From Spirochaetota bacterium (GTDB lineage: Bacteria; Spirochaetota; Brachyspiria; Brachyspirales; JACRPF01): DNA of 64,000 nt. The stretch's first letter is position 1, and each line of letters begins with the position of its first letter. The DNA lies in NCBI GenBank assembly GCA_016214035.1, contig JACRPF010000010.1, forward strand, positions 1 through 64,000. The letters are read 5' to 3'. A program made the translations under genes and the position numbers. The notes under the pieces are model-generated. The model was not told the DNA's origin and did not search any database. It worked only from the letters and a program-made list of their open reading frames with translations. This document shows, piece after piece, positions 1-64,000 of this stretch.

Positions 1-2
1 AT

Positions 3-116
3 GGTCATCGCCAACGGTGTTATTCAGTCTTTTATCTGATATTTATGTTGGTTAAGGATGATGCCATTGCGGTACATTTCCATCGAGGTAAAGTAAAAGC
101 AGAAATATACGTCTAA
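3..116 (+). pseudogene. possible 3' end of an xseA-like gene with two frameshifts
   Basis: No single frame is open across this segment. If one T is dropped from the T run near 29-33 and one from the TT near 52-53, a single peptide results. It runs from VIANGVIQSLSDIYVG into DDAIAVHFHRGKVKAEIYV and stops at 114-116. That pattern (a GxVxxS strand, then GD-xIxVxFxxGxVxAxV at the very end) resembles the C-terminus of the exonuclease VII large subunit, but this is from memory of the family and the piece is short. The gene may be decayed or the assembly may carry indels. The window begins inside it, so its full extent is unknown. The uncorrected last frame alone ends at the same stop. Confidence 0.3.
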
Positions 117-193
117 TTACAGCAAGTGGGAATTATTCAGCCGGTGAACGTATTGCCGGTGGTTCTCATTTTGATGAAAAAGGGTTTTGCCGC

Positions 194-222
194 TTGACTT
201 ATTTGCCTCTTTTCGTTATAAT
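194..222 (+). promoter_or_regulatory. sigma70-type promoter of ffh
   Basis: TTGACT (194-199) and a perfect TATAAT (217-222) are separated by 17 bp. Transcription should begin near 229, upstream of the ATG at 269. The TTG that would open a longer ffh reading frame at 194 is therefore the -35 box and not a start codon. Confidence 0.8.
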
Positions 223-268
223 CCCGTACCTCAAAATTGAGAGAAAAACAGGCTTTTATAGTGCCGAA

Positions 269-1642
269 ATGCTTGAAACGCTGACAAAAAATATTACCGA
301 CGCCCTATCCAGGATCCGGGGCAAGAAAAGGCTTAACGAAAAGCAGCTGGATGAAACTGTTGCGTTGATCAATGACGCCCTGATCCGTTCAGATGTCGCC
401 CAGGATGTTGCCGAGGCGTTTACCAAAGCCGTAGCAAAACGTGCGCACGGCAAGGAAGTTCTTGAAGGCGTCAACGCTGATGAACAATTCATCGCTATTG
501 TACACGAAGAACTGGTGCGCATCATCGGTGAGGGGAATGCTTCACTTGCGCTTTTACCGGATGAGAAACTCTCTGTAGTACTCCTCTGCGGTTTGCAGGG
601 ATCGGGAAAAACAACATCGGCCGCGAAGATTGGAAATTATTTTAAAAAGACACGTCGCGTGATGCTGGTGGGACTTGACGTTTACCGGCCGGCCGCCATG
701 GAACAGCTCGAAACACTTGCCGCACAGGCCGGTATCCGCTGTCACGTTGAGAAGAAAGAAGACAAACCGCATAAGATATTGAAGAAGGCGCTGTTCATCG
801 CAAAAAAAGAATCTATCAATCTGATGATAGTTGATACCGCCGGTCGTCTTGAGATCGATGAAGCTATGATGGCCGAGCTCAAGCGCGTCGCCAACTCGGT
901 TGATCCCGTCGAGAAACTCCTTGTCATGGACGCGACAGCCGGTCAGAGTGTATACGGTGTCGCAAAACAGTTCGCGGATGCGGTAGGAATTACCGGCGTT
1001 GTGCTCACGAAATATGATTCCGACGCCAAGGGCGGCGCCGCGTTGTCGCTCAGGTACGCCACCGGCACACCGGTTAAGTTCGTCGGTACCGGCGAACATA
1101 TGGACGACATCGATGAATTCGACGCCGAGCGTGTTGCATCGCGCATGCTCGGTATGGGCGATGTGGTCAAACTCGTCAAGAAGGCGCAGGAATCCATCGA
1201 CCAGGAAAAAGCCGATGAAATGCTCAAGAATATCATCGAGAACAATTTTTCCTATAATGACTTTCTAACTCAGATAGAATCGACTATGAAGATGGGCGGC
1301 ATCCAGAAGATGATGTCCATGCTTCCCGGGACGCAGGGAATCGCGGATTCCATCGGCGACAGCGAAGAGAAAAAGATGGCGCATTTCAAGGCCATGATTC
1401 AGTCGATGAATAAGAAAGAGCGTCTGGCGCTGTTCCCGCTCACGAATGCGCGCATCGTGCGCATTGCGAAGGGCAGCGGCACGACGGTATATGATGTCAA
1501 TCAGCTCATCAAGCAGTTTAATAATCTTAGGAATCTCATGGGCAGCAACAAGAAAATGGCTCGCATGATGGGCGGACTTGAAAAGATGGGCATTGACCTG
1601 AATGCGATGAACATCGACGCTCTGCAGAAAACAGGGCGATAA
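269..1642 (+). CDS. ffh: signal recognition particle protein Ffh (SRP54)
   Basis: This is the 457-residue GTPase that binds 4.5S RNA and signal peptides and delivers ribosomes to the membrane through FtsY. The N domain is followed by the G domain with GLQGSGKTT (about residues 108-116), DTAGR and TKYD (usually TKLD). The Met-rich M domain carries MKMGGIQKMMSMLPG and further methionines to the end. The frame stays open upstream to a TTG at 194, but that codon lies in the -35 box of the promoter. The ATG at 269 opens with MLETLTKNITDALSRIRGK, the normal Ffh start. It is the first gene of a same-strand run with rpsP, khpA, rimM, trmD and rplS, a common bacterial order. Confidence 0.97.
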   Translation: MLETLTKNITDALSRIRGKKRLNEKQLDETVALINDALIRSDVAQDVAEAFTKAVAKRAHGKEVLEGVNADEQFIAIVHEELVRIIGEGNASLALLPDEKLSVVLLCGLQGSGKTTSAAKIGNYFKKTRRVMLVGLDVYRPAAMEQLETLAAQAGIRCHVEKKEDKPHKILKKALFIAKKESINLMIVDTAGRLEIDEAMMAELKRVANSVDPVEKLLVMDATAGQSVYGVAKQFADAVGITGVVLTKYDSDAKGGAALSLRYATGTPVKFVGTGEHMDDIDEFDAERVASRMLGMGDVVKLVKKAQESIDQEKADEMLKNIIENNFSYNDFLTQIESTMKMGGIQKMMSMLPGTQGIADSIGDSEEKKMAHFKAMIQSMNKKERLALFPLTNARIVRIAKGSGTTVYDVNQLIKQFNNLRNLMGSNKKMARMMGGLEKMGIDLNAMNIDALQKTGR

Positions 1643-1672
1643 CAACCGACAAAATTTTTACGGAGGAACAGC

Positions 1673-2041
1673 GTGGTAAGTATCAGACTCAAAAGGATCG
1701 GAAGAAAACACCAGCCCCATTATCGTGTTGTCGTGACCGACTCGCGCAATCCGCGTGACGGCCGCTTCATCGCGGAACTGGGATGGTTTGATCCGCGTTC
1801 TGCAAAAGACCAGATCAAGCTCGACGCGGAACTGGCAAAATCCTGGATAGCGAAAGGCGCACAGCCGAGCGACACGGTACGAGGCCTTCTCGTTACCGCC
1901 GGCGTTCTGCCGAAAACGGCGCCGAAGCCGTCGACGAAGAAACCGTCAGCGGTACGCAATCCGGAGAAACGCCGGAAGACCAAGCCGGCCGCACCGGCAG
2001 CCGAGGCTGCGGAAGCTCCCAAAGCAGCAGCACAGGCCTGA
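1673..2041 (+). CDS. rpsP: 30S ribosomal protein bS16
   Basis: The 122-residue product opens with the bS16 core (IRLKRIGRKHQPHYRVVV, then DGRFIAELGWFDP). It starts at GTG with GGAGG at 1662-1666. The conserved core ends near residue 85. The remaining 35 or so residues are an Ala/Pro/Lys-rich tail typical of disordered extensions. bS16 binds 16S rRNA early in 30S assembly. The gene lies 30 bases after ffh and 27 before khpA. Confidence 0.97.
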   Translation: MVSIRLKRIGRKHQPHYRVVVTDSRNPRDGRFIAELGWFDPRSAKDQIKLDAELAKSWIAKGAQPSDTVRGLLVTAGVLPKTAPKPSTKKPSAVRNPEKRRKTKPAAPAAEAAEAPKAAAQA

Positions 2042-2068
2042 CGCCGCTGCGTTTAAGGAGAGCGGCGA

Positions 2069-2311
2069 ATGGAAGAGAAGCTTTTTATTGAATATCTCGC
2101 GAAGCAGATCGTCGATGACCCCGCACAGGTGGCTGTGAACGTTGTCGAAGGCGAGCGGAACACGGTGCTGGAACTGACCGTGGGCGAGAACGACGTGGGT
2201 AAGATTATAGGCCGGCGCGGACGTATTGCGCATGCCATACGCACACTGCTGTCGGCCACGGCCACCAAGACCGGCCGGCGTGTTGTGCTGGAGATCATTG
2301 ATAAAAAATGA
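2069..2311 (+). CDS. khpA: KH-domain RNA-binding protein KhpA (YlqC family)
   Basis: This 80-residue protein is a single KH domain. The loop reads VGKIIGRRGRIAHAIRTLL, a GxxG (GRRG) RNA-binding element. The family sits almost universally between rpsP and rimM, as here, and acts as a small RNA chaperone, often with KhpB. AAGGAG precedes the ATG at 2069. The stop lies 7 bases before the rimM start. Confidence 0.93.
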   Translation: MEEKLFIEYLAKQIVDDPAQVAVNVVEGERNTVLELTVGENDVGKIIGRRGRIAHAIRTLLSATATKTGRRVVLEIIDKK

Positions 2312-2318
2312 ATCGGGG

Positions 2319-2828
2319 ATGACTGTGGGTATCGGCACGGTGGTGCGCCCTCACGGTATCCGCGGCGCGCTTAAGGTGATGCCGTTCGGCACGGTCGACG
2401 ATATCCGCTTCGCGGCGGATGTGAAGCGGCTGGTGTTGAAGAATACCTCCGGCGAGAGAGCGTTCGATCTCGTGTCGGTGCGGTATCTGCCAAACGCGCT
2501 CATCGTGGAGCTTGCCGGTGTCGCCGACAGCGATGCGGCACAGGCATTGGTAGGAATGACGGTTTCGGTCCTTAAAGAGGATTACCCTCCGCTTGCGGCG
2601 GGAAGATACTTCGTTGAGGACCTGATCGGCATGCGGGTCATCGGCAGTAACGGCATCGAGTACGGTGTTGTCGACGGCGTGTATCAGACGAAGGCGAACG
2701 ATGTGCTTTCGGTTGCCACGGCGAAGGGCACAACAGTGCATATGCCGTTCGTGACGGCGCTCGGCGTGACCGTTGACGCTGTTTCGCGTACGATAAGCGC
2801 GGGCAGCGTTGAAGGACTGTTTCAGTAA
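2319..2828 (+). CDS. rimM: 16S rRNA maturation factor RimM
   Basis: RimM binds uS19 and helps mature the 30S head. The N-terminal beta-barrel begins VGIGTVVRPHGIRGALKV, with the G-x-HGxxG signature. The C-terminal PRC-barrel half includes YFVEDLIGMRV and a later MPFV. With the ATG at 2319 the product is 169 residues, the usual length. A TTG at 2298 with GGAG upstream is a possible alternative but would overlap khpA. The stop overlaps the trmD start (TAATG at 2826-2830). Confidence 0.95.
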   Translation: MTVGIGTVVRPHGIRGALKVMPFGTVDDIRFAADVKRLVLKNTSGERAFDLVSVRYLPNALIVELAGVADSDAAQALVGMTVSVLKEDYPPLAAGRYFVEDLIGMRVIGSNGIEYGVVDGVYQTKANDVLSVATAKGTTVHMPFVTALGVTVDAVSRTISAGSVEGLFQ

Positions 2829-3574
2829 TGAGTATGACGGTTACCATACTGACGCTGTTTCCCGATTTTTTTACGTCGCCGTTTTCGACCGGTGTCATAG
2901 CCGGTGCGAAAGAAAGAGATCTTTTACATATGAATATCGTGAATCTGCGCGATTACAGCGCGGATGCGAAACATCATAAATGCGATGATTACCCCTACGG
3001 CGGCGGGCCGGGGATGGTGATGAGCGTTGAGCCGTTCATGCGGTACTACGAAGTCCATCCCAAACAGCCGAAGGAGCACACGGTTCTTCTGGCCCCGTCG
3101 GGAGCGGTGATGACGCAGCCGGTGGTCAAGCGCTTGTCGGGATATGAGCGGCTGACGCTGATTGCCGGGCATTATGAAGGTGTCGACGGGCGTGTTGAGA
3201 CGCTCTATGCGGACGAGACGCTGTCGATTGGCGACTATGTGCTTTCCGGCGGCGAGCCGGCGGCGATGGTTGTCATCGATGCGCTGGTACGGTATTTCGG
3301 TGTTCTCGGCAACGATGCATCCGTGCCGTCGGACACGTTCGAGGCGGGGCTTGACGGCCTCCTCGAATATGAACAGTATACGCGTCCCCCCGATGCAGCG
3401 GGACACATGGTGAATGCCGGACTTCGCGGCGGTGATCACCGTGTTATTGAACGATGGCGAAGACAACGGAGCGTGCTGCGCACATTCCGTTACCGGAGCG
3501 ATCTGCTCGCACAGGCGAAGCTTGATGCGGACGATGTCCGGACTATATTTGACTATTTGATTGATAAGGAGTGA
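2828..3574 (+). CDS. trmD: tRNA (guanine-N1)-methyltransferase TrmD
   Basis: This enzyme methylates G37 of tRNAs with S-adenosylmethionine and keeps the reading frame during translation. The 248 residues show the SPOUT knot signatures: GGGPGMVM near residue 58, [11 protein letters not shown] near 113 and [12 protein letters not shown] near 133. It starts in the TAATG overlap with rimM, indicating translational coupling. The downstream rplS start follows the stop by 4 bases. Confidence 0.97.
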
Positions 3575-3578
3575 GACA

Positions 3579-4043
3579 ATGGACAAGGTATCTGTGGTAA
3601 GTAATGCCCAGAAGAAACAGGTTGCGGCTTTCAGGCCCGGCGACACTGTCAAGGTGTATGTGAAGATCATCGAAGGCGACCGCGAACGTATCCAGGCTTT
3701 TGAAGGCGTGGTTATGTCGTTCAACGGTTCGGGCAGCGGACGCACGTTCAAAGTAAGGAAAATATCATACGGTGTAGGCGTTGAGCGCACATTCCTCTTG
3801 CATTCTCCGCGCATCGATCATATCGACCTCGTACGGAGCTCAAAAGTGCGCCGCGCGAAACTGTATTTCCTCCGCGGGAAATCGGGCAAGAAGGCGCGTC
3901 TTGTTGAACGCCTCGGTCTTAAGGCTGCTGCGGCTGAGAGCGCTGCCACGCTTAAGCCGGAGGAAGTCGCCGTTATCGAACAGCCCAAGGAAGCGGTAGC
4001 AGCACCTGCAGCTGAAAAACCGGCGGAAGCCCCCAAGGCATAA
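3579..4043 (+). CDS. rplS: 50S ribosomal protein bL19
   Basis: The bL19 core is clear ([54 protein letters not shown]). The start at 3579 has AAGGAG at 3566-3571. A longer frame beginning at 3561 overlaps trmD and lacks bL19 similarity. About 40 C-terminal residues form an Ala/Glu/Pro-rich tail like that of bS16 in the same operon. bL19 lies at the 30S-50S interface. This is the last gene of the ribosomal operon. Confidence 0.97.
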
Positions 4044-4137
4044 CGCGGTGACGCGGGTAATGCCGTGTCGGGGATGACGTTTTAACATTGCCGCGCTACG
4101 CGGTGTTATATTCATACGCACATAACGGAGGTGCATT

Positions 4138-5658
4138 ATGAAACTGCGCGTTAATCCCCGGGTATTCTTATTCGTCAATCTGTTCCTTCTGTTCATCCTT
4201 GTCGGTATGGCTATATCGTTCTTTGTTTTTTCGCTTGAACGCGGCGGAAAGCATGGTGTGTTCGCCTACGGACAGACCAAGGACAAGATAGAGGTCCCCG
4301 ATGCTGAAGCGTTGAAAGGAGCGCTTGCGGTGCAGAAAGCGCTGCGGCGGATAGCGGCTGAGAATATGGCTTCGGTTGTCAATATCTCAACCGAGACCGT
4401 CGTTCAGATGCGCAACCCGTATTCAGATTATTTCGACGACGACTTTTTCAAATATTTTTTCGGTAATCCGCCGCCATCGCGCAAAGGAACGCAGCGCAGT
4501 CTCGGCAGCGGTTTCATTGTTGATGAAGACGGTTTTGTGCTGTCCAATCTGCATGTGGTGAAAAACGCTTCGAAGATCACCATTAAATTGTATAATGAGA
4601 ACAAAGAATATGAAGCAAAAGTAATCGGGACCGATGAGAGTTCCGATCTTGCGCTTCTCAAGATCGACGGCAAGGGACGGAAATTCCCCTTCGTGCGCCT
4701 CGGCAATTCTGACGACATTGAGCCGGGCGATTTCGCCATAGCCATCGGCAATCCATTCGGGTTGAACAATACGATGACTACAGGATTTGTCAGCTCCAAG
4801 GCGCGTAACGATGTTTCCGCCGCCAATAAATTTCAGCGTTTCATCCAGATAGACGTGCCGATCAATCCCGGCAATTCAGGCGGCCCGCTGTTCAATATCT
4901 ACGGCGAAGTAATCGGCGTAAATTCTATGATCTATTCGACATCCGGCGGCAGCATCGGCATCGGTTTCGCGATACCGATTAATCTTGCAAAGAGCATCAT
5001 GGTTCAACTGCGCGATAAGGGCAAGGTCACCCGCGGCTGGCTTGGCGTATATTTTCAGGACATAGAAGGTGACTTTGCGAAGAGTCTCAACGCGCATGAG
5101 TTCAGCGGCGTGTATGTTTCATCCGTCATCAAGGATTCACCCGCAGAGAAGGCGGGGATACTTGAGGGAGACATCATTGTCGATGTTGACGGCAAAATAA
5201 TCAAACGGACCGGCGATCTGTATACGGTTGTAACGGAACTGTCGGTGGGGAAGACAGTCTCCGTGAAGGTGATACGCGAAGGTAAATCGCATACGTATAA
5301 TGTAAAGATAGCCGAACGGCCCGACGTTGAAAAAGTAGCTGCAGCCCAGAACGGGCAGAAGGCGGAATCCGCTGAAAAGTTCGGCCTGGTTGTTGGCGAA
5401 ATAACACCTGAGATCATCAAGGAGCGTCAGCTGAGGGCCGGTGAAAGCGGTGTCATTGTACTAAAGGTACAGCCCCAGAGCCCCGCGGCGGAAGCCGGTA
5501 TCATGCCCGGTGATATCATCAGGAAGGTCGACGGCACTGCGATGAAGACCGCAAAAGACTATGAAGATGCGATGAAAGACGGCGGTAAGGCGCATATACT
5601 GCTGGTGAAGCGCGGCAATTTCACCGTTGCGGTCAAGATAGAACCGAGCGGCAAGTAA
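4138..5658 (+). CDS. periplasmic serine protease HtrA/DegP family
   Basis: A 506-residue envelope protease-chaperone. Residues about 10-32 form one hydrophobic segment, an uncleaved anchor or signal peptide. The trypsin-like domain carries the triad His139 (SNLHVVKN), Asp170 (SSDLALLK) and Ser247 (PGNSGGPL). Two PDZ domains follow, at about 295-385 and 410-500. A GGAGG Shine-Dalgarno precedes the ATG. The short acidic/aromatic loop before the protease core (YSDYFDDDFFKYFFG) is typical of the family. It runs toward the TPR-PQQ gene and ends 4 bases from it. Confidence 0.95.
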   Translation: MKLRVNPRVFLFVNLFLLFILVGMAISFFVFSLERGGKHGVFAYGQTKDKIEVPDAEALKGALAVQKALRRIAAENMASVVNISTETVVQMRNPYSDYFDDDFFKYFFGNPPPSRKGTQRSLGSGFIVDEDGFVLSNLHVVKNASKITIKLYNENKEYEAKVIGTDESSDLALLKIDGKGRKFPFVRLGNSDDIEPGDFAIAIGNPFGLNNTMTTGFVSSKARNDVSAANKFQRFIQIDVPINPGNSGGPLFNIYGEVIGVNSMIYSTSGGSIGIGFAIPINLAKSIMVQLRDKGKVTRGWLGVYFQDIEGDFAKSLNAHEFSGVYVSSVIKDSPAEKAGILEGDIIVDVDGKIIKRTGDLYTVVTELSVGKTVSVKVIREGKSHTYNVKIAERPDVEKVAAAQNGQKAESAEKFGLVVGEITPEIIKERQLRAGESGVIVLKVQPQSPAAEAGIMPGDIIRKVDGTAMKTAKDYEDAMKDGGKAHILLVKRGNFTVAVKIEPSGK

Positions 5659-5662
5659 ATTG

Positions 5663-8600
5663 CTACAGCTTTTCCTTGGGCATCGGTTTTCGTAATACGA
5701 TGATGTAGAACACGCCTGAGCGGGTGAGTACGCCGATGACCGACGGGCCCAGCCGGAACGGTTTCTGAAGTACCGCATCGTGCAATGTCAGGCGGTCAAT
5801 GTCCTTTCCCTGAGTACGGCTTTTGAAATACACGCGTCCGTCACCGGTTGCGATGATGATATAATCGTTGAAGAACACCGGTCCGTCGATAACGGCACCG
5901 TTGAACTGATCATAACCCACGTTGTTCAGTGATGAATCCAGCACGGTGAAACGTCCATCCGCGTCACCGAAGAAGCAATAGCCGTTGGTCACGACGATTT
6001 CGGTTATGCCTTCGCCCCGGTGGCGGTATGTCGCAGCCGTCGTGCCGTCATCAGCGTTCAGTTTATACAGCATGCCGTCATCAGATGCCGCATAGATATA
6101 TCCGTCAATGGCCGTAAGCGGGGCATGAAACCGCCCGCCAGCCCTGAATGACCATTTTATCTGTCCGGTACGCGAGTTCAGTGAATAGATGCCGCCGGTA
6201 GCGGTACCGTAAATGATATGGCCCAGAAAATACGTCAGCGGGGTGGTGATTGCTGATTCCATCTGCAGGAATTGAATATTGAAACGCTCTTCGGATTCTA
6301 CGTATTGGATAAGATATATTCTGCCGTCTGAGGACGGAAGCGCTATCATGTTCACGCCTTTCTGAGACCCAGAGGCATCGGGAATGAGGAGCGGGGGCTC
6401 GGTTATGGCGCCGGCGGTTTCAAAACGGGAAACGGTTTTTCCGGTCTTTGCGCTCAGTATGTAGAAGACGCCCGTGTCGGTGCCGAACATGACATGGTCG
6501 AGTGCGTAGAGTACCGGTGAGGACGCAACACCGCGAAGCTTGACTTCCCACAAAACACGCTGTTCTATAATATTGTACGCGACAACGGTTCCGTTACTGA
6601 GCGGAGCATAGATGATGCGCCGGTCGGTGTCGTTCTGAGCCGCCTGTGCCGAGGCGTATGCGGGTAATGTCGCAGTGGCAATAACATGGAAGTTCGGATT
6701 GAGTCCTTTGAGTTTACGAAGCGCTTCCTGCCTGAGGTCATCGTCACGTCCGCGTTTGCAGAGCTCGATGCAGGTGTTCAGCTGTACGATGGCATAATTG
6801 ATATATTCGGCGACATCCGACGAGAAGAGCATCTGCGCTTTTGTCTCGTATATTGAGGCAACGGCGAAACGGTACAGCGGATTTTTAGGCTTTTGAGCGA
6901 TAAGACGCTGCAGAAGGTCATGTGATTCATCAATCCGGTTGAGGTAATACAGCGTACGCGCACGGTAGTATGAAGCATCTTCAAGCGTGGCGTCAAGCGC
7001 AAGCGCACGGTTGAATGCCGTTAGCGCGTTCTCCCGCCGTCCGGCGTCAAACAGGATGATGCCGTAATTCATGTGATAATAGGCCTCGGAAGGTTCGAGC
7101 TCGAGCGCCTTCTCCATCGAGTCGATGGCCTCGGTGTAATTCCATAGATAGTAGTGCGTAGATGCGTAATAGAACCAGCGTTCGGCAGTCGGCTGACGGT
7201 TGATGGAAGCGAAAAGAAAATCGAGCGCTTCAGGATAGCGCTTCAATTCGAAGTAACAGCGGCCTGTTTTCATGAGGTAATCCGCGTTTTCGGGCTCACG
7301 TGCGCGCGCAGCGGCATACAGTTTGAGGGCCGCGTAATAATCATGGACGACGAAGAGCGCATCACCTTCGATGGCCGGGCCGGATCCGTCGGAGTATATT
7401 CCGGCTATCGCACGTGCGGTACGTATCGCAGCCGCGGTGTCTCCGACGGCAAGATATGCGCGCGCAAGCGGGACGAGCGGTGTGATGTCATAGGGTGTCA
7501 GTTCGAGGAGATTTTTCTGATAGAGGATGACATTGGTCAGATCCCCGCGGCTTTCGGCGTTACGTAACAGCGGGATAACGGTTCCGGCCTGGACTTCATT
7601 CAGGAAAAAGCGTGCGTCGTGACAGGAGTCGTCCTCGCTGAGCGCTTTGAGGAACAGTTCGCGGGCATCACCGCTTCTGTTATTGTAATATGCGTCAATA
7701 CCGAGGGCGGTATAGGCACGAGCGGCGTATGGTTTCATCGAAACCGGTGCGTCACGATTGCGTGAAGCGGCGGCGGTGAAAGCAATGAGTGCATCGTACT
7801 CTCCCGCCATCAGCATGTGTTCACCATATTCCTGAAACGCATTCGACGAAGAGCCGTATGCTGCTTTCCATGCTTCGTAACGCTGCGGTATATAAACTGC
7901 AGCATCGATGCCGTCGATGGTCACCGTTTTCAACTGCTCGCGCGTGGCCTGAAAGAGAGGATTGAGATGCGACATGACGATCATGGAAGCTTTGGTACCC
8001 GATGTGTTTGACAGCACGAAGTTGAGTGCTTCATTGCTCCTGCCGAGGCCCTCAAGGCCGCTTACGATGTAATGAAGTCGTATCTGTTCTTCATCACCGG
8101 TATAGTTTTCATGGATAATAGTGCCGAGCGCCTTATGCCATGAGTTTGACGCAAGGAGTGCATGCGTATTTGCAAGATTCGTCATCGCATGAAGTGAAGC
8201 GTTCATCTGTACGGTACGCATGTTGTTGGTGGCATAAACATTTGCAAGACGTGAAAATGCACCGGTAAAGTCGCCTTTTTCTTTTTTAATCGCTGCCCAA
8301 TTCAGTTCAAGCCGGGGCGGAATGCCGAATCGGGATGCGTGTCTGAGCACCGTATCAGCTTCGGTAACGGCATGAACGCCGGCAAGAAGCCGTGCAAGAT
8401 CGAAATAAAGCGATGCATTTGTCTTTATGCGGCGTATACCTTCTCTGAGCGTGTCGATGGCGTCATGGGGATGTCCTTCCTTCTCGTATAACGACGCGAG
8501 CGCGAGCCTGGGTTCCGGCAGCTCGGGACTCAGGATGACCGCCTGGATAAGGTTTGAGATCGCATCGTTCGTTCGGCTCAGCCCGAGAAAAGAACGTGCG

Positions 8601-9451
8601 GACAGCATTCGTGCTTCCGGTCTGTCGCTGATGACGCATGCCTGAGCGCCAAGCTCGGCGGCACGCGTATAGTTGCTTTTTTCAAGTTCCCGGCGCATCA
8701 CGATGATGTACGCCTGAAAACGGGCGTCGTTCATCAGCCGCAGCGTACGTTCGGCGCCTGATACATACCGTTCGCGAAGCGCAGGGGAGAGCCCCGGTGC
8801 CGGTTGGGAGTACCGTTCATTGGCCTGCTGAAAATTCGACAGTGCTTCAAGCTGGTTGGTAGCAAGTATGCCGAGGCCTTCGAGGCAGAATGGGTCAGAC
8901 AGCGAGGCGCCGAGAAAAAAATACTTGCCAGCACCGTTTGTGTCGCCGAGTTCGAGCAGCAGATTTCCGGCAAGATTCAGGTAATAGCCGCTGTTGGTTC
9001 TGATTTTATATGCGGTGAGGTATGAAAGCAGCGCATGGTGATAATCCTGCGTTATTCGGTGCACGGTGCCGAGGCCGTCATAATTGGGGAGAAAACGGCT
9101 GTCGTAATCAAGTCCTTTCTGGAAATAATGTGCGGCAGTGGGGATGTCTTTTCTGGCAAGTCCGATGGTCCCCATAAGATAGAATGAACGGGGATTGTTG
9201 GGGATAATACCCTGCGCATCGTCACATGCGGCTGCGGCCTCGTCGAGGGCATTTGAACGGATCAGACGATCAACATTGTCGAGGCTGCGGTTGAGGTTTA
9301 TCAGCGCCGTTATCTCGTCGGGCATGATGATGACCGGCGCGCTGTTCGTCGGGACGGAAACGTCGTTCGGGTCGATATAAAATGATGACACGGCTATCAG
9401 CGGCGCAGAACAGATGATGATGAGCGCGCGGGTCAGTAGAGATATATCCAT
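5663..9451 (-). CDS. large TPR protein with C-terminal PQQ-like beta-propeller
   Basis: The 1262-residue product begins with an export signal (LLTRALIIICSAPLIAVSSFY). From about residue 40 to 900 it is a long array of TPR helices; one readable unit is AERWFYYASTHYYLWNYTEA. From about 960 to the end there are beta-propeller blades of the PQQ/YncE type, with repeated motifs such as VVAYNIIEQRVLWEV and IYSLNSRTGQIKWSF. The blades lack any obvious enzyme motif, so the protein is probably a periplasmic scaffold or assembly factor. Its start overlaps the 3' end of the upstream outer-membrane-like gene by 19 bases, so the two are co-transcribed. Function not recognised. Confidence 0.85.
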   Translation of the reverse strand: MDISLLTRALIIICSAPLIAVSSFYIDPNDVSVPTNSAPVIIMPDEITALINLNRSLDNVDRLIRSNALDEAAAACDDAQGIIPNNPRSFYLMGTIGLARKDIPTAAHYFQKGLDYDSRFLPNYDGLGTVHRITQDYHHALLSYLTAYKIRTNSGYYLNLAGNLLLELGDTNGAGKYFFLGASLSDPFCLEGLGILATNQLEALSNFQQANERYSQPAPGLSPALRERYVSGAERTLRLMNDARFQAYIIVMRRELEKSNYTRAAELGAQACVISDRPEARMLSARSFLGLSRTNDAISNLIQAVILSPELPEPRLALASLYEKEGHPHDAIDTLREGIRRIKTNASLYFDLARLLAGVHAVTEADTVLRHASRFGIPPRLELNWAAIKKEKGDFTGAFSRLANVYATNNMRTVQMNASLHAMTNLANTHALLASNSWHKALGTIIHENYTGDEEQIRLHYIVSGLEGLGRSNEALNFVLSNTSGTKASMIVMSHLNPLFQATREQLKTVTIDGIDAAVYIPQRYEAWKAAYGSSSNAFQEYGEHMLMAGEYDALIAFTAAASRNRDAPVSMKPYAARAYTALGIDAYYNNRSGDARELFLKALSEDDSCHDARFFLNEVQAGTVIPLLRNAESRGDLTNVILYQKNLLELTPYDITPLVPLARAYLAVGDTAAAIRTARAIAGIYSDGSGPAIEGDALFVVHDYYAALKLYAAARAREPENADYLMKTGRCYFELKRYPEALDFLFASINRQPTAERWFYYASTHYYLWNYTEAIDSMEKALELEPSEAYYHMNYGIILFDAGRRENALTAFNRALALDATLEDASYYRARTLYYLNRIDESHDLLQRLIAQKPKNPLYRFAVASIYETKAQMLFSSDVAEYINYAIVQLNTCIELCKRGRDDDLRQEALRKLKGLNPNFHVIATATLPAYASAQAAQNDTDRRIIYAPLSNGTVVAYNIIEQRVLWEVKLRGVASSPVLYALDHVMFGTDTGVFYILSAKTGKTVSRFETAGAITEPPLLIPDASGSQKGVNMIALPSSDGRIYLIQYVESEERFNIQFLQMESAITTPLTYFLGHIIYGTATGGIYSLNSRTGQIKWSFRAGGRFHAPLTAIDGYIYAASDDGMLYKLNADDGTTAATYRHRGEGITEIVVTNGYCFFGDADGRFTVLDSSLNNVGYDQFNGAVIDGPVFFNDYIIIATGDGRVYFKSRTQGKDIDRLTLHDAVLQKPFRLGPSVIGVLTRSGVFYIIVLRKPMPKEKL

Positions 9452-10113
9452 AATGAAAACCCTGCGTCGATGAAAAAATTGTACTGCATGGATGAGGTGA
9501 TGCCGGATGCAACAGGCCGATGCAGGAATAATCCCGGGGCGACATAGGCGTCAGCGGCAAAAATGCCGGGAATGATGTGGGTATCTATGCCGAACGGTAT
9601 GCGCAGGGCATATCCCGGAAGGTGGCTGTTTGCAGTGAAATTCGGAAAGTAGTGGAAAAAACTGAAGGCGATTTTAGCCGCGGTTGGAAATGACAAAAGG
9701 TCGATTGTTCTCGGGAATTGAAGCCCGATTTCGGCACCGTCATACGACATAAGGTCGTATTTTGCGTTCGAAATGCCCGTGAGCGTACGGTATGAAACAG
9801 TGTATTGCAGATAAAATGCGGATAACGGTTCCGTATTCATGAATGACACGAATCTGAGGTTTACCGCATATCCGGCGACGATGGACGACGGTGCAAACGC
9901 ATAGAACGTACCGATGACCGGTCCCATGCCGAAACCGAATGTCCATGGCTTTTTTATTTCATTTGTCTGCGGAAGCCGGCGGTCTTCCATGGCCAAAAAG
10001 CCTGGATAATTATCATTGGTGGCGCTGTTCGTTGCCGCGGTGACTGTGCAGAGGTGTAAAAGCATACCCAGTACTGCGAGCGTGTATGTTGTTTTCATTA
10101 CACGAATAGCCAT
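9433..10113 (-). CDS. exported, outer-membrane-barrel-like protein of unknown function
   Basis: A 226-residue protein with an N-terminal signal (TYTLAVLGMLLHLCTVTAA) and alternating aromatic/hydrophobic strands (YLQYTVSYRTL, MQYNFFIDAGFSLWIYLY). These suggest a small beta-barrel. No family was recognised. An internal ATG at 10098 would give a slightly shorter signal peptide. Neither start has a Shine-Dalgarno, and the promoter's -10 box ends 7 bases before the ATG at 10113, so the mRNA may be leaderless. It heads an operon with the TPR-PQQ gene. Confidence 0.7.
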   Translation of the reverse strand: MAIRVMKTTYTLAVLGMLLHLCTVTAATNSATNDNYPGFLAMEDRRLPQTNEIKKPWTFGFGMGPVIGTFYAFAPSSIVAGYAVNLRFVSFMNTEPLSAFYLQYTVSYRTLTGISNAKYDLMSYDGAEIGLQFPRTIDLLSFPTAAKIAFSFFHYFPNFTANSHLPGYALRIPFGIDTHIIPGIFAADAYVAPGLFLHRPVASGITSSMQYNFFIDAGFSLWIYLY

Positions 10114-10120
10114 ATTTTGT

Positions 10121-10148
10121 ATTCTATATATAAATAACTAAATAGCAA
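10121..10148 (-). promoter_or_regulatory. promoter of the 10113 outer-membrane-like gene
   Basis: Read on the minus strand: TTGCTA (10148-10143), 16 bp, TAGAAT (10126-10121). The predicted transcription start falls at or next to the ATG at 10113. Confidence 0.6.
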
Positions 10149-10190
10149 TAAAATCGTGAAGTGGATGGGTAATGCAGGGGTTATGGCTGC

Positions 10191-10218
10191 TTGACTTCCC
10201 GCTAAAGAATGCTATTAC
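10191..10218 (+). promoter_or_regulatory. promoter of the feo operon
   Basis: TTGACT (10191-10196), a 16-bp spacer, then TATTAC (10213-10218). The predicted start of transcription lies inside the inverted repeat at 10220-10241, a layout suited to repression. Confidence 0.65.
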
Positions 10219-10219
10219 T

Positions 10220-10241
10220 ATTGTTAGCTGAGACTAACAAT
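10220..10241. promoter_or_regulatory. candidate DtxR/MntR-type operator
   Basis: Perfect inverted repeat: ATTGTTAG, a 6-bp spacer CTGAGA, then CTAACAAT. The core TTAG-N6-CTAA matches the inner part of classical DtxR/IdeR boxes. It directly follows the -10 box and precedes a gene for a DtxR-family regulator, so metal-dependent autorepression of the feo operon is likely. Confidence 0.7.
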
Positions 10242-10262
10242 CATGCCGGCGGAGTATCAATC

Positions 10263-10640
10263 ATGACACAAAGTGTCGAAGATTATCTTGAAGCGGTGTA
10301 TCTGCTTTCAGGGGAATCGGAAGATGTCCGTGTGACCGATCTATCGGCGCGGTTGTCGGTGAAAAAGCCTTCAGTGGTACACGCGCTGAAAACGCTGACA
10401 CAGAAGAATTTTGTGAAGCGGGAACATTACGGCACCGTGCGGCTGACCACGGAAGGATATGCCGCCGCCAGGAAGATATTCAGGCGCCATACGGTCATCA
10501 AACAGTTTCTTATATCCGCGCTCGGGGAATCCGAGGAGAATGCAGAAAAAGATGCGTGCGCACTTGAACATATACTCAGCAATGAGGCACTGGTTAAGAT
10601 TGCACGTTTCGGGAAGAGGCGCACCAATGACACTCGATAA
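10263..10640 (+). CDS. DtxR/MntR-family metal-dependent transcriptional regulator
   Basis: A 125-residue winged-helix repressor. The HTH is at about 20-65 (VTDLSARLSVKKPSVVHALKTL). A frame open from 10209 would start inside the promoter, so the ATG at 10263 (with CGGAG upstream) was chosen. Metal ligands can be aligned: VEDYLE near residue 6 gives Asp/Glu like MntR, RRHTV supplies the His, and EKDACALEH provides Glu, Cys, Glu, His. The Cys is as in DtxR/IdeR, where iron is sensed, so the site mixes both types. There is no SH3-like third domain. It overlaps feoA by 14 bases and probably controls this operon. Confidence 0.88.
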   Translation: MTQSVEDYLEAVYLLSGESEDVRVTDLSARLSVKKPSVVHALKTLTQKNFVKREHYGTVRLTTEGYAAARKIFRRHTVIKQFLISALGESEENAEKDACALEHILSNEALVKIARFGKRRTNDTR

Positions 10641-10899
10641 ACTGAGCAGGGGAGACCATTTCATCATTGAACGGGTCGTCATTCGTGAACAGGAAGTCCG
10701 GCGTAGACTTGTTGATATGGGATTTCACAGCGGCATTGCGGGGAAAGTGGTCCGTACTGCGCCGCTGGGTGATCCTATCGCTGTGCGTCTTCTGGGATAT
10801 GATGTCTCTCTGAGGAAAGATGAGGCGTCCGGTGTTGTGGTAAAACGTGATGGGCGCGGTAAAACAGGAAATCATAAGCAACAGGGGCGTCGCACATGA
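10627..10899 (+). CDS. feoA: ferrous iron transport protein FeoA
   Basis: A 90-residue SH3-like cytosolic partner of FeoB. Signatures are TLDKLSRGDHFII, VRRRLVDMGFHSG and then DPIAVRLLGYDVSLRKDEA, the end of the FeoA fold. The ATG at 10627 has GAAGAGG upstream. The frame extends further upstream but would lie inside the regulator gene. The stop overlaps the feoB start (ATGA). Confidence 0.93.
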   Translation: MTLDKLSRGDHFIIERVVIREQEVRRRLVDMGFHSGIAGKVVRTAPLGDPIAVRLLGYDVSLRKDEASGVVVKRDGRGKTGNHKQQGRRT

Positions 10900-13001
10900 G
10901 TGTCCGGATAGAACCAACAAAAAAAATTACGCACATACATGCGCCGGATGATTTGATTATAACTATTGCGATAGCCGGAAATCCGAATGCGGGTAAAACG
11001 TCCATCTTCAACGCGATTACCGGGAGCAATCAGCATGTCGGGAATTATGCCGGAGTTACCGTAGAAAAAAAAGAAGGGTCGGCAGTGCACAAAGGATACA
11101 CGTTGCGTATTCTCGATCTGCCGGGTACGTACAGCCTCACGGCATATTCGCTCGATGAGATTGTCGCCCGTGATTTTATCATGGATGAAAAGCCTGATAT
11201 TGTCATCAATGTCATTGATGCAAACAACCTTGAACGCAACCTCAATCTGAGCATGCAGCTTCAGGAACTGAATATCCCTATGGTCGCAGCGCTTAATATG
11301 AGCGATGAGGCTGAAGCACGCGGTACGATTATCAACGAAAAAAAGCTTTCGGCAGTACTCGGTATCCCGATGGTGAAAACGGTAGGGAATAAAGGAAGTA
11401 ATCTGGACGCATTGCTTGATGCTGCGGTGGAACTGGCGCTCAATCCTGTCTCGCATCAGCGGCAGGTGGAGTACGGGCGCGAGGTGGAAGGTGAGCTGAA
11501 GAAGCTTACCGATCTGTTGAAACGTGACGACGAATTCGTCCGGCGATACGATGCCCGCTGGATAGCGGTGAAGCTCCTGGAACGTGATGCCGAAGTAAAT
11601 GAGAAAATAGTATCGCACACGGCTGTCGATGCAATCAAACAGCAGACAGAGAAAAGTGTGCGCTGGATAGAGCGGCATTTCGGACAGGCTGCGGATACCG
11701 TTGTGGCAGAACAGCGGTACGCGTATATCCACGGCGCGGTCCGGGAATCAGTTATCGCCGGTGACAGCAAAAGCATTCCTTCAACCGATGTCATCGACGC
11801 TGTCCTCTTGCACCGTGTGCTCGGTCTTCCTATATTCTTTCTGATTATATGGGGTATTTTTCAGCTTACGTTCATTCTCGGTGAATGGCCGATGAAATTC
11901 ATCGAATGGCTGTTCTCGCAGCTTGGTCATGCGGTCACCGCCAGCGTGCCGCCGAGTATTCTGAGAGATCTGATTGTCGAGGGTGTCATCGGCGGGGTGG
12001 GCGGAATGCTCACCTTTGTGCCGAATATACTTATCCTGTTTTTCTGCATCTCATTTCTCGAAGACACGGGGTATATGGCGCGTGCGGCTTTTCTTATGGA
12101 TAATGTGATGCATCGGATCGGTCTTCACGGGCAGTCATTCATACCGCTCATCACCGGGTTCGGCTGTTCTGTTCCGGCAATCATGAGCGCGCGGACGCTT
12201 CGTAACGATAAAGACCGCATTACCACCGTGCTCATCATCCCGCTCATGAGCTGCGGCGCACGTCTGCCGGTCTATGCGCTCCTCATCGGCGCATTTTTTC
12301 CTGCATCACTCGGCGGGAATATACTGTTCCTGATATATCTCATCGGGATTCTGCTGGCGATACTCATGGCGCTTTTCTTCCGCAAGGTGCTGTTTCGCGG
12401 GGCATCAAGCCCGTTCGTCATGGAGCTTCCGCCGTATCGCATGCCAACGGCGAACGCAATGGCGCGGCATATGGGCGAGAAGGCATGGATGTATTTGAAG
12501 AAAGCGGGGACGATAATCCTCGCATCATCCATCGTTATATGGTTTCTTACCACGTTCCCGCGGGAGCATCACGCGCCTATCGGCGGCGTTCATGAAACAC
12601 GGGCACTTGAGATGAGCTACGCCGGTCAGATAGGGAAACTGATATCCCCGGTGCTCACGCCGCTCGGGTTTGACTGGAAAGCGGGAATCGCACTCATTAC
12701 CGGTTTTGCGGCGAAAGAAATGCTCGTGTCATCCATGGGTACCATATATAAAGTGAAAGGCAACCCTGATGAATCGCTTCGTGAGGCCCTCAGGGCGGAC
12801 CCGTCCTTCACGCCGCTTAAGGCATTTACGCTCATGCTGTTCGTGCTCATCTATATTCCCTGTCTGGCTACACTTGCCGTTGTCAAGCAGGAGCTTGGTT
12901 CGTTCAAGTGGGTGCTCCTGCTCGTCGGGTACACAAGTGCATTGGCCTGGATAGTATCGTTCGTCGTCTTTCAGGTCGGCAGATTCTTCGGCGCAGGATG
13001 A
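10896..13001 (+). CDS. feoB: ferrous iron transporter FeoB
   Basis: The 701-residue protein couples a cytosolic G domain to an inner-membrane Fe(II) pathway. G1 is GNPNAGKTSIFN (28-39), followed by G3 DLPGTYSL and G4 NMSD. The membrane half includes the Gate motif regions (FVPNILILFFCISFLEDTGYMAR, split over two helices, and GFGCSVPAIMSARTL). About 20 residues precede the G domain, slightly longer than usual. It is translationally coupled to feoA and followed by a small Cys-rich Feo-associated protein. Confidence 0.97.
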   Translation: MSVRIEPTKKITHIHAPDDLIITIAIAGNPNAGKTSIFNAITGSNQHVGNYAGVTVEKKEGSAVHKGYTLRILDLPGTYSLTAYSLDEIVARDFIMDEKPDIVINVIDANNLERNLNLSMQLQELNIPMVAALNMSDEAEARGTIINEKKLSAVLGIPMVKTVGNKGSNLDALLDAAVELALNPVSHQRQVEYGREVEGELKKLTDLLKRDDEFVRRYDARWIAVKLLERDAEVNEKIVSHTAVDAIKQQTEKSVRWIERHFGQAADTVVAEQRYAYIHGAVRESVIAGDSKSIPSTDVIDAVLLHRVLGLPIFFLIIWGIFQLTFILGEWPMKFIEWLFSQLGHAVTASVPPSILRDLIVEGVIGGVGGMLTFVPNILILFFCISFLEDTGYMARAAFLMDNVMHRIGLHGQSFIPLITGFGCSVPAIMSARTLRNDKDRITTVLIIPLMSCGARLPVYALLIGAFFPASLGGNILFLIYLIGILLAILMALFFRKVLFRGASSPFVMELPPYRMPTANAMARHMGEKAWMYLKKAGTIILASSIVIWFLTTFPREHHAPIGGVHETRALEMSYAGQIGKLISPVLTPLGFDWKAGIALITGFAAKEMLVSSMGTIYKVKGNPDESLREALRADPSFTPLKAFTLMLFVLIYIPCLATLAVVKQELGSFKWVLLLVGYTSALAWIVSFVVFQVGRFFGAG

Positions 13002-13004
13002 ATT

Positions 13005-13187
13005 ATGGTGATTGAATATATCGTTATTGGATTGGTGGTGGCACTTGCGGCGGTGTATCTCATTCGATTTGTCTACCGGGAATTGACGATTACGCGCCGT
13101 CGTCGTGCCTGCGCCAAGGACGGTAAGCCTGCCGGGTGCGACTGCTCAAAGTGCGGTGCGAACGGATGCGTGTATCGAAGGAAGTGA
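13005..13187 (+). CDS. FeoB-associated Cys-rich membrane protein
   Basis: A 60-residue protein with one N-terminal membrane helix (IVIGLVVALAAVYLIRFVY), a basic stretch, and a Cys cluster (ACAKDGKPAGCDCSKCGANG). This is the layout of the small FeoB-associated family. It starts 3 bases after feoB. Its precise role is unknown; the cysteines may bind iron. Confidence 0.85.
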   Translation: MVIEYIVIGLVVALAAVYLIRFVYRELTITRRRRACAKDGKPAGCDCSKCGANGCVYRRK

Positions 13188-13230
13188 CGGATTCCGTGAT
13201 TGTCTAAGCATGTCAGAGTATAGACTGCAC

Positions 13231-13258
13231 TTGCGCCCTGCCGAAGATACCTTATACT
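13231..13258 (+). promoter_or_regulatory. promoter of the SGNH hydrolase gene at 13287
   Basis: TTGCGC (13231-13236), 16 bp, TATACT (13253-13258). Just downstream, CCTGAA (13260-13265) can pair with TTCAGG (13274-13279). The last bases of that arm are part of the Shine-Dalgarno. Confidence 0.5.
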
Positions 13259-13286
13259 GCCTGAACATCATTTTTCAGGAGCAGCT

Positions 13287-14384
13287 ATGCTTGCACTTAC
13301 CGATATACGATACACCAATGCACTCGTATCCGCGGGCGATGATACACGACTTACTGCCTTTCTTTCGCGGCTTACGGCGGGGGAAAAGCTTGTTGTAGGC
13401 GCTATTGGAGGATCGATAACAGAAGGGGCATCGGCGACAAAACCGGAGAACAGATATATCAATCGCCTGACCGCATTACTCGCGGCGGAATACAAGACAG
13501 ATATTATAACCGTGAACGCCGGCATCGGTGCGTCGAACAGTCTTTTCGGGGCTTTCCGTGCGGGCAGGGATATTCTCTCGAAAAAACCGGATCTTATCGT
13601 CGTTGATTATGCGGTCAACGATGCGACGAACCCTGAAACGGTTCTTGCGTATGAAGGCTTGATACGTCAGTGTCTGGCATCGGAATCATCTCCTGCAGTT
13701 ATTGCCGTGGCCATGGTAAATGATCAATATGCAAATTGCGAGGATACTCATCTGCCGGTATTGAAGCATTATGGTGTGCCGCTTCTGTCGGTTAAAAAAG
13801 CATTTGCTCAGGAATTCGGTTCGACACTTTCATGGAAGGAATATTCTCCGGATACCGTGCATCCGAACGATGACGGGCATGATTTTATCGCGCGTATGGT
13901 TGTGCGGTTTATCAAGGAGCATGCAGTGAAGGAGCAAAGTATCCATGTGCTGCCCCCTCGACTGCACGAAGATGCCGCAATCTACGAACATGGGCATATC
14001 ATCGATGCGGGAATGATGACGGTTATCGACAATCACGGATGGGATACAGGTCCACACAAGGCCGGATACACGGGATTTCAATCACAGACGCCGGGTTCAC
14101 GGTTTTCGGTGAAACTGTCCGGTTCGTATATAGCTGTGGGGTATAAGGAATTTCGAGGTGATTTCGGTATTGCGGAAGTAGCGGTTGACGGCGGTGTGCC
14201 GGTTGAATTGAACGGACATTTCAGGCCTGCGCGTCAGACGGTATGGGCCGGCGGACATACGGTGATTCATGTTCTCGGGCGTTTTCCCCGGGGCGAGCAT
14301 ATGGTAACCGTTACTCTTGCCGATAGAAAGCACCCTGAAAGTACCGGTCATAAATTCGATGTGGGATATTTTCTTGTATCGTAA
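13287..14384 (+). CDS. SGNH/GDSL-type hydrolase with C-terminal beta domain
   Basis: A 365-residue esterase-like protein without a signal peptide. Block I is AIGGSITEGASA (Ser43). An Asn-containing block is VDYAVNDATN. The catalytic Asp/His are in DTVHPNDDGHDFI. The C-terminal third (from about 240) looks like a beta-sandwich (FSVKLSGSYIAVGYKEF). Likely acts on acyl esters of sugars, but the substrate cannot be told. AGGAGC precedes the ATG. It stands alone between feo and the minus-strand Memo gene. Confidence 0.85.
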   Translation: MLALTDIRYTNALVSAGDDTRLTAFLSRLTAGEKLVVGAIGGSITEGASATKPENRYINRLTALLAAEYKTDIITVNAGIGASNSLFGAFRAGRDILSKKPDLIVVDYAVNDATNPETVLAYEGLIRQCLASESSPAVIAVAMVNDQYANCEDTHLPVLKHYGVPLLSVKKAFAQEFGSTLSWKEYSPDTVHPNDDGHDFIARMVVRFIKEHAVKEQSIHVLPPRLHEDAAIYEHGHIIDAGMMTVIDNHGWDTGPHKAGYTGFQSQTPGSRFSVKLSGSYIAVGYKEFRGDFGIAEVAVDGGVPVELNGHFRPARQTVWAGGHTVIHVLGRFPRGEHMVTVTLADRKHPESTGHKFDVGYFLVS

Positions 14385-14406
14385 CAAGCTGTGACGGGAG
14401 TAGGAA

Positions 14407-15246
14407 TCAGCTTTTACCGACCACCGCGGATAGATATCCGACGACTCTGCTTTTATCGCCGGCGGTATCACCCGATGAGCGGGCATCCAGAACTGTTGTT
14501 TTTTTCGCACCGGCGCGCGCTGCCGCGATAAGCAGCGTCATAACTGCAGCGCTGCCGCAGGCCTCGAACTCACCGTTGGAAAAGCCGCGCTCGAGTTCCG
14601 CAATATCACCGCGAATAAGCGCCTTCCTGCATGCGTCATCAATATGCTGCGCGGTTTTATAATCATGATAATGTGAAAGATCGGTGGAGCAGACGATGAG
14701 TATTCGCTTTGTGTGTAACGTCATGACGAGATCGGCGATATGGCCGCCGACGGTCTTCACGATATCCGTTTCCTCGGTTCCGAGCAGCAGCGATACCACG
14801 CGCAGTGCCGGATGCGTCACCTGCAGAAACGGTATCTGCACCTCGATGGCGTGTTCTTCCCGGTGTGCCGCCTGATGCGATACGATGAAGTCCCGCGTTT
14901 TTAAGAATGCGTATATCTCATCATCGATCGCTGACGCCCCGAGCGGGGTGCGATATGCCGATGCATTGTCGAGGGCTGCGCCATGAAATGCGGCATGGTG
15001 GCTTCTGCCGATGATGACAGCGGTATCATATGCAATTGCCGAGACAGCTTTATATGCATAAGCGGCTACGGGCGCCGAATAGATATATCCCGCATGAGGA
15101 ACGATAATGCCGAACGCTTCAGTTCTCAGTGCCGTATCGGCGTGTGATACATATCGCGTAATGTCGTTGCGAAGCACGTCGGGACTGTCGGGGTAAAACA
15201 TACCGGCTACTACCGGCGGGCGTTCTTTTCCGCGGGAGTCTTCCAT
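14407..15246 (-). CDS. Memo-like protein (AmmeMemoRadiSam system protein B family)
   Basis: A 279-residue protein of the MEMO family, related to extradiol dioxygenases. Visible signatures are VPHAGYIYSAPVAAYAYKA, IGRSHHAAFHG, YRTPLG, STDLSHYHDY and EACGSAAV; these supply the His/His/Cys cluster known in the family. The ATG at 15246 was chosen because the longer frame runs backward through the STAS gene. It begins 2 bases after the STAS stop, so the two are likely co-transcribed. The usual AMMECR1 and radical-SAM partners are not in this window. Biochemical role unknown. Confidence 0.87.
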   Translation of the reverse strand: MEDSRGKERPPVVAGMFYPDSPDVLRNDITRYVSHADTALRTEAFGIIVPHAGYIYSAPVAAYAYKAVSAIAYDTAVIIGRSHHAAFHGAALDNASAYRTPLGASAIDDEIYAFLKTRDFIVSHQAAHREEHAIEVQIPFLQVTHPALRVVSLLLGTEETDIVKTVGGHIADLVMTLHTKRILIVCSTDLSHYHDYKTAQHIDDACRKALIRGDIAELERGFSNGEFEACGSAAVMTLLIAAARAGAKKTTVLDARSSGDTAGDKSRVVGYLSAVVGKS

Positions 15247-15247
15247 G

Positions 15248-15601
15248 CTATTCGGCGTAATGCGCCTTTGCTTCGGCAATGCTGTCGTAGAATTGGAACA
15301 GCGTGGTGATGTTGATGATGCGGAATACTTTCCGCCAGCTTTCATTGCCGTTCGCAATCGGCAGCCGGAAGCCTTTTTTCTTTGCGACAAACTGTTTAAG
15401 CATGCGCAGCATGACTTCGATTGCCTCAGTGCTCGGGTAGGGACATTGAGCGGCGTCTATGACCAGGAACTTTCCGTTCTGTATTTCAGGGGTGAGTGTT
15501 GTGACAATGTCCTCAACATTATCCCGGAAAAGGTGCAGCGGCATCTCAAGTATGATATATTGCTGATCGTTATGTATCAGCCGTGTGATTTCATCATCCA
15601 T
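15248..15601 (-). CDS. STAS-domain-like protein
   Basis: A 117-residue protein shaped like an anti-sigma-factor antagonist: ITRLIHNDQQYIILEMPLH at the start, GKFLVIDAAQCPYPSTEAIE around the switch serine (STEA), and a C-terminal helix. The serine context is less canonical than in SpoIIAA. The start at 15601 has AAAGGAAC 11 bases upstream. It precedes the Memo gene and is divergent from trpE. Confidence 0.6.
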   Translation of the reverse strand: MDDEITRLIHNDQQYIILEMPLHLFRDNVEDIVTTLTPEIQNGKFLVIDAAQCPYPSTEAIEVMLRMLKQFVAKKKGFRLPIANGNESWRKVFRIINITTLFQFYDSIAEAKAHYAE

Positions 15602-15693
15602 CGAAATTACAAGTTCCTTTAATGTGATACAAGGGGGGCTTCCCGTAATCAAGTATACGATAAATTATAAATCACAGACAGGAAAATGTCAAC

Positions 15694-15721
15694 TTGACAA
15701 TCATTTGATTGGCGATAGAAT
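15694..15721 (+). promoter_or_regulatory. promoter of trpE
   Basis: Consensus TTGACA (15694-15699), 16 bp, TAGAAT (15716-15721). Transcription should begin near 15728, leaving only about 12 untranslated bases. No leader peptide, terminator pair or T-box fits in that space. Confidence 0.8.
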
Positions 15722-15740
15722 CACTTCGCTCTATAAAAAT

Positions 15741-17237
15741 ATGGATTTTCACATGCAACTATTGCCGGCCATTGATGACATTCAACGAATTGCTGATGAA
15801 GGCAGTTATAATATTGTCCCGGTGTACGCAGAGCTTTTGGGCGATTTTGACACACCCACGGCGATATATTCCCGGCTGAGAAGCGATAACTACGCGTTTC
15901 TGCTTGAGAGCATAACCGGCGGTGAGAACCTCGCTCGGTACTCGTTCATAGGATATAATCCGTCGCGTGTAATCCGTATAACCGGAAACAAGGTTACTGT
16001 TGATGAGAACGGATCCGTTGCCTCGTTCGAACATGCTGATCCTTTATCCTATGTGAACGAACGGCTTTTGTCGTATCGCGGTGTTCCGGTGGAGGGGCTG
16101 CCGCCATTCTACGGCGGTGCGGTGGGTTTTTTCTCATATGATGCTGTCCGCTACATCGAGCGTATCCCGGATAATAATCCGCGCGGGTTTGAATGTCCCG
16201 ATGTGTTTTATGTGTTCACTGACAAAATTATCGTGTTCGATCACATTGAAAACCGCATACATGTACTTTATAACATACTGCTCGACGGTACTCCGGTGGA
16301 GGCGCTGTACGAACAGGCGAAGGCGCACATCGCATCGATGATATCGGCCATCAATGCCCCGGCGCCGCTGATGAAGCGCGATATCGCCCCGGCAAAAGAG
16401 ATAACCTATTCGTCGAATTATACGAAAGATAGTTTCTGCGCTATGGTGGAACGGGCGAAAGAATACATACGCTGCGGGGATATTTTCCAGGTAGTGCTTT
16501 CGCAGCGGTTCACGGTGCCCGCAAAGGGTATTGATCCGCTGAATATTTACCGCGCACTCAGGCTCATCAATCCGTCGCCGTATATGTTCTCGCTCAAATT
16601 CGGCGGCATAGAGATCATCGGTTCCTCTCCCGAGATACTCGTCAAACAGGCGGACGGACGGGTGTCGGTGCGTCCCATCGCGGGTACACGAAAACGCGGA
16701 GCGAATGCAGCCGAGGATGAGGCGCTTGCGAAGGAGCTTCTTGCCGACACAAAAGAGATGGCCGAGCATCTCATGCTGGTCGATCTCGGCCGCAACGACG
16801 TCGGCCGCGTGAGCGAGTACGGCAGCGTTTCGGTCACCGAGCGCAATATCATCGAGCGGTATGCGCATGTGATGCACATCGTCTCGAATGTCGAGGGGGC
16901 GCTTGCGAAGGGCAAAACGAATATCGATGTGCTGAAAAGCGCGTTCCCCGCCGGTACCGTGTCCGGTGCGCCCAAGGTGCGTGCCATGGAAATTATCGAT
17001 GAGCTTGAAACGGTCCGCCGCGGCCCCTATGCGGGATGCGTGGGCTATTTTTCATTTTCAGGCAACATGGATACCGGCATCATGATTCGTACAATATATG
17101 TTGCCGGGGATGAGATTCACATACAGGCGGGGGCGGGGATAGTCTATGACTCGGTGCCTGAAAAAGAATATGAGGAAACGATAAATAAAGCGAAGTCGCT
17201 GATGAAGGCTCTTGAACTTGCGGCATCATTGTCGTAA
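15741..17237 (+). CDS. trpE: anthranilate synthase component I
   Basis: Converts chorismate to anthranilate with TrpG. The 498 residues have the tryptophan-feedback motif LLES (54-57), followed by GGENLARYSF as in TrpE. The chorismate-binding domain has PIAGTRKRG, LVDLGRNDVGRV, SGAPKVRAMEIIDELE and YAGCVGYFSFSGNMD. PabB is less likely because of the LLES context. The frame extends upstream of 15741, but that part contains the promoter. No trpG or other trp gene is adjacent, so the glutaminase partner is elsewhere. Confidence 0.9.
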   Translation: MDFHMQLLPAIDDIQRIADEGSYNIVPVYAELLGDFDTPTAIYSRLRSDNYAFLLESITGGENLARYSFIGYNPSRVIRITGNKVTVDENGSVASFEHADPLSYVNERLLSYRGVPVEGLPPFYGGAVGFFSYDAVRYIERIPDNNPRGFECPDVFYVFTDKIIVFDHIENRIHVLYNILLDGTPVEALYEQAKAHIASMISAINAPAPLMKRDIAPAKEITYSSNYTKDSFCAMVERAKEYIRCGDIFQVVLSQRFTVPAKGIDPLNIYRALRLINPSPYMFSLKFGGIEIIGSSPEILVKQADGRVSVRPIAGTRKRGANAAEDEALAKELLADTKEMAEHLMLVDLGRNDVGRVSEYGSVSVTERNIIERYAHVMHIVSNVEGALAKGKTNIDVLKSAFPAGTVSGAPKVRAMEIIDELETVRRGPYAGCVGYFSFSGNMDTGIMIRTIYVAGDEIHIQAGAGIVYDSVPEKEYEETINKAKSLMKALELAASLS

Positions 17238-17265
17238 CTCGGGCGCATTACCGCAACCGATACCG

Positions 17266-19938
17266 ATGCTCGTTATGTTCCGCATTGCTGTTATAGGTGT
17301 TCTTTGTGTTTCGCTGCCGCTTGATGCGCGTGTATTCGCGCCGTTTACAAAACGATACCAGGTGCCTACAAAATATTTTGATATCATTTTTTCTGATGCG
17401 TCGCGTGAAACTGCTTTGTCGCTGGCAGTCTCGGCGGATGCTGTATATGATGACCTGAAAACAACATTTCCAACTGCTGATACGGGACGTATCACGCTGG
17501 TTATCTCCGGTGATATGGAGACTGCCAACGGATATGAAACGCTCTTGCCGGCTGCCACCATCGTGCTCTATGATTTTCCGATGCAGCCGACGTTCAATTA
17601 CAGCAATTATATGCGCACACTGTTCACGCATGAACTGACACACGCGATGGCCATGAATATACGCAGTCCGTTTTTTTCGGTCTTGTCGAAAATCTTCGGA
17701 CAATGGGTATCGATATCCGCAGCCGCATCGACGTATATGGTGGAGGGCGTCGCGGTGAACATGGAGAGCATGCATGGAACGGGGCGGGCGAACCATCCGT
17801 CGGTACATGCGATGGTTACGGAAGACATTCTCGAAGGGCGTTTCAAAACGACTGCGCAGTCGTCGGGTTCATACGATCTTTTTCCCGGCGGGTATATACA
17901 GTATTACTACGGCGGTCTTTTTAATCGATATATTTATCTGCATTACGGTGCGTCGAATTTTTCCGCGCTGTGGGAAGTCATGGGGGGCTCTCTATTCGGC
18001 GCTGATGACGCACTGCGGCAGGTGAATGGAATTTCGCTCGAACATGCCTGGCATGATTTCTATGAGCTGATGAAACCCGTTGGAGTGACGGTGTCGAATG
18101 GCTCTGTTCTGACACCGCTGTCATACATTCCATGCGCGCGGGCATTCGGTGATCGAATCTATTTCTATGACGGACTTGGCCGCGCTATAAAATATCTGGA
18201 TAGTGCAGGGAAGGTGTCTTCGGTACTTGACATCACCGGTGTGCAGTCGTTCGCCATATCGTCTGACGGTGCGCTGATGTTAATTGATCGGGAGCAGTTT
18301 CGTGAAGGTCTTACACGAAGGGAGACGGTCATCTATGATCTGAACGCACGTGCATTCAGAGAACACGTAGTACGCGGGCGCATCGGTGAATGTTCATTTG
18401 CGCGTGACGGATTCATCGGTATACGGTACCGGCGATATATGACCGACATCGTGCGTATTGACACAAATGGGACTATGGTTGTGCTGCTCGCCGGGACGTC
18501 TGACCGGTATTATGCGCAGCCCCAGATGCTTACACCGACTACGATGGTTTTTCTTGTCAGTGAAGCCGGAAAGCAGGTCGTGTGGCGTTTTGATATGACC
18601 AGCGGCGCGCTTATGGAGTATGTCATCCCGGCGGCATATCCGCAGTCAATTACCGCAGTCGACGGCAAAATACTCGTGACATACAATAATGATTGTACAC
18701 TGAACCGGGCGGGTATAATCGACGGAATGACGATGTCGGTTATGGCAGAGCGGCCGCTCGGAGGCATCACCGAGCCGATGCTCATGGGCGGAAAGTTATA
18801 CGGCGTTGCGCAGTTTTCCAAAGGAGATGCGATTGTCCGATATGAGCTGCCGATGGTGCAGTCTCCGGTGACCTTCCGCACGGTTATTTCTAAAAAAAAC
18901 ATAGATGATACATCGGTATCAGTTACGAATATTATTGAGCATTCACCGCTTGCGTATCTTTTGCCGCGGATGTGGCTGCCGTATGCGCGGACTTATTTAG
19001 ATGTGACACATACGAATATAATCGCAGAGCCCGGATTCCTGCTCTACCTCATCGACCCGGCTGAAGAGAATACCGGATTCATTACCGTAACATATAATTA
19101 TATCCGCCGGTTTGCCAACATCGATGTGCAATGGCGTAATGATGCCACGCCGATGCGTATCGATATGGGACTCTATGATACGACAGCTGATCTTGCCGAA
19201 TATGCCGATCATCGGGTGACCGGTGCGTACTGCGGCGTATCATACCGGCTTGATGCCGGGAATGACGGCGCTTTTTTCAGATTCGGTATCACCGCACAGC
19301 ATTCGTTCATTGCCCCGCAGGAGCAAGGGAATATCTATCAATGGCCGTACCAGCGGCAGACGACGTCGTTCGGTGTGAACACGGGATATTCATCGGTGAT
19401 AAAAAAAGATTCGGGTGTGAAGAACCGTTTCTATGAGGCGCGCGGATTTGAAACGTATCATTATGCGGATTACAGTCTGCGGTATAATGCGTTCAAATAT
19501 GAGGCCATGTTCCGGTATTTCATTCCATTCATGCCGGCATCACTGTCCGTGTATGGCGCGATAAGCGATCATGACGCATTTACTCCCGGGGCACTGCCGT
19601 TCTATTTTTCATCGTTGCATTATCCGGTGTATAACGAATATCGCAGCTATGCGGCAGCGTCCCGATATTATTCCGCTGCCGAATGCTCGGGTCTTGTATG
19701 GAACGTGGAGATGCAGAACGGCATTGATTTACTGCCGCTCTATTTTAATAGATGGTACGGTACTGCCGGATATCGGGCGGCGTATACCGGCGGGAACTAT
19801 CTGCACTCCGTATTCGTGAGAACATGGCTCGATATCACCTCGTGGCTTCCGGTAACGATGTATATCGAAGGACAGTATGCGATAACGAGCCATTCGTTCG
19901 GGTATGCGTACCATTTCGTTCTGCCGTTCGATTTTTAA
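17266..19938 (+). CDS. exported zinc-metallopeptidase / beta-propeller / outer-membrane-barrel protein
   Basis: An 890-residue protein. The signal peptide (MFRIAVIGVLCVSLPLDARV) follows tandem ATGs at 17266 and 17275. Residues about 30-290 form a gluzincin-type peptidase domain with HELTH (122-126) and a downstream YMVEGVAVNME, as in the peptidase-MA families. The middle has repeated propeller-like strands (FGDRIYFYDG, IDGKILVTYNND type). The last 250 or so residues are amphipathic strands ending in LPFDF with a terminal Phe, typical of outer-membrane barrels handled by the BAM complex. It is probably a surface or periplasmic-facing protease of unknown substrate. It follows trpE by 28 bases. 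Confidence 0.75.
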   Translation: MLVMFRIAVIGVLCVSLPLDARVFAPFTKRYQVPTKYFDIIFSDASRETALSLAVSADAVYDDLKTTFPTADTGRITLVISGDMETANGYETLLPAATIVLYDFPMQPTFNYSNYMRTLFTHELTHAMAMNIRSPFFSVLSKIFGQWVSISAAASTYMVEGVAVNMESMHGTGRANHPSVHAMVTEDILEGRFKTTAQSSGSYDLFPGGYIQYYYGGLFNRYIYLHYGASNFSALWEVMGGSLFGADDALRQVNGISLEHAWHDFYELMKPVGVTVSNGSVLTPLSYIPCARAFGDRIYFYDGLGRAIKYLDSAGKVSSVLDITGVQSFAISSDGALMLIDREQFREGLTRRETVIYDLNARAFREHVVRGRIGECSFARDGFIGIRYRRYMTDIVRIDTNGTMVVLLAGTSDRYYAQPQMLTPTTMVFLVSEAGKQVVWRFDMTSGALMEYVIPAAYPQSITAVDGKILVTYNNDCTLNRAGIIDGMTMSVMAERPLGGITEPMLMGGKLYGVAQFSKGDAIVRYELPMVQSPVTFRTVISKKNIDDTSVSVTNIIEHSPLAYLLPRMWLPYARTYLDVTHTNIIAEPGFLLYLIDPAEENTGFITVTYNYIRRFANIDVQWRNDATPMRIDMGLYDTTADLAEYADHRVTGAYCGVSYRLDAGNDGAFFRFGITAQHSFIAPQEQGNIYQWPYQRQTTSFGVNTGYSSVIKKDSGVKNRFYEARGFETYHYADYSLRYNAFKYEAMFRYFIPFMPASLSVYGAISDHDAFTPGALPFYFSSLHYPVYNEYRSYAAASRYYSAAECSGLVWNVEMQNGIDLLPLYFNRWYGTAGYRAAYTGGNYLHSVFVRTWLDITSWLPVTMYIEGQYAITSHSFGYAYHFVLPFDF

Positions 19939-19964
19939 TCGTCTGCATTTGACTGCTTTGCCAC

Positions 19965-19992
19965 TTGATGAACCGTACCGGCATGATATACT
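19965..19992 (+). promoter_or_regulatory. promoter of dgkA
   Basis: TTGATG (19965-19970), 16 bp, TATACT (19987-19992). Only 6 bases separate the -10 box from the ATG at 19999, so the transcript would be leaderless. Confidence 0.6.
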
Positions 19993-19998
19993 GTCGTT

Positions 19999-20478
19999 AT
20001 GAAAAGACCAAGAATAAAATTCATAAAAAACCGGCGCGGCACGGCGCATCGGGCAGTTATCAACAAGATTTACTCGCAGAAAAGAAGCGACCCTTCGGTT
20101 TTCAAGAAGCTTGCGAACAGTTTCGTGTGGTCGATGAAGGGGCTGCAGTTCGCCTTCGTGAACGAGCGGAGTCTTCAGATAGAAGCCGGCATGGGTATCG
20201 CCGCTGTCATTCTTGCCGCCATTGCCGGTGCCACACCGCTGCGGTGGATGGCTATAGCTTTTTCCGCCGGAATGCTCGTTATTTGCGAGATGATAAATTC
20301 CGCTGTAGAAATGGTCTGTGATCACATGGTGAAGAAACGCTATGACAAAACAATCGAGATCGTAAAAGATATCATGTCCGGGACCGTGCTCCTGTGTATA
20401 ATAAATCTATCAGCGGTTTCGCTTTTTTTTATCGTGATACCGCTTGTGCAGAAGCTTATCGCGTTTATCGTCCGCTGA
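19999..20478 (+). CDS. dgkA: diacylglycerol/undecaprenol kinase DgkA family
   Basis: A 159-residue inner-membrane lipid kinase that recycles diacylglycerol or undecaprenol. Signatures: NSFVWSMKGLQFAFVNERS (40-58), the catalytic block CEMINSAVEMVCD with Glu97 and Glu104, and KDIMSGTVLL. Three membrane segments are visible. About 30 basic residues precede the conserved core, making it longer than the usual 120. The gene ends 14 bases from the convergent dehydrogenase. Confidence 0.92.
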   Translation: MKRPRIKFIKNRRGTAHRAVINKIYSQKRSDPSVFKKLANSFVWSMKGLQFAFVNERSLQIEAGMGIAAVILAAIAGATPLRWMAIAFSAGMLVICEMINSAVEMVCDHMVKKRYDKTIEIVKDIMSGTVLLCIINLSAVSLFFIVIPLVQKLIAFIVR

Positions 20479-20492
20479 CGTTATCTCAAAGA

Positions 20493-21542
20493 TTACGGTT
20501 CAAAGAATATTCCCAGTGAATCCTTAAGCGATCCGTCCGCAAGGCCGTCGTACACGTTCGGCGCATCATCCAGCTTGAACGTATGCGTGGTAAGTGATGT
20601 TACGTTCATCCGTTTTTTCACAAGCAGCGAACTGAAGTAGCGCATATTCCGCTGTGTATCCCAACGTACCCAGCCTTTCGGGTAATCGCGTCCGCGTTCC
20701 CAGCTGTCGTCCTTATATCCCGGACCGGTGCGTGCGGCGCTTCTGATGTCGACATTCCCGAGCGCAGCGGCGAGCATGAGATTGTTGAATACACACCCGC
20801 CGACGACAACGATGGGGCCAAAGCGATGTGAGTCGGGCGGGGTTATCATGAGATTATAAATGCTTTTCAGTGTCTCGGTGCCGTCGCCGCCGAAACAGAT
20901 AATGCCGCCGTCAACACCGTCGCCGTTCGCCAGCGCGAAAATATCTTTTTTCGACGACTCATCGGTAAGCGAGGAGACGGTGAGATCGATGCCGTTGTTG
21001 TCCGCAATGCCGTTACGGAATGCGGAGATATCCAGCCCGACAGCGGCGCAGCCGGCAGCCGATAGAATCTGCGCGGACAGTTGTCCTACCAGCCCGAGTC
21101 CGGCGATGATGTATGTTTTCCCGAACTCAGGGTCAAGCCGACGAACCGCCTGCATAGCGGTGAGCGCGAGCGCAACATACGCGCCTTCTTCAAATGATAC
21201 CGCCGCGGGCATCTTGAGCGTCAGGTTCTGATTGACGTTGCTGTAGAGCGCGTGCGTAGCGTTGCCGGCGCCCATCGTCATGACGCGATCGCCTTCTGAA
21301 AAGCCGTCAACACCGGTGCCGGTCTTGATTACCGTACCGGAGATGGAGTATCCCGGACGCATGGGTGCGGCGGCCGGATTGGGGTTTTTGCGCCGCGGCA
21401 TGACACCCATCATCTCGGTGCCCACACTTATCTGGCTTTTCTCCATTTTGACCTGCAGCTGTCCTTCGCCGGGATCGCCGAGATCTCCGGATTCGATGAA
21501 AGCCTTTCCGCTGCCGTCGATTGCGATGTTTTTGTTTTTCAT
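20493..21542 (-). CDS. medium-chain dehydrogenase/reductase (zinc-type alcohol dehydrogenase family)
   Basis: A 349-residue NAD(P)-dependent enzyme. The Rossmann motif is IIAGLGLVGQLSAQ. At the usual catalytic-zinc Cys position the sequence reads QISVGTEMMG (Val instead of Cys), as in the branch of the family with SAGTE and no catalytic zinc. CGGAG precedes the ATG at 21542. It lies 16 bases behind an AraC gene on the same strand, so it probably oxidises or reduces a sugar or polyol under that regulator. Substrate unknown. Confidence 0.85.
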   Translation of the reverse strand: MKNKNIAIDGSGKAFIESGDLGDPGEGQLQVKMEKSQISVGTEMMGVMPRRKNPNPAAAPMRPGYSISGTVIKTGTGVDGFSEGDRVMTMGAGNATHALYSNVNQNLTLKMPAAVSFEEGAYVALALTAMQAVRRLDPEFGKTYIIAGLGLVGQLSAQILSAAGCAAVGLDISAFRNGIADNNGIDLTVSSLTDESSKKDIFALANGDGVDGGIICFGGDGTETLKSIYNLMITPPDSHRFGPIVVVGGCVFNNLMLAAALGNVDIRSAARTGPGYKDDSWERGRDYPKGWVRWDTQRNMRYFSSLLVKKRMNVTSLTTHTFKLDDAPNVYDGLADGSLKDSLGIFFEP

Positions 21543-21558
21543 TGGTGCTCCGTTTTTT

Positions 21559-22353
21559 CTATTGTGCAAGCTCTGATCTGCCGCGATAATCCTTCGGACG
21601 GCAGCCGTAAAGCTTTACAAACTGGTTTGAGAAATGATGATAGTTATGATAGCCCGCTGCATTCGCGATATCGGAAAGCTTGGCGGACGAGAAGATGAGC
21701 ATGTTACGCGCATATTCCATGCGCTTCTTGATGATGTACTGTACCGGGGATATGCCCATCACTTTATGGAACAGCCGGATGAAATAGCTCTGGTTGAGCG
21801 ACACCATTTCCGCAAGCGTGGTGATACTGATGTCCTCATCAGGATGAGCGCTGATGTAATTGATAACGCGCGCGAAACGCGGATCATGAGTCACGTTCTC
21901 TTTGGTGTCGGGGTGAAAGCACCGTTCAAGTATGGTGTACAGGTATCGCAGCAGGTTTTCAGCGGCGGCGGATCCATTGACGGGCGTATCGGCGAAGGCG
22001 CGTATCAAGAGGAACGTGATGTGCTCCATCTCCGCCATGTACGGCGTGCAGTCGATTATCATCGGGAACGATTTTTCCAAGAGCGCATCGTTCAGGTAGC
22101 ATTTCATCTGGAATACGTCACAGCGTACTGTTTTCGGTTTCGGGAAGGTGAGTCCGTGGCGCATCGACGGCTTTAGTATGAGCAGATGGTGTTGTTTTAC
22201 ACAGAGCGCCGCATCCTCAACCGTGACGGTGCATTGACCATGAATCATATACAGAAATTGGAAGAAGTCGTGTGTGTGGGGTTCCGCGGACAGATCGATG
22301 GCATTTGTGGTGCGATATGCATAAAGCGGTTTTACATTGTCGTGCACGTTCAT
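21559..22353 (-). CDS. AraC-family transcriptional regulator
   Basis: 264 residues: an N-terminal cupin-like sensor (HTHDFFQFLYMIHG) and two HTH motifs at the C-terminus (ITTLAEMVSLNQSYFIRLFHKV, then KLSDIANAAGYHNYHHFSNQF, each split across helices). It heads an operon with the dehydrogenase at 20493. Its promoter places the -10 box 7 bases before the ATG, with no Shine-Dalgarno. Confidence 0.92.
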   Translation of the reverse strand: MNVHDNVKPLYAYRTTNAIDLSAEPHTHDFFQFLYMIHGQCTVTVEDAALCVKQHHLLILKPSMRHGLTFPKPKTVRCDVFQMKCYLNDALLEKSFPMIIDCTPYMAEMEHITFLLIRAFADTPVNGSAAAENLLRYLYTILERCFHPDTKENVTHDPRFARVINYISAHPDEDISITTLAEMVSLNQSYFIRLFHKVMGISPVQYIIKKRMEYARNMLIFSSAKLSDIANAAGYHNYHHFSNQFVKLYGCRPKDYRGRSELAQ

Positions 22354-22360
22354 GGTTCAT

Positions 22361-22388
22361 ATGATAATCGAAAAAGAATAAAAGTCAA
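22361..22388 (-). promoter_or_regulatory. promoter of the araC-type gene at 22353
   Basis: Minus strand: TTGACT (22388-22383), 16 bp, TATCAT (22366-22361), then 7 bases to the ATG. The next 24 bases upstream (22389-22412) form an imperfect AATAT...ATATT palindrome of alternating TA/TG, a possible activator site. Confidence 0.55.
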
Positions 22389-22460
22389 TAATATGTATAT
22401 GTGTGTATATATTTATTTGCAAAATGCTTGAAAAACGAGTATTTATATGCTAGATGGGCA

Positions 22461-23555
22461 TTAAAATGTATGTGAAAAAGCGGCGTGAATACCTGGAGTA
22501 CCTGCGGAAACGAACGGCGTTATAAAGAAATGAGAGTTTCCGCGGGATATGAATTGCGTCATGTCTTCCGGCGGCATGTTCATAGTCGCCAGTGTTCCGA
22601 TTGCAAGCCCGGTCAGCGCCCATGCCGCGTAATACATGCCGTAGAATCGTGATTCCATGTTCAGCGAGAAAATCAGTTGTACAAGTCCGCCGATTCCTGC
22701 ACTCACGCCGCCTGCGACATCGACAAGTCCCACACGCGTGGCGGTGAACGGGAATGAGGGGTAAAGCATATAACATGCTGCTGCCGCTGCATCTGCCGCA
22801 AGAAGCGGAACCAATTGATTGACATAGAAAGGCGTATAGTCATAATATGGATCAATCAAGGTGTGACCGATGAACATCGTCCAGGCGAAACTGCTTGCGG
22901 CGAGTGCATAAAATCCCGGCGACCGTCTGTCCGCTTTACTGAAGAAAATGCCTGCTATGCGTCCAGCAGCAAGAGATGTTACTTCAACCGCCAACGATGC
23001 CCTGCGCCAGGTGTCGGGAAAGAAACTCTGAACCAATGTCATTGCATGAATACCGGGCAGCATAGAGTACCATTCAATGGCAAATGAACGGTAAAGCGGC
23101 ATCGATGTATCCCAGGTGCTGAAAATAGAGCCGGCGACACCGGCACCGATGCCTACGAGCGTGGTGAGAGCCACGGTAGATGACGATATGTCATCAGAAA
23201 AGATAAACGGAGTGATAGCGCCTATGCCTGAACCGTACAGGATATTGCCTACATAGTAGATTACGATGCCGCTGTCGTCTCTCTGGCGCAGATAATCGGC
23301 CGCGATGCGCGCGCTGAGTGATTGTGCCCGGAGATACATCAGGTTTTGCGGCGGTGTGTTTGAAAGCACGCGCAGCGCATGCTCATATGCATTGCTGTAA
23401 TGCTTATCCGCATATTCCTCGAGCATCTGCACGTAGTAGTTTGTTTCAGCGGCCGATGCATTTATTTTATTGGTAAGTGCTTCAGCGGCGGACAATCCCC
23501 AGCTGAGTGAGATTAGCAGGCTTACCGTGAGTATGGAATGCCGGCGCGAGCGCAT
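22461..23555 (-). CDS. exported protein with hydrophobic C-terminal segments, unknown
   Basis: 364 residues with a signal peptide (ILTVSLLISLSWGLSAAEA). A short helical, TPR-like stretch (AYEHALRVLSNTPPQNLMYL) covers about 45-95. Several hydrophobic, glycine-rich segments follow, and the protein ends in His-Thr-Phe. It may be a membrane or outer-membrane protein. The ATG overlaps the rpe stop (TAATG), so it is translated after rpe. No family recognised. Confidence 0.6.
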   Translation of the reverse strand: MRSRRHSILTVSLLISLSWGLSAAEALTNKINASAAETNYYVQMLEEYADKHYSNAYEHALRVLSNTPPQNLMYLRAQSLSARIAADYLRQRDDSGIVIYYVGNILYGSGIGAITPFIFSDDISSSTVALTTLVGIGAGVAGSIFSTWDTSMPLYRSFAIEWYSMLPGIHAMTLVQSFFPDTWRRASLAVEVTSLAAGRIAGIFFSKADRRSPGFYALAASSFAWTMFIGHTLIDPYYDYTPFYVNQLVPLLAADAAAAACYMLYPSFPFTATRVGLVDVAGGVSAGIGGLVQLIFSLNMESRFYGMYYAAWALTGLAIGTLATMNMPPEDMTQFISRGNSHFFITPFVSAGTPGIHAAFSHTF

Positions 23556-24214
23556 TATGCACCTGAACGCAGTTTTTTTACCGTGGCGGCTTTATCGGCG
23601 CTGCCGAAAAAGCTTGTGCCGGCGATGAGAAAATCTGCTCCTGCCGCGATTATCTTTCCCGCATTCTGTTCGGTTACTCCGCCGTCGATGGCGAGCGTGA
23701 CGCCCGGGTGCCGGTCATCGATGAGCTTTCGTACCGATGCAATCTTTCTGAATGACGATTCAATGAACGACTGACCGCCGAATCCGGGATTGACCGTCAT
23801 GATGAGCACGTGGTCGATATCCTCGATGACGGCGTCAAGCGATGACGCCGGTGTATGCGGATTCAGCACAACACCCGCTTTCACCTTCCGCTTCCGTATT
23901 TCCGTTACCGTTCTGTTCAGGTGAAGCGCACCTTCAATGTGAACGCTCACCATGTTGGCGCCGGCGTCGATGAACAAAGGCGCGAACATATCGGGATTTG
24001 TTATCATCAGATGCACGTCAAAGGGTATCGATGAACGGGTGCGGAGATCCGCAACGAATTTCGGGCCGAATGTTATGTTGGGGACGAAATTGCCGTCCAT
24101 CACATCGAGGTGAAGCCAATCGGCACCCGCGGCGGCGACAGCATCAAGCGCCGGAACCACATCGGCAAAATCGGCTGCGAGCAGGGAAGGGGCTATCTGT
24201 ACTGTGTTCATCAT
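23555..24214 (-). CDS. rpe: ribulose-phosphate 3-epimerase
   Basis: Interconverts ribulose-5-phosphate and xylulose-5-phosphate. The 219-residue TIM barrel shows IAPSLLAADFA, WLHLDVMDGNFVPNITFG (metal-binding His and Asp), FDVHLMI, MTVNPGFGGQSFI and LAIDGGV. AAAGGA precedes the start. The downstream gene of unknown function overlaps its stop. Confidence 0.96.
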   Translation of the reverse strand: MMNTVQIAPSLLAADFADVVPALDAVAAAGADWLHLDVMDGNFVPNITFGPKFVADLRTRSSIPFDVHLMITNPDMFAPLFIDAGANMVSVHIEGALHLNRTVTEIRKRKVKAGVVLNPHTPASSLDAVIEDIDHVLIMTVNPGFGGQSFIESSFRKIASVRKLIDDRHPGVTLAIDGGVTEQNAGKIIAAGADFLIAGTSFFGSADKAATVKKLRSGA

Positions 24215-24245
24215 CGGTCCTTTGCAGCGAAATCATTCGTGATAT

Positions 24246-24276
24246 AAAAAAAGGCGACCGGTTAAGGCCGCCTTTT
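24246..24276 (-). terminator. terminator downstream of the UgpC/MsmK-like gene
   Basis: On the minus strand, AAAAGGCG (24276-24269) pairs with CGCCTTTT (24256-24249) and runs into TTTTTTT (24252-24246). It lies between the ABC ATPase gene and rpe. Confidence 0.75.
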
Positions 24277-24305
24277 GCTTGTACAAAGAAACTGTTGCGA
24301 TACGA

Positions 24306-25433
24306 TTACAGCAATTCTGCTATATTCGCTTCGGTATCGCGGTCGAAGAAGTGGCCTTTGCCGACGTTCATGACGAGCGGTACATTGTCGCCGACTTTCA
24401 TGAGGCCGGCTTCGAGGTCGAGTTTGAAAATAAGCGGTGTCTTGCCGCTGTCCGCATAGATGTGTGTATCGGCGCCCATCGGCTCGACGACTTCTACGTT
24501 CGCTTTCAGCGTATTCTCGTCAACCGTGCCGGCGTATGACTTCTGGTCGAGGATGTCCTCGGCGCGGATGCCGTAGTAGAAACTCTTTTTGCCGGTCTTG
24601 TCCATATATGCTTTGACTATCGCCGCTTTCTCTGCGGGAACCTTTACCTTGAAGGCTCCGTCGGTGATGTACAGCTTGCCGCCTTCGGAGAGAACGTCGA
24701 TGTCGCAGAAGTTCATCGGGGGTGAACCGATGAAACCGGCGACGAACTTGTTGCGCGGGTTTCCGTAGATGACGAGCGGATTGCCGATCTGCTGTACGAG
24801 ACCGTCGCGCATGACAACGATGCGGTCGGCCATGGTCATGGCTTCTACCTGGTCGTGCGTGACGTAAATCATCGTCGCCTGCAGACGTACGTGGAGTTTT
24901 GATATTTCAGCGCGCATCTGCACGCGGAGTTTTGCGTCGAGATTGGAGAGCGGTTCGTCGAAGAGGAATACCTTCGGTTTGCGGACAATGGCGCGGCCGA
25001 GTGCGACACGCTGACGCTGTCCCCCGGAGAGCGCTTTCGGCTGGCGGTCAAGGAGTTCTTCAATGCCGAGGATTGATGCCGCTTCGCGTACACGGCGATC
25101 GATTTCTTCCTGCGGATATTTGCGGAGCTTAAGGCCGAATTCCATGTTCTTGTAAACGGTCATGTGCGGATAGAGAGCGTAGTTCTGGAACACCATCGCG
25201 ATATCGCGCGACTTGGGCGGAACATCGTTCACGAGTTTTTCGCCGATGTACAGTTCGCCGCTTGATATTTCTTCAAGACCGGCGACCATGCGCAGCGTCG
25301 TTGATTTTCCGCAGCCGGACGGGCCGACGAGTACGACGAATTCCTTATCCTCTATTTCAAGATTGAAATTGTCGACGGCTTTCACACCGCCTTCATAAAT
25401 TTTGCACACATTCTTAAGGATAACTTTTGACAT
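24306..25433 (-). CDS. sugar ABC transporter ATP-binding protein (UgpC/MsmK/MalK type)
   Basis: 375 residues. Walker [17 protein letters not shown], signature [15 protein letters not shown] and Walker [14 protein letters not shown] are all present. The last 130 residues form the regulatory OB-like domain seen in MalK-type ATPases. The ATG at 25433 has AAGGAG at the right distance. No permease is nearby. Such ATPases often serve several importers, and the sugar permeases at 41.9-47.0 kb have none of their own. Confidence 0.95.
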
Positions 25434-25485
25434 GGCCCGGCTCCTTCGGTTGTTAGATTGTCGCAAATACAGCGGTAGTTTACGC

Positions 25486-26334
25486 CTAATTTACGAAAAA
25501 GTCAAGTATTTTAACTATGGTTTCCTTCATCTGTCTGCGGTCTACTATCATGTCCAGGAAGCCGTGCTCTTTCACGAATTCTGAACGCTGAAAACCTTCC
25601 GGAAGTTTCTGGCGGATGTTCTGTTCGATGACACGGGGGCCTGCGAAACCGATGAGTGCTCCCGGTTCGGCTATGTTCACATCACCCAGCATGGCGAAGC
25701 TTGCCGTTACGCCGCCCGTCGTGGGGTCGGTGAGTATCGACAGAAACGGCACACTTTTTTCTGCCAGTTTGGCGAGACCCGCGGATGTTTTTGCCATCTG
25801 CATGAGCGACAGAATTCCTTCATGCATGCGCGCTCCACCGGAGCAGGAGATGATGAGGCATGGAATGCTCTCTTCATATGACTTCATTATGGCGCGATAT
25901 ATTTTTTCACCCACGGCGCTGCCCATGCTGCCGCCGAGAAAATCGAAATTCATGACCGATAGCGTCACCTTATGACTGCCGATCATCGCATAACCGGTGG
26001 TCACCGCTTCATTCGTCTTTGTCTTTTCAACGGCCTTTTTTATTTTCTGGACATACCCGCCTGAGCCGTCGATGAATTCGAGCGGATCGGCCGATGTGAT
26101 ACCTTCGTTGAAGGCCTTAAAGCTTCCCGGTTCCGTTAAATGTTCGATACGCTCGGTGAGCGATAGTCTGAAATGATTGCCGCAGGTTGTGCAGACCTTA
26201 TGGTTGGCTTCAAGGTCCTTCGCATAAAGAACGCTTCCGCAGGTACAGCGTACCCACTGGCTTTGTGTCGTATCAGGCTCCATTTTGGCCTGTGTCTTAA
26301 CGATAGTGTACTTAGGCTTGATGAACCACTTCAT
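25486..26334 (-). CDS. accD: acetyl-CoA carboxylase carboxyltransferase subunit beta
   Basis: 282 residues forming half of the carboxyltransferase that makes malonyl-CoA. The crotonase-type core has [30 protein letters not shown] and [14 protein letters not shown]. The N-terminal zinc ribbon is odd: the first pair is Cys30-Thr-Cys32 (CxC), whereas the family has CxxC; the second pair is the usual Cys48/Cys51. The codons (TGT ACC TGC) show a true one-residue shortening. accA is not adjacent. It has a strong promoter and a structured leader. Confidence 0.95.
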
Positions 26335-26378
26335 TGGCTGTCCTTTTTCGGCTTAAAGCTCGTTTTTTGCCATTTATC

Positions 26379-26414
26379 CTCCGGATGTCCGGAGTACCGG
26401 CACATTCGCCGGTA
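26379..26414 (-). promoter_or_regulatory. two adjacent hairpins in the accD leader
   Basis: In the predicted accD 5' leader, TACCGG/CCGGTA (26395-26400 with 26409-26414, loop 8) is followed directly by CTCCGGA/TCCGGAG (26379-26385 with 26388-26394). Their role is unknown. Confidence 0.5.
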
Positions 26415-26441
26415 TGATACTGTTTTACGTGACGAAAAAGT

Positions 26442-26470
26442 ATTCTATCTGCTGGGTGAAGTTTTGTCAA
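26442..26470 (-). promoter_or_regulatory. promoter of accD
   Basis: Minus strand: consensus TTGACA (26470-26465), 17 bp, TAGAAT (26447-26442). Transcription should start near 26435, giving a leader of about 100 bases. Confidence 0.8.
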
Positions 26471-26501
26471 CCGTCCCGGAACGGTTTTTTCAGGTCACTG
26501 C

Positions 26502-26527
26502 TTGTAACTTAACGATACCGGTATACT
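26502..26527 (+). promoter_or_regulatory. weak promoter of the lipoprotein gene at 26536
   Basis: TATACT (26522-26527) lies 8 bases before the ATG. The nearest -35-like hexamer, TTGTAA (26502-26507), is only 14 bp away, so the assignment is uncertain. Confidence 0.35.
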
Positions 26528-26535
26528 ATCCGGAG

Positions 26536-26946
26536 ATGCATATCGCATATAAAACACTCGTTTTCACTGCCATTGCCGGGTTTGCGCTGTCAATCACATC
26601 ATGTCAGACGCCTCGTGCGGCGATACTGCCATCCGCGGAAGCGCCTGTTGTGCAGTTTTCGTTTGTAATCAGAGATGCTGCCGATATGGCACCTATAGGA
26701 AGGGCCCGTATTACGACGGAATGTTACGGAGAACCGTATCGCGGGGCGCAAGGCACCTGGGGGACGATGACATCGCGGTCATACAGCGATTCGAACGGTA
26801 TGGCGCTGGTAACCATCAAAAAAGCGGGTCTCGAACGCGTCTATTTTCTCGTCGCCGCGCAGGGATATTATACGAACATCACCGAAGAGTATCCTATCGG
26901 ATCTAATGCCGCAGTTACGGTGATGCTTACCCGTATACCGCGTTGA
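26536..26946 (+). CDS. predicted lipoprotein, unknown function
   Basis: 136 residues. The N-terminus is a lipoprotein signal with a plausible lipobox (FALSITSC, Cys about 23). The mature part looks like a small beta-sandwich (IGRARITTECYGE, NGMALVTIKKAG, VYFLVAAQGYYTN), similar in style to carboxypeptidase-regulatory-like domains. The frame is open far upstream, but that portion overlaps accD on the other strand. It converges on the cyclase gene. No family was recognised with certainty. Confidence 0.65.
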   Translation: MHIAYKTLVFTAIAGFALSITSCQTPRAAILPSAEAPVVQFSFVIRDAADMAPIGRARITTECYGEPYRGAQGTWGTMTSRSYSDSNGMALVTIKKAGLERVYFLVAAQGYYTNITEEYPIGSNAAVTVMLTRIPR

Positions 26947-26962
26947 ACTCCCCGATACGTGA

Positions 26963-29437
26963 TTAGTGCTTCTGCGTCATCCTGAATACGCCGTCCCACT
27001 TTTCACCCGGTTTTACCGGCGGATTCTGCTTGAATTCCTCGCAGCGTTCAATATACATTTTTGAAGGCGTAAATTTGTTTTTCGGGTAAAGCTCGATATC
27101 CTTGGTCTTGTTGAATATCGCGAGTGCTTTGTCCCATTCGGTGTCCTGGTAGTATTTCACGCCTTCGGCAAATAGGGTGAACAGCTCTTTCTGTTCCGGT
27201 GTAAGCTCACCCTTGAGCGCAATAACTTCATATACTTCAACTGGTGCTGTTTTTCCGACCACCGTGATGCGGTCGATGAAGCGTGATTCGACCATATCCT
27301 TAACCACATGAGTGCCGGTTTCATCCTGCCATGACATGTTGAGGGTTTCTTCCGCCACCAGCGTATAAACGCCGAACTGCTTGGCGCCCGCTTCGAGACG
27401 GGCAGCGAGGTTCACCGTATCGCCCATCATGGTGTAATTCATACGCATTGATGAACCCATGTTTCCGGTGACCATTTCTCCGGAGTTGATGCCTACGCGC
27501 ACACGCATGTCCCACACGATGCGCGGCCATTTTGCGCCCGGCTCCCATTCTTCCGGCGGGAGATTTTTCGAGTTGCGGTTGGGCTCGGAAGGATCGGCCT
27601 TTTCAGCGGCCCATTTTTCACGCAGACGCCCCAGGTTGGTCTGCATGCCGATAGCTACCTTACACGCGCGCATGGCATGATCGGGAAGCATCATCGGAGC
27701 ACCGAAGATGCCGATGATCGCGTCCCCGATATACTTATCAAGTGTACCGCGTTCGGCAAGGAGAATGTCCGTCATGCTGCCGAGATATTCGTTGAGGAGT
27801 TCAACGACCTGCGTCGGCGTCAGTTTTTCTGAGAATGTAGAAAAACCCTGAATATCGGTGAAGAATGCGGTGTTCACGCGGCTTTCACCGCCGAGCTTCG
27901 GCATCTGTTTCGATTCATACATGATATCGATGAGCTCGGGGGCGAGATAACTTGAGAACGTCTGTTTCAGGAATTGCTTGTCTTTTTCCTCAGTGAGCGC
28001 CCGGTATACGGTGATGCTGATGAAGGTGAGCAGTGCGGTGAGGAGTGCCGGTACCGTGGTGAGCGCGTAGTCATGTGTGATGAAGATTACCGTTGATGCG
28101 GTCGCGGTGCCGATGAACGTGAACACGGCAATAATTGCGCCCACCCAAATCCGTGTATAGCTCAACGCGATGGAAAGAATGATGCCCATAATAAATATCA
28201 TGAGCGTGTCAATCAATCGCGGTGAGGTGGTGATATATTTATCGGTGAGCACCGTGTTGAAGGTGTTAGCGAGAATGGATATCCCGAACATGGTGCCGAA
28301 CGGTGTCTGGAAAACGTCTTTTGACATGCCTTGCGAGAATGCGCCGACGAAGAGCATTTTTCCCTGAAGTTCGGCCATCACATCGGGTTTCTGTTGGACT
28401 ACATCGCGGTATGACACCGACCGGATTGCATGCGCTTTGTCGCGCTTGCCGTTGTTGTCAACAAAGAAAATAGTCTCCCGGCCGGCGTAATTGATGAGCA
28501 CATTGCCGTGATCATCGATTGGAATGACCTTTGTCTCGGTCGGGGTCTTGATCTTGACGTATTCACCCATCTTCACGGATACGTCGTTTTTTGTGGCTCC
28601 GTACTGGTCAAGGAGCATCAGCATGATGTTGCCGAGAATGAACTTGCCGTTTTTCATCGGATAGACGAGTTGAAAGCGGCGAACCACGCGGTCTTCAACA
28701 TCTTCTCGGAAATTGATGGCACCGGAGCCTTTTGCCGCGCGCGCATACGGTATCAGCAGCGGCTGAAATCCTTCGAACTCTTCGCGTATCATGCGTTTGT
28801 TGTATTCGTTGATCGGGATGAAATGGCGTTCGAGTATTTTCCATAATTCCCGTTTTCGTGAGACAATTTCCGCATCCTGTCCTTTCTGCTCCATCTGCAG
28901 CAGTGAAAGATCTATTATGACATTGCCGGACCGCTCCATTTCACGGGTGAGCGTGTTGTCCATTTCACCGTAAATGCGTTCAAGCTGTGAACCGAGCGCG
29001 GGATTGTCTTTGGTGGCAGCAAGGAGACTTGCGGGTATTTTCTGCGGGACGATGAAGAGGATATCGAACAGTACGGCTTTCGGATTGGCGCTTCTGACGG
29101 AGCGCAGGAACTGCGCATGCACGTCGCGGGGGAACGGCCATTCGCCGAAGGTGTCGAGTGTCTGATCGTCAATCATGACGACCATGGCCTTGTATTGATT
29201 CCAGCGCTCTTCAGAAACCACTTCACTGCCGCGTACTTCAGTGACGCGCTGAGCGGTTTTGGATGTGTACGGACTTTCATGATATCGCGCAGGATTCGAG
29301 GCGTCGTCGCGGAACCAGAAACGGAAATTATAAAAAGCCTTTTCAAATCCCTTGAGAAATACGGGACTTAACGATACGAGGTATACAATGACGCTTGTCG
29401 CGAAACCGACGAGAATTGCCTGCCAGCGGATTTTCAT
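26963..29437 (-). CDS. class III adenylate cyclase with CHASE2 sensor
   Basis: 824 residues. One membrane helix (9-29) leads to an extracytoplasmic CHASE2 domain (about 40-400), then three helices (about 408-478) and a cytosolic cyclase domain. Catalytic residues are visible: metal-binding Asp528 (FFTDIQG) and Asp572 (IGDAIIG), adenine-selecting Lys568 and Asp673 (MMGDTVNLAARLE), plus Asn676 and Arg680. A Pro/Glu/Asn-rich insert of about 35 residues (610-645) splits the cyclase domain. GAGGAGG precedes the ATG at 29437. Expected to make cAMP in response to an unknown envelope signal. Confidence 0.92.
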   Translation of the reverse strand: MKIRWQAILVGFATSVIVYLVSLSPVFLKGFEKAFYNFRFWFRDDASNPARYHESPYTSKTAQRVTEVRGSEVVSEERWNQYKAMVVMIDDQTLDTFGEWPFPRDVHAQFLRSVRSANPKAVLFDILFIVPQKIPASLLAATKDNPALGSQLERIYGEMDNTLTREMERSGNVIIDLSLLQMEQKGQDAEIVSRKRELWKILERHFIPINEYNKRMIREEFEGFQPLLIPYARAAKGSGAINFREDVEDRVVRRFQLVYPMKNGKFILGNIMLMLLDQYGATKNDVSVKMGEYVKIKTPTETKVIPIDDHGNVLINYAGRETIFFVDNNGKRDKAHAIRSVSYRDVVQQKPDVMAELQGKMLFVGAFSQGMSKDVFQTPFGTMFGISILANTFNTVLTDKYITTSPRLIDTLMIFIMGIILSIALSYTRIWVGAIIAVFTFIGTATASTVIFITHDYALTTVPALLTALLTFISITVYRALTEEKDKQFLKQTFSSYLAPELIDIMYESKQMPKLGGESRVNTAFFTDIQGFSTFSEKLTPTQVVELLNEYLGSMTDILLAERGTLDKYIGDAIIGIFGAPMMLPDHAMRACKVAIGMQTNLGRLREKWAAEKADPSEPNRNSKNLPPEEWEPGAKWPRIVWDMRVRVGINSGEMVTGNMGSSMRMNYTMMGDTVNLAARLEAGAKQFGVYTLVAEETLNMSWQDETGTHVVKDMVESRFIDRITVVGKTAPVEVYEVIALKGELTPEQKELFTLFAEGVKYYQDTEWDKALAIFNKTKDIELYPKNKFTPSKMYIERCEEFKQNPPVKPGEKWDGVFRMTQKH

Positions 29438-29540
29438 GGAAGATCCTCCTCTCGAACTGTTGCGTAACCACAGTCTACCATAAACGGGAGTAAAAGTAAA
29501 GATTAATGCCGTCGCGTTGGAGTAAAAACAGCGGCATGAT

Positions 29541-29568
29541 TTGCTATTTACGGCGGATATTTTATAAT
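29541..29568 (+). promoter_or_regulatory. promoter of the mlaF-like gene
   Basis: TTGCTA (29541-29546), 16 bp, TATAAT (29563-29568), about 29 bases before the GTG start. Confidence 0.6.
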
Positions 29569-29597
29569 CCCGCCCAGTACGCAAGGAGTTATTCCGG

Positions 29598-30347
29598 GTG
29601 ATCGTCGTCGACAATCTGTACAAGCGTTTCAATCATCATGACGTGCTGCGCGGGGTGAGCTTCAGCGTCAATCGCGGCGAGACAGCGGTTGTTATCGGGC
29701 GTTCCGGCTGCGGCAAAAGCGTACTGCTCAAACACATTCTCGGGCTTATGAAACCGGACAGCGGCAGTATCCGTGTTACCGGCGAAGAAATAACGACGAT
29801 GGATCATATCGGTCTTGACCGCATGCGCTGCAAGTTCGGCATGCTTTTTCAGGGTGCCGCATTGTTCGATTCGCTGAATGTGTATGAGAACGTGAGCTTC
29901 GGGCTGCGCCGTGTGCGCAAACAGCCGGAGCGTGATATACGGGAGAAGGTGGCGAAAGTACTCTCCCAGGTGGGTCTCCCCGGCATCGAGGAAAAGAGCA
30001 TATCCGATCTTTCCGGCGGCATGCGCAAACGCGTGGGACTTGCGCGCGCCATCGCCATGGACCCGGAGATATTATTATACGATGAGCCCACCACGGGTCT
30101 TGACCCCATCATGTCGCGGGCCATTGACGAACTTATCGTCAAGATGAAACAGGAACTGAATGTCACCAGCATCGTGATTACACATGATATTACCAGTGTG
30201 TTCCGCGTAGCCGGCCGCGTATTCATGATGCATGATGGTGTAATCATCGACGGCGGAACGCCGGAGGAGCTCAAGCGGACGGAACATCCGGTGCTCAGGC
30301 AGTTCATCGATGGAGCCACGGAGGGCCCCATCAGCGTATATCAGTAA
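29598..30347 (+). CDS. MlaF/Ttg2A-like ABC transporter ATP-binding protein
   Basis: 249 residues starting at GTG with AAGGAG at 29583-29588. Walker A GRSGCGKSVLLKHILGL, a Q-loop LFQGAALFDSLNV typical of the MlaF/Mkl subfamily, signature LSGGMRKRVGLARAI and Walker B ILLYDEPTTGLDP. The family drives phospholipid transport between the membranes. Its MlaE permease and MlaD partners are not next to it. It converges with a STAS gene 1 base away; the known MlaB partner is a STAS protein, but convergent placement makes that link speculative. Confidence 0.88.
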   Translation: MIVVDNLYKRFNHHDVLRGVSFSVNRGETAVVIGRSGCGKSVLLKHILGLMKPDSGSIRVTGEEITTMDHIGLDRMRCKFGMLFQGAALFDSLNVYENVSFGLRRVRKQPERDIREKVAKVLSQVGLPGIEEKSISDLSGGMRKRVGLARAIAMDPEILLYDEPTTGLDPIMSRAIDELIVKMKQELNVTSIVITHDITSVFRVAGRVFMMHDGVIIDGGTPEELKRTEHPVLRQFIDGATEGPISVYQ

Positions 30348-30348
30348 C

Positions 30349-30669
30349 TTATTTTATTTCGTCGTACGACCGATAGATCTTGAACAGGTTCAGGAACATC
30401 AGTTTATCGAACAGGTCTTCAATGGACGGCGACAGATGTACAAATGACATGCTGCCGTTCTTCTCTTTGAGTTTTTTATAGAACAGCAGCACCTTCCCGA
30501 TGCCGCTGCTGTTCAGGATGTGTACGTTCACAAAGTCCAGGACGATATGGATATGATCGCCGTCGATAAGTTCCTGCATCTTTGCTTTAAACGCAAGTAT
30601 CATATCGTCCGAGGTGAGATCGCCGTCGAGAACGAGCACGGTATGCGTGCCTGTTTTTTTCACGTCCAT
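30349..30669 (-). CDS. STAS-domain protein (anti-sigma factor antagonist type)
   Basis: 106 residues with a canonical STAS fold: VLVLDGDLTSDD, IVLDFVNVHILNSSGIGKVLL with the phosphorylatable Ser in NSSG, and a C-terminal helix ending near KIYRSYDEIK. It probably works in a partner-switching pathway with a kinase/anti-sigma protein elsewhere. It converges on the MlaF-like gene. Confidence 0.88.
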   Translation of the reverse strand: MDVKKTGTHTVLVLDGDLTSDDMILAFKAKMQELIDGDHIHIVLDFVNVHILNSSGIGKVLLFYKKLKEKNGSMSFVHLSPSIEDLFDKLMFLNLFKIYRSYDEIK

Positions 30670-30759
30670 GTGGTGCCCCGTAAATCAAATCGAAACGTGA
30701 CATTATCATACTTAATATTCAGAAAAAGACAATAAGCCGGCGGGCAATCCCGTCGGGGT

Positions 30760-30788
30760 AAAAAAAAAGCAGCATTGTATGCTGCTTT
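30760..30788 (-). terminator. terminator of tRNA-Tyr
   Basis: On the minus strand, AAAGCAGCAT (30788-30779), loop ACA and ATGCTGCTTT (30775-30766) form a 10-bp stem that runs into a run of nine or more T. Confidence 0.85.
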
Positions 30789-30796
30789 TGGCTCTG

Positions 30797-30879
30797 TGGA
30801 CAGGGCAGGATTCGAACCTGCGAAGACATAAGCCGACAGATTTACAGTCTGTTGCGTTTGACCGCTTCGCTACCTGTCC
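30797..30879 (-). tRNA. tRNA-Tyr (anticodon GTA)
   Basis: Read on the minus strand, the acceptor arms GGACAGG and CCTGTCC pair and are followed by discriminator A. The anticodon loop is CTGTAAA with stem ACAGA/TCTGT, giving anticodon GTA. The T arm carries GGTTCGAATCC. The long variable arm (class II) fits tRNA-Tyr. The CCA end is not encoded. Its own promoter and terminator flank it. Confidence 0.97.
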
Positions 30880-30893
30880 GGTTGCTGGACGGC

Positions 30894-30921
30894 ATAATAC
30901 AGGATATTGTATTTTTGTCAA
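30894..30921 (-). promoter_or_regulatory. promoter of tRNA-Tyr
   Basis: Minus strand: TTGACA (30921-30916), 16 bp, TATTAT (30899-30894). The predicted start is about 8 bases before the mature tRNA 5' end at 30879. Confidence 0.8.
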
Positions 30922-30929
30922 CACGGTTT

Positions 30930-30957
30930 TTGCAATTTTTAACCCGCATCGTATAAT
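30930..30957 (+). promoter_or_regulatory. promoter of the gene at 30979
   Basis: TTGCAA (30930-30935), 16 bp, TATAAT (30952-30957). The short leader has AAGG before the ATG. It overlaps the region just upstream of the divergent tRNA promoter. Confidence 0.7.
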
Positions 30958-30978
30958 CGGCGCACCAAGGATTATAAA

Positions 30979-31857
30979 ATGCCCGATTGGATCACGCATA
31001 TCGCGACCGCCGCGGTCTATCCGAAGCGTACCGTTGATTTTCGTCTCATGCTGCTCGGCGCGGTTCTGCCCGATGCATGGATGCCGCTGCATATCGCAGC
31101 CAGTGATCTTGTTTCGATGTCCGGTAACAGTTTCATGCTCTACACCGTGCCATGGCATACTCCGTTCATGATGCTCCTGGTATCACTCGTCATCGCACTG
31201 TTCACGCGCGATGTGCTCCGTTCATGGCTTGTACTCTCAGCGTTCTCGCTTCTGCATATCCTTTTTGATTCATTCGTTCTGCACTACGGCATTTATATCA
31301 TCCACGCCTATCCGTTCTATTATCGTCCGCTCTATCGCGGTTTCATTCCGTTCAACGCGGCCATGCTCTATGCCGCGCCATTTGTTTTACTGCCTTCGTT
31401 TGTGCTTATATGGAAACGTCATGTGCCGGTGCCGATTTTTACGTGGTCATGGAAGCGCGTTCTGCCTGCGGCTGTGCTTGTCGCTCTTGTTGCGGTGCTG
31501 CCGTTAGTGACCAGACAGCGTTTGGTTGATTCGGGATATCACTATCTGAAGTTTTATGAAAATCCGGCATCGTTTGAAGGAAAGCGTGTGGCATTCTGTA
31601 TCTCACGGGTTACATCGGTGGACCCGCTGACAGTGCTTGAAATGGGCGGACGCTATATGCTTGATACCGCAGGAAAAGATTACGGGTTGAAAAAAGGAAA
31701 TGTCATTTCGTTTGACGGCGTCTATACCAATGGCGTGGTGCGTGTCGGCACGGTGGCAAAATACGAACCGCGGACGAAATCGTTCATGTCGCTTTTCGGA
31801 CTCGCATTCCTCGGGATGCTGTTTTTACGCAGTCTGCGCCTGCGCGGCAGCCGGTGA
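30979..31857 (+). CDS. membrane protein resembling YdjM-type metal-dependent hydrolases
   Basis: 292 residues, with about five membrane helices in the first 175. The N-terminus PDWITHI, then [13 protein letters not shown] and VPWHTPFMM, follows the D-H ... PD ... H pattern of the membrane-bound metal-dependent hydrolase family. A soluble beta-rich tail (about 180-290) ends in a hydrophobic stretch and Arg-rich residues. Activity is unproven. Its last 33 bases overlap the 3' end of the convergent MCP gene. Confidence 0.6.
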
Positions 31858-33771
31858 CACAGACGCGCCGTCCTGACGTACCGCTTTGGCCAGTTTTTCG
31901 ATGCTGAGTGACGCCTCGATCGACAGAGCGGTGACCTTGTGTATCGCCTGCATAATGCCTTCGGATTCGTGTCCGATCGCATTGATACTGTTGTTGATCT
32001 CGGTTGAAATACTTTTCAGAGCGGCAAGCGTTGTCGACATATGCGACGACGAATGTTCTACCTGCCGTGATGACGCAACGACGCCGGTGATGAACTCATC
32101 GATGTCTTCATAGCCTTTTGCGGTCTTCTGCGCTGCCGCGGCCACTTCCGTCATCGCGCGTATGATGTCCGATATTCCGGCGTTCTGTTCGCCCATCGCC
32201 TGCGTTACCTGCGTTATAACCGATGCCACATTGGCCGACTCGCCGACGATTTTCCCGAAGTTTTCTCTCGTTGTTGTGAGCGCCGTTGATGTTCTGGATA
32301 CATGTTCTTCGACGTCTTTCAGCGAGCGTTTTGCGTTCTCCGCCTGTGTGTTCGACATCTCTGCCAGTTTGCGTATCTCGTTGGCGACAACCGCGAATCC
32401 TTTGCCGAACTGTCCCGCATGAGAGGCTTCGATTGACGCATTCATCGCAAGGAGATTCGTCTGGGAGGCGATGGTCGCTATCATGCCGGTGAAATCGCGT
32501 ATCGATGCGACCGTTTCGAGGACTTTTGACATCCCCGCGGCGGTCTCATTCATAAGAACGCGTCCTTTTTCCGCCATGCCGTTAAGAGCGGCTGCAGCGG
32601 TGCTCGCTTTTTCACTCACCGACTGCACGCTTGCCGTGTTGGCGGATATTTCCTGGGTCGATGCCGATACGGTGTTGATGGTCATCGCCTGTTCGCCGAC
32701 AAGTTTCTTGAAGTTCGCATTTTTAGTGATCATGGTATCTGTTGATGCGATGATGCGCTTGACGTTGCCGGCAAGTTCCTGATTGCTTGCGTCGTTTTCG
32801 TTCACATGCGTACGCTCACGCGCCATGCTTGCGGCGATGGCGGCAAGGTTCGCCGACATGCTTTCAATTGATTTGGCGCTTTCCGCCATTGCGCTGTTCA
32901 TAGTGTCGTTCTGCTTGCGGAGTATGACGATGCTTTCCTGTGACGAGACGATGATTGCGCGGTTCTGTTCGGCGAGTATTCTGTTCTCTTCCTCGTCCTT
33001 TTTTGCTTTCATCAATGTCTGAACGAATTTGATGAGCGAACTGATCATGATGGCGATGACGAATACGGTAACCCCGATACTGAAGCGCGAGAATTTTGTC
33101 TTGGGCCAGAAATCGATATTCGTCCCCGTATATACCTGAATCAGGTCGTCAATCGATGCGTAGATGATAAAGATCGTGCCGAAGAACTGCACCATCAGGC
33201 CGCTGTTGGCGCCGTGCTTACGGATTTCCACAATATAAATTGTTATCGAGTAGACCATCAGCAGCGTGAGGATGAGATCGCGGATTTTGTATAACGGGCC
33301 GATGGCGCCGCGGCCGAAATGCGATTCTACTTTGAGCGCATCATCCGCCTGCCTGGTCACTGAAAGAAACATATCGGGCACGATGAGCGAAATGAGAAAG
33401 AATATGGAGATGATGACAATACCTACCGTCATCGCGTATTTGTTGATGCGATGCCATTTTTTGTCCAGCTTGAAAAAGTGGATGACCATGTACGGAAAGG
33501 CGAATAGAAATCCGAGTGTCGTGATAATTTCAAAGCTGTAGATACGCATGGTCGGTGAGGCGATGTGATTGACGCCGCCGAGAATGACGACGACCATCTC
33601 GCCGGAGGCGAACAGATAACCGATGGCGCCGGTGATAGCCGCCGCAAGCTGCAGTTTGTCGCGTGTGGTAAAATAGATATAGCAGAAAAAAATCGTGCCT
33701 AAGGCAAGTACACCGGTTGCATACGTGGGGATGATCATTTCGATTGGTTGTAGCGGATATTCAAACGTCAT
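31825..33771 (-). CDS. methyl-accepting chemotaxis-like protein with 7TM sensor
   Basis: 648 residues. Residues about 15-250 hold seven membrane helices, in place of the usual two helices and periplasmic domain. From about 260 there is a long coiled coil. The signalling hairpin tip is at about 432-470 ([20 protein letters not shown], then [17 protein letters not shown]), close to consensus with Met/Ser/His replacements. No HAMP domain is obvious. The C-terminus is Ala/Gln-rich with no CheR-docking pentapeptide. Probably signals to CheA/CheW or forms an alternative pathway. Confidence 0.9.
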
Positions 33772-33797
33772 TCACAACCTCCTTCCATATGTGCAAT

Positions 33798-34811
33798 CTA
33801 CTGTTTGTACTGCGTTTCGTAATAGCGCCGGTAATCGCCGCTGATTATCTTTTCCCACCAGGCGCGGTTGGCGAGGTACCAATCGACGGTCTCTTTGATG
33901 CCGCGTTCGAACGTGTACGCGGGTGACCAGCCGAGCGTCCGTTGTATCTTGGATGCATCTATCGCATACCGGCGATCGTGCCCGGGGCGGTCTTTGACAT
34001 ATTCGATGAGGTCTTCGCTTTTACCGAGGAGCTTGAGCACCGTTTTTACGATATCGATGTTCATCTTTTCGTTATTCCCGCCGATGTTATACGTTTCTCC
34101 GGGAGTCCCTTTGTGCAGTACGATATCGATGGCCGTGCAATGGTCGCGCACATAGAGCCAGTCGCGCACGTTTTTTCCGTCGCCGTATACGGGAAGCTTT
34201 TTGTTTGATAATGCGTTTATTATCATGAGCGGGATGAGTTTTTCGGGGAAATGATATGGTCCGTAATTGTTTGAACAGTTTGTGGTAAGCACCGGCATAT
34301 GATATGTATGGAAATACGACCGCACGAGCATGTCCGATGAAGCCTTTGATGCCGAATACGGGCTGTTGGGTGCGAACGGCGTTTCCTCGGTGAAATAGCC
34401 GGTAGCGCCGAGCGAACCGTATACCTCATCGGTGGATACATGCAGAAATCGTTCTATCTTTTTATTCGCGCGCGCCGCTTCAAGCAGCCGGAAAGTACCT
34501 TCGATATTCGTTTTGATGAATGCATCTGGTCCGGTGATGCTGCGGTCAACATGCGACTCCGCGGCGAAATGGACTATCATGGAAACATCGTTCTCTGCCA
34601 GCGTTCGGGAGACGAGCTGTCCGTCACAGATATCGCCTTTGACGAAACGGTAATGCGGGTCATCCTTTACCGCCGCGAGATTCTCAAGATTACCGGCGTA
34701 GGTGAGCGCGTCATAGTTGACGACGGTATCATCGGGATGCTCGCCGAGATACCGCAGGATAAAATTACTTCCGATGAAACCGGCGCCGCCGGTGACCATT
34801 ATCGTTGCCAT
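33798..34811 (-). CDS. rfbB: dTDP-glucose 4,6-dehydratase
   Basis: Second step of dTDP-L-rhamnose synthesis. The 337 residues show the NAD-binding GGAGFIGSN (8-16), the catalytic TDE (127-129) and YSASK (Tyr152, Lys156), and HVDRSI. It lies just downstream of rfbC on the same strand. rfbA and rfbD are not in the window. Confidence 0.95.
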
Positions 34812-34820
34812 GTTCTTTCC

Positions 34821-35360
34821 TTAAATGTCGTAATCGGGGTACTTTGAGTCTTTTTCTGATAAGAGCGGATAATCCGACGGCCATTCGATGCCGAATGCCG
34901 GGTCGTTCCAGCGTATGCCGCTTTCAGCGGACGGCGTATACGGATATGAGACCTGATACATCAGATGCGTGTCCTCGACGAGCGTGATGAAGCCATGAGC
35001 GAAGCCCTTGGGCACAAAAAGCATCTCGTCCTTCTCGGCGTCCAGTGTCACGGATATGTGTTTGCAGTATGTCGGCGAATCCGGACGTATATCGATGATG
35101 ACATCAAGCAGAATGCCTCTGATGCATCGTACCAGTTTGTCCTGCGCCGCTGCACCGGTTTGAAAATGCATGCCGCGAAGCGTGTGCCGTGGTTTGGATG
35201 TGGAGATATTTGTCTGCACATAATCAGCGGCTATTCCCTGCGCGAGAAATTCCTCGCGGACATAGGTCATGCGGAATGTGCCGCGTGCGTCGGGGAACAC
35301 ACGCGGAGTCACGATGTACGCACCCTCAAGTTCGGTCGGAGTGAATGTTATTGTTGCCAT
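34821..35360 (-). CDS. rfbC: dTDP-4-dehydrorhamnose 3,5-epimerase
   Basis: 179 residues of the RmlC cupin fold: LRGMHFQ (His65 base), VPKGFAHGF, MYQVSYPYTPSAESGIRWNDP. The frame is open far upstream, but only the ATG at 35360 gives a normal RmlC N-terminus. It is the first gene of the rfbC-rfbB pair. Confidence 0.94.
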   Translation of the reverse strand: MATITFTPTELEGAYIVTPRVFPDARGTFRMTYVREEFLAQGIAADYVQTNISTSKPRHTLRGMHFQTGAAAQDKLVRCIRGILLDVIIDIRPDSPTYCKHISVTLDAEKDEMLFVPKGFAHGFITLVEDTHLMYQVSYPYTPSAESGIRWNDPAFGIEWPSDYPLLSEKDSKYPDYDI

Positions 35361-35475
35361 AGATGTAATCCTATTTGAAACATATAGTATGTCGTTTTTA
35401 GTCAAAACGCAACAATCATAATGGGGTAATATTTCAGGATGCTGGGTTTTGCGTGGCATTTTTTTATCCATATGG

Positions 35476-35481
35476 TATACT
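35476..35481 (+). promoter_or_regulatory. -10 box before the barrel gene at 35488
   Basis: TATACT lies 6 bases before the ATG at 35488. The -35 region (TGGCAT near 35454) is poor. A leaderless transcript is possible. Confidence 0.4.
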
Positions 35482-35487
35482 CTACCT

Positions 35488-37077
35488 ATGAGACAGCTTT
35501 TTCTTGGCATGTTACTATGTGCTGCAATAGTATATGCGGTACCGCCTGCGCCGCCGAAAGATATAGACGGCGGGCTGGTACTGCCGGACGTTAAAGTTGA
35601 AGGAACTGCGGGGGATAAACTCACCGAAAAGCGGGAAACGAATGCGGTTCCGAATCTTCGTGAACAGCAGGAGTTGTCACGGAAGATAAAGCTTTCCGAC
35701 CCGTCAGTGAAATTCGACCTGTCAGTCGATACCCCAACTCAGGGCGTGGCTGAATTTTTCACCCGATACGGAAGTTATAATCAGCTCGAAGCGCTTTTGT
35801 CGTTCGGCAGGGCGCTCACGTCATTCAATTACCTCGTGAATTTTGAACATCGTCGCGTTGATGGTGCGGGTTCGAATAATCATGTCTATGACAACAGCGA
35901 TATCAACCGTTCCCGGCTTGATGTGACCGTAGGGTCGGCGCAATCATCATGGCTCGGGAATGTGTTCTTTTCATTCAACGCTGATAAACGCGGATTATTC
36001 GACAATGCATTTTATACTTCGATAAACCGGCAGTCCGTATCGCTGACGATACGGAACGATTTTCTTGTGCTGCCGAAGGGAACGCTCACCTGGCTCCTTA
36101 CGGGCGACGCCAATAATGTGAAACTCGGCGGCCGCGCGGCATACACGAATAGTTCGCTGTTTGACGCCGATACCGAGAACTATTTTGCCGACACGGCTGT
36201 TTCATTCGGCTATCTGTTTTCCGACGAGAACTTTTTTGAAGCAAAAATGACCGGCGCCTTTGAGAAACATGACAGCGACCACACCGCGGGCACGAGCTAT
36301 CTTTTCGGCGCCGATGTGCGTGACGGTTTCTCGATCCTGAGCCGTTTCTTTTTTTCATTCGGCTTGAATCTCCATTATGCATCCGATAATGTCCTTTCAT
36401 GGTATCCGCGCGGTCTTTTCCGCTGGGTGATAACCGCCCCGGTATCGCTGTTCGTCCGTTATGACGGGCTGGATGCCATAGCGCCCCTGCGTACGCGATG
36501 CGTTCAGGCCGAGATACCGGTGGTGCCCGCCGGCGGTATCATCACACGTATGGATAACGCGCAGCTCGGCATTGAGTTCAAACAGCCGAATCTGCTGAGT
36601 ATGACCGTGTATGCATATGCGGAAGGGTTACGCGCAAATGACGCTTCCGCTTTCAGGACGAATGATGCGGGGCTGTATATCAATGAACGGGCGAAGGAAC
36701 GCCGGTTCGGCGGCGGATTCGACGGCGAGATGATGACCGGCTTTTTCCGCACTACGCTCACCATGCGTGCGGCATTTTTCGATGACCCGCTGTTGTATGA
36801 TTTTTATCCGCTCTTCGATATGCGGCTGACGGTTATTTTTACGCATCGCGAGTGGGGGGTGTCGGCGCAGGCGGGGCTGCCGCTGTCGGTTCAGTATCTG
36901 CGTTCAAGTCATGCAGGCGGCGCATTCTATTATCCGTACGTAGAATTTGAGAAGACATTCGAAGCGGTTGCATTAAATCTGAAAATGGATAATATATTTG
37001 ACGTTAATGCACGTTTGCCGCAGTTGTATCCGCACAGCGGGCGTACGTTCCATCTGGGCATACGGATCAAGATTTAA
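35488..37077 (+). CDS. TonB-dependent-receptor-like outer membrane beta-barrel
   Basis: 529 residues. A signal peptide (QLFLGMLLCAAIVYAVPPAPP) is followed by an N-terminal linker with LVLPDVKVEG, like the start of a TonB-receptor plug. There is no room for a whole plug domain. The rest is amphipathic strands. The C-terminus (NIFDVNARLPQLYPHSGRT, then FHLGIRIKI) matches TonB-receptor C-termini. It sits before a DUF4019 gene and an ExbB/TolQ gene on the same strand, which supports a role in energised uptake or barrel-linked transport. Confidence 0.75.
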   Translation: MRQLFLGMLLCAAIVYAVPPAPPKDIDGGLVLPDVKVEGTAGDKLTEKRETNAVPNLREQQELSRKIKLSDPSVKFDLSVDTPTQGVAEFFTRYGSYNQLEALLSFGRALTSFNYLVNFEHRRVDGAGSNNHVYDNSDINRSRLDVTVGSAQSSWLGNVFFSFNADKRGLFDNAFYTSINRQSVSLTIRNDFLVLPKGTLTWLLTGDANNVKLGGRAAYTNSSLFDADTENYFADTAVSFGYLFSDENFFEAKMTGAFEKHDSDHTAGTSYLFGADVRDGFSILSRFFFSFGLNLHYASDNVLSWYPRGLFRWVITAPVSLFVRYDGLDAIAPLRTRCVQAEIPVVPAGGIITRMDNAQLGIEFKQPNLLSMTVYAYAEGLRANDASAFRTNDAGLYINERAKERRFGGGFDGEMMTGFFRTTLTMRAAFFDDPLLYDFYPLFDMRLTVIFTHREWGVSAQAGLPLSVQYLRSSHAGGAFYYPYVEFEKTFEAVALNLKMDNIFDVNARLPQLYPHSGRTFHLGIRIKI

Positions 37078-37090
37078 TCCGGGAGGCATT

Positions 37091-37516
37091 ATGAAAACGA
37101 TTCACCGGTTCATGGTTCTCATTTTCGCTGCGGCGATTATTCCCTGTGCTGCAAAAACCGCCGTTACAAACGGAATTGATTTGCCGCTTACCGCGGCGAC
37201 AACGTGGCTTTCGGTCGTCGATGCGGGGAAATATGACAAAAGTTACGATGCCGCGGCGCAGTATCTCAAAAAAGCCATCAAAAAAGACCGATGGTCTGAA
37301 ATGCTTCGCGGCGTTCGCAAACCGTTCGGTAAAACGGTTTCCCGCTCGGAAACATCACGGGTTGAGAAGAAGTCGCTGCCGGGCGCGCCGGACGGGCAGT
37401 ATATCGTCTTCCAGTTCACCACGGTATTCGAACAGAAACTTTCCGCGGTGGAGACCGTTACCGTCATGAATGAGAAGGACGGTGTCTGGCGCGTGTGCGG
37501 CTATTTCATCAGGTGA
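37091..37516 (+). CDS. DUF4019-type exported protein
   Basis: 141 residues with a signal peptide (FMVLIFAAAIIPCAAK). The mature part (TTWLSVVDAGKYDKSYDAAA, ... GQYIVFQFTTVFEQKLSAVETV, ... GVWRVCGYFIR) fits the DUF4019 family of small NTF2-like envelope proteins. GGGAGG precedes the ATG at 37091. It lies between the barrel gene and the ExbB-like gene. Confidence 0.75.
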   Translation: MKTIHRFMVLIFAAAIIPCAAKTAVTNGIDLPLTAATTWLSVVDAGKYDKSYDAAAQYLKKAIKKDRWSEMLRGVRKPFGKTVSRSETSRVEKKSLPGAPDGQYIVFQFTTVFEQKLSAVETVTVMNEKDGVWRVCGYFIR

Positions 37517-37534
37517 GGCGCTTAAGGAGCATCT

Positions 37535-38185
37535 ATGTGGAGCATTGTTGATATCTTTGTAAAGGGCGGAATTGCGATGTATCCGATCGCCCTTTGTTCG
37601 GTACTGCTGGTCGCCTTCTGCATCGAAAAAGTAATCTATCTGCGCCGTGTGCGCATCGATGTCGATAATCTTATGGCCCGTATACGCGCGTCCATAGAAG
37701 CGGGAAAAGTCATGGAGGCGATAGCCATCTGTGAAGCAAATCCGACACCGATGGCGAATCTCATGCGGGCCGCATTGAAAAAAGCCGATACCGCCGACCG
37801 CGCATTGATACGCGAAGCTATTGAGGATGCGGCGAGTCTTGAGATGCCGCGCATTGAACGGTTCATTCCCGAGATGGCCACCATCGGCAGTGTTACACCG
37901 CTCCTCGGACTGCTCGGCACTATTTTCGGCATGATTCGCGCGTTCAATGTCATCGCCGTTCAGGGTACCGGTGATCCTCATGCGATGGCGGGCGGTATTT
38001 CCGAGGCGCTGATATCAACTGCCGCCGGGCTCATCGTGGCAATTCCCGCCGTGGCGTTGTACCGCTATTTTCAGCAGCGCGTGAACAGTTTCATCACCGA
38101 CATGGAATCGCGTTCTTCTGAAGTACTCGATCTCGTTTCTTCAAAGGATATTTCCAAGAAGAAAGCCAAATGGGATGAGATCTGA
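37535..38185 (+). CDS. MotA/TolQ/ExbB-type proton channel protein
   Basis: 216 residues with three membrane helices: about 12-30, then two after residue 105. The family core is IGSVTPLLGLLGTIFGMIRA and, later, EALISTAAGLIVAIPAVALYRYF. It energises TonB or Tol systems using the proton gradient. The normal ExbD/TolR partner does not follow; the next gene is a glycosyltransferase-like protein. Context favours ExbB for the upstream barrel. Confidence 0.92.
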   Translation: MWSIVDIFVKGGIAMYPIALCSVLLVAFCIEKVIYLRRVRIDVDNLMARIRASIEAGKVMEAIAICEANPTPMANLMRAALKKADTADRALIREAIEDAASLEMPRIERFIPEMATIGSVTPLLGLLGTIFGMIRAFNVIAVQGTGDPHAMAGGISEALISTAAGLIVAIPAVALYRYFQQRVNSFITDMESRSSEVLDLVSSKDISKKKAKWDEI

Positions 38186-38236
38186 CGTGCGATTTGAACT
38201 GAATACCGATATCCGTATCCGGTAACGCACAACGAC

Positions 38237-39766
38237 ATGAATGCGCTAGACACACTTCGCAAGAATCCATTGCTCATATTCGGTGTTGTTCTTTCAGCCA
38301 TACTTCTCGTGATAAAAATATTTTTTATCACGAATACCATGGTAGCCGACGACGAGGCGCATTACGCGCTCTGGGCGCATCATCTGGCGCTCGGTTATTT
38401 TGACCACGAACCGATGATAGCGTATATGAATCTGCTGTTCACCACGCTTTTCGGCGAGACATCATTCGGTCTTCGTCTCGGGGGCATCATCGTTCATCTT
38501 GCGGGATCGTTCGTCCTGTATCTGCTCGGCAAAGACGTACGGGATGCGGCAACCGGATTCGTGCTCGTGATACTCTGGAACCTGACGCCGTTCTTTGCGG
38601 GAAACTCATTCATCGTCACCACCGATACGCCGTCGCTCCTGTTTCTGTTCACGGCGGTATGGCTGTATCACAACGCGTTTTTCAAGGATAAACGGTATTT
38701 TTATATCGCCGGGCTTGCGCTCGGACTCGCGCTGTTCTCGCGTATATCCGCGGCCGGCGTCGGTCTCGGGATTGCGGTTTTTGTGCTGACATCCGGCAAA
38801 CGGTTCGTGTATCTTCGCTCGAAAGAGTTGTGGATATCGGTACTTATTGCTCTTCTCGTTTATACGCCGTTTCTTATCTGGAACGCACAGAATGAATGGG
38901 CGTTTTTTGATTTTGCATTCGGCAGACAGGTTAAAAAAGCCGGCGGCGGCTTGAAAGGACTTCTTGAGACCTGGGGCGGACAGCTCGGATTGTATTTTCC
39001 TGTCATGTTTTTTTCACTGGCTGTGCTGATGCCGGTGACGCTCCTGACCACCGTACGCCGCGTGATTACCGGTGCTCCCGATGAAAAAGACGACAGCGCG
39101 AAACGTTTTTTCTTTGCCGTCATATCGTTCGTGCCGTTCTGCTATATTTTTTATAAGTCGCTTACCGCCAAAGTCGAGGCGAACTGGCCGGCATTCATCT
39201 ATCCGGGCGTGACCGTGCTGTTGGCGCTTTTCCTGACAGCCCGTTCTGAGCGGCGCCGCTGGCGGATGGGCGTATTCACCGTGAATAATATCATCTCCTT
39301 TGCCGCGATAGCCGCAGTGCTCATACATACAGTAACGCCGTTTCTTCCGGTCTCTGAACAGCTTGATGTTACACGGCGGTATCACTATTATCAGGCGTTC
39401 AACGGTTCGCTCAAGGACTTTTACAGCACATCGATGGATACGAACACACGGATAGCGGGACTCAATTATCAGGTGCCGTCCCTGGCGAACTTTTATCTGA
39501 AACCGAAGCGAGAGGCGGTGTGCCTTGACCTCGGGACGTATCATCCCACGGTGTTCAATTTCTGGTATCGCGACAGCGCCTTCATCGGTGAGGATATGTA
39601 TATCATCATCCCGTCGACGGATAATACCAGCATCATAGCAGCGTCAAATCATTTCACGGATTTTAAAATGCTGAGGTCGTTTGATTCACTGCGTAACGGA
39701 AAACCGGTATCGTCGTTCACGGTGTATCATGGACGGCGATATCTCGGTAACGGAAAAAAACAGTAG
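38237..39766 (+). CDS. GT39/ArnT-like membrane glycosyltransferase
   Basis: 509 residues with about ten membrane helices. The first periplasmic loop has DDEAHYALWAHHLALG, the acidic motif of the PMT/ArnT (GT-C) fold, and then FDHEPMIAYMNLL. Such enzymes move a sugar from a polyprenyl-phosphate carrier to lipid or protein on the outer face of the inner membrane. A soluble C-terminal portion follows. Substrate unknown. Confidence 0.88.
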   Translation: MNALDTLRKNPLLIFGVVLSAILLVIKIFFITNTMVADDEAHYALWAHHLALGYFDHEPMIAYMNLLFTTLFGETSFGLRLGGIIVHLAGSFVLYLLGKDVRDAATGFVLVILWNLTPFFAGNSFIVTTDTPSLLFLFTAVWLYHNAFFKDKRYFYIAGLALGLALFSRISAAGVGLGIAVFVLTSGKRFVYLRSKELWISVLIALLVYTPFLIWNAQNEWAFFDFAFGRQVKKAGGGLKGLLETWGGQLGLYFPVMFFSLAVLMPVTLLTTVRRVITGAPDEKDDSAKRFFFAVISFVPFCYIFYKSLTAKVEANWPAFIYPGVTVLLALFLTARSERRRWRMGVFTVNNIISFAAIAAVLIHTVTPFLPVSEQLDVTRRYHYYQAFNGSLKDFYSTSMDTNTRIAGLNYQVPSLANFYLKPKREAVCLDLGTYHPTVFNFWYRDSAFIGEDMYIIIPSTDNTSIIAASNHFTDFKMLRSFDSLRNGKPVSSFTVYHGRRYLGNGKKQ

Positions 39767-41800
<2,034 letters not shown>

Positions 41801-41814
41801 TACAGCGATAAAAA

Positions 41815-41850
41815 AAACGCAGGCGCGGTGATATCACCGCGCCTGCGTTT
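41815..41850. terminator. bidirectional terminator between ligA and the MalG-like gene
   Basis: A perfect 36-bp palindrome: two 18-bp arms (41815-41832 and 41833-41850) with AAACGCAGGCGCGG at the left edge. A-run on the left and T-run on the right let it end both convergent transcripts. Confidence 0.88.
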
Positions 41851-41866
41851 TATGTTTTGTGTACTA

Positions 41867-43933
41867 CTACTTAAACGTCGGAATGACAATCCCCTCAAGG
41901 ATGACCTTCTGTGCCATAAGGAATACGATGAGTGTCGGTATCGACGTGATCACGAGCGACGCCATGAGCATCGGTACGGACGCGAACATCTGATATTCGT
42001 AGAGGAACACCATGAGTGTCCACATCTTCGGGTCCTGACAGGTGAGGAACGCATGCATGAATGCGCCGTAGGCATGCGTGAACGCGTTCAGCGCCATGAC
42101 CGCCATGATGGGGCGCGACAGCGGAAGTGTTACGTTCCAGAAAAGCTGAATCTCGTTGGCGCCGTCGATAAGCCCCGCTTCATATAATTCCGGCGGTATC
42201 GTATCGAAGAAACCTTTGAGAAGGAATATGCTGTAGCCGCTTGCGAGCCCCGGAAGGATGAGCGCCCAGAAGCTGTTCATGAGCGTTACCGAGAGCGGTA
42301 TATCGTACTGTTTGGCGACATTCGGCACCAGATATCCCGCGAGGAAGAGCGTAACGGCGAAACCGACGGTTGCCGCAAGCCAGAGGGGTATCTTTATCTT
42401 GAGCTTCTGAAGATTGATGACAAGCGCTATAAAGAACAATGCGCAGACAGCAACCACCAGTATCTGCACCAACGGAAACGCTTTTACCGACAGAAAGTTC
42501 GGTATCATGAGCACTTCCGCGGGGAAAGCCATAGTGCCGAGCAGGAACAGCAGGATGTAATGCGATTCCTTGAGCCGGAACCGCGACATGGCGTATGCGG
42601 CCATGGGGTTGACCGTGAGCGTTGATACAATCGACAGTATGATGTAAATCAGCGTGACCATGAGCGCATCACCGTGAAGCGCGATGAAGTTGAATCCTTT
42701 GAGGAAATTGTAGGAGAAATAGGTCCAGCGCATCTGTGATTTTTCCCGTACAAAACGTTCCGCATGAAGGGCCGCATACGGAAGGCGAATATCTTCCCAT
42801 GAACCGTACTTCGTGCCATAGGTATTGTTGAGCGCGGACAATGTGCCGTATTTTTTTATCAGAAACGGACGGTATTCCTCTTCAGGACGGGCAAGGGAAA
42901 GCGCATCGAGCGGGCAATAGTTTGTGCTTGCAACGAAGACGTTCCAGACACCCATCTGCGCTTCGACGAACGGCAGGCGTTCAGTGAGCGGGAAGTATGC
43001 GGTGCCGCGGCGTTTAAGATACTGCAGCCATGACGCTTGGGCTTTCTTTGTGTCAATTCTGAGAAATCGCGTTGGCGCTCCACGGAGGAACTTGTCCTTT
43101 ATCTCAGGCCCCATTCGTCCCGCCATGAGGTCGTCATAGGTGAGTTTGGCCAGGTTCGGTTTTCCGTAAATGTTCGTTTCCGGTTTGAATGACGCCGGGA
43201 GCGGCATCTTTGTCTTTGACATGAATGCGTAAAGTGCACCGTCCGCGCTGAACAGCGATATCGATTCCGGCTTTTGGGAATTGATAAAGGTGATGCTGTC
43301 TTTCGCCGCGGTATAATTGGTATCAAGTCTGCGATGCTGCTGCTGCGGGAAAAAAGCGATATCGTTCACGTTCTGGTAGGTCTGATTGTGGGCTTTATTG
43401 ATGCCCTGCAGCGTCTTGTACTTTGCAAAGAGCCAGGTGATGTACATGTCACGGAAATTGTAGGGTGAACTTGCGTCGCGCAGGAACGCCGGGAATTTGT
43501 ATTCGCTGGAACAGTTATTAGTGATGAAAAATGCGAAATCGGACGCCATTGCTTTCCGTTTCACCGGATCCATGGTGAGCACCGGCGCTAGATCCTTGTC
43601 GGTGACGGCGAACGGAGTGAACCAGTCGTCCTTGCCGAACCAGGTTGACAATTCCGCCATATTCGGGTTGTTGCGGAAATTGCCCTGTGATACGTTCATG
43701 CAGTCCGGGGAAATGTCGAGGATGTACTTCTTGAACAGGAAGGGATCGCTCGTCCAATAACGCGGCATCAATCGGTATTCGATGACGTCTGAGTTGCCCG
43801 TGGTGGACATGGTAACCATGAGCAGGAACGGGTACACCATGGTGACCGCTCCCGCCATGAGGATGATATACAGCGAGAGTATGAGCAGGCGAACGGTTAT
43901 ATGCTTTCTTCCTACAGTGCTTATGAGTGCCAT
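41867..43933 (-). CDS. MalG-type sugar ABC permease with large extracytoplasmic insert
   Basis: 688 residues, against about 280 for the family. The first membrane helix is at 15-42. Residues about 45-415 are a soluble insert facing the periplasm. The core resumes at about 418 with MVTLIYIILSIVSTLTVNPM, and the EAA loop is PPELYEAGLIDGANEIQLF (580-598). A second insert (about 488-550, two membrane helices) sits between PNFLSVKAFPL and SFWALILP. The big insert contains two copies of a YxTLxxxNxxxxxxY...DI motif (about 169-192 and 360-382). It follows the SBP-MalF fusion by 30 bases with AAGGAG. Confidence 0.92.
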   Translation of the reverse strand: MALISTVGRKHITVRLLILSLYIILMAGAVTMVYPFLLMVTMSTTGNSDVIEYRLMPRYWTSDPFLFKKYILDISPDCMNVSQGNFRNNPNMAELSTWFGKDDWFTPFAVTDKDLAPVLTMDPVKRKAMASDFAFFITNNCSSEYKFPAFLRDASSPYNFRDMYITWLFAKYKTLQGINKAHNQTYQNVNDIAFFPQQQHRRLDTNYTAAKDSITFINSQKPESISLFSADGALYAFMSKTKMPLPASFKPETNIYGKPNLAKLTYDDLMAGRMGPEIKDKFLRGAPTRFLRIDTKKAQASWLQYLKRRGTAYFPLTERLPFVEAQMGVWNVFVASTNYCPLDALSLARPEEEYRPFLIKKYGTLSALNNTYGTKYGSWEDIRLPYAALHAERFVREKSQMRWTYFSYNFLKGFNFIALHGDALMVTLIYIILSIVSTLTVNPMAAYAMSRFRLKESHYILLFLLGTMAFPAEVLMIPNFLSVKAFPLVQILVVAVCALFFIALVINLQKLKIKIPLWLAATVGFAVTLFLAGYLVPNVAKQYDIPLSVTLMNSFWALILPGLASGYSIFLLKGFFDTIPPELYEAGLIDGANEIQLFWNVTLPLSRPIMAVMALNAFTHAYGAFMHAFLTCQDPKMWTLMVFLYEYQMFASVPMLMASLVITSIPTLIVFLMAQKVILEGIVIPTFK

Positions 43934-43963
43934 TGCTGTTCTCCTTGAATGCCGTGACCGCGG

Positions 43964-46900
43964 TCAGTGGCTGCCGGCGCTTCCGCCGCCGGTCTTGCTT
44001 TCTACGCTGGTGCTTCTGAACTGCAGTTTGTTCATGATGCGCAGCTGGTTGAATGTGAAGCCGATGAGCAGTGATCCGATGATCCATGCCATTGCCGTGG
44101 ACATGCCGAAGTCGAGGTAGAGGAATGCGTTAAACCAGATGGCGAGTCCCACCGTCGTTGTCTTGTCTTCCGGGCCGCCGCCGGTCATGACGAATATGTT
44201 CTGCGAGGCGTGCATGGCGCCAACCACGGCGCCGACGAAATTGATGATGACGAGCGCCTTGAGGTTCGGGTATGTGACATGCACCATCTTTTTCCAGAAA
44301 CCGGCGCCGTCAATATCGGCTGCCTCGTACTGGGCATCGGGGATGCCTTTGAGCGCGGCGAGATAGATGAGACAGCCCGCTCCCGCATGCGCCCAGATGC
44401 CGGGCACGATGACCCAGAGCATTGCCATGTTCGGGTCCTGCAGGAATTTCTGCGGTTTGAAATCGAATGCGCTGAAGAACATGCGGAATATTCCGCCGAA
44501 ACCTTCGCGTATCATCGTGTTGATGAGGAGATATCCGATAAAGAGGATGATAAGTCCGCCGATGATGCCGGCGAAGGACTTTTCAAGTTTTTCATTGCGT
44601 TTATTGAAAACCTGTGTCATGCAGAGCGCGGCGATGACGGCAAATCCGATACAGATGAGGAGTTTTACCGCAACAGCGAGTCCTATCGGCCACCCGTTGA
44701 ACGCGAGCATGAACTGGTTGATGACGCCCTGTTTTGACGTATCGAACAGCAGTCCTTTCCAGAGGAACATAGTCACGATGCCGGTGGTTACTGCGGGCAG
44801 ATAGTAGAGGGTTCTGAACAGCACTTTGCCCTTGGGTATTTCCGTAAGCAGAATCGCCAGCATAATGGGGACAAGGAACCCCAGGCCGATGGATAGAACC
44901 ACATACTGCACTGTCTGCAGGAGATACTGCCAGAATGTAGCCTGGAAAACGACCTCGACGAAATTCCGCATCCCGACATATTTCGAACCGCCGAGTATCT
45001 TATAATCCTGGAACGCCATGAGCGTACCGCGTATGAGCGGGTAATACGCCCAGATGATGATTGTTGCAACCGCGGGTATAAGGAACAGCCACGCGTACAT
45101 TCGCCTCCGTCCCGGATGTCCCCCGACACCGAATCCTTCATCGTTACGACGGCGTTCCGCCTTGATCATCGCGCGAACGATGAATGCTCCGAATCCGAGG
45201 ATGCCTGCCATGCCGAGTGCAAAAAGTATCCAGCCGAACACCGAACGGCGCTTCACTTCTTTTTCCGGCATCTTGCCGAGTATGGTGTCGTTTACGCGGG
45301 TGACCATCGCGGTCATGACATTGGTCGTGTTTTTTTTGTATTCACCGGTGACCATGTCAATAGGATCGTTGGCGATGGCGTCAACGGTGTTTCTGAACTC
45401 GCGCGAGAGCACGTGCATGAACCCGCGCGGATAGGGGATAATGTGACCGAAATTATCGACATGTTCCCACATCTCAAGGCGTTCCTTCGGTATGCGGACC
45501 AGAATATCCTCATACCCGACGCTCTTGAGAATCGACGGGCGCACCTGTTCCTGAACACCGAAGTCGATATACACTTTAACTTTGATCGCCTGCGCTTCCG
45601 GACCGGTCATGAACTCGATGTATTTCCATGCCGCTTCGCGTATCTTGTCCGCGTCGCCGCGGCCCGGTTTGTCTTCTGCCGCAATAGTTGAATTGATGCC
45701 GAGGTGGTGTCCGCCGATTGTCGTGGCAAGCGCTTCGCCTTCATATGAAGGAATGCTGGCAATAGTCCATTCGGTCGGGTCTGCGTTGACGTCCTGCGTT
45801 CCGCTTTCCGTGAGGAAGATGAAACGCATGCCGTAATATTTTTCCTTGACGTCGCGTCCTACCTGCGAGGTGCCCATATCGATGACGCCGTAGTAGATGC
45901 GGTTGAGCACTTTCTTGTCGGTGAGATCGAACTTGTCTCCCGAAAACGGATCGACAGCAACCCGCTGCTTGATCATGGCGGGGGTGACGTCGAACTCATG
46001 GCCTTTGTGGCGAATCCAAGGCTGATGGATGACGCGGCGATAGAAATCAAGTGCGCGCATCGCTTTCGGGCGTTCGGTGTGCATTTTCCACTTGACAGCT
46101 TCCATGCTGTATTCCGCGGGAAGGCCGAGTGCGGCAAGTTTTTTCTTGTTCTCTTCAACACGCGCGTAATAGGTCTTTTCATCATTGACCTCGATACCGA
46201 GCCGGCGATAGTCGACCGGCGGTACGGGCACTTCGAACTCTTTTCCGTCTTTTTCGAAATAGGGGACGACCACGTCACCGCCGGCAGCCCATACCATCTG
46301 CAGGTAGAACCAGCCGACACCGGCGCTCGGGTACTGCGGCATGAGTCCGTAGGTAAGCGGCATAGAAGGATCGGGCTTTTCCTCTTTGGAAGGATCGTAC
46401 GTCATCTTCCGGGCGAATTCATAGAGTTCGTCCCAGTTTTTGGGACGTTTGCCTGCGAGGTTATTTCGCGCGAATGTGGGATTGTGGCAAAGTATGACTT
46501 CAGGTGCATAGTAATACGGCACGGTATAGATATTTCCGCCGCTGTGGCACAATTCCCAGACGCTTGACGGAGCCGCGATGCCGGCATATTTTTTGCCGGT
46601 GCGTTTCTCAAAGTCCGAGAGATATTTATTGAGCGAGAGGAGGAATCCCTGCGTGCGGTAGTCCGACACTTTCCGTTCCGTGAGATAGAAGACGTCCGGT
46701 GCAACGCCCCCGGCCACGGAGAGGAACTCGGTGCTTTCCGAGCCCATGTTCGCATCGATTTTGATGGGTACGAGCGCCTTCACCCGGTATTCAGGGTGGC
46801 GGCGTACGAATTCATCGAACACTACGCGGCGGGAAATCCAGTCCGGCGATCCGGCGAAACTTGACGGTACGTTCCATAACCGCAGTTCAGTCGGTTCTTC

Positions 46901-46972
46901 GGTACTCGCGGCTATCGTGTCGGCAAAAGCGGTGACGGCGGCGAGCGCCAGAAGGAGTAGGATTCGTTTCAT
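43964..46972 (-). CDS. fusion of sugar-binding protein and MalF-type ABC permease
   Basis: 1002 residues. A signal peptide (1-18) leads to a complete type-1 solute-binding domain (about 25-560; LRLWNVPSSF, FDEFVRRHPEYRVK, AAWKYIEFMTGPEAQ). A membrane helix (578-602) and a basic cytosolic linker connect it to a MalF-like permease (from about 625; EAA loop QYEAADIDGAGFWKKM, 881-896). A block of about 80 residues with two extra membrane helices (761-842) is inserted just before LQDPNMAMLWVIV. The binding protein is thereby tethered to its own channel. GAGGTG precedes the ATG. No ATPase is encoded next to it. Confidence 0.93.
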   Translation of the reverse strand: MKRILLLLALAAVTAFADTIAASTEEPTELRLWNVPSSFAGSPDWISRRVVFDEFVRRHPEYRVKALVPIKIDANMGSESTEFLSVAGGVAPDVFYLTERKVSDYRTQGFLLSLNKYLSDFEKRTGKKYAGIAAPSSVWELCHSGGNIYTVPYYYAPEVILCHNPTFARNNLAGKRPKNWDELYEFARKMTYDPSKEEKPDPSMPLTYGLMPQYPSAGVGWFYLQMVWAAGGDVVVPYFEKDGKEFEVPVPPVDYRRLGIEVNDEKTYYARVEENKKKLAALGLPAEYSMEAVKWKMHTERPKAMRALDFYRRVIHQPWIRHKGHEFDVTPAMIKQRVAVDPFSGDKFDLTDKKVLNRIYYGVIDMGTSQVGRDVKEKYYGMRFIFLTESGTQDVNADPTEWTIASIPSYEGEALATTIGGHHLGINSTIAAEDKPGRGDADKIREAAWKYIEFMTGPEAQAIKVKVYIDFGVQEQVRPSILKSVGYEDILVRIPKERLEMWEHVDNFGHIIPYPRGFMHVLSREFRNTVDAIANDPIDMVTGEYKKNTTNVMTAMVTRVNDTILGKMPEKEVKRRSVFGWILFALGMAGILGFGAFIVRAMIKAERRRNDEGFGVGGHPGRRRMYAWLFLIPAVATIIIWAYYPLIRGTLMAFQDYKILGGSKYVGMRNFVEVVFQATFWQYLLQTVQYVVLSIGLGFLVPIMLAILLTEIPKGKVLFRTLYYLPAVTTGIVTMFLWKGLLFDTSKQGVINQFMLAFNGWPIGLAVAVKLLICIGFAVIAALCMTQVFNKRNEKLEKSFAGIIGGLIILFIGYLLINTMIREGFGGIFRMFFSAFDFKPQKFLQDPNMAMLWVIVPGIWAHAGAGCLIYLAALKGIPDAQYEAADIDGAGFWKKMVHVTYPNLKALVIINFVGAVVGAMHASQNIFVMTGGGPEDKTTTVGLAIWFNAFLYLDFGMSTAMAWIIGSLLIGFTFNQLRIMNKLQFRSTSVESKTGGGSAGSH

Positions 46973-47007
46973 GGAAGCACCTCGTTTTTCATATCAAGTG
47001 TTACTGC

Positions 47008-47036
47008 AGTATACTGTACTGTGTATCGTCTGTAAA
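47008..47036 (-). promoter_or_regulatory. promoter of the SBP-permease operon
   Basis: Minus strand: TTTACA (47036-47031), 17 bp, TATACT (47013-47008). The -10 box ends 36 bases before the first base of the ATG, as in the glycosidase-like and sulfatase promoters. The 12-mer CTGCAGTATACT (47004-47015) recurs inverted at 50257-50268. Confidence 0.7.
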
Positions 47037-47047
47037 TGCGTGTGATT

Positions 47048-47071
47048 GACATGCCTATGCAAAATTGACTT
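47048..47071 (-). promoter_or_regulatory. weak copy of the glycan-regulon element
   Basis: It begins 35 bp upstream of the -10 box of the transporter promoter. It shares the TxTGxAxAATTGxC core (13 of 24 positions) with the element at 53279-53302. The position is exact, but the match is modest. Confidence 0.35.
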
Positions 47072-47076
47072 TCGTG

Positions 47077-47781
47077 CTATTTCGAGAGCGCTGCGACATC
47101 GTCGGCGGTAATGGCTTTCTTATAAAAGCGGACCTCGTCGACAAGTCCGGAAAAGTTCTGCCAGCCGCTGCCGATGGACAGCGGACGGTCTTTTGTCGCA
47201 ACCACACCGGCGAAGTCCTTCGGTATGTCGCCTTCGCCGTCAACGATGCCGTTGATGTAGAACTTCATCTTCATGTTTTCACGGTCGAATACCACCGCGA
47301 TATGCGACCATGCGTTGATCGCGATTTTTTTCTTTGCGCTCACGCCGGATGAGCCTTTACTGCCATCCTCGTTCTTGTAGCCGATGGAGAAGTTGGGGAC
47401 GCCGTCGGTGTTAACATCCACGACAGCGTATATCGCCGGCCATTGGTCGATGCCGAACATACGGCGGCGTTTTTCTTTTGCGTCGATATCGAGCGTTGAC
47501 GGATTAACCCACATGGCGACGGAGAAGCTCGATGTGCCCGGCTGTTTATCCGTCGGCACTTTGAAGTTCAATGCTCCGGCAGGGGTGCCGTTGAGTTTAA
47601 CCGCTCCGCCCACTTTGCCCGGGGCGAATGTGACCGCGCCGGTGGCGTTATACGCATTGCCGGAAACATCTTTTACCGTTGTACCTTCAGATTCATCGCA
47701 CGGCCAGTAGCCGATGAGGCCTTCCTCGGCGAATACGGGGAGTGTGATGCACAGGGCGATGAAAAGGAAAAGATGCTTCAT
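47077..47781 (-). CDS. exported LamG/concanavalin-like domain protein
   Basis: 234 residues. A signal peptide (HLFLFIALCITLPVFAEEG) is followed by a single laminin-G-like jelly roll: LIGYWPCDESEGTTVKDVSG, GGAVKLNG, FSVAMWVNP, WSHIAVVFDRENMKMKFYING, GLVDEVRFYKKAI. Such domains bind polysaccharides. It lies between the glycosidase-like gene and the transporter operon and has its own promoter. AAGGAG precedes the ATG. Confidence 0.88.
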   Translation of the reverse strand: MKHLFLFIALCITLPVFAEEGLIGYWPCDESEGTTVKDVSGNAYNATGAVTFAPGKVGGAVKLNGTPAGALNFKVPTDKQPGTSSFSVAMWVNPSTLDIDAKEKRRRMFGIDQWPAIYAVVDVNTDGVPNFSIGYKNEDGSKGSSGVSAKKKIAINAWSHIAVVFDRENMKMKFYINGIVDGEGDIPKDFAGVVATKDRPLSIGSGWQNFSGLVDEVRFYKKAITADDVAALSK

Positions 47782-47807
47782 ATAGAACTCCTTATAGCGA
47801 TGCTTCC

Positions 47808-47845
47808 ATGGGGTACATTATATACTTTATCCCCATAGACCGCAA
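47808..47845 (-). promoter_or_regulatory. promoter of the LamG gene, flanked by an inverted repeat
   Basis: Minus strand: TTGCGG (47845-47840), 17 bp, TATAAT (47822-47817). ATGGGG (47808-47813) and CCCCAT (47831-47836) flank the -10 box as a 6-bp inverted repeat with a 17-bp spacer, a possible operator. Confidence 0.55.
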
Positions 47846-47884
47846 TACATAAATTGGAAATTATATGCACTTTTTGGAAAGACG

Positions 47885-50221
47885 TCAGTCTGCCACGCGT
47901 TCAAGACGAACATCATCAATCCAGATATCGGTTGCGGGGTCGACACCGCCGAGGTCGAACTGCACCAGCGCTTCGAACGTGTCTCCGCTGTTTTCACCGG
48001 TGAGGCGATACAATGACGGCTGTTCACCGATTGCCATTTCGCGCATCCCGACGACCTTATGAGGCGGCTCTGCGCCCTGCAATCCCACACGGCATTTTAC
48101 CGGTGATGATGCCGCCGCGCGGAATGTCAGTACATATTCTTTCTGCGCCTCTGCGGTGAATTGCTGCGTCAGTCTGAGATGGTACACGGCGCCCGTTTTT
48201 TCATTTACAGTAAGTTTCATCGAATTTTTGCCGGAGATTTTTGCGGCTGCATCAATATCAGCCAGCAGCGCCTTATCGCTTCCTTTGCCCGGCCAGATGA
48301 CTTTTTTCCAGCCGTTCATACCGTCATCGAATTCGCCGTTCTGTATCAGATTGAGCGGGCGGCTGCGCCTGATGAAATGTGCCGATGCGATTGCGGATGA
48401 CGCGTTCCGGGTGAACGCACGGGCGCGTACGGTGGCCGTGTCCGTGAGAACCATCGGTTTCTGATATAACGCTGAACGTTCCGTCGGTTCCGTACCGTCA
48501 AGCGTATATCGTACGGCGGCGCCTGCCGTTGCGCATCCGATAGTCAATGTCATAGCGTCATAGAAACGCATGTCGTCACCGATAAAGTTGGGCTGCCAGA
48601 CACCACCGGCGGCATCTGCGGCAGGTTCAACAACAAGTATGACGTTCGGAGACAGCGCGGGAACTGCAATGTCAGTCCGGTACGGTTCGCAGACGGTCAC
48701 GGAGCGGACTAATGTACCGTAATCTTTAACGGTAAACGCACGGTCATGCGCCTGTTTTTCGTACGGAAGCGGTGTGCACATGCGTACCCGGAACGGCCGC
48801 TCGCCGAAGAATGACTGCGGATTCAGACTTAGCGAAAACGGCGCCGGCTCTTTTTTAGTATCGATGAGGTGAATCACCGCCGGTGCCGTTTGTTTTCCGG
48901 GAATGGCGCGTATGAACGCAGCGATGCCTTTTGTGTTTCCTGAAATCACCAGTGCGGGCGCGTTTTTCCATCGACGGTCATCAAGATTTCCTCCGGTGAC
49001 AAATGCATCCTCATAACCGTCAAGATATCCTGACATTCCGCGGATAAATGCGAACTGATCTGCATATGATGCGGGAGCGCCGAAAAAACGGTCGCCTTTC
49101 GGTGTGGGAAGGTAGGTGTCCCACGGCGCTTCAATGTGGCCGCCGACGGCGTAGACAAGCGCGATGGTGCGCCGTATCAGCGCAATGTAATCGGCCGTTT
49201 CATTGGTATCGCTGCGCAGCGGCATGGTAACCGTCTGGCTCCGGTTAAAATCCGAGGCGCGTTTCATCGCCGCGTAGAGATATTCGGGTGTGGCGTCAGA
49301 CGCATTCAGTTCACCGATGCAGAAGTCGAAGCTAAGTTCGATATCGCCCCAGTCGCGAACGCCGTTGTTGCATGAGACGGAGACGCTGCGGCCGGCATGT
49401 CTGTTGAGTTCGGTACGCCACCATCGGTTGAACGCTATCGTAGACGCTATCTGGAAGGCTTCAAACTGCGAGCGTAGATAATCGGCGGGGCCTTTCATGA
49501 AATCGTCGCCTTCAGGCGCATTTTTTGATTTTAGATAGGCACGATAATCAAATGACGTAAGGTCGATGACGCCGAGTTCTCTGAGCTTTGCGGCATCGGC
49601 ATGTGTCTGAAGATAGGTGCGAAACCCGTTCATGCAATGCTCACAGAAACAGCCGCCCCAGCGAAGTGCATGTTTGCTCTGTGCCGGTTCATCACGCTGA
49701 AGACCGTCGGCTCCGGCGTCGACGGTGGCGATGACGAACCTCAGATGGCCGGCGCGGAATTCGGGATTGTTCGGGCAACCCCACGGATTGGGTTTTTTCC
49801 ATGCGCGCATCCATGTCGCATACACCGGTTTGCCGTTGATATCGACGACGTTCCATTGTTCGCTCGGCACGCTTCCTTTGTAGTTGCCGGCGGATGCCGC
49901 TCCGCCGAACCATACGCCGAGTGCATGAACTTTATCAATGAAACTTTTATTCTCGGTGTATGTCCATTCCAGCCGTGTGATATGAAATCCCTTGATGGCG
50001 GCGATGGAATCGTACGGGTCTGCACTGTTCCTCGGGTGCGGCATGAGATTACGCATGACAACGTCGCTCGCTTTCGGTGCCCCGGGAGGCAGCTCTCTCG
50101 CCTTTGCGATATCAGAAAGCCGTACATCCAGTGCGGCGGCGGGAAGCAGCGCACATGTCGATAGTGCAATGGCTGCGAGTATTGTCCGCAGGCGGCCGGA
50201 TGTATGATGTGCTGTTGTCAT
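47885..50221 (-). CDS. exported glycoside-hydrolase-like protein with CHB/HEX-type and CBM domains
   Basis: 778 residues, signal peptide 1-30. Residues about 55-400 look like a TIM barrel of the GH42-like kind: DGLQRDEPAQ, the CFCEHCMNGFRTYL block and YLKSKNAPEGDDF. A beta domain follows (about 400-545). Residues 550-612 match the chitobiase/beta-hexosaminidase C-terminal repeat (AVRYTLDGTEPT). Residues 624-775 are a CBM4/9-like jelly roll (NLIQNGEFDDGMNGWKK). The specific family and substrate are not certain. GGAGG precedes the ATG at 50221. It is divergent from an AraC regulator and upstream of the LamG and importer genes. Confidence 0.8.
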   Translation of the reverse strand: MTTAHHTSGRLRTILAAIALSTCALLPAAALDVRLSDIAKARELPPGAPKASDVVMRNLMPHPRNSADPYDSIAAIKGFHITRLEWTYTENKSFIDKVHALGVWFGGAASAGNYKGSVPSEQWNVVDINGKPVYATWMRAWKKPNPWGCPNNPEFRAGHLRFVIATVDAGADGLQRDEPAQSKHALRWGGCFCEHCMNGFRTYLQTHADAAKLRELGVIDLTSFDYRAYLKSKNAPEGDDFMKGPADYLRSQFEAFQIASTIAFNRWWRTELNRHAGRSVSVSCNNGVRDWGDIELSFDFCIGELNASDATPEYLYAAMKRASDFNRSQTVTMPLRSDTNETADYIALIRRTIALVYAVGGHIEAPWDTYLPTPKGDRFFGAPASYADQFAFIRGMSGYLDGYEDAFVTGGNLDDRRWKNAPALVISGNTKGIAAFIRAIPGKQTAPAVIHLIDTKKEPAPFSLSLNPQSFFGERPFRVRMCTPLPYEKQAHDRAFTVKDYGTLVRSVTVCEPYRTDIAVPALSPNVILVVEPAADAAGGVWQPNFIGDDMRFYDAMTLTIGCATAGAAVRYTLDGTEPTERSALYQKPMVLTDTATVRARAFTRNASSAIASAHFIRRSRPLNLIQNGEFDDGMNGWKKVIWPGKGSDKALLADIDAAAKISGKNSMKLTVNEKTGAVYHLRLTQQFTAEAQKEYVLTFRAAASSPVKCRVGLQGAEPPHKVVGMREMAIGEQPSLYRLTGENSGDTFEALVQFDLGGVDPATDIWIDDVRLERVAD

Positions 50222-50256
50222 GGTAATGCCTCCGGGATACGAATAACGATATGGTA

Positions 50257-50285
50257 AGTATACTGCAGGTACGCACGGGGTGCAA
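50257..50285 (-). promoter_or_regulatory. promoter of the glycosidase-like gene
   Basis: Minus strand: TTGCAC (50285-50280), 17 bp, TATACT (50262-50257). The -10 box ends 36 bases before the ATG. The -35 context CGCATTT(G/A)CA is shared with the transporter promoter. Confidence 0.7.
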
Positions 50286-50296
50286 ATGCGAAAAAA

Positions 50297-50318
50297 CGGA
50301 CATTGACAAAAATATCCG
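50297..50318 (-). promoter_or_regulatory. glycan-regulon element, copy 1
   Basis: On the minus strand it begins CGGATATTTTTGT, identical over 13 bases to copy 2 (53279), and ends CAATGTCCG. CGGA and TCCG at the ends are inverted. It begins 35 bp upstream of the glycosidase-like gene's -10 box and contains the -35 box of the divergent AraC gene, so it could serve both. Confidence 0.6.
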
Positions 50319-50330
50319 GCCACGTAGGAT
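50303..50330 (+). promoter_or_regulatory. promoter of the araC-type gene at 50340
   Basis: TTGACA (50303-50308), 16 bp, TAGGAT (50325-50330). The -10 box is 9 bases from the ATG, so the transcript is probably leaderless. Confidence 0.65.
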
Positions 50331-50339
50331 GTCGGGATA

Positions 50340-51170
50340 ATGGCTATGAATACCCAACAGTACAACAGTATTGTATATGACGCGGTGCGCCGGTGCGGTG
50401 CGATAACCGTCGGCGGCAGAACGGCGGTGATACTCAATTTTCTTCTTACCGAGGATGCTCCCGGTACACGGATTGCGCAGCATCGTCATGCGCATTGCGA
50501 GATTGGTACCGTCACGGCGGGTGAGGTCGTCTATACCATCGGCGGTAAGCGCTATCGGGTATGTGCCGGAGAGACCATCATCATCCCGCCGAATACAGCG
50601 CACATAAGAACTTGCCCCAAGCGATGCCGCATTTACGGATATTGGATATTTGCCGGGGCGTCGTTCCGTGAAGATGTACCCAAGGTGGTAACTGTGCCGG
50701 ATGCACAACGTTTCATCAGCGCTGTCGCCGGCGAGATTGAACGGTGCGGCAGCGGCTATGAATATTCGGTTGCGCATTACCTGTCGCTGCTCTTAATCGA
50801 TATACTGCGGCAGTATCCCGAAGCGGAAAAGACCGATGCGGCACAATCACGTGAGCTCAGCCGCATGCGCGACGCCGTCAGATATATCAATGAACATATA
50901 CGGGGAGATCTTTCGTCGGCGGCGATTTCGCGGGCGGTGGGGATATCATCGCGGCATTTGAACCGGTTGTTCAGGCATGCGGCGCGGGTGACCCTGCATC
51001 GCTACATCCACGATACGAAAATGCTTGCGGCATATATCGATCTTATGCGCGATAAAACCGTCACGGTGCGGGAGATAGCCGGACGCGTCGGCTGTACCGA
51101 CATCAGCTATTTTGCAAAATGCATGCGCGCGTTTTCCGGAAGGACACCGTCGGCGATACGGAACAGCTGA
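50340..51170 (+). CDS. AraC-family transcriptional regulator
   Basis: 276 residues: a cupin sensor with HRHAHCEIGTVTAGEVVYTI and PPNTAHI, then two HTHs (SSAAISRAVGISSRHLNRLF; VREIAGRVGCTDISYFAKCM). A second ATG lies at 50346. It is divergent from the glycosidase-like gene across 118 bases that hold both promoters and a shared element, making it the prime candidate regulator of this locus. It ends 7 bases from the convergent sulfatase. Confidence 0.92.
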   Translation: MAMNTQQYNSIVYDAVRRCGAITVGGRTAVILNFLLTEDAPGTRIAQHRHAHCEIGTVTAGEVVYTIGGKRYRVCAGETIIIPPNTAHIRTCPKRCRIYGYWIFAGASFREDVPKVVTVPDAQRFISAVAGEIERCGSGYEYSVAHYLSLLLIDILRQYPEAEKTDAAQSRELSRMRDAVRYINEHIRGDLSSAAISRAVGISSRHLNRLFRHAARVTLHRYIHDTKMLAAYIDLMRDKTVTVREIAGRVGCTDISYFAKCMRAFSGRTPSAIRNS

Positions 51171-51177
51171 GCGTTTT

Positions 51178-53202
51178 TCAGATCAGTTCTGCGCGGACAT
51201 CGGCGAACAGTATCGTCTGCGGTTTGGTGCCGATATGGCATGTCAGCACAGCCCCGCCCGGTTTAAACGATTCCTTCATCACCGCGGTAAGTTCGATCTT
51301 TTTCCAGGATGCATCGGCTTTTACCGCTGCGTCGGCGAGTTTGGTATACGGCGCTCCGTTCTTCTGGAATATCGCATTGAACTCGCCGCCACCATCACTC
51401 CTGCAGTAAAACGATATGCGGTACTTTTTTTCAGGTTCAAGCGTGAGCATTATCATCCGCTTGTATGCGGCATCCGATATTTTCTCCGGTTTCGCGGCTA
51501 CGGTGACCTCATGCGCCTCTGCGAACGGCTGACCCTCAACGGTAACGGTTTTACAGACGCAGAACTTGCCGTCCCCGTTCAGCAGCACGGGACCAACGCC
51601 GTGTGTGACTGCATCCGCCGCGGTCTTGCCGTATTCTCTGGTATGCTGTGCGACATTCATCTTTTTGAAAAACGCTTCGAACCGGTCGACGATGGGTTTG
51701 TACTCGGTGTTCTGTGATTGGCTCACCGTTTCCAATGGGTCGTTCTGATAATCATAGAGTTCATTCGCCACAAGCAGCCCCGCACGCGCACCTTTGCGGT
51801 AATCCATCTGCAGCCATTTGACATACCGGTATCGTTCATCGCGGAGCGTATAGCCCATCACCGGTTTGTTGTCGATGGTCCTCGGGTATTGAGACAGTAT
51901 GGCATCACGGACAGCGGCTTTCGGATTGTCCATAACAGGCGCAAGGCTTTTTCCATGCAGATGTGCAGGGACGGCGAGACCCGCGAGGTCACAGAGCGTG
52001 GGAAACACATCCACGAAACCGGTGGGGGAATTCGTTTTATTCCCTTTTGGTTTTCCCGGGGCGGTGATGATGAGCGGCGCGCGTGCTGCATTCTCAAAAT
52101 TGGAATGCTTGCACCAGAGGCCGTGGTCACCCAGGTGCCATCCATGATCGCCCCAGAGACAAACGATGGTGTTGTCGGCAATGCCGAGGTCGTCGAGTTT
52201 TTTCAGGAGCTTGCCGATCTGCGCATCGACATACGACACGCAGGCGCGGTAGCCGTGAATGAGTTCCAGCTGCATTTCAGCGGTCAGCTCGCCCACATCG
52301 GGGATATCGCTGAATGAGCGGAGCTCTCCTGACGTATGATAGGCTATCTCCGGACTGTTCTTCGCCTTTTCCTGGAACGGATGTATCTTTATCTTTGACC
52401 GGTCGTACATATCCCAGTACTTTTTCGGCGCGATGAACGGCAGATGCGGTTTCTGAAATCCCACCGAGAGGAAAAACGGTTTTCCCGCGGACGATAATGT
52501 TTCAAGCTGCCGGCATCCCGCTTCCGCAAGCGCGCCGTCATAGTAGGCATTATCTGGGACATCGGTGCATTCGGTTGCCGGAGACGCCAATGGTCCCGCT
52601 ATTTTCGCAAGCGCGGCGGTTTTGGCGCTACCGCTTTTAAACTTCTGTCCTTTGAGCGCCTCATTGCCCTTTTTCATCGCTTCAATAGTTTCCGGGTTCC
52701 GGTATCCGCCGACGGTAGGCCCGAGAGTCTGATCGACCATTACTTTTTCGGTTCCGTAGGGAATCGACCACGACGGCTCATCCGCCTTATTATCCACGCA
52801 GCGGTAATCGTATGTCTTGCCGATACCGGTGGTCTCATATCCCTGTGATATCAGATACTGCGGCAGCGCGAGTATGTCGGGATTCACATCGCGCATGCGT
52901 GTTTCCAGATCCCAGACGCCGGTGTGGTCCGGATACATGCCGGTCATGAGACTCGCCCGTGTGGGACCGCAGACGGCCTGCTGACAGCAATTGTTGAGAA
53001 ACACCGTGCCGCGTGCGGCGAGTCTGTCGATGTTCGGCGTAAGGATGTCATTGTCGCCATAGCATCCCATCAGCGGTTTAAGGTCGTCAACCGGTATCAT
53101 GAGTATGTTCGGCTTTTTGCCCGATGTCTGTGAAAAGAGCCGGGACGCAAGCGCGCCCGCGGTGATTGCCGCAGCTGTTGAAAGAAATGACCGACGATCC
53201 AT
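51178..53202 (-). CDS. exported sulfatase, iduronate-2-sulfatase-like
   Basis: 674 residues. A twin-arginine-like signal (DRRSFLSTAAAITAGALAS) precedes the sulfatase core: ILMIPVDDLKPLMGCYGD with metal ligands Asp39/Asp40, and the formylglycine motif CGPTRASLMTG at Cys78 (CxPxR, cysteine type). LWGDHGWHLGDHGLW is typical of the iduronate-2-sulfatase-like branch. Residues about 530-674 form an added beta domain, possibly carbohydrate-binding. Activation needs a formylglycine-generating enzyme or anSME, which this window lacks. Confidence 0.93.
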   Translation of the reverse strand: MDRRSFLSTAAAITAGALASRLFSQTSGKKPNILMIPVDDLKPLMGCYGDNDILTPNIDRLAARGTVFLNNCCQQAVCGPTRASLMTGMYPDHTGVWDLETRMRDVNPDILALPQYLISQGYETTGIGKTYDYRCVDNKADEPSWSIPYGTEKVMVDQTLGPTVGGYRNPETIEAMKKGNEALKGQKFKSGSAKTAALAKIAGPLASPATECTDVPDNAYYDGALAEAGCRQLETLSSAGKPFFLSVGFQKPHLPFIAPKKYWDMYDRSKIKIHPFQEKAKNSPEIAYHTSGELRSFSDIPDVGELTAEMQLELIHGYRACVSYVDAQIGKLLKKLDDLGIADNTIVCLWGDHGWHLGDHGLWCKHSNFENAARAPLIITAPGKPKGNKTNSPTGFVDVFPTLCDLAGLAVPAHLHGKSLAPVMDNPKAAVRDAILSQYPRTIDNKPVMGYTLRDERYRYVKWLQMDYRKGARAGLLVANELYDYQNDPLETVSQSQNTEYKPIVDRFEAFFKKMNVAQHTREYGKTAADAVTHGVGPVLLNGDGKFCVCKTVTVEGQPFAEAHEVTVAAKPEKISDAAYKRMIMLTLEPEKKYRISFYCRSDGGGEFNAIFQKNGAPYTKLADAAVKADASWKKIELTAVMKESFKPGGAVLTCHIGTKPQTILFADVRAELI

Positions 53203-53237
53203 ATGCCGATCCTCCGTAGGATGAAACTCTTATATAC

Positions 53238-53266
53238 AGTATACGGTATTTTTAACTGAATTTGAA
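53238..53266 (-). promoter_or_regulatory. promoter of the sulfatase gene at 53202
   Basis: Minus strand: poor -35 TTCAAA (53266-53261), 17 bp, TATACT (53243-53238). The -10 box ends 36 bases before the ATG. A weak -35 with an element just upstream fits an activator-dependent promoter. Confidence 0.6.
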
Positions 53267-53278
53267 ATGGAAAATCAT

Positions 53279-53302
53279 CGGATATTTTTGTACAATTGTC
53301 GG
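53279..53302. promoter_or_regulatory. glycan-regulon element, copy 2
   Basis: On the plus strand it reads CGGATATTTTTGT followed by ACAATTGTCGG. It begins 36 bp upstream of the sulfatase -10 box. It matches the copy at 63612-63635 at 20 of 24 positions. Confidence 0.62.
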
Positions 53303-53358
53303 CAGAATACGAAGGTATATATTCCGGTAAATGGCAGTCGCGTGTGCGGGCTTTTTTA

Positions 53359-55101
53359 CTAGCGTTGTACGGGGATAAGCTCAACCGAGAGCAGTGTCAG
53401 GCCTTCCTTTGCTGACGGATTGATGATATCAGCATGAAGAGTGACCTCATGTACGCCCGCTTTTGGGACAATAATGGTTCCAATCGTTGTCGCGGATTGG
53501 AAATTGTGTACGGTCCGTACGTTGCGTATCGGTTCATCGGAGGTGATATCGCCGGTCAATGTGCTGCCGTCAACGGAAATGGTAACGCGATGGCCGGAGG
53601 AGACTGGCCGTTCCCACTCGGTGGAACCAAGGACAAGGCGTACGGTGAACGTACCGGATTCCTTAAGGCGCATCGACCACGCGAGATGGTCTTCTGAACG
53701 TGTCCATCCGGTGAGCAGGCCGTTTCTGGTAAGGTCCGGCGGACGAATGCCGGCTGCGGTGTGAAATGACGCCATGTGTACCGGCAGCATGATGTGTCTG
53801 TCGGGCTGCTGCAGCGGCAGATCGTCCACCGAAATTTCGTCACGTGTTTCGATGACGAGCACCGGGAGAAGTCCGCCGGGCGCCTGTTCCGGCAGCGTGA
53901 TGGTGAGCTCATGAAAACCGTCGGGTGTGTGTGTTTCAGTAAAGGGACACATCGTTTCAGGGCTGGCGAGCAGCCATGCTTTTTTCACGGGGCTTTTCAA
54001 TCCGCGCAGTGTGAATGTCGATGACCACGCGGAGATGATTGCATAGAGCCGCCGGCCCTTACGTGTGATGGAACCCCAGCTGTGGTCGTACGGATAGGGA
54101 CTTGCACTGGAACCATGGATGGCTTCGCCGTTCACGTGCATCCATGTGCCGATAGCCTCAAGACGTTCCACGGTGGCCGGCGGTATCTCACCTTCGCCGG
54201 TGGGGCCTATATTGAGAAGATAATTGGCGCCTTTGCCCGCCAGTTCCGCGAGCAGCCCGAGCAGCGTTTCCGTCGATTTCCAGTTATGGTCTTTTGATTT
54301 ATATCCCCAGGTGTCATTGAGCGTTGCCGGTGATTCCCAGTCTCCCTTCACCGGACCGCAGGGTATCATATTGTCGCCGAGACTTCCGTAATCGCCCGCG
54401 TCGTGGCCAACGCGGCCGCTTACCAGGCAGTCCGGCTGCAGTGAATGCACGAAACGCCTGAGCTCCATGCTCTGTTCACGGGTGATGACTACCGGTGTGT
54501 CGAACCAGATGAGGCCGATGGGGCCATACTGCGTGAGCAGTTCGCGAAGCTGCGGTTTGACCTTGGTCTCGAGGTAACGGGCGAAATGTTCCGCCGGCAT
54601 GGTCGCGCTGTGCCATCCCTTGTCGCCGACCTCTTCCCAGTGTCCGGCGCCGCCCGGGGCGTGCCAGTCCTGCGCCTGCGAATAATAAAAACACATCTTG
54701 ATGCCGTGGCACGCACATGCATCAGCCAGTTCTTTCGCAACGTCACGCTTGAAAGGTGTGGCATCCACGATATTGTACGGGTTGGATGGGGAATTGAACA
54801 TGGCGAAGCCGTCGTGGTGTTTGGCGGTGATGACGAGATATTTCATACCCGCACGCTTTGCCAATGATACCCACGCATCAGCATCGAACGTAACAGGATT
54901 GAAAGTTTTGGCGAGTTTTTCGTATTCTGATACGGGAATTTTGCCGTTGTACATTATCCATTCACCAATGCCGTGTATGTCTTTCCCATTCCACACGCCG
55001 GCCGGCTGCGCATAGAGTCCCCAATGTATGAACATGCCGAATCGAGCCTCACGCCACCATGCAATTGATGCGGGGGCTTTGATGGTACCCATCGTATTCA
55101 T
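53359..55101 (-). CDS. alpha-L-fucosidase, GH29
   Basis: 580 residues without a signal peptide, so probably cytoplasmic. GH29 signatures: FGMFIHWGLYAQPAG, VITAKHHDGFAMFNS, LIWFDTPV with the nucleophile Asp201, and LNDTWGYKSKDHNW. The last 140 residues form a beta-sandwich that may bind carbohydrate. GAGGAG precedes the ATG. It hydrolyses terminal alpha-L-fucose, probably from imported oligosaccharides. The 199-base upstream region holds AT-rich segments, but no convincing promoter was picked out. Confidence 0.94.
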   Translation of the reverse strand: MNTMGTIKAPASIAWWREARFGMFIHWGLYAQPAGVWNGKDIHGIGEWIMYNGKIPVSEYEKLAKTFNPVTFDADAWVSLAKRAGMKYLVITAKHHDGFAMFNSPSNPYNIVDATPFKRDVAKELADACACHGIKMCFYYSQAQDWHAPGGAGHWEEVGDKGWHSATMPAEHFARYLETKVKPQLRELLTQYGPIGLIWFDTPVVITREQSMELRRFVHSLQPDCLVSGRVGHDAGDYGSLGDNMIPCGPVKGDWESPATLNDTWGYKSKDHNWKSTETLLGLLAELAGKGANYLLNIGPTGEGEIPPATVERLEAIGTWMHVNGEAIHGSSASPYPYDHSWGSITRKGRRLYAIISAWSSTFTLRGLKSPVKKAWLLASPETMCPFTETHTPDGFHELTITLPEQAPGGLLPVLVIETRDEISVDDLPLQQPDRHIMLPVHMASFHTAAGIRPPDLTRNGLLTGWTRSEDHLAWSMRLKESGTFTVRLVLGSTEWERPVSSGHRVTISVDGSTLTGDITSDEPIRNVRTVHNFQSATTIGTIIVPKAGVHEVTLHADIINPSAKEGLTLLSVELIPVQR

Positions 55102-55300
55102 TCTATACTCCTCGTTTTCTACCCGGGTCGTATACGTTGCAATTGAACGGGATGCATCCGAAAAATATCGCGATGTATTGCCGCGGACGATATCCGGTAT
55201 TAATCACATTCTTGAAGACAAATATACCGTTGTACGACCATCCGGGGAATAGTCTTCATTGACAAAAAGGTGGACTATATTGTGTATAGAGGATTACGCG

Positions 55301-57745
55301 CTATTCCAATCCCCATTTCTTTTTGAGGTACATTTGTACGGTCATTTTTTCCGTAGGCGACAGACTCCGGTCATAGAGCAGTATCTCGGCGATGTCGCCG
55401 TTGAAACACTGCGTTATCTTGTCTTTGATTTCAGCCTGGCCTCCGATAACAACTGCTTCAAGACTTCTGCCGATAACGGCACTTGAGAAGAATAATCGCG
55501 CGGGAAATGGCTGCGGTTTCTGAGCGTCAGGGCGCATCAGTGAACAGTTCGGCGGCTGATAATCGTGCATCGTGCCGTTCCATGTTGAGAATAAACGCTG
55601 CCATTGGCCACCGGTGCCGTCGGAACGCGCGACGACGAAGAGTGTGTAGCCGCCTGTTTCTGTGCGGAACGTACCGGCCCGCACAGCGGATGTGCCGTCG
55701 AAGCGGACAAAGAAATGTCCGTTCCATCCGGATTCTCTGGTGATGCCGTCCGTTCCTGTGAGAGAACGTTCATCACCGGCGGTACGGCTTTTCCATGTTC
55801 TTATGGTTGTTCCAAAACCCATCTCGAACGAATCGGTATGATCTCCGTCCAGCCAGAGACGTAATCCCGATGTGGGGAATCCGCCGGCGCCCGGACTATA
55901 TGATAGATCCATCGGTTTTATTCCCGGTATATCGGTCTTCCACCACGATGCACCCGGCCGCCACGGTTTACCGCCCGATTGCATTGCGCCTACATCACGC
56001 GGCTGTCCACTGAACGTTGGAAACTCATCGAGCGGGAATGCGGCTGCAATGGCGGCTGAACCGCTGACAGGAACTCCTGCGGCGTCAACGGCTGCGTCAA
56101 AATTGGACCTGAGCAGCGGACCGCGTTCTCCCTGTACGAAGGTAGACGGATCTTTCTGTTCATAAGGCGTTATTACATTGTTGTTGACGATACGTGTTCC
56201 CAGCATGGTCGGTATGCGGCCGGTATAGGTGAATGTAGCAAAGGCACGGTTGACATTTTTTATCGTATTGAAGGCGACGAGATTGTTCAGTGAATCGCTG
56301 TTGAGACGTATGGCGTCGCCGTTGATGTTCCAGATGATATTATGATGCATATAAAAGTTGCTGCAGAAATTGTCAAGGTAAATGCCCGCAGCCGCTTCGC
56401 CGAGGCAGTCATGCACCCAGTTCGATGCGATGATGGAACCGCCGCCATCGGTGCCCCATGCGTAAGTGGCGCCCGAGTCATTGTTGAGCATGGTGGCGAG
56501 GAAAATATCACAGCCGGTGATGCGAAGGCCGCGCGCTTTGTGATGTAGGACGATGTCGCGGCCTGTCCGGTACAGCGTGCAGGCGTCTATCGTCGTGTTC
56601 GTCGTCCCTGAGACGTTCACGCCGCCGTAATATCCGCCGCAGTAATCGAGGTCGTGCATCACGCATTGCAGAATGCGGTTGTCGTTTCCCCGCACGGTGA
56701 TGCCGGGACCGGCCGCGTAGGCAAGGCGTACGTGGTCCAGTGCAGTGCCGTCGCCCTGTACGCTGCAGCCGCCGGAAAAACTGCCGTTGGGCATAAGACT
56801 GTCCGGATACAGTATTTCACAGGATGAAAGTCTGTTGTCATTTCCTTTCAGCTGAACACCGCCCGCGAAAAAAACAAACCCGGTGAACGATATATGATCG
56901 GCGGTGATGTCGAGTGCCAGAGGCCGACGGCGTATCTCTATGCTGCCGCGCTGCGGAGTTTTGCCGTCGGGCGGTATGAGCGAGAGCAATCGTTCCTGAG
57001 TATTGAAGAACCATTCTCCCGGAGCATCAAGCCCCGCTGCACTGTTGTAAAGATAATAGGGATTTCCTGCCACAGGCCGGTGTACGTCCACGGTGCCGTG
57101 GTACGCATCTCCCTTCGAACGCTGGAACGGGGGATCGAACCGCAGCGAAGTGCCCGGTTGATATCCTGTTGTCTTCGGTGTCTTTGAATACCAGCGATGC
57201 CCCGGCCAGATGAACACCGTTGCGCCGTCCCAGTTGCCGGGAGGCAGATTCGTGTCGACGAGTATGTCGTAATCCGTTCCCTGTCCGGCCGTCGCCCAGG
57301 AACGGTTCATGAGATCGTTGAGCGGAGCATTGGGACAACGGGCGAGGTACAGCATTGTTGTTCCGGAGAAGACCTGCGTGACAGGTCCGTCGACATCCGT
57401 TTGATACACGCCGCTTTCCTTCGCGGTCCAGCCTGAGGTCACTTCATCAAGGCCGGTAATGACAACATTGCCGCCGTCTGTTGTAAAGGTGATGAGGTTT
57501 TCATCAGCACCCGACGTCCTTATGGTCACCGTTTCACGGTATGTCCCCGCGCGGACGATGCAGCGGTCGCCGGCTTTCATGAGGTCAGCCGCTTTCTGGA
57601 TGGTCAATAATGGTTTGTCCCTGGTGCCGTTATTGCCGTCACTGCCGTTCGTCGCAACGTGGTATTCAGCGGCGGCGGCAGAAACAGTAATCATTGCAGC
57701 TATAACTATGAGTAGGCGCATGTATTGTCTGAGCACAGGTGACAT
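55301..57745 (-). CDS. exported right-handed beta-helix protein with C-terminal LamG-like domain
   Basis: 814 residues. The signal peptide ends near VSAAAAEYHV. The start of the mature protein (ATNGSDGNNGTRDKPLLTIQ, then GDRCIVRAGTYRETV) is typical of DUF1565/pectate-lyase-like beta helices. Helix coils continue to about 560 (ITVRGNDNRILQCVMHD, VNVSGTTNTTIDACTLY). Residues about 620-810 form a concanavalin-like fold (LRLWLDGDHT, ... FNGDIAEILLYDRSL). It may be a polysaccharide lyase or epimerase; the catalytic residues are not obvious. AAGGA precedes the ATG. It lies 51 bases behind the M14 gene. Confidence 0.85.
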   Translation of the reverse strand: MSPVLRQYMRLLIVIAAMITVSAAAAEYHVATNGSDGNNGTRDKPLLTIQKAADLMKAGDRCIVRAGTYRETVTIRTSGADENLITFTTDGGNVVITGLDEVTSGWTAKESGVYQTDVDGPVTQVFSGTTMLYLARCPNAPLNDLMNRSWATAGQGTDYDILVDTNLPPGNWDGATVFIWPGHRWYSKTPKTTGYQPGTSLRFDPPFQRSKGDAYHGTVDVHRPVAGNPYYLYNSAAGLDAPGEWFFNTQERLLSLIPPDGKTPQRGSIEIRRRPLALDITADHISFTGFVFFAGGVQLKGNDNRLSSCEILYPDSLMPNGSFSGGCSVQGDGTALDHVRLAYAAGPGITVRGNDNRILQCVMHDLDYCGGYYGGVNVSGTTNTTIDACTLYRTGRDIVLHHKARGLRITGCDIFLATMLNNDSGATYAWGTDGGGSIIASNWVHDCLGEAAAGIYLDNFCSNFYMHHNIIWNINGDAIRLNSDSLNNLVAFNTIKNVNRAFATFTYTGRIPTMLGTRIVNNNVITPYEQKDPSTFVQGERGPLLRSNFDAAVDAAGVPVSGSAAIAAAFPLDEFPTFSGQPRDVGAMQSGGKPWRPGASWWKTDIPGIKPMDLSYSPGAGGFPTSGLRLWLDGDHTDSFEMGFGTTIRTWKSRTAGDERSLTGTDGITRESGWNGHFFVRFDGTSAVRAGTFRTETGGYTLFVVARSDGTGGQWQRLFSTWNGTMHDYQPPNCSLMRPDAQKPQPFPARLFFSSAVIGRSLEAVVIGGQAEIKDKITQCFNGDIAEILLYDRSLSPTEKMTVQMYLKKKWGLE

Positions 57746-57752
57746 ATCAATT

Positions 57753-57779
57753 CCTTATACGGTCATAGACAGTATAAGG
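57753..57779 (-). promoter_or_regulatory. inverted repeat over the -10 box of the beta-helix gene
   Basis: CCTTATAC (57753-57760) and GTATAAGG (57772-57779) are perfect 8-bp arms around an 11-bp spacer. The right arm contains the minus-strand TATACT-like -10 sequence (57776-57771). This could be an operator distinct from the 24-bp regulon element. Confidence 0.5.
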
Positions 57780-57796
57780 CATATCATGCCCATCCG

Positions 57797-58927
57797 TCAA
57801 CGAACTGCGGCGAGTACGGCCTCAGCGATAAGCGTTCCGGCATGACGGTAATCAGGTATGGTCATTATTTTGTTTCCGGCCATATAATAACTTGTTTCAA
57901 ATGATATGGCGGGAATATGCAGGTCATTTTCAGCATGTTCGGTTGCGTTCTGATGCTGTCCCCATACATCAAATGGTTTATAATCGGCGTGCCGTTCAAA
58001 ATCAGTGCTGCCGAACGGTATGAGTCTGCTCTTCAATTCATTTATGAGCGGTGCTAACAGCGGAAAATGTTCCGCCGCGGTTTTTGATGTGAAACAATAG
58101 ATGTCTTTTTCTCCCATCGACGGACTGTGAAAATCGAGGAACAGCGCCGGTGCACATCGGTCTTTCCAGATATTCTGGTCCGCCATGAACAGTTTTGTCT
58201 CATGACGCATCGGCGCGCGCGGATCCCATGCGCGGTTAAGGTCATGCGGATACGGATTTTTGCCGTAGTCGCCGGCGAGAATGCCGTCGATATTGGTGAG
58301 CGGTACGCACCAGATGAGCGGCGCTTCAGCACCGGCATTTGCCATGCGGCGTAAAAATCCATCAAGCACCCATGAGCCGCTTACTTCCGCCGAATGCTGA
58401 CGTGCCGTTATATATATGCCGGGCGTAGTACTGTTCTTTTCACCGTAGCTGTTACTGAGTCGTTTGATCGCATTTCCGTTCTGGCTTACGCCGATTTCAT
58501 TATTGTTCCAGAAGCCGTGACAATCACCGATCAGCGTGTCGATTTCAGCTTCGCCGTACGGATAACACCAGGCGATCTCGGCATAGGTTCCGGGAGTGGC
58601 AATATTCCAAAAGAGAGAACGATGACCGTCAGTACGCATTACTTCGGTACCGGCTGATAAGCGCGTCCATTCCCCGCCGTCATATCTGATCACCGGTATA
58701 CCGTCCCGCGAATTGCCGAGCATGCTGGTAACGTGTTTCATCTCAATGCGTGTCTCAGCCGGAAGCGTCTCCGGTGACGGATTGTCTATCCGGAAACAGA
58801 ACCATAATCGTTCGATGCCTCCATGTGCTGCAGCGGCGAATCGTACCACATTGACTGCCGCTTCGGTCACGGTTTCTACAGCGCAGACATTTCCATACGG
58901 TATCCGGTCGGTTATCTGTAATTGCAT
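57797..58927 (-). CDS. M14-family zinc carboxypeptidase-like protein
   Basis: 376 residues, no signal peptide. The zinc ligands are His178 and Glu181 (ARQHSAEVSGSW) and His267 (LDFHSPS). The substrate-binding DLNRAWD has Arg232, and the general base is Glu344 (ISFETSYYM). The N-terminal 150 residues are a beta domain like that found before the catalytic part of cytosolic carboxypeptidases. AGGAG precedes the ATG. The substrate might be a peptide, an amide or an amino-acylated glycan. Its place among glycan genes is unusual. Confidence 0.88.
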   Translation of the reverse strand: MQLQITDRIPYGNVCAVETVTEAAVNVVRFAAAAHGGIERLWFCFRIDNPSPETLPAETRIEMKHVTSMLGNSRDGIPVIRYDGGEWTRLSAGTEVMRTDGHRSLFWNIATPGTYAEIAWCYPYGEAEIDTLIGDCHGFWNNNEIGVSQNGNAIKRLSNSYGEKNSTTPGIYITARQHSAEVSGSWVLDGFLRRMANAGAEAPLIWCVPLTNIDGILAGDYGKNPYPHDLNRAWDPRAPMRHETKLFMADQNIWKDRCAPALFLDFHSPSMGEKDIYCFTSKTAAEHFPLLAPLINELKSRLIPFGSTDFERHADYKPFDVWGQHQNATEHAENDLHIPAISFETSYYMAGNKIMTIPDYRHAGTLIAEAVLAAVR

Positions 58928-59083
58928 CGGCCATGCTCCTGATGGCGCCTTCGGCTTGAGGCCATCGGCGACGGGTATTTGCCGCTTTCGCGGTATGGTG
59001 ATATACTATACACAGGACGCCGGAATTGAATCGTACGATACCGTCATAAATAGTAATTTTCTGCTCTCCTGCCGGATGAGATA

Positions 59084-59944
59084 ATGGAAAAGAAAAGCGA
59101 ACAGGATATCATTGCACACGAACTGGCGATGCTCATTCGGGATGAATCACTCGTATTTCACTGCAGTCATAAAAAAAAAGCTGCGCCGGATGCCTCGTTC
59201 TATATTCCCGGTTTTCCTCACATCGAGATAGTCCGGAAGGGTGTGCTGCCGCTGACGTTCCCCGCCGCACACGGCGATGAAAACGTAACGCTCTGCCGCG
59301 GCGGCGTGCTGTATATTATCCCGGGCTCCGGGGTGATGCGCGATATGGATACCGAACGCAAGCTCCTGGCGATCAATCTGCATCGTGACGGCATCGAATG
59401 CTACCGGTCGCGCCGGTTGTCCGCGGATAAACTCGGCAGTCCGCGCGTCTCGTATCATACCGCGCGCCCGCTCAATGTAGGCGGCATGCATACGCTTCGT
59501 GCCATCGAATATTTTTTCATCGCCGGTCAACGGCCGGAACTGCTTCCGCTGTTTCAAAGCTTTCTCATGACTATACGCTCCATGATAACGGATGACCGTG
59601 CGGATCCGCAGACGCGTGCTCATGCGACATACAAGATGATAATGCATTACATGCGGGAGAAGTGTACCGATGCAATAGGCCGCGGAACTGCGGCTGAAGA
59701 GTTCGGACTGTCACCGGATTATATCACACACCTGTTTGCGAAATACGGCGACCGCGGGTTCAATGATGTTTTGACGGAGCTGCGGTTGGAACAGGCTGAA
59801 CGGTATCTCAGACAAGGCAGGTATCCGGTGAATCGTGTGGGGGAACTCTGCGGCTTTGAGGATGCCGGGTATTTCATCAAGGTGTTCAGACGATATTACG
59901 GCATGACGCCGGGCAGTTTTATGGACAGGCTGACGGGGAAGTGA
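59084..59944 (+). CDS. AraC-family transcriptional regulator
   Basis: 286 residues. The N-terminal sensor is not strongly conserved. The C-terminal HTHs are recognisable (GRGTAAEEFGLSPDYITHLF; NRVGELCGFEDAGYFIKVFR, then YYGMTPGSF). It is divergent from the M14 gene across 156 bases. The plus-strand -10 box is unclear; TATACT at 59002-59007 is about 75 bases upstream. Confidence 0.9.
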   Translation: MEKKSEQDIIAHELAMLIRDESLVFHCSHKKKAAPDASFYIPGFPHIEIVRKGVLPLTFPAAHGDENVTLCRGGVLYIIPGSGVMRDMDTERKLLAINLHRDGIECYRSRRLSADKLGSPRVSYHTARPLNVGGMHTLRAIEYFFIAGQRPELLPLFQSFLMTIRSMITDDRADPQTRAHATYKMIMHYMREKCTDAIGRGTAAEEFGLSPDYITHLFAKYGDRGFNDVLTELRLEQAERYLRQGRYPVNRVGELCGFEDAGYFIKVFRRYYGMTPGSFMDRLTGK

Positions 59945-59985
59945 TTATTTTGCCCCTGCCGGGAAACGAGTTATCGAACAGAATA

Positions 59986-61026
59986 TCATTGTATCTTTTC
60001 CATAGCGTCACCGAGCTTTGCCGCAAAATGAGCCGCTCCGGCGACATTGAGATGAACCGCATCGTTAAGCCCGTCGGCATCGGTGAAGGCGGGCCCTTCA
60101 ATGCAGTACATACCGGTGCCGCCTTTGGCCGTTTCGTCGGCAACAACACGGCGCACAGCCTCGCGATACATCTCAAGCGTGACATTCGTTTTGGTTTTAT
60201 TTCCGCTTGCGGTTGTCGTTGAAAACGTCGGTGTAATGCAGAAAATCTGCGCCTTCGGATGATCGTTTCGCAGTGCGGAGAGTATGCGATGATAACTCTT
60301 CTCATACGACTCGACTGAATTGATCCCGTTCATGTCATTATATCCGATGAGTATGGTTACGACATCAACCTGTTTATTGCTGATCATGGCTGCAACAGCC
60401 GGTGAGATCTGTCCGCCGCCGACCGCAAGATTAAACAGCTCCCAGCCGAACCGCCGTGCGATCTGAAACGCATAGGTCTCTGCCGTCATTGTCTGGCCGG
60501 TGCCGTGCGTGATCGAGTCGCCGATGGCGATATAGCATTTTCGATGAAGCATCTTTTTCGGAAGCAGCTCACCGGAAATATCAAGTCCGCCGAAAACCGG
60601 ATTCGCCCAGTTCGGCATCACAATCTCATACTGCGCAGCACCGGCGGCTGTCGGAATAGACAGTGAAAACGGCGAACCTGCTGTTCCGCCCACAAGATTG
60701 GTGACGAATACCGTATCACGGTAAACGCTGAACCGGCTCACGCCTCTGCCTGCGGTTGGAAACAGAAACTTCGCAGTGACAGCACTGGCGTCGGCGTTAA
60801 AGCGTATCACAATGCCGGTGGTGGTAAGCGCCCTGTCATTGTTAAATGTCTTGTCTTTGCTCGCGAGTGTCGCGGCATCAAAGCGCGGCATGGTCATATA
60901 GCCGTTTGACATTGAGGGGAAATAGACACCGTCATAGGCGATACGGGAATCATCCGGGGCAATTGTTTCTGCGGTAAGGACTCTGCATACGCATAAAAGC
61001 GAAATCATGATTGAAATTTTTGTCAT
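59986..61026 (-). CDS. exported SGNH/GDSL hydrolase
   Basis: 346 residues with a signal peptide (SIMISLLCVCRVLTAE). An N-terminal beta domain (about 25-165) precedes the SGNH core: YIAIGDSITHGTGQT, AVGGGQI, IGYNDMNG and DAVHLNVAGAAHFA. This is the domain order of acetylxylan-esterase-like CE2/SGNH enzymes. The ATG at 61026 has GGAG upstream; a GTG at 61044 is also in frame. It lies 14 bases behind the GH5 gene and is probably a sugar deacetylase. Confidence 0.87.
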   Translation of the reverse strand: MTKISIMISLLCVCRVLTAETIAPDDSRIAYDGVYFPSMSNGYMTMPRFDAATLASKDKTFNNDRALTTTGIVIRFNADASAVTAKFLFPTAGRGVSRFSVYRDTVFVTNLVGGTAGSPFSLSIPTAAGAAQYEIVMPNWANPVFGGLDISGELLPKKMLHRKCYIAIGDSITHGTGQTMTAETYAFQIARRFGWELFNLAVGGGQISPAVAAMISNKQVDVVTILIGYNDMNGINSVESYEKSYHRILSALRNDHPKAQIFCITPTFSTTTASGNKTKTNVTLEMYREAVRRVVADETAKGGTGMYCIEGPAFTDADGLNDAVHLNVAGAAHFAAKLGDAMEKIQ

Positions 61027-61040
61027 TAGCTTTACTCCAC

Positions 61041-62045
61041 TCACTTCCCCAGAGATTCGAAAATCGGCGTGTTCATCTTCACCAGCTGGCCCTTTACCAG
61101 TTTGCCCGATTCGGTCAGTTCCTCATCCGTCCAGCCGGAGAGCTTGTTCAGATTGGGGATGAGTATCGAGGCTGTCTCTGCCTTGTCGGCCACCGACCAG
61201 TTGCAGTAGCTGATATGGTTTGCCTCGAGGAATTCGTACCAGGCGGCCGTCTCGGCGGGATCGAACTTTCCATTTCCCGAGGAGCCGCAGGTGCCATATT
61301 CGGTGACAAAAACAGGGATACCCGCGGCGAGGGCCCGGGCGGTTTGGTCCCGCAGGGACTGTTTATGTGTGCCCGCGTAGAAGTGCATGGTGTAGGCGAT
61401 GTTTGGCCCGGCGAGAGGATCTGCGGCAGCCTCGTCGACGCGCTGTGACCATGTCCGTGTGCCGACGATGATGAGGTTGGATGGATCGTTCCTGCGGATC
61501 GCCGGGATCACAGTTTCTGCGTAGGGCTTGATGATGGTGCTCCACTGTACGTCCTGGGGTTCATTGAAGAGCTCGTAGATCACGTTGGGATACGCGCCGA
61601 ATTCCTTCGAGACCTGATCGAAAAACGCCAGCGCGTTCTCGGTTTCCTTGTGGGCATTGTGGCTGTGAAAATCGATTATTACATAGATGCCGGTATCAAC
61701 GCACGCCTTGATGACGGCCCGAAGCGCGGCCATTGTCTTCTCCGGCGCGCCGTTGAAGCCGTCTTTCGAGCCCGTAGCCATAGCCGCGCGTACGACCGTG
61801 CACTTCCAATCATCCCTGAGCCAGCGCACGGTCTCGGCCGTGTAGAACTTTCCCATCCATTGGCTCCAGAACAGTGACATGCCGCGCAGCACCACGGGCT
61901 CTCCCCGGGCATCGCATACCTTATTGCCGACCGTGCAGAGCCGACCGTACTTCTCCACGACGGTTGTCGGTCCCGCCCCGAAGGACGGCAGTGCTGTGAA
62001 GAGCAGGCCCATGCCCATTATCTGCAAAACAGCCGTACATTTCAT
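61041..62045 (-). CDS. GH5 endoglucanase
   Basis: 334 residues, signal peptide 1-23. Closest in pattern to the Cel5A-type (GH5 subfamily 2) cellulases: NVIYELFNEPQ with acid/base Glu162, IIVGTRTWSQRVDEAA, YTMHFYAGTHKQSLRD, and nucleophile Glu249 in VFVTEYGTCGSSGNG. No separate binding module. By eye it uses more GCC/CTC/GAG codons than neighbouring genes, which may point to recent acquisition. GGAG precedes the ATG. It lies in a sulfatase-GH5-SGNH operon. Confidence 0.94.
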   Translation of the reverse strand: MKCTAVLQIMGMGLLFTALPSFGAGPTTVVEKYGRLCTVGNKVCDARGEPVVLRGMSLFWSQWMGKFYTAETVRWLRDDWKCTVVRAAMATGSKDGFNGAPEKTMAALRAVIKACVDTGIYVIIDFHSHNAHKETENALAFFDQVSKEFGAYPNVIYELFNEPQDVQWSTIIKPYAETVIPAIRRNDPSNLIIVGTRTWSQRVDEAAADPLAGPNIAYTMHFYAGTHKQSLRDQTARALAAGIPVFVTEYGTCGSSGNGKFDPAETAAWYEFLEANHISYCNWSVADKAETASILIPNLNKLSGWTDEELTESGKLVKGQLVKMNTPIFESLGK

Positions 62046-62081
62046 ATAGTGATCTCCGGTGTATTGAGGATATAACGAATA

Positions 62082-63539
62082 CTATTCTATCTTCATCGGC
62101 GGGAATCCGCGCGGGTCATCATTGTGCGGAACAACATCCGCCGTATGAATATACCAGTCAAGCATGCGTTTTTCAAGTGCCGACCGCGCCGATTCGTACG
62201 CGGGATCGTCGTGACGGTTATTTAGCTCCTGCGGATCGTTCGTGAGGTCATAGAGTTCGGATATACCGTTCGGTCGGCGTATCAGTTTATATTCCATCGT
62301 CCGTATCATCGTTGCGCGGCAGACGCTTTCGGGGTGTTCCTGCTGCTGCAAGGCCTTGGGGTAATAGATGTTCGTTTTGGTGCGTAAACCCTGGTCGGTC
62401 CCGGGGCGTCCCTCGAAACAGTTCGGTTCGTGAGTGTCATATCCGCCCTCGGCGAACACGGCACGTTCTTTGTCTCCCGCAGCACCGTTCAGCTGCGGTA
62501 CGAGCGACTGCGCAAAATGCGTATGTTCCGCTTTCACACCGGCGAGGTCCATTATCGTCGCCATCATGTCAAACATCTCCACCTGTTCTTTGACGACATG
62601 TCCGGCCTTGTTGCCCGGCACTTTTGCCACGAACGGCACGCGTGTGAGCACATCCTCTAGGCCCGACGGCCATTTCTCAACAAGACCGTAATCGCCGGCA
62701 TAGTCGCCATGGTCGGAGAAAAAGAAGGTTGCCGTGTCCTTGTCGAGCCCGGTGTCGGCGAGCGTCTGCATCAGTTCGCCGAGCATATGGTCAACGACGC
62801 CTATCATGCCGAGGTAGACTGCGTTGATCTTACGGAGCATCGCTTCATCAATCTCGCCGAGACGACGGTACTGCCGGATGAGCGCATGGAAGTCAGGTTT
62901 TCCAGGCATATCCTTCGGACGCAGCGGCGGGAGTTTTTCAGGTTCGATGAGGTCATGCCACTTTCCCGGTGCCCAGTACGGGCAGTGCGGGAACGATATC
63001 GGCAGAAAAATGACAAACGGTTTTGCCGGTTTTGACTTCAGGAACTGAATCGCGCCGTCTACGCTGCGAAAGTCGTGCAGCTCTTCGATCTCCGATGCAC
63101 CGGGTTTGTGGAGGAATGAATAATAGCGCGGGTCATCGATGCCGTATTCCTGCATGCCGCCCTTGCCGGGCTTGTACCGCGTCGACCGTGCGCCCAGGTT
63201 CCAGTCGGTAACGCTGTCGAATGTGCTTTCCGGTGAGAGCATGTCGTTCTTACCGCCGATGAGTACGTCGTAGCCTGCGTTTTTCATATAGCGCAGCAGG
63301 TTCGGTTCATCGGGGCGAAGCGAATGCCAGAGCGTCCGATGGCCGCGTACATGCGGATACCAGCCGGTCATGAAGCTTGCCCGGGACGGCGTACAGACGG
63401 TATGCTGTACGTGGCACTGGTCGAAACGCACGCCCTCCGACGCAAGACGGTCGAGATTGGGTGTCGGTGCCAGCGGATGTCCGTAACAGCCGGCGCTTTC
63501 CGCGCGACACTCGTCGGGGTTGAAGATGATAAAGTTCAT
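62082..63539 (-). CDS. sulfatase (cysteine type), no signal peptide
   Basis: 485 residues. It begins directly at the sulfatase core (NFIIFNPDECRAESAGCYGH), so it is likely cytosolic. The formylglycine motif is CTPSRASFMTG (Cys49). FFFSDHGDYAGDYGLVEKW gives the second metal-site block. It resembles sulfatases common in glycan-degrading PVC and Bacteroidetes genomes. AAGGA precedes the ATG. First gene of the operon with GH5 and SGNH; divergent from a partial AraC gene. Confidence 0.94.
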   Translation of the reverse strand: MNFIIFNPDECRAESAGCYGHPLAPTPNLDRLASEGVRFDQCHVQHTVCTPSRASFMTGWYPHVRGHRTLWHSLRPDEPNLLRYMKNAGYDVLIGGKNDMLSPESTFDSVTDWNLGARSTRYKPGKGGMQEYGIDDPRYYSFLHKPGASEIEELHDFRSVDGAIQFLKSKPAKPFVIFLPISFPHCPYWAPGKWHDLIEPEKLPPLRPKDMPGKPDFHALIRQYRRLGEIDEAMLRKINAVYLGMIGVVDHMLGELMQTLADTGLDKDTATFFFSDHGDYAGDYGLVEKWPSGLEDVLTRVPFVAKVPGNKAGHVVKEQVEMFDMMATIMDLAGVKAEHTHFAQSLVPQLNGAAGDKERAVFAEGGYDTHEPNCFEGRPGTDQGLRTKTNIYYPKALQQQEHPESVCRATMIRTMEYKLIRRPNGISELYDLTNDPQELNNRHDDPAYESARSALEKRMLDWYIHTADVVPHNDDPRGFPPMKIE

Positions 63540-63571
63540 ACTATGGAATCCTTGGGGTGACTATTACAATA

Positions 63572-63600
63572 ATAATACGATAAAACCATACTTTATTGTA
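63572..63600 (-). promoter_or_regulatory. promoter of the sulfatase gene at 63539
   Basis: Minus strand: weak -35 TACAAT (63600-63595), 17 bp, TATTAT (63577-63572). The -10 box ends 33 bases before the ATG. Confidence 0.5.
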
Positions 63601-63629
63601 TGGCAATATTTCTGATAAATTTGTATAAT
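63601..63629 (+). promoter_or_regulatory. promoter of the partial araC-type gene
   Basis: TATAAT (63624-63629) lies 8 bases before the ATG at 63638, with a poor -35 (TGGCAA, 63601-63606) 17 bp upstream. Probably a leaderless transcript. Confidence 0.5.
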
Positions 63630-63635
63630 TGTCGG
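63612..63635. promoter_or_regulatory. glycan-regulon element, copy 3
   Basis: Plus strand: CTGATAAATTTGT followed by ATAATTGTCGG. It begins 35 bp upstream of the sulfatase -10 box and covers the -10 of the divergent AraC gene, suggesting joint control. Confidence 0.62.
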
Positions 63636-63637
63636 AT

Positions 63638-64000
63638 ATGAAATCATTCAGGCATGTTTACGGGCTTGAGCCCGGAAAGAAAAACGAACGGTTCCGCGCG
63701 CAGGTAGCCGGATTTCGCTGGGCATTTGAGCGGCCGTCGCTGTATCCGCAGGGGATGAACGCGTGGTCGTTCATCCATTCGTATGAACCCATTACGGTGC
63801 ATACCCCGGATGGCGCGGTATCGTCGGACGGACATGCAGTGATGATATTCCCGCCGGGATTGATAATGCATATGACAGCGGCTGCGAGCCGGACACGGCA
63901 GACGTGGCTGCGTGTCGTTGGTACTTCCGTGCCGCTCTGGATACGCGAGAATGGACTGAACACCTATGAAGCCATGCCGATGGGCTCTGCCGATATCAGC
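63638..64000 (+). CDS. N-terminal part of an AraC-type regulator (cut by window end)
   Basis: The frame is open from the ATG at 63638 to the window end (121 residues). WSFIHSYEPITVHTPDG, then FPPGLIMHMTAAA, resembles the cupin sensor half of AraC regulators. The DNA-binding half would lie beyond the window. It is divergent from the sulfatase gene at 63539. The family call rests on the sensor pattern and on the divergent layout also seen at 50340. Confidence 0.6.
   Translation, partial: MKSFRHVYGLEPGKKNERFRAQVAGFRWAFERPSLYPQGMNAWSFIHSYEPITVHTPDGAVSSDGHAVMIFPPGLIMHMTAAASRTRQTWLRVVGTSVPLWIRENGLNTYEAMPMGSADIS

Follow-up and report, generated by a model that had tools for sequence, protein, structure and literature searches.

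Three types of predicted AraC/XylS-type tandem operators at importer, glycosidase and sulfatase promoters of a Spirochaetota bacterium

Introduction

The AraC proteins form one of the largest families of regulators and, to our knowledge, operators are known for few of them outside model species. The 64,000-nucleotide stretch of a Spirochaetota genome analyzed here (the window) raises the question of how four minus-strand genes, encoding an importer, a glycosidase-like protein and two sulfatases, are controlled. A preliminary description of the window proposed that a single AraC activator acts on all four promoters through one shared 24-bp element, forming a single glycan regulon. We followed up this proposal in the genome of the window (G000) and in G001, the one genome of the same family used for comparison, which represents another (sister) genus.

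Results

Core promoters of the four genes

Sequence inspection revealed minus-strand promoters with -10 boxes before all four genes (Table 1). The -35/-10 geometry at the importer agrees with the genome consensus, and the TTTGCA-18-TATACT promoter of the glycosidase is identical in G001. A common promoter build had been proposed from -10 to ATG distances of 36, 36, 36 and 33 bases. The boxes and their spacings do exist; on recounting, 35 (importer), 35 (glycosidase), 35 (sulfatase 1) and 32 (sulfatase 2) bases lie in between. Since TATAMT boxes in G000 peak 26–41 nt upstream of ATG, these distances correspond to the ordinary leader length of the genome, and a leader length common to the four promoters was rejected as a signature.

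The G001 importer is 65% identical to that of the window. The glycosidase-like protein has a chitobiase C-terminal/Fn3-associated domain, and no catalytic match was returned by the Pfam search. A second permease with BPD_transp_1, encoded at 41867–43933 of the window, also partly matches Glyco_hydro_42 (E=5e-5), an odd combination.

Table 1. Genes, core promoters and predicted operator half-sites of the window, with importer-type sites beyond it
Feature	Position	Strand	Remarks
Importer target: fused solute-binding protein / ABC permease	43964..46972	-	Pfam SBP_bac_1; G001 orthologue
Importer core promoter	47008..47036	-	-35 TTTACA (47031-47036), 17 bp, -10 TATACT (47008-47013)
Importer operator, proximal half-site GTCAATCACACGCATTTAC	47032..47050	-	enters -35 box; kept at G001 importer
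Importer operator, distal half-site GTCAATTTTGCATAGGCAT	47051..47069	-	tandem GTCAAT boxes 19 bp apart
Glycosidase target: secreted glycosidase-like protein	47885..50221	-	Pfam; 59% identical orthologue in G001
Glycosidase core promoter	50257..50286	-	-35 TTTGCA (50281-50286), 18 bp, -10 TATACT (50257-50262)
Glycosidase operator, proximal half-site TGTCCGTTTTTTCGCAT	50286..50302	-	kept at G001 orthologue and at G001 C63 sulfatase promoter
Glycosidase operator, distal half-site TGGCCGGATATTTTTGTCA	50304..50322	-	20-bp tandem; aligns to G001 TGTCCGTTTTTTTTCGTCA
araC-50340 promoter	50303..50330	+	-35 TTGACA (50303-50308), 16 bp, TAGGAT (50325-50330)
AraC-50340, AraC family regulator with cupin domain	50340..51170	+	Pfam HTH_18 + cupin
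Sulfatase 1	51178..53202	-	Pfam Sulfatase
Sulfatase-1 core promoter	53238..53266	-	-35 TTCAAA (53261-53266), 17 bp, -10 TATACT (53238-53243)
Sulfatase-1 operator, proximal half-site TATCCGATGATTTTCCA	53268..53284	-	21-bp tandem
Sulfatase-1 operator, distal half-site CTGCCGACAATTGTACA	53289..53305	-	21-bp tandem, 10/17
Sulfatase 2	62082..63539	-	Pfam Sulfatase
Sulfatase-2 core promoter	63572..63600	-	-35 TACAAT (63595-63600), 17 bp, -10 TATTAT (63572-63577)
Sulfatase-2 operator, proximal half-site TATCAGAAATATTGCCA	63601..63617	-	21-bp tandem
Sulfatase-2 operator, distal half-site TATCCGACAATTATACA	63622..63638	-	21-bp tandem, 10/17; other genomic site solely 53281-53301
AraC-63638, AraC family regulator, 267 aa	63638..64000, continuing past the window to C20:64441	+	Pfam HTH_18 E=3.7e-23
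Importer-type sites beyond the window	C4:159038; C10:379954		before beta-helix protein (C4) and LamG/beta-helix protein (C10)

The 24-bp similarity is restricted to the sulfatase promoters

As had been reported, 20 of 24 positions agree between the 24-mers at 53279 and 63612. They form the best pair among all intergenic pairs of the window, and a match of at least 20/24 arose in 2 of 60 dinucleotide shuffles. The similarity is restricted to the two sulfatase promoters: a 21-mer consensus of the pair (up to 3 mismatches) matched just these two sites in G000 and nothing in G001 (10 Mb scanned over the two genomes). A scan of 1.8 Mb with a matrix of the three copies gave no non-coding match of 18 bits or more besides the training sites. 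For the 16-mer AAAAATATCCG core we obtained 85 genome matches vs. 11 with the reversed pattern. Almost all matches at the 30 loci inspected lie within ORFs, and the excess was rejected as a regulon signal and ascribed to coding-sequence composition. The expected enrichment of one element before CAZyme and sulfatase genes was not seen; the core matches coding DNA and G001 does not conserve the shared element, which in part goes against the preliminary description on its own terms.

The copy at 50297 does have CGGATATTTTTGT (13 bp) in common with that at 53279, in opposite orientation relative to its gene. When the glycosidase promoter was aligned between the window and G001 (over 42 bp), the bases resembling the 53279 copy (CGGATA) read CGTTTT in G001, while GTCAATGTCCG-TTTTT-GCATTTGCA was kept. 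The weak copy at 47048 belongs to a different, conserved importer operator, and in the gap between the M14 and AraC genes, where a weak resemblance had been noted, the best internal repeat (8/17) is at background level. One AraC activator on one element would account for the 20/24 match, the 13 bases in common with the glycosidase copy and the similar geometry at the four genes. However, the element occurs genome-wide at the two sulfatases only, its resemblance to the glycosidase promoter lies in non-conserved bases of opposite orientation, and the importer has an operator conserved independently. A single regulon is already disfavored by this divergence of the putative operators, and we regard it as very unlikely.

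Tandem direct repeats end at the -35 boxes

All four promoters carry a tandem direct repeat, with periods of 19 (importer), 20 (glycosidase), 21 and 21 bp (sulfatases), equal to two turns of the helix, and coordinates place the proximal half-site so that it abuts or overlaps the -35 box of the sigma-70 promoter. The single 24-bp element is mostly a misreading, out of register, of the actual unit, a tandem repeat ending at -35. Half-sites in the same orientation about 21 bp apart are a feature expected of AraC/XylS-type tandem operators. Direct repeats with a 21-bp period have been described for AraC regulators (PMC3870299), AraC tandem sites upstream of promoters were interpreted as activator sites (PMC8579813), and XylS binds direct repeats (PMC5481539); as the site layout is the same, we assign the layout in the window to the AraC type. 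In this respect the earlier proposal of AraC-type sites just upstream of -35 probably holds at all four genes, though not as one element or one regulon.

The repeats within the promoters of the window are moderate (9–10/17). In G001 the glycosidase promoter has a plain 20-bp tandem repeat (TGTCCGTTTTTTTTCGTCAA TGTCCGGTTTTTTGCAT) that extends into the -35 TTTGCA, with TATACT 18 bp on, and the operator in the window is a less regular version of it. Conservation in G001 was found for the importer and glycosidase types; the 21-mer scan of G001 found no operator of the sulfatase type. Altogether, the four promoters probably carry AraC/XylS-type tandem activator operators of three types, each serving its own group of genes.

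As the preliminary description had noted, two of these sites overlap promoters of divergent araC genes, namely the glycosidase and sulfatase-2 operators. The former contains the -35 of araC-50340. The distal half-site of the latter overlaps TATAAT 63624–63629, the -10 box of araC-63638, a gene divergent from sulfatase 2 whose near-leaderless start lies 8 nt past this box. The similarity of the sulfatase pair could reflect common descent of the promoter regions or constraint by the araC -10 box, which is part of the element at 63624–63629, rather than co-regulation. A gapped alignment of the two sulfatase gaps (~110 bp) is indeed the top-scoring pair of the window. Yet the 53279 copy, which has no adjoining araC gene, still keeps CCGACAATT-TACA, the two sulfatase genes are only distantly related, and the block that matches best does not extend beyond the operator. 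We therefore consider this alternative unlikely. In direct comparison, the distal half-site of sulfatase 1 matches the 63622–63638 copy at 13/17.

Three proposed local control groups

Sequence comparisons indicate that the four genes are three separate local control groups and not one regulon. Their operators are unrelated: a GTCAAT type at the importer, a TGTCCG type at the glycosidase and the CCGACAATTRTACA type at the sulfatase pair. Only the importer type recurs elsewhere in G000 (C4 and C10). With 25 specified bases and 0–1 mismatch it was found solely on G000 C20, C4 and C10 and at the G001 importer, with 0 matches in the reversed control of the two genomes; nothing comparable was seen at importer-homologue loci of Lentisphaerae, Planctomycetes and Armatimonadetes. 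We also attempted to reach the importer regulator through the AraC gene of the G001 importer operon and rejected this candidate; its best G000 match, on contig C18, is 35% identical.

The glycosidase operator occurs once in G000 and twice in G001. Besides the glycosidase site, G001 has a copy in front of a sulfatase that lies two genes from the orthologue of AraC-50340 (48% identical); this promoter, held out when the matrix was built, scored 34.0 vs. 21.1 for the next site. AraC-50340 is most likely the regulator of the glycosidase operator. Just before the G001 glycosidase promoter (L317:201-650, G001:C151) we observed an araC C-terminal remnant, 65% identical to AraC-50340 over 37 aa, apparently a decayed AraC-50340-like gene.

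For both sulfatases AraC-63638 is the likely regulator. Among the paralogues in the sample, the closest one (54% in the HTH, with the SRAYFI residues of the recognition helix in common) is divergent from a GH16 gene, and the gap between the two contains CCGAACAATTATACA. Part of this match comes from the araC -10 box (shared TATAAT), which confounds the pairing, and for this reason we rate the pairing as no more than likely. Across the sample, AraC proteins with similar HTHs showed no trend towards similar araC upstream regions; consequently, the protein–operator pairings rest on single cases.

A genome-wide class of tandem promoters

For 463 promoters from 1.8 Mb of G000, with genes from a simple purpose-made caller, the 17-base stretch near -35 was compared with stretches of equal length at varying upstream shifts. 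At shift 21, 41 promoters reached at least 10/17 (mean 11.7, sd 3.8 at 30 other shifts) and 13 reached at least 12/17, vs. 0.5 at other shifts. Similarity was highest with the proximal unit ending at -35 (positional peak -21 from the -10 start), and the sulfatase promoters of the window were recovered in this blind scan. In G001, promoters peaked at shifts 20 and 21. Carbohydrate targets accounted for about 10 of 21 strong tandem promoters in a strict count, vs. 1–3 of 20 random control genes. Strong tandem promoters lie mostly before carbohydrate genes, namely SASA, three GFO_IDH_MocA, xylose-isomerase-like, GH42M, sulfatase, aldose epimerase, melibiase and importer genes.

Direct repeats could also bind another class of regulator (GntR/LacI, a response regulator or a DeoR-type protein) or reflect DNA curvature. 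DeoR-type regulators likewise use direct repeats, but of 10–11 bp period (PMC3870299). Against the AraC reading, the repeat at the importer has a period of 19 bp, a GntR-type gene adjoins the importer-type site on C10, and proximity to araC was not significantly enriched (11/22 tandem-21 promoters vs. 135/363 others, P=0.16). On the other hand, G000 encodes at least 150 AraC HTH proteins, and the 463 promoters showed no excess at shifts of 10–11 or 31–32 bp, the signal expected from curvature, so the repeat is not simple A-tract phasing. We judge these explanations together to be quite improbable, and retain AraC-type operators as the preferred reading.

Several further promoters deserve mention. 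Near-perfect 21-bp tandems (15/17 and 14/17) lie upstream of L249:11572 and L170:18111, preceding a URO-D family gene and an unknown gene. Paralogous importers (upstream of L203:8890-11907 on G000 C2, and L207 on G001 C77) have a tandem TGTCG...TTCCAA operator of 21-bp period common to both genomes. Upstream of L156/L157, a long block (CTGATAGTACATG...TATTTTCAATTC) is common to sulfatase promoters of G000 and G001 and may be a further conserved operator.

In the G000 sample, the distribution of TATAMT boxes also has a sharp peak at 6 nt upstream of the start codon, pointing to leaderless mRNAs (e.g., window 63624–63640). A TATAMT box within 5–8 nt of the start was found for 18 of 79 araC vs. 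29 of 720 other genes (one-sided Fisher P ~6e-8).

Discussion

From the layout of the sites, we propose that AraC monomers with bound inducer would line up head to tail on the two half-sites, contact RNA polymerase at -35 and recruit it to sigma-70 promoters with a weak -35 (TTTACA, TTTGCA, TTCAAA, TACAAT). The importer type (GTCAAT-N13-GTCAAT) would act at three sites in G000, the glycosidase type (TGTCCG-T6) would be switched by AraC-50340, and the sulfatase type, common to both sulfatases, by AraC-63638. As the operators contain the -35 of araC-50340 and the -10 of araC-63638, AraC binding should also shut the araC gene. The overlap with the divergent core promoters suggests autoregulation of both genes, in which bound AraC would limit its own synthesis. 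Binding, activation, the pairing of the latter two types with their proteins and autorepression are all predictions from the DNA.

In Escherichia coli, AraC binds araI1-I2 at pBAD as a direct repeat about 21 bp apart with the proximal half at -35, and the araC gene is divergent and autorepressed. The ~21-bp repeat and the -35 placement are alike here, and two of the four promoters are divergent from an araC gene; unlike in araBAD, one regulator sits 10 kb from one of its proposed targets. L-rhamnose AraC regulators of Bacteroides, Bacillales and Enterococcus likewise use a 21-bp direct repeat upstream of sugar genes, with regulator-specific motifs sharing this one design; their operator sequences differ from ours, and here the predicted targets are sulfatases, importer and glycosidase (PMC3870299). 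XylS at Pm of Pseudomonas putida is also an activator on direct repeats near the polymerase site, two of 15 bp with A and B boxes; the boxes there (TGCA/GGTA) differ from those of the window, as does the signal (PMC5481539). Caldicellulosiruptor bescii, an unrelated organism with far fewer AraC genes, has local AraC activators of sugar regulons with tandem-repeat sites before promoters (PMC8579813).

The tandem AraC-operator design is already known, and this genome has unusually many such activators. We only tentatively suggest that nearly every glycan operon may have a private 19–21 bp tandem operator, and that leaderless or near-leaderless araC genes, with promoters covered by these operators, could act as self-limiting local switches. 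For the locus itself, a plausible one-regulon model is corrected and replaced by three specific, predicted regulator–operator groups. More broadly, the self-similarity of promoters is enough to make the operator class visible when no motif is given beforehand, and in a genome encoding at least 150 AraC regulators it could point to their targets and to candidate sites of binding.
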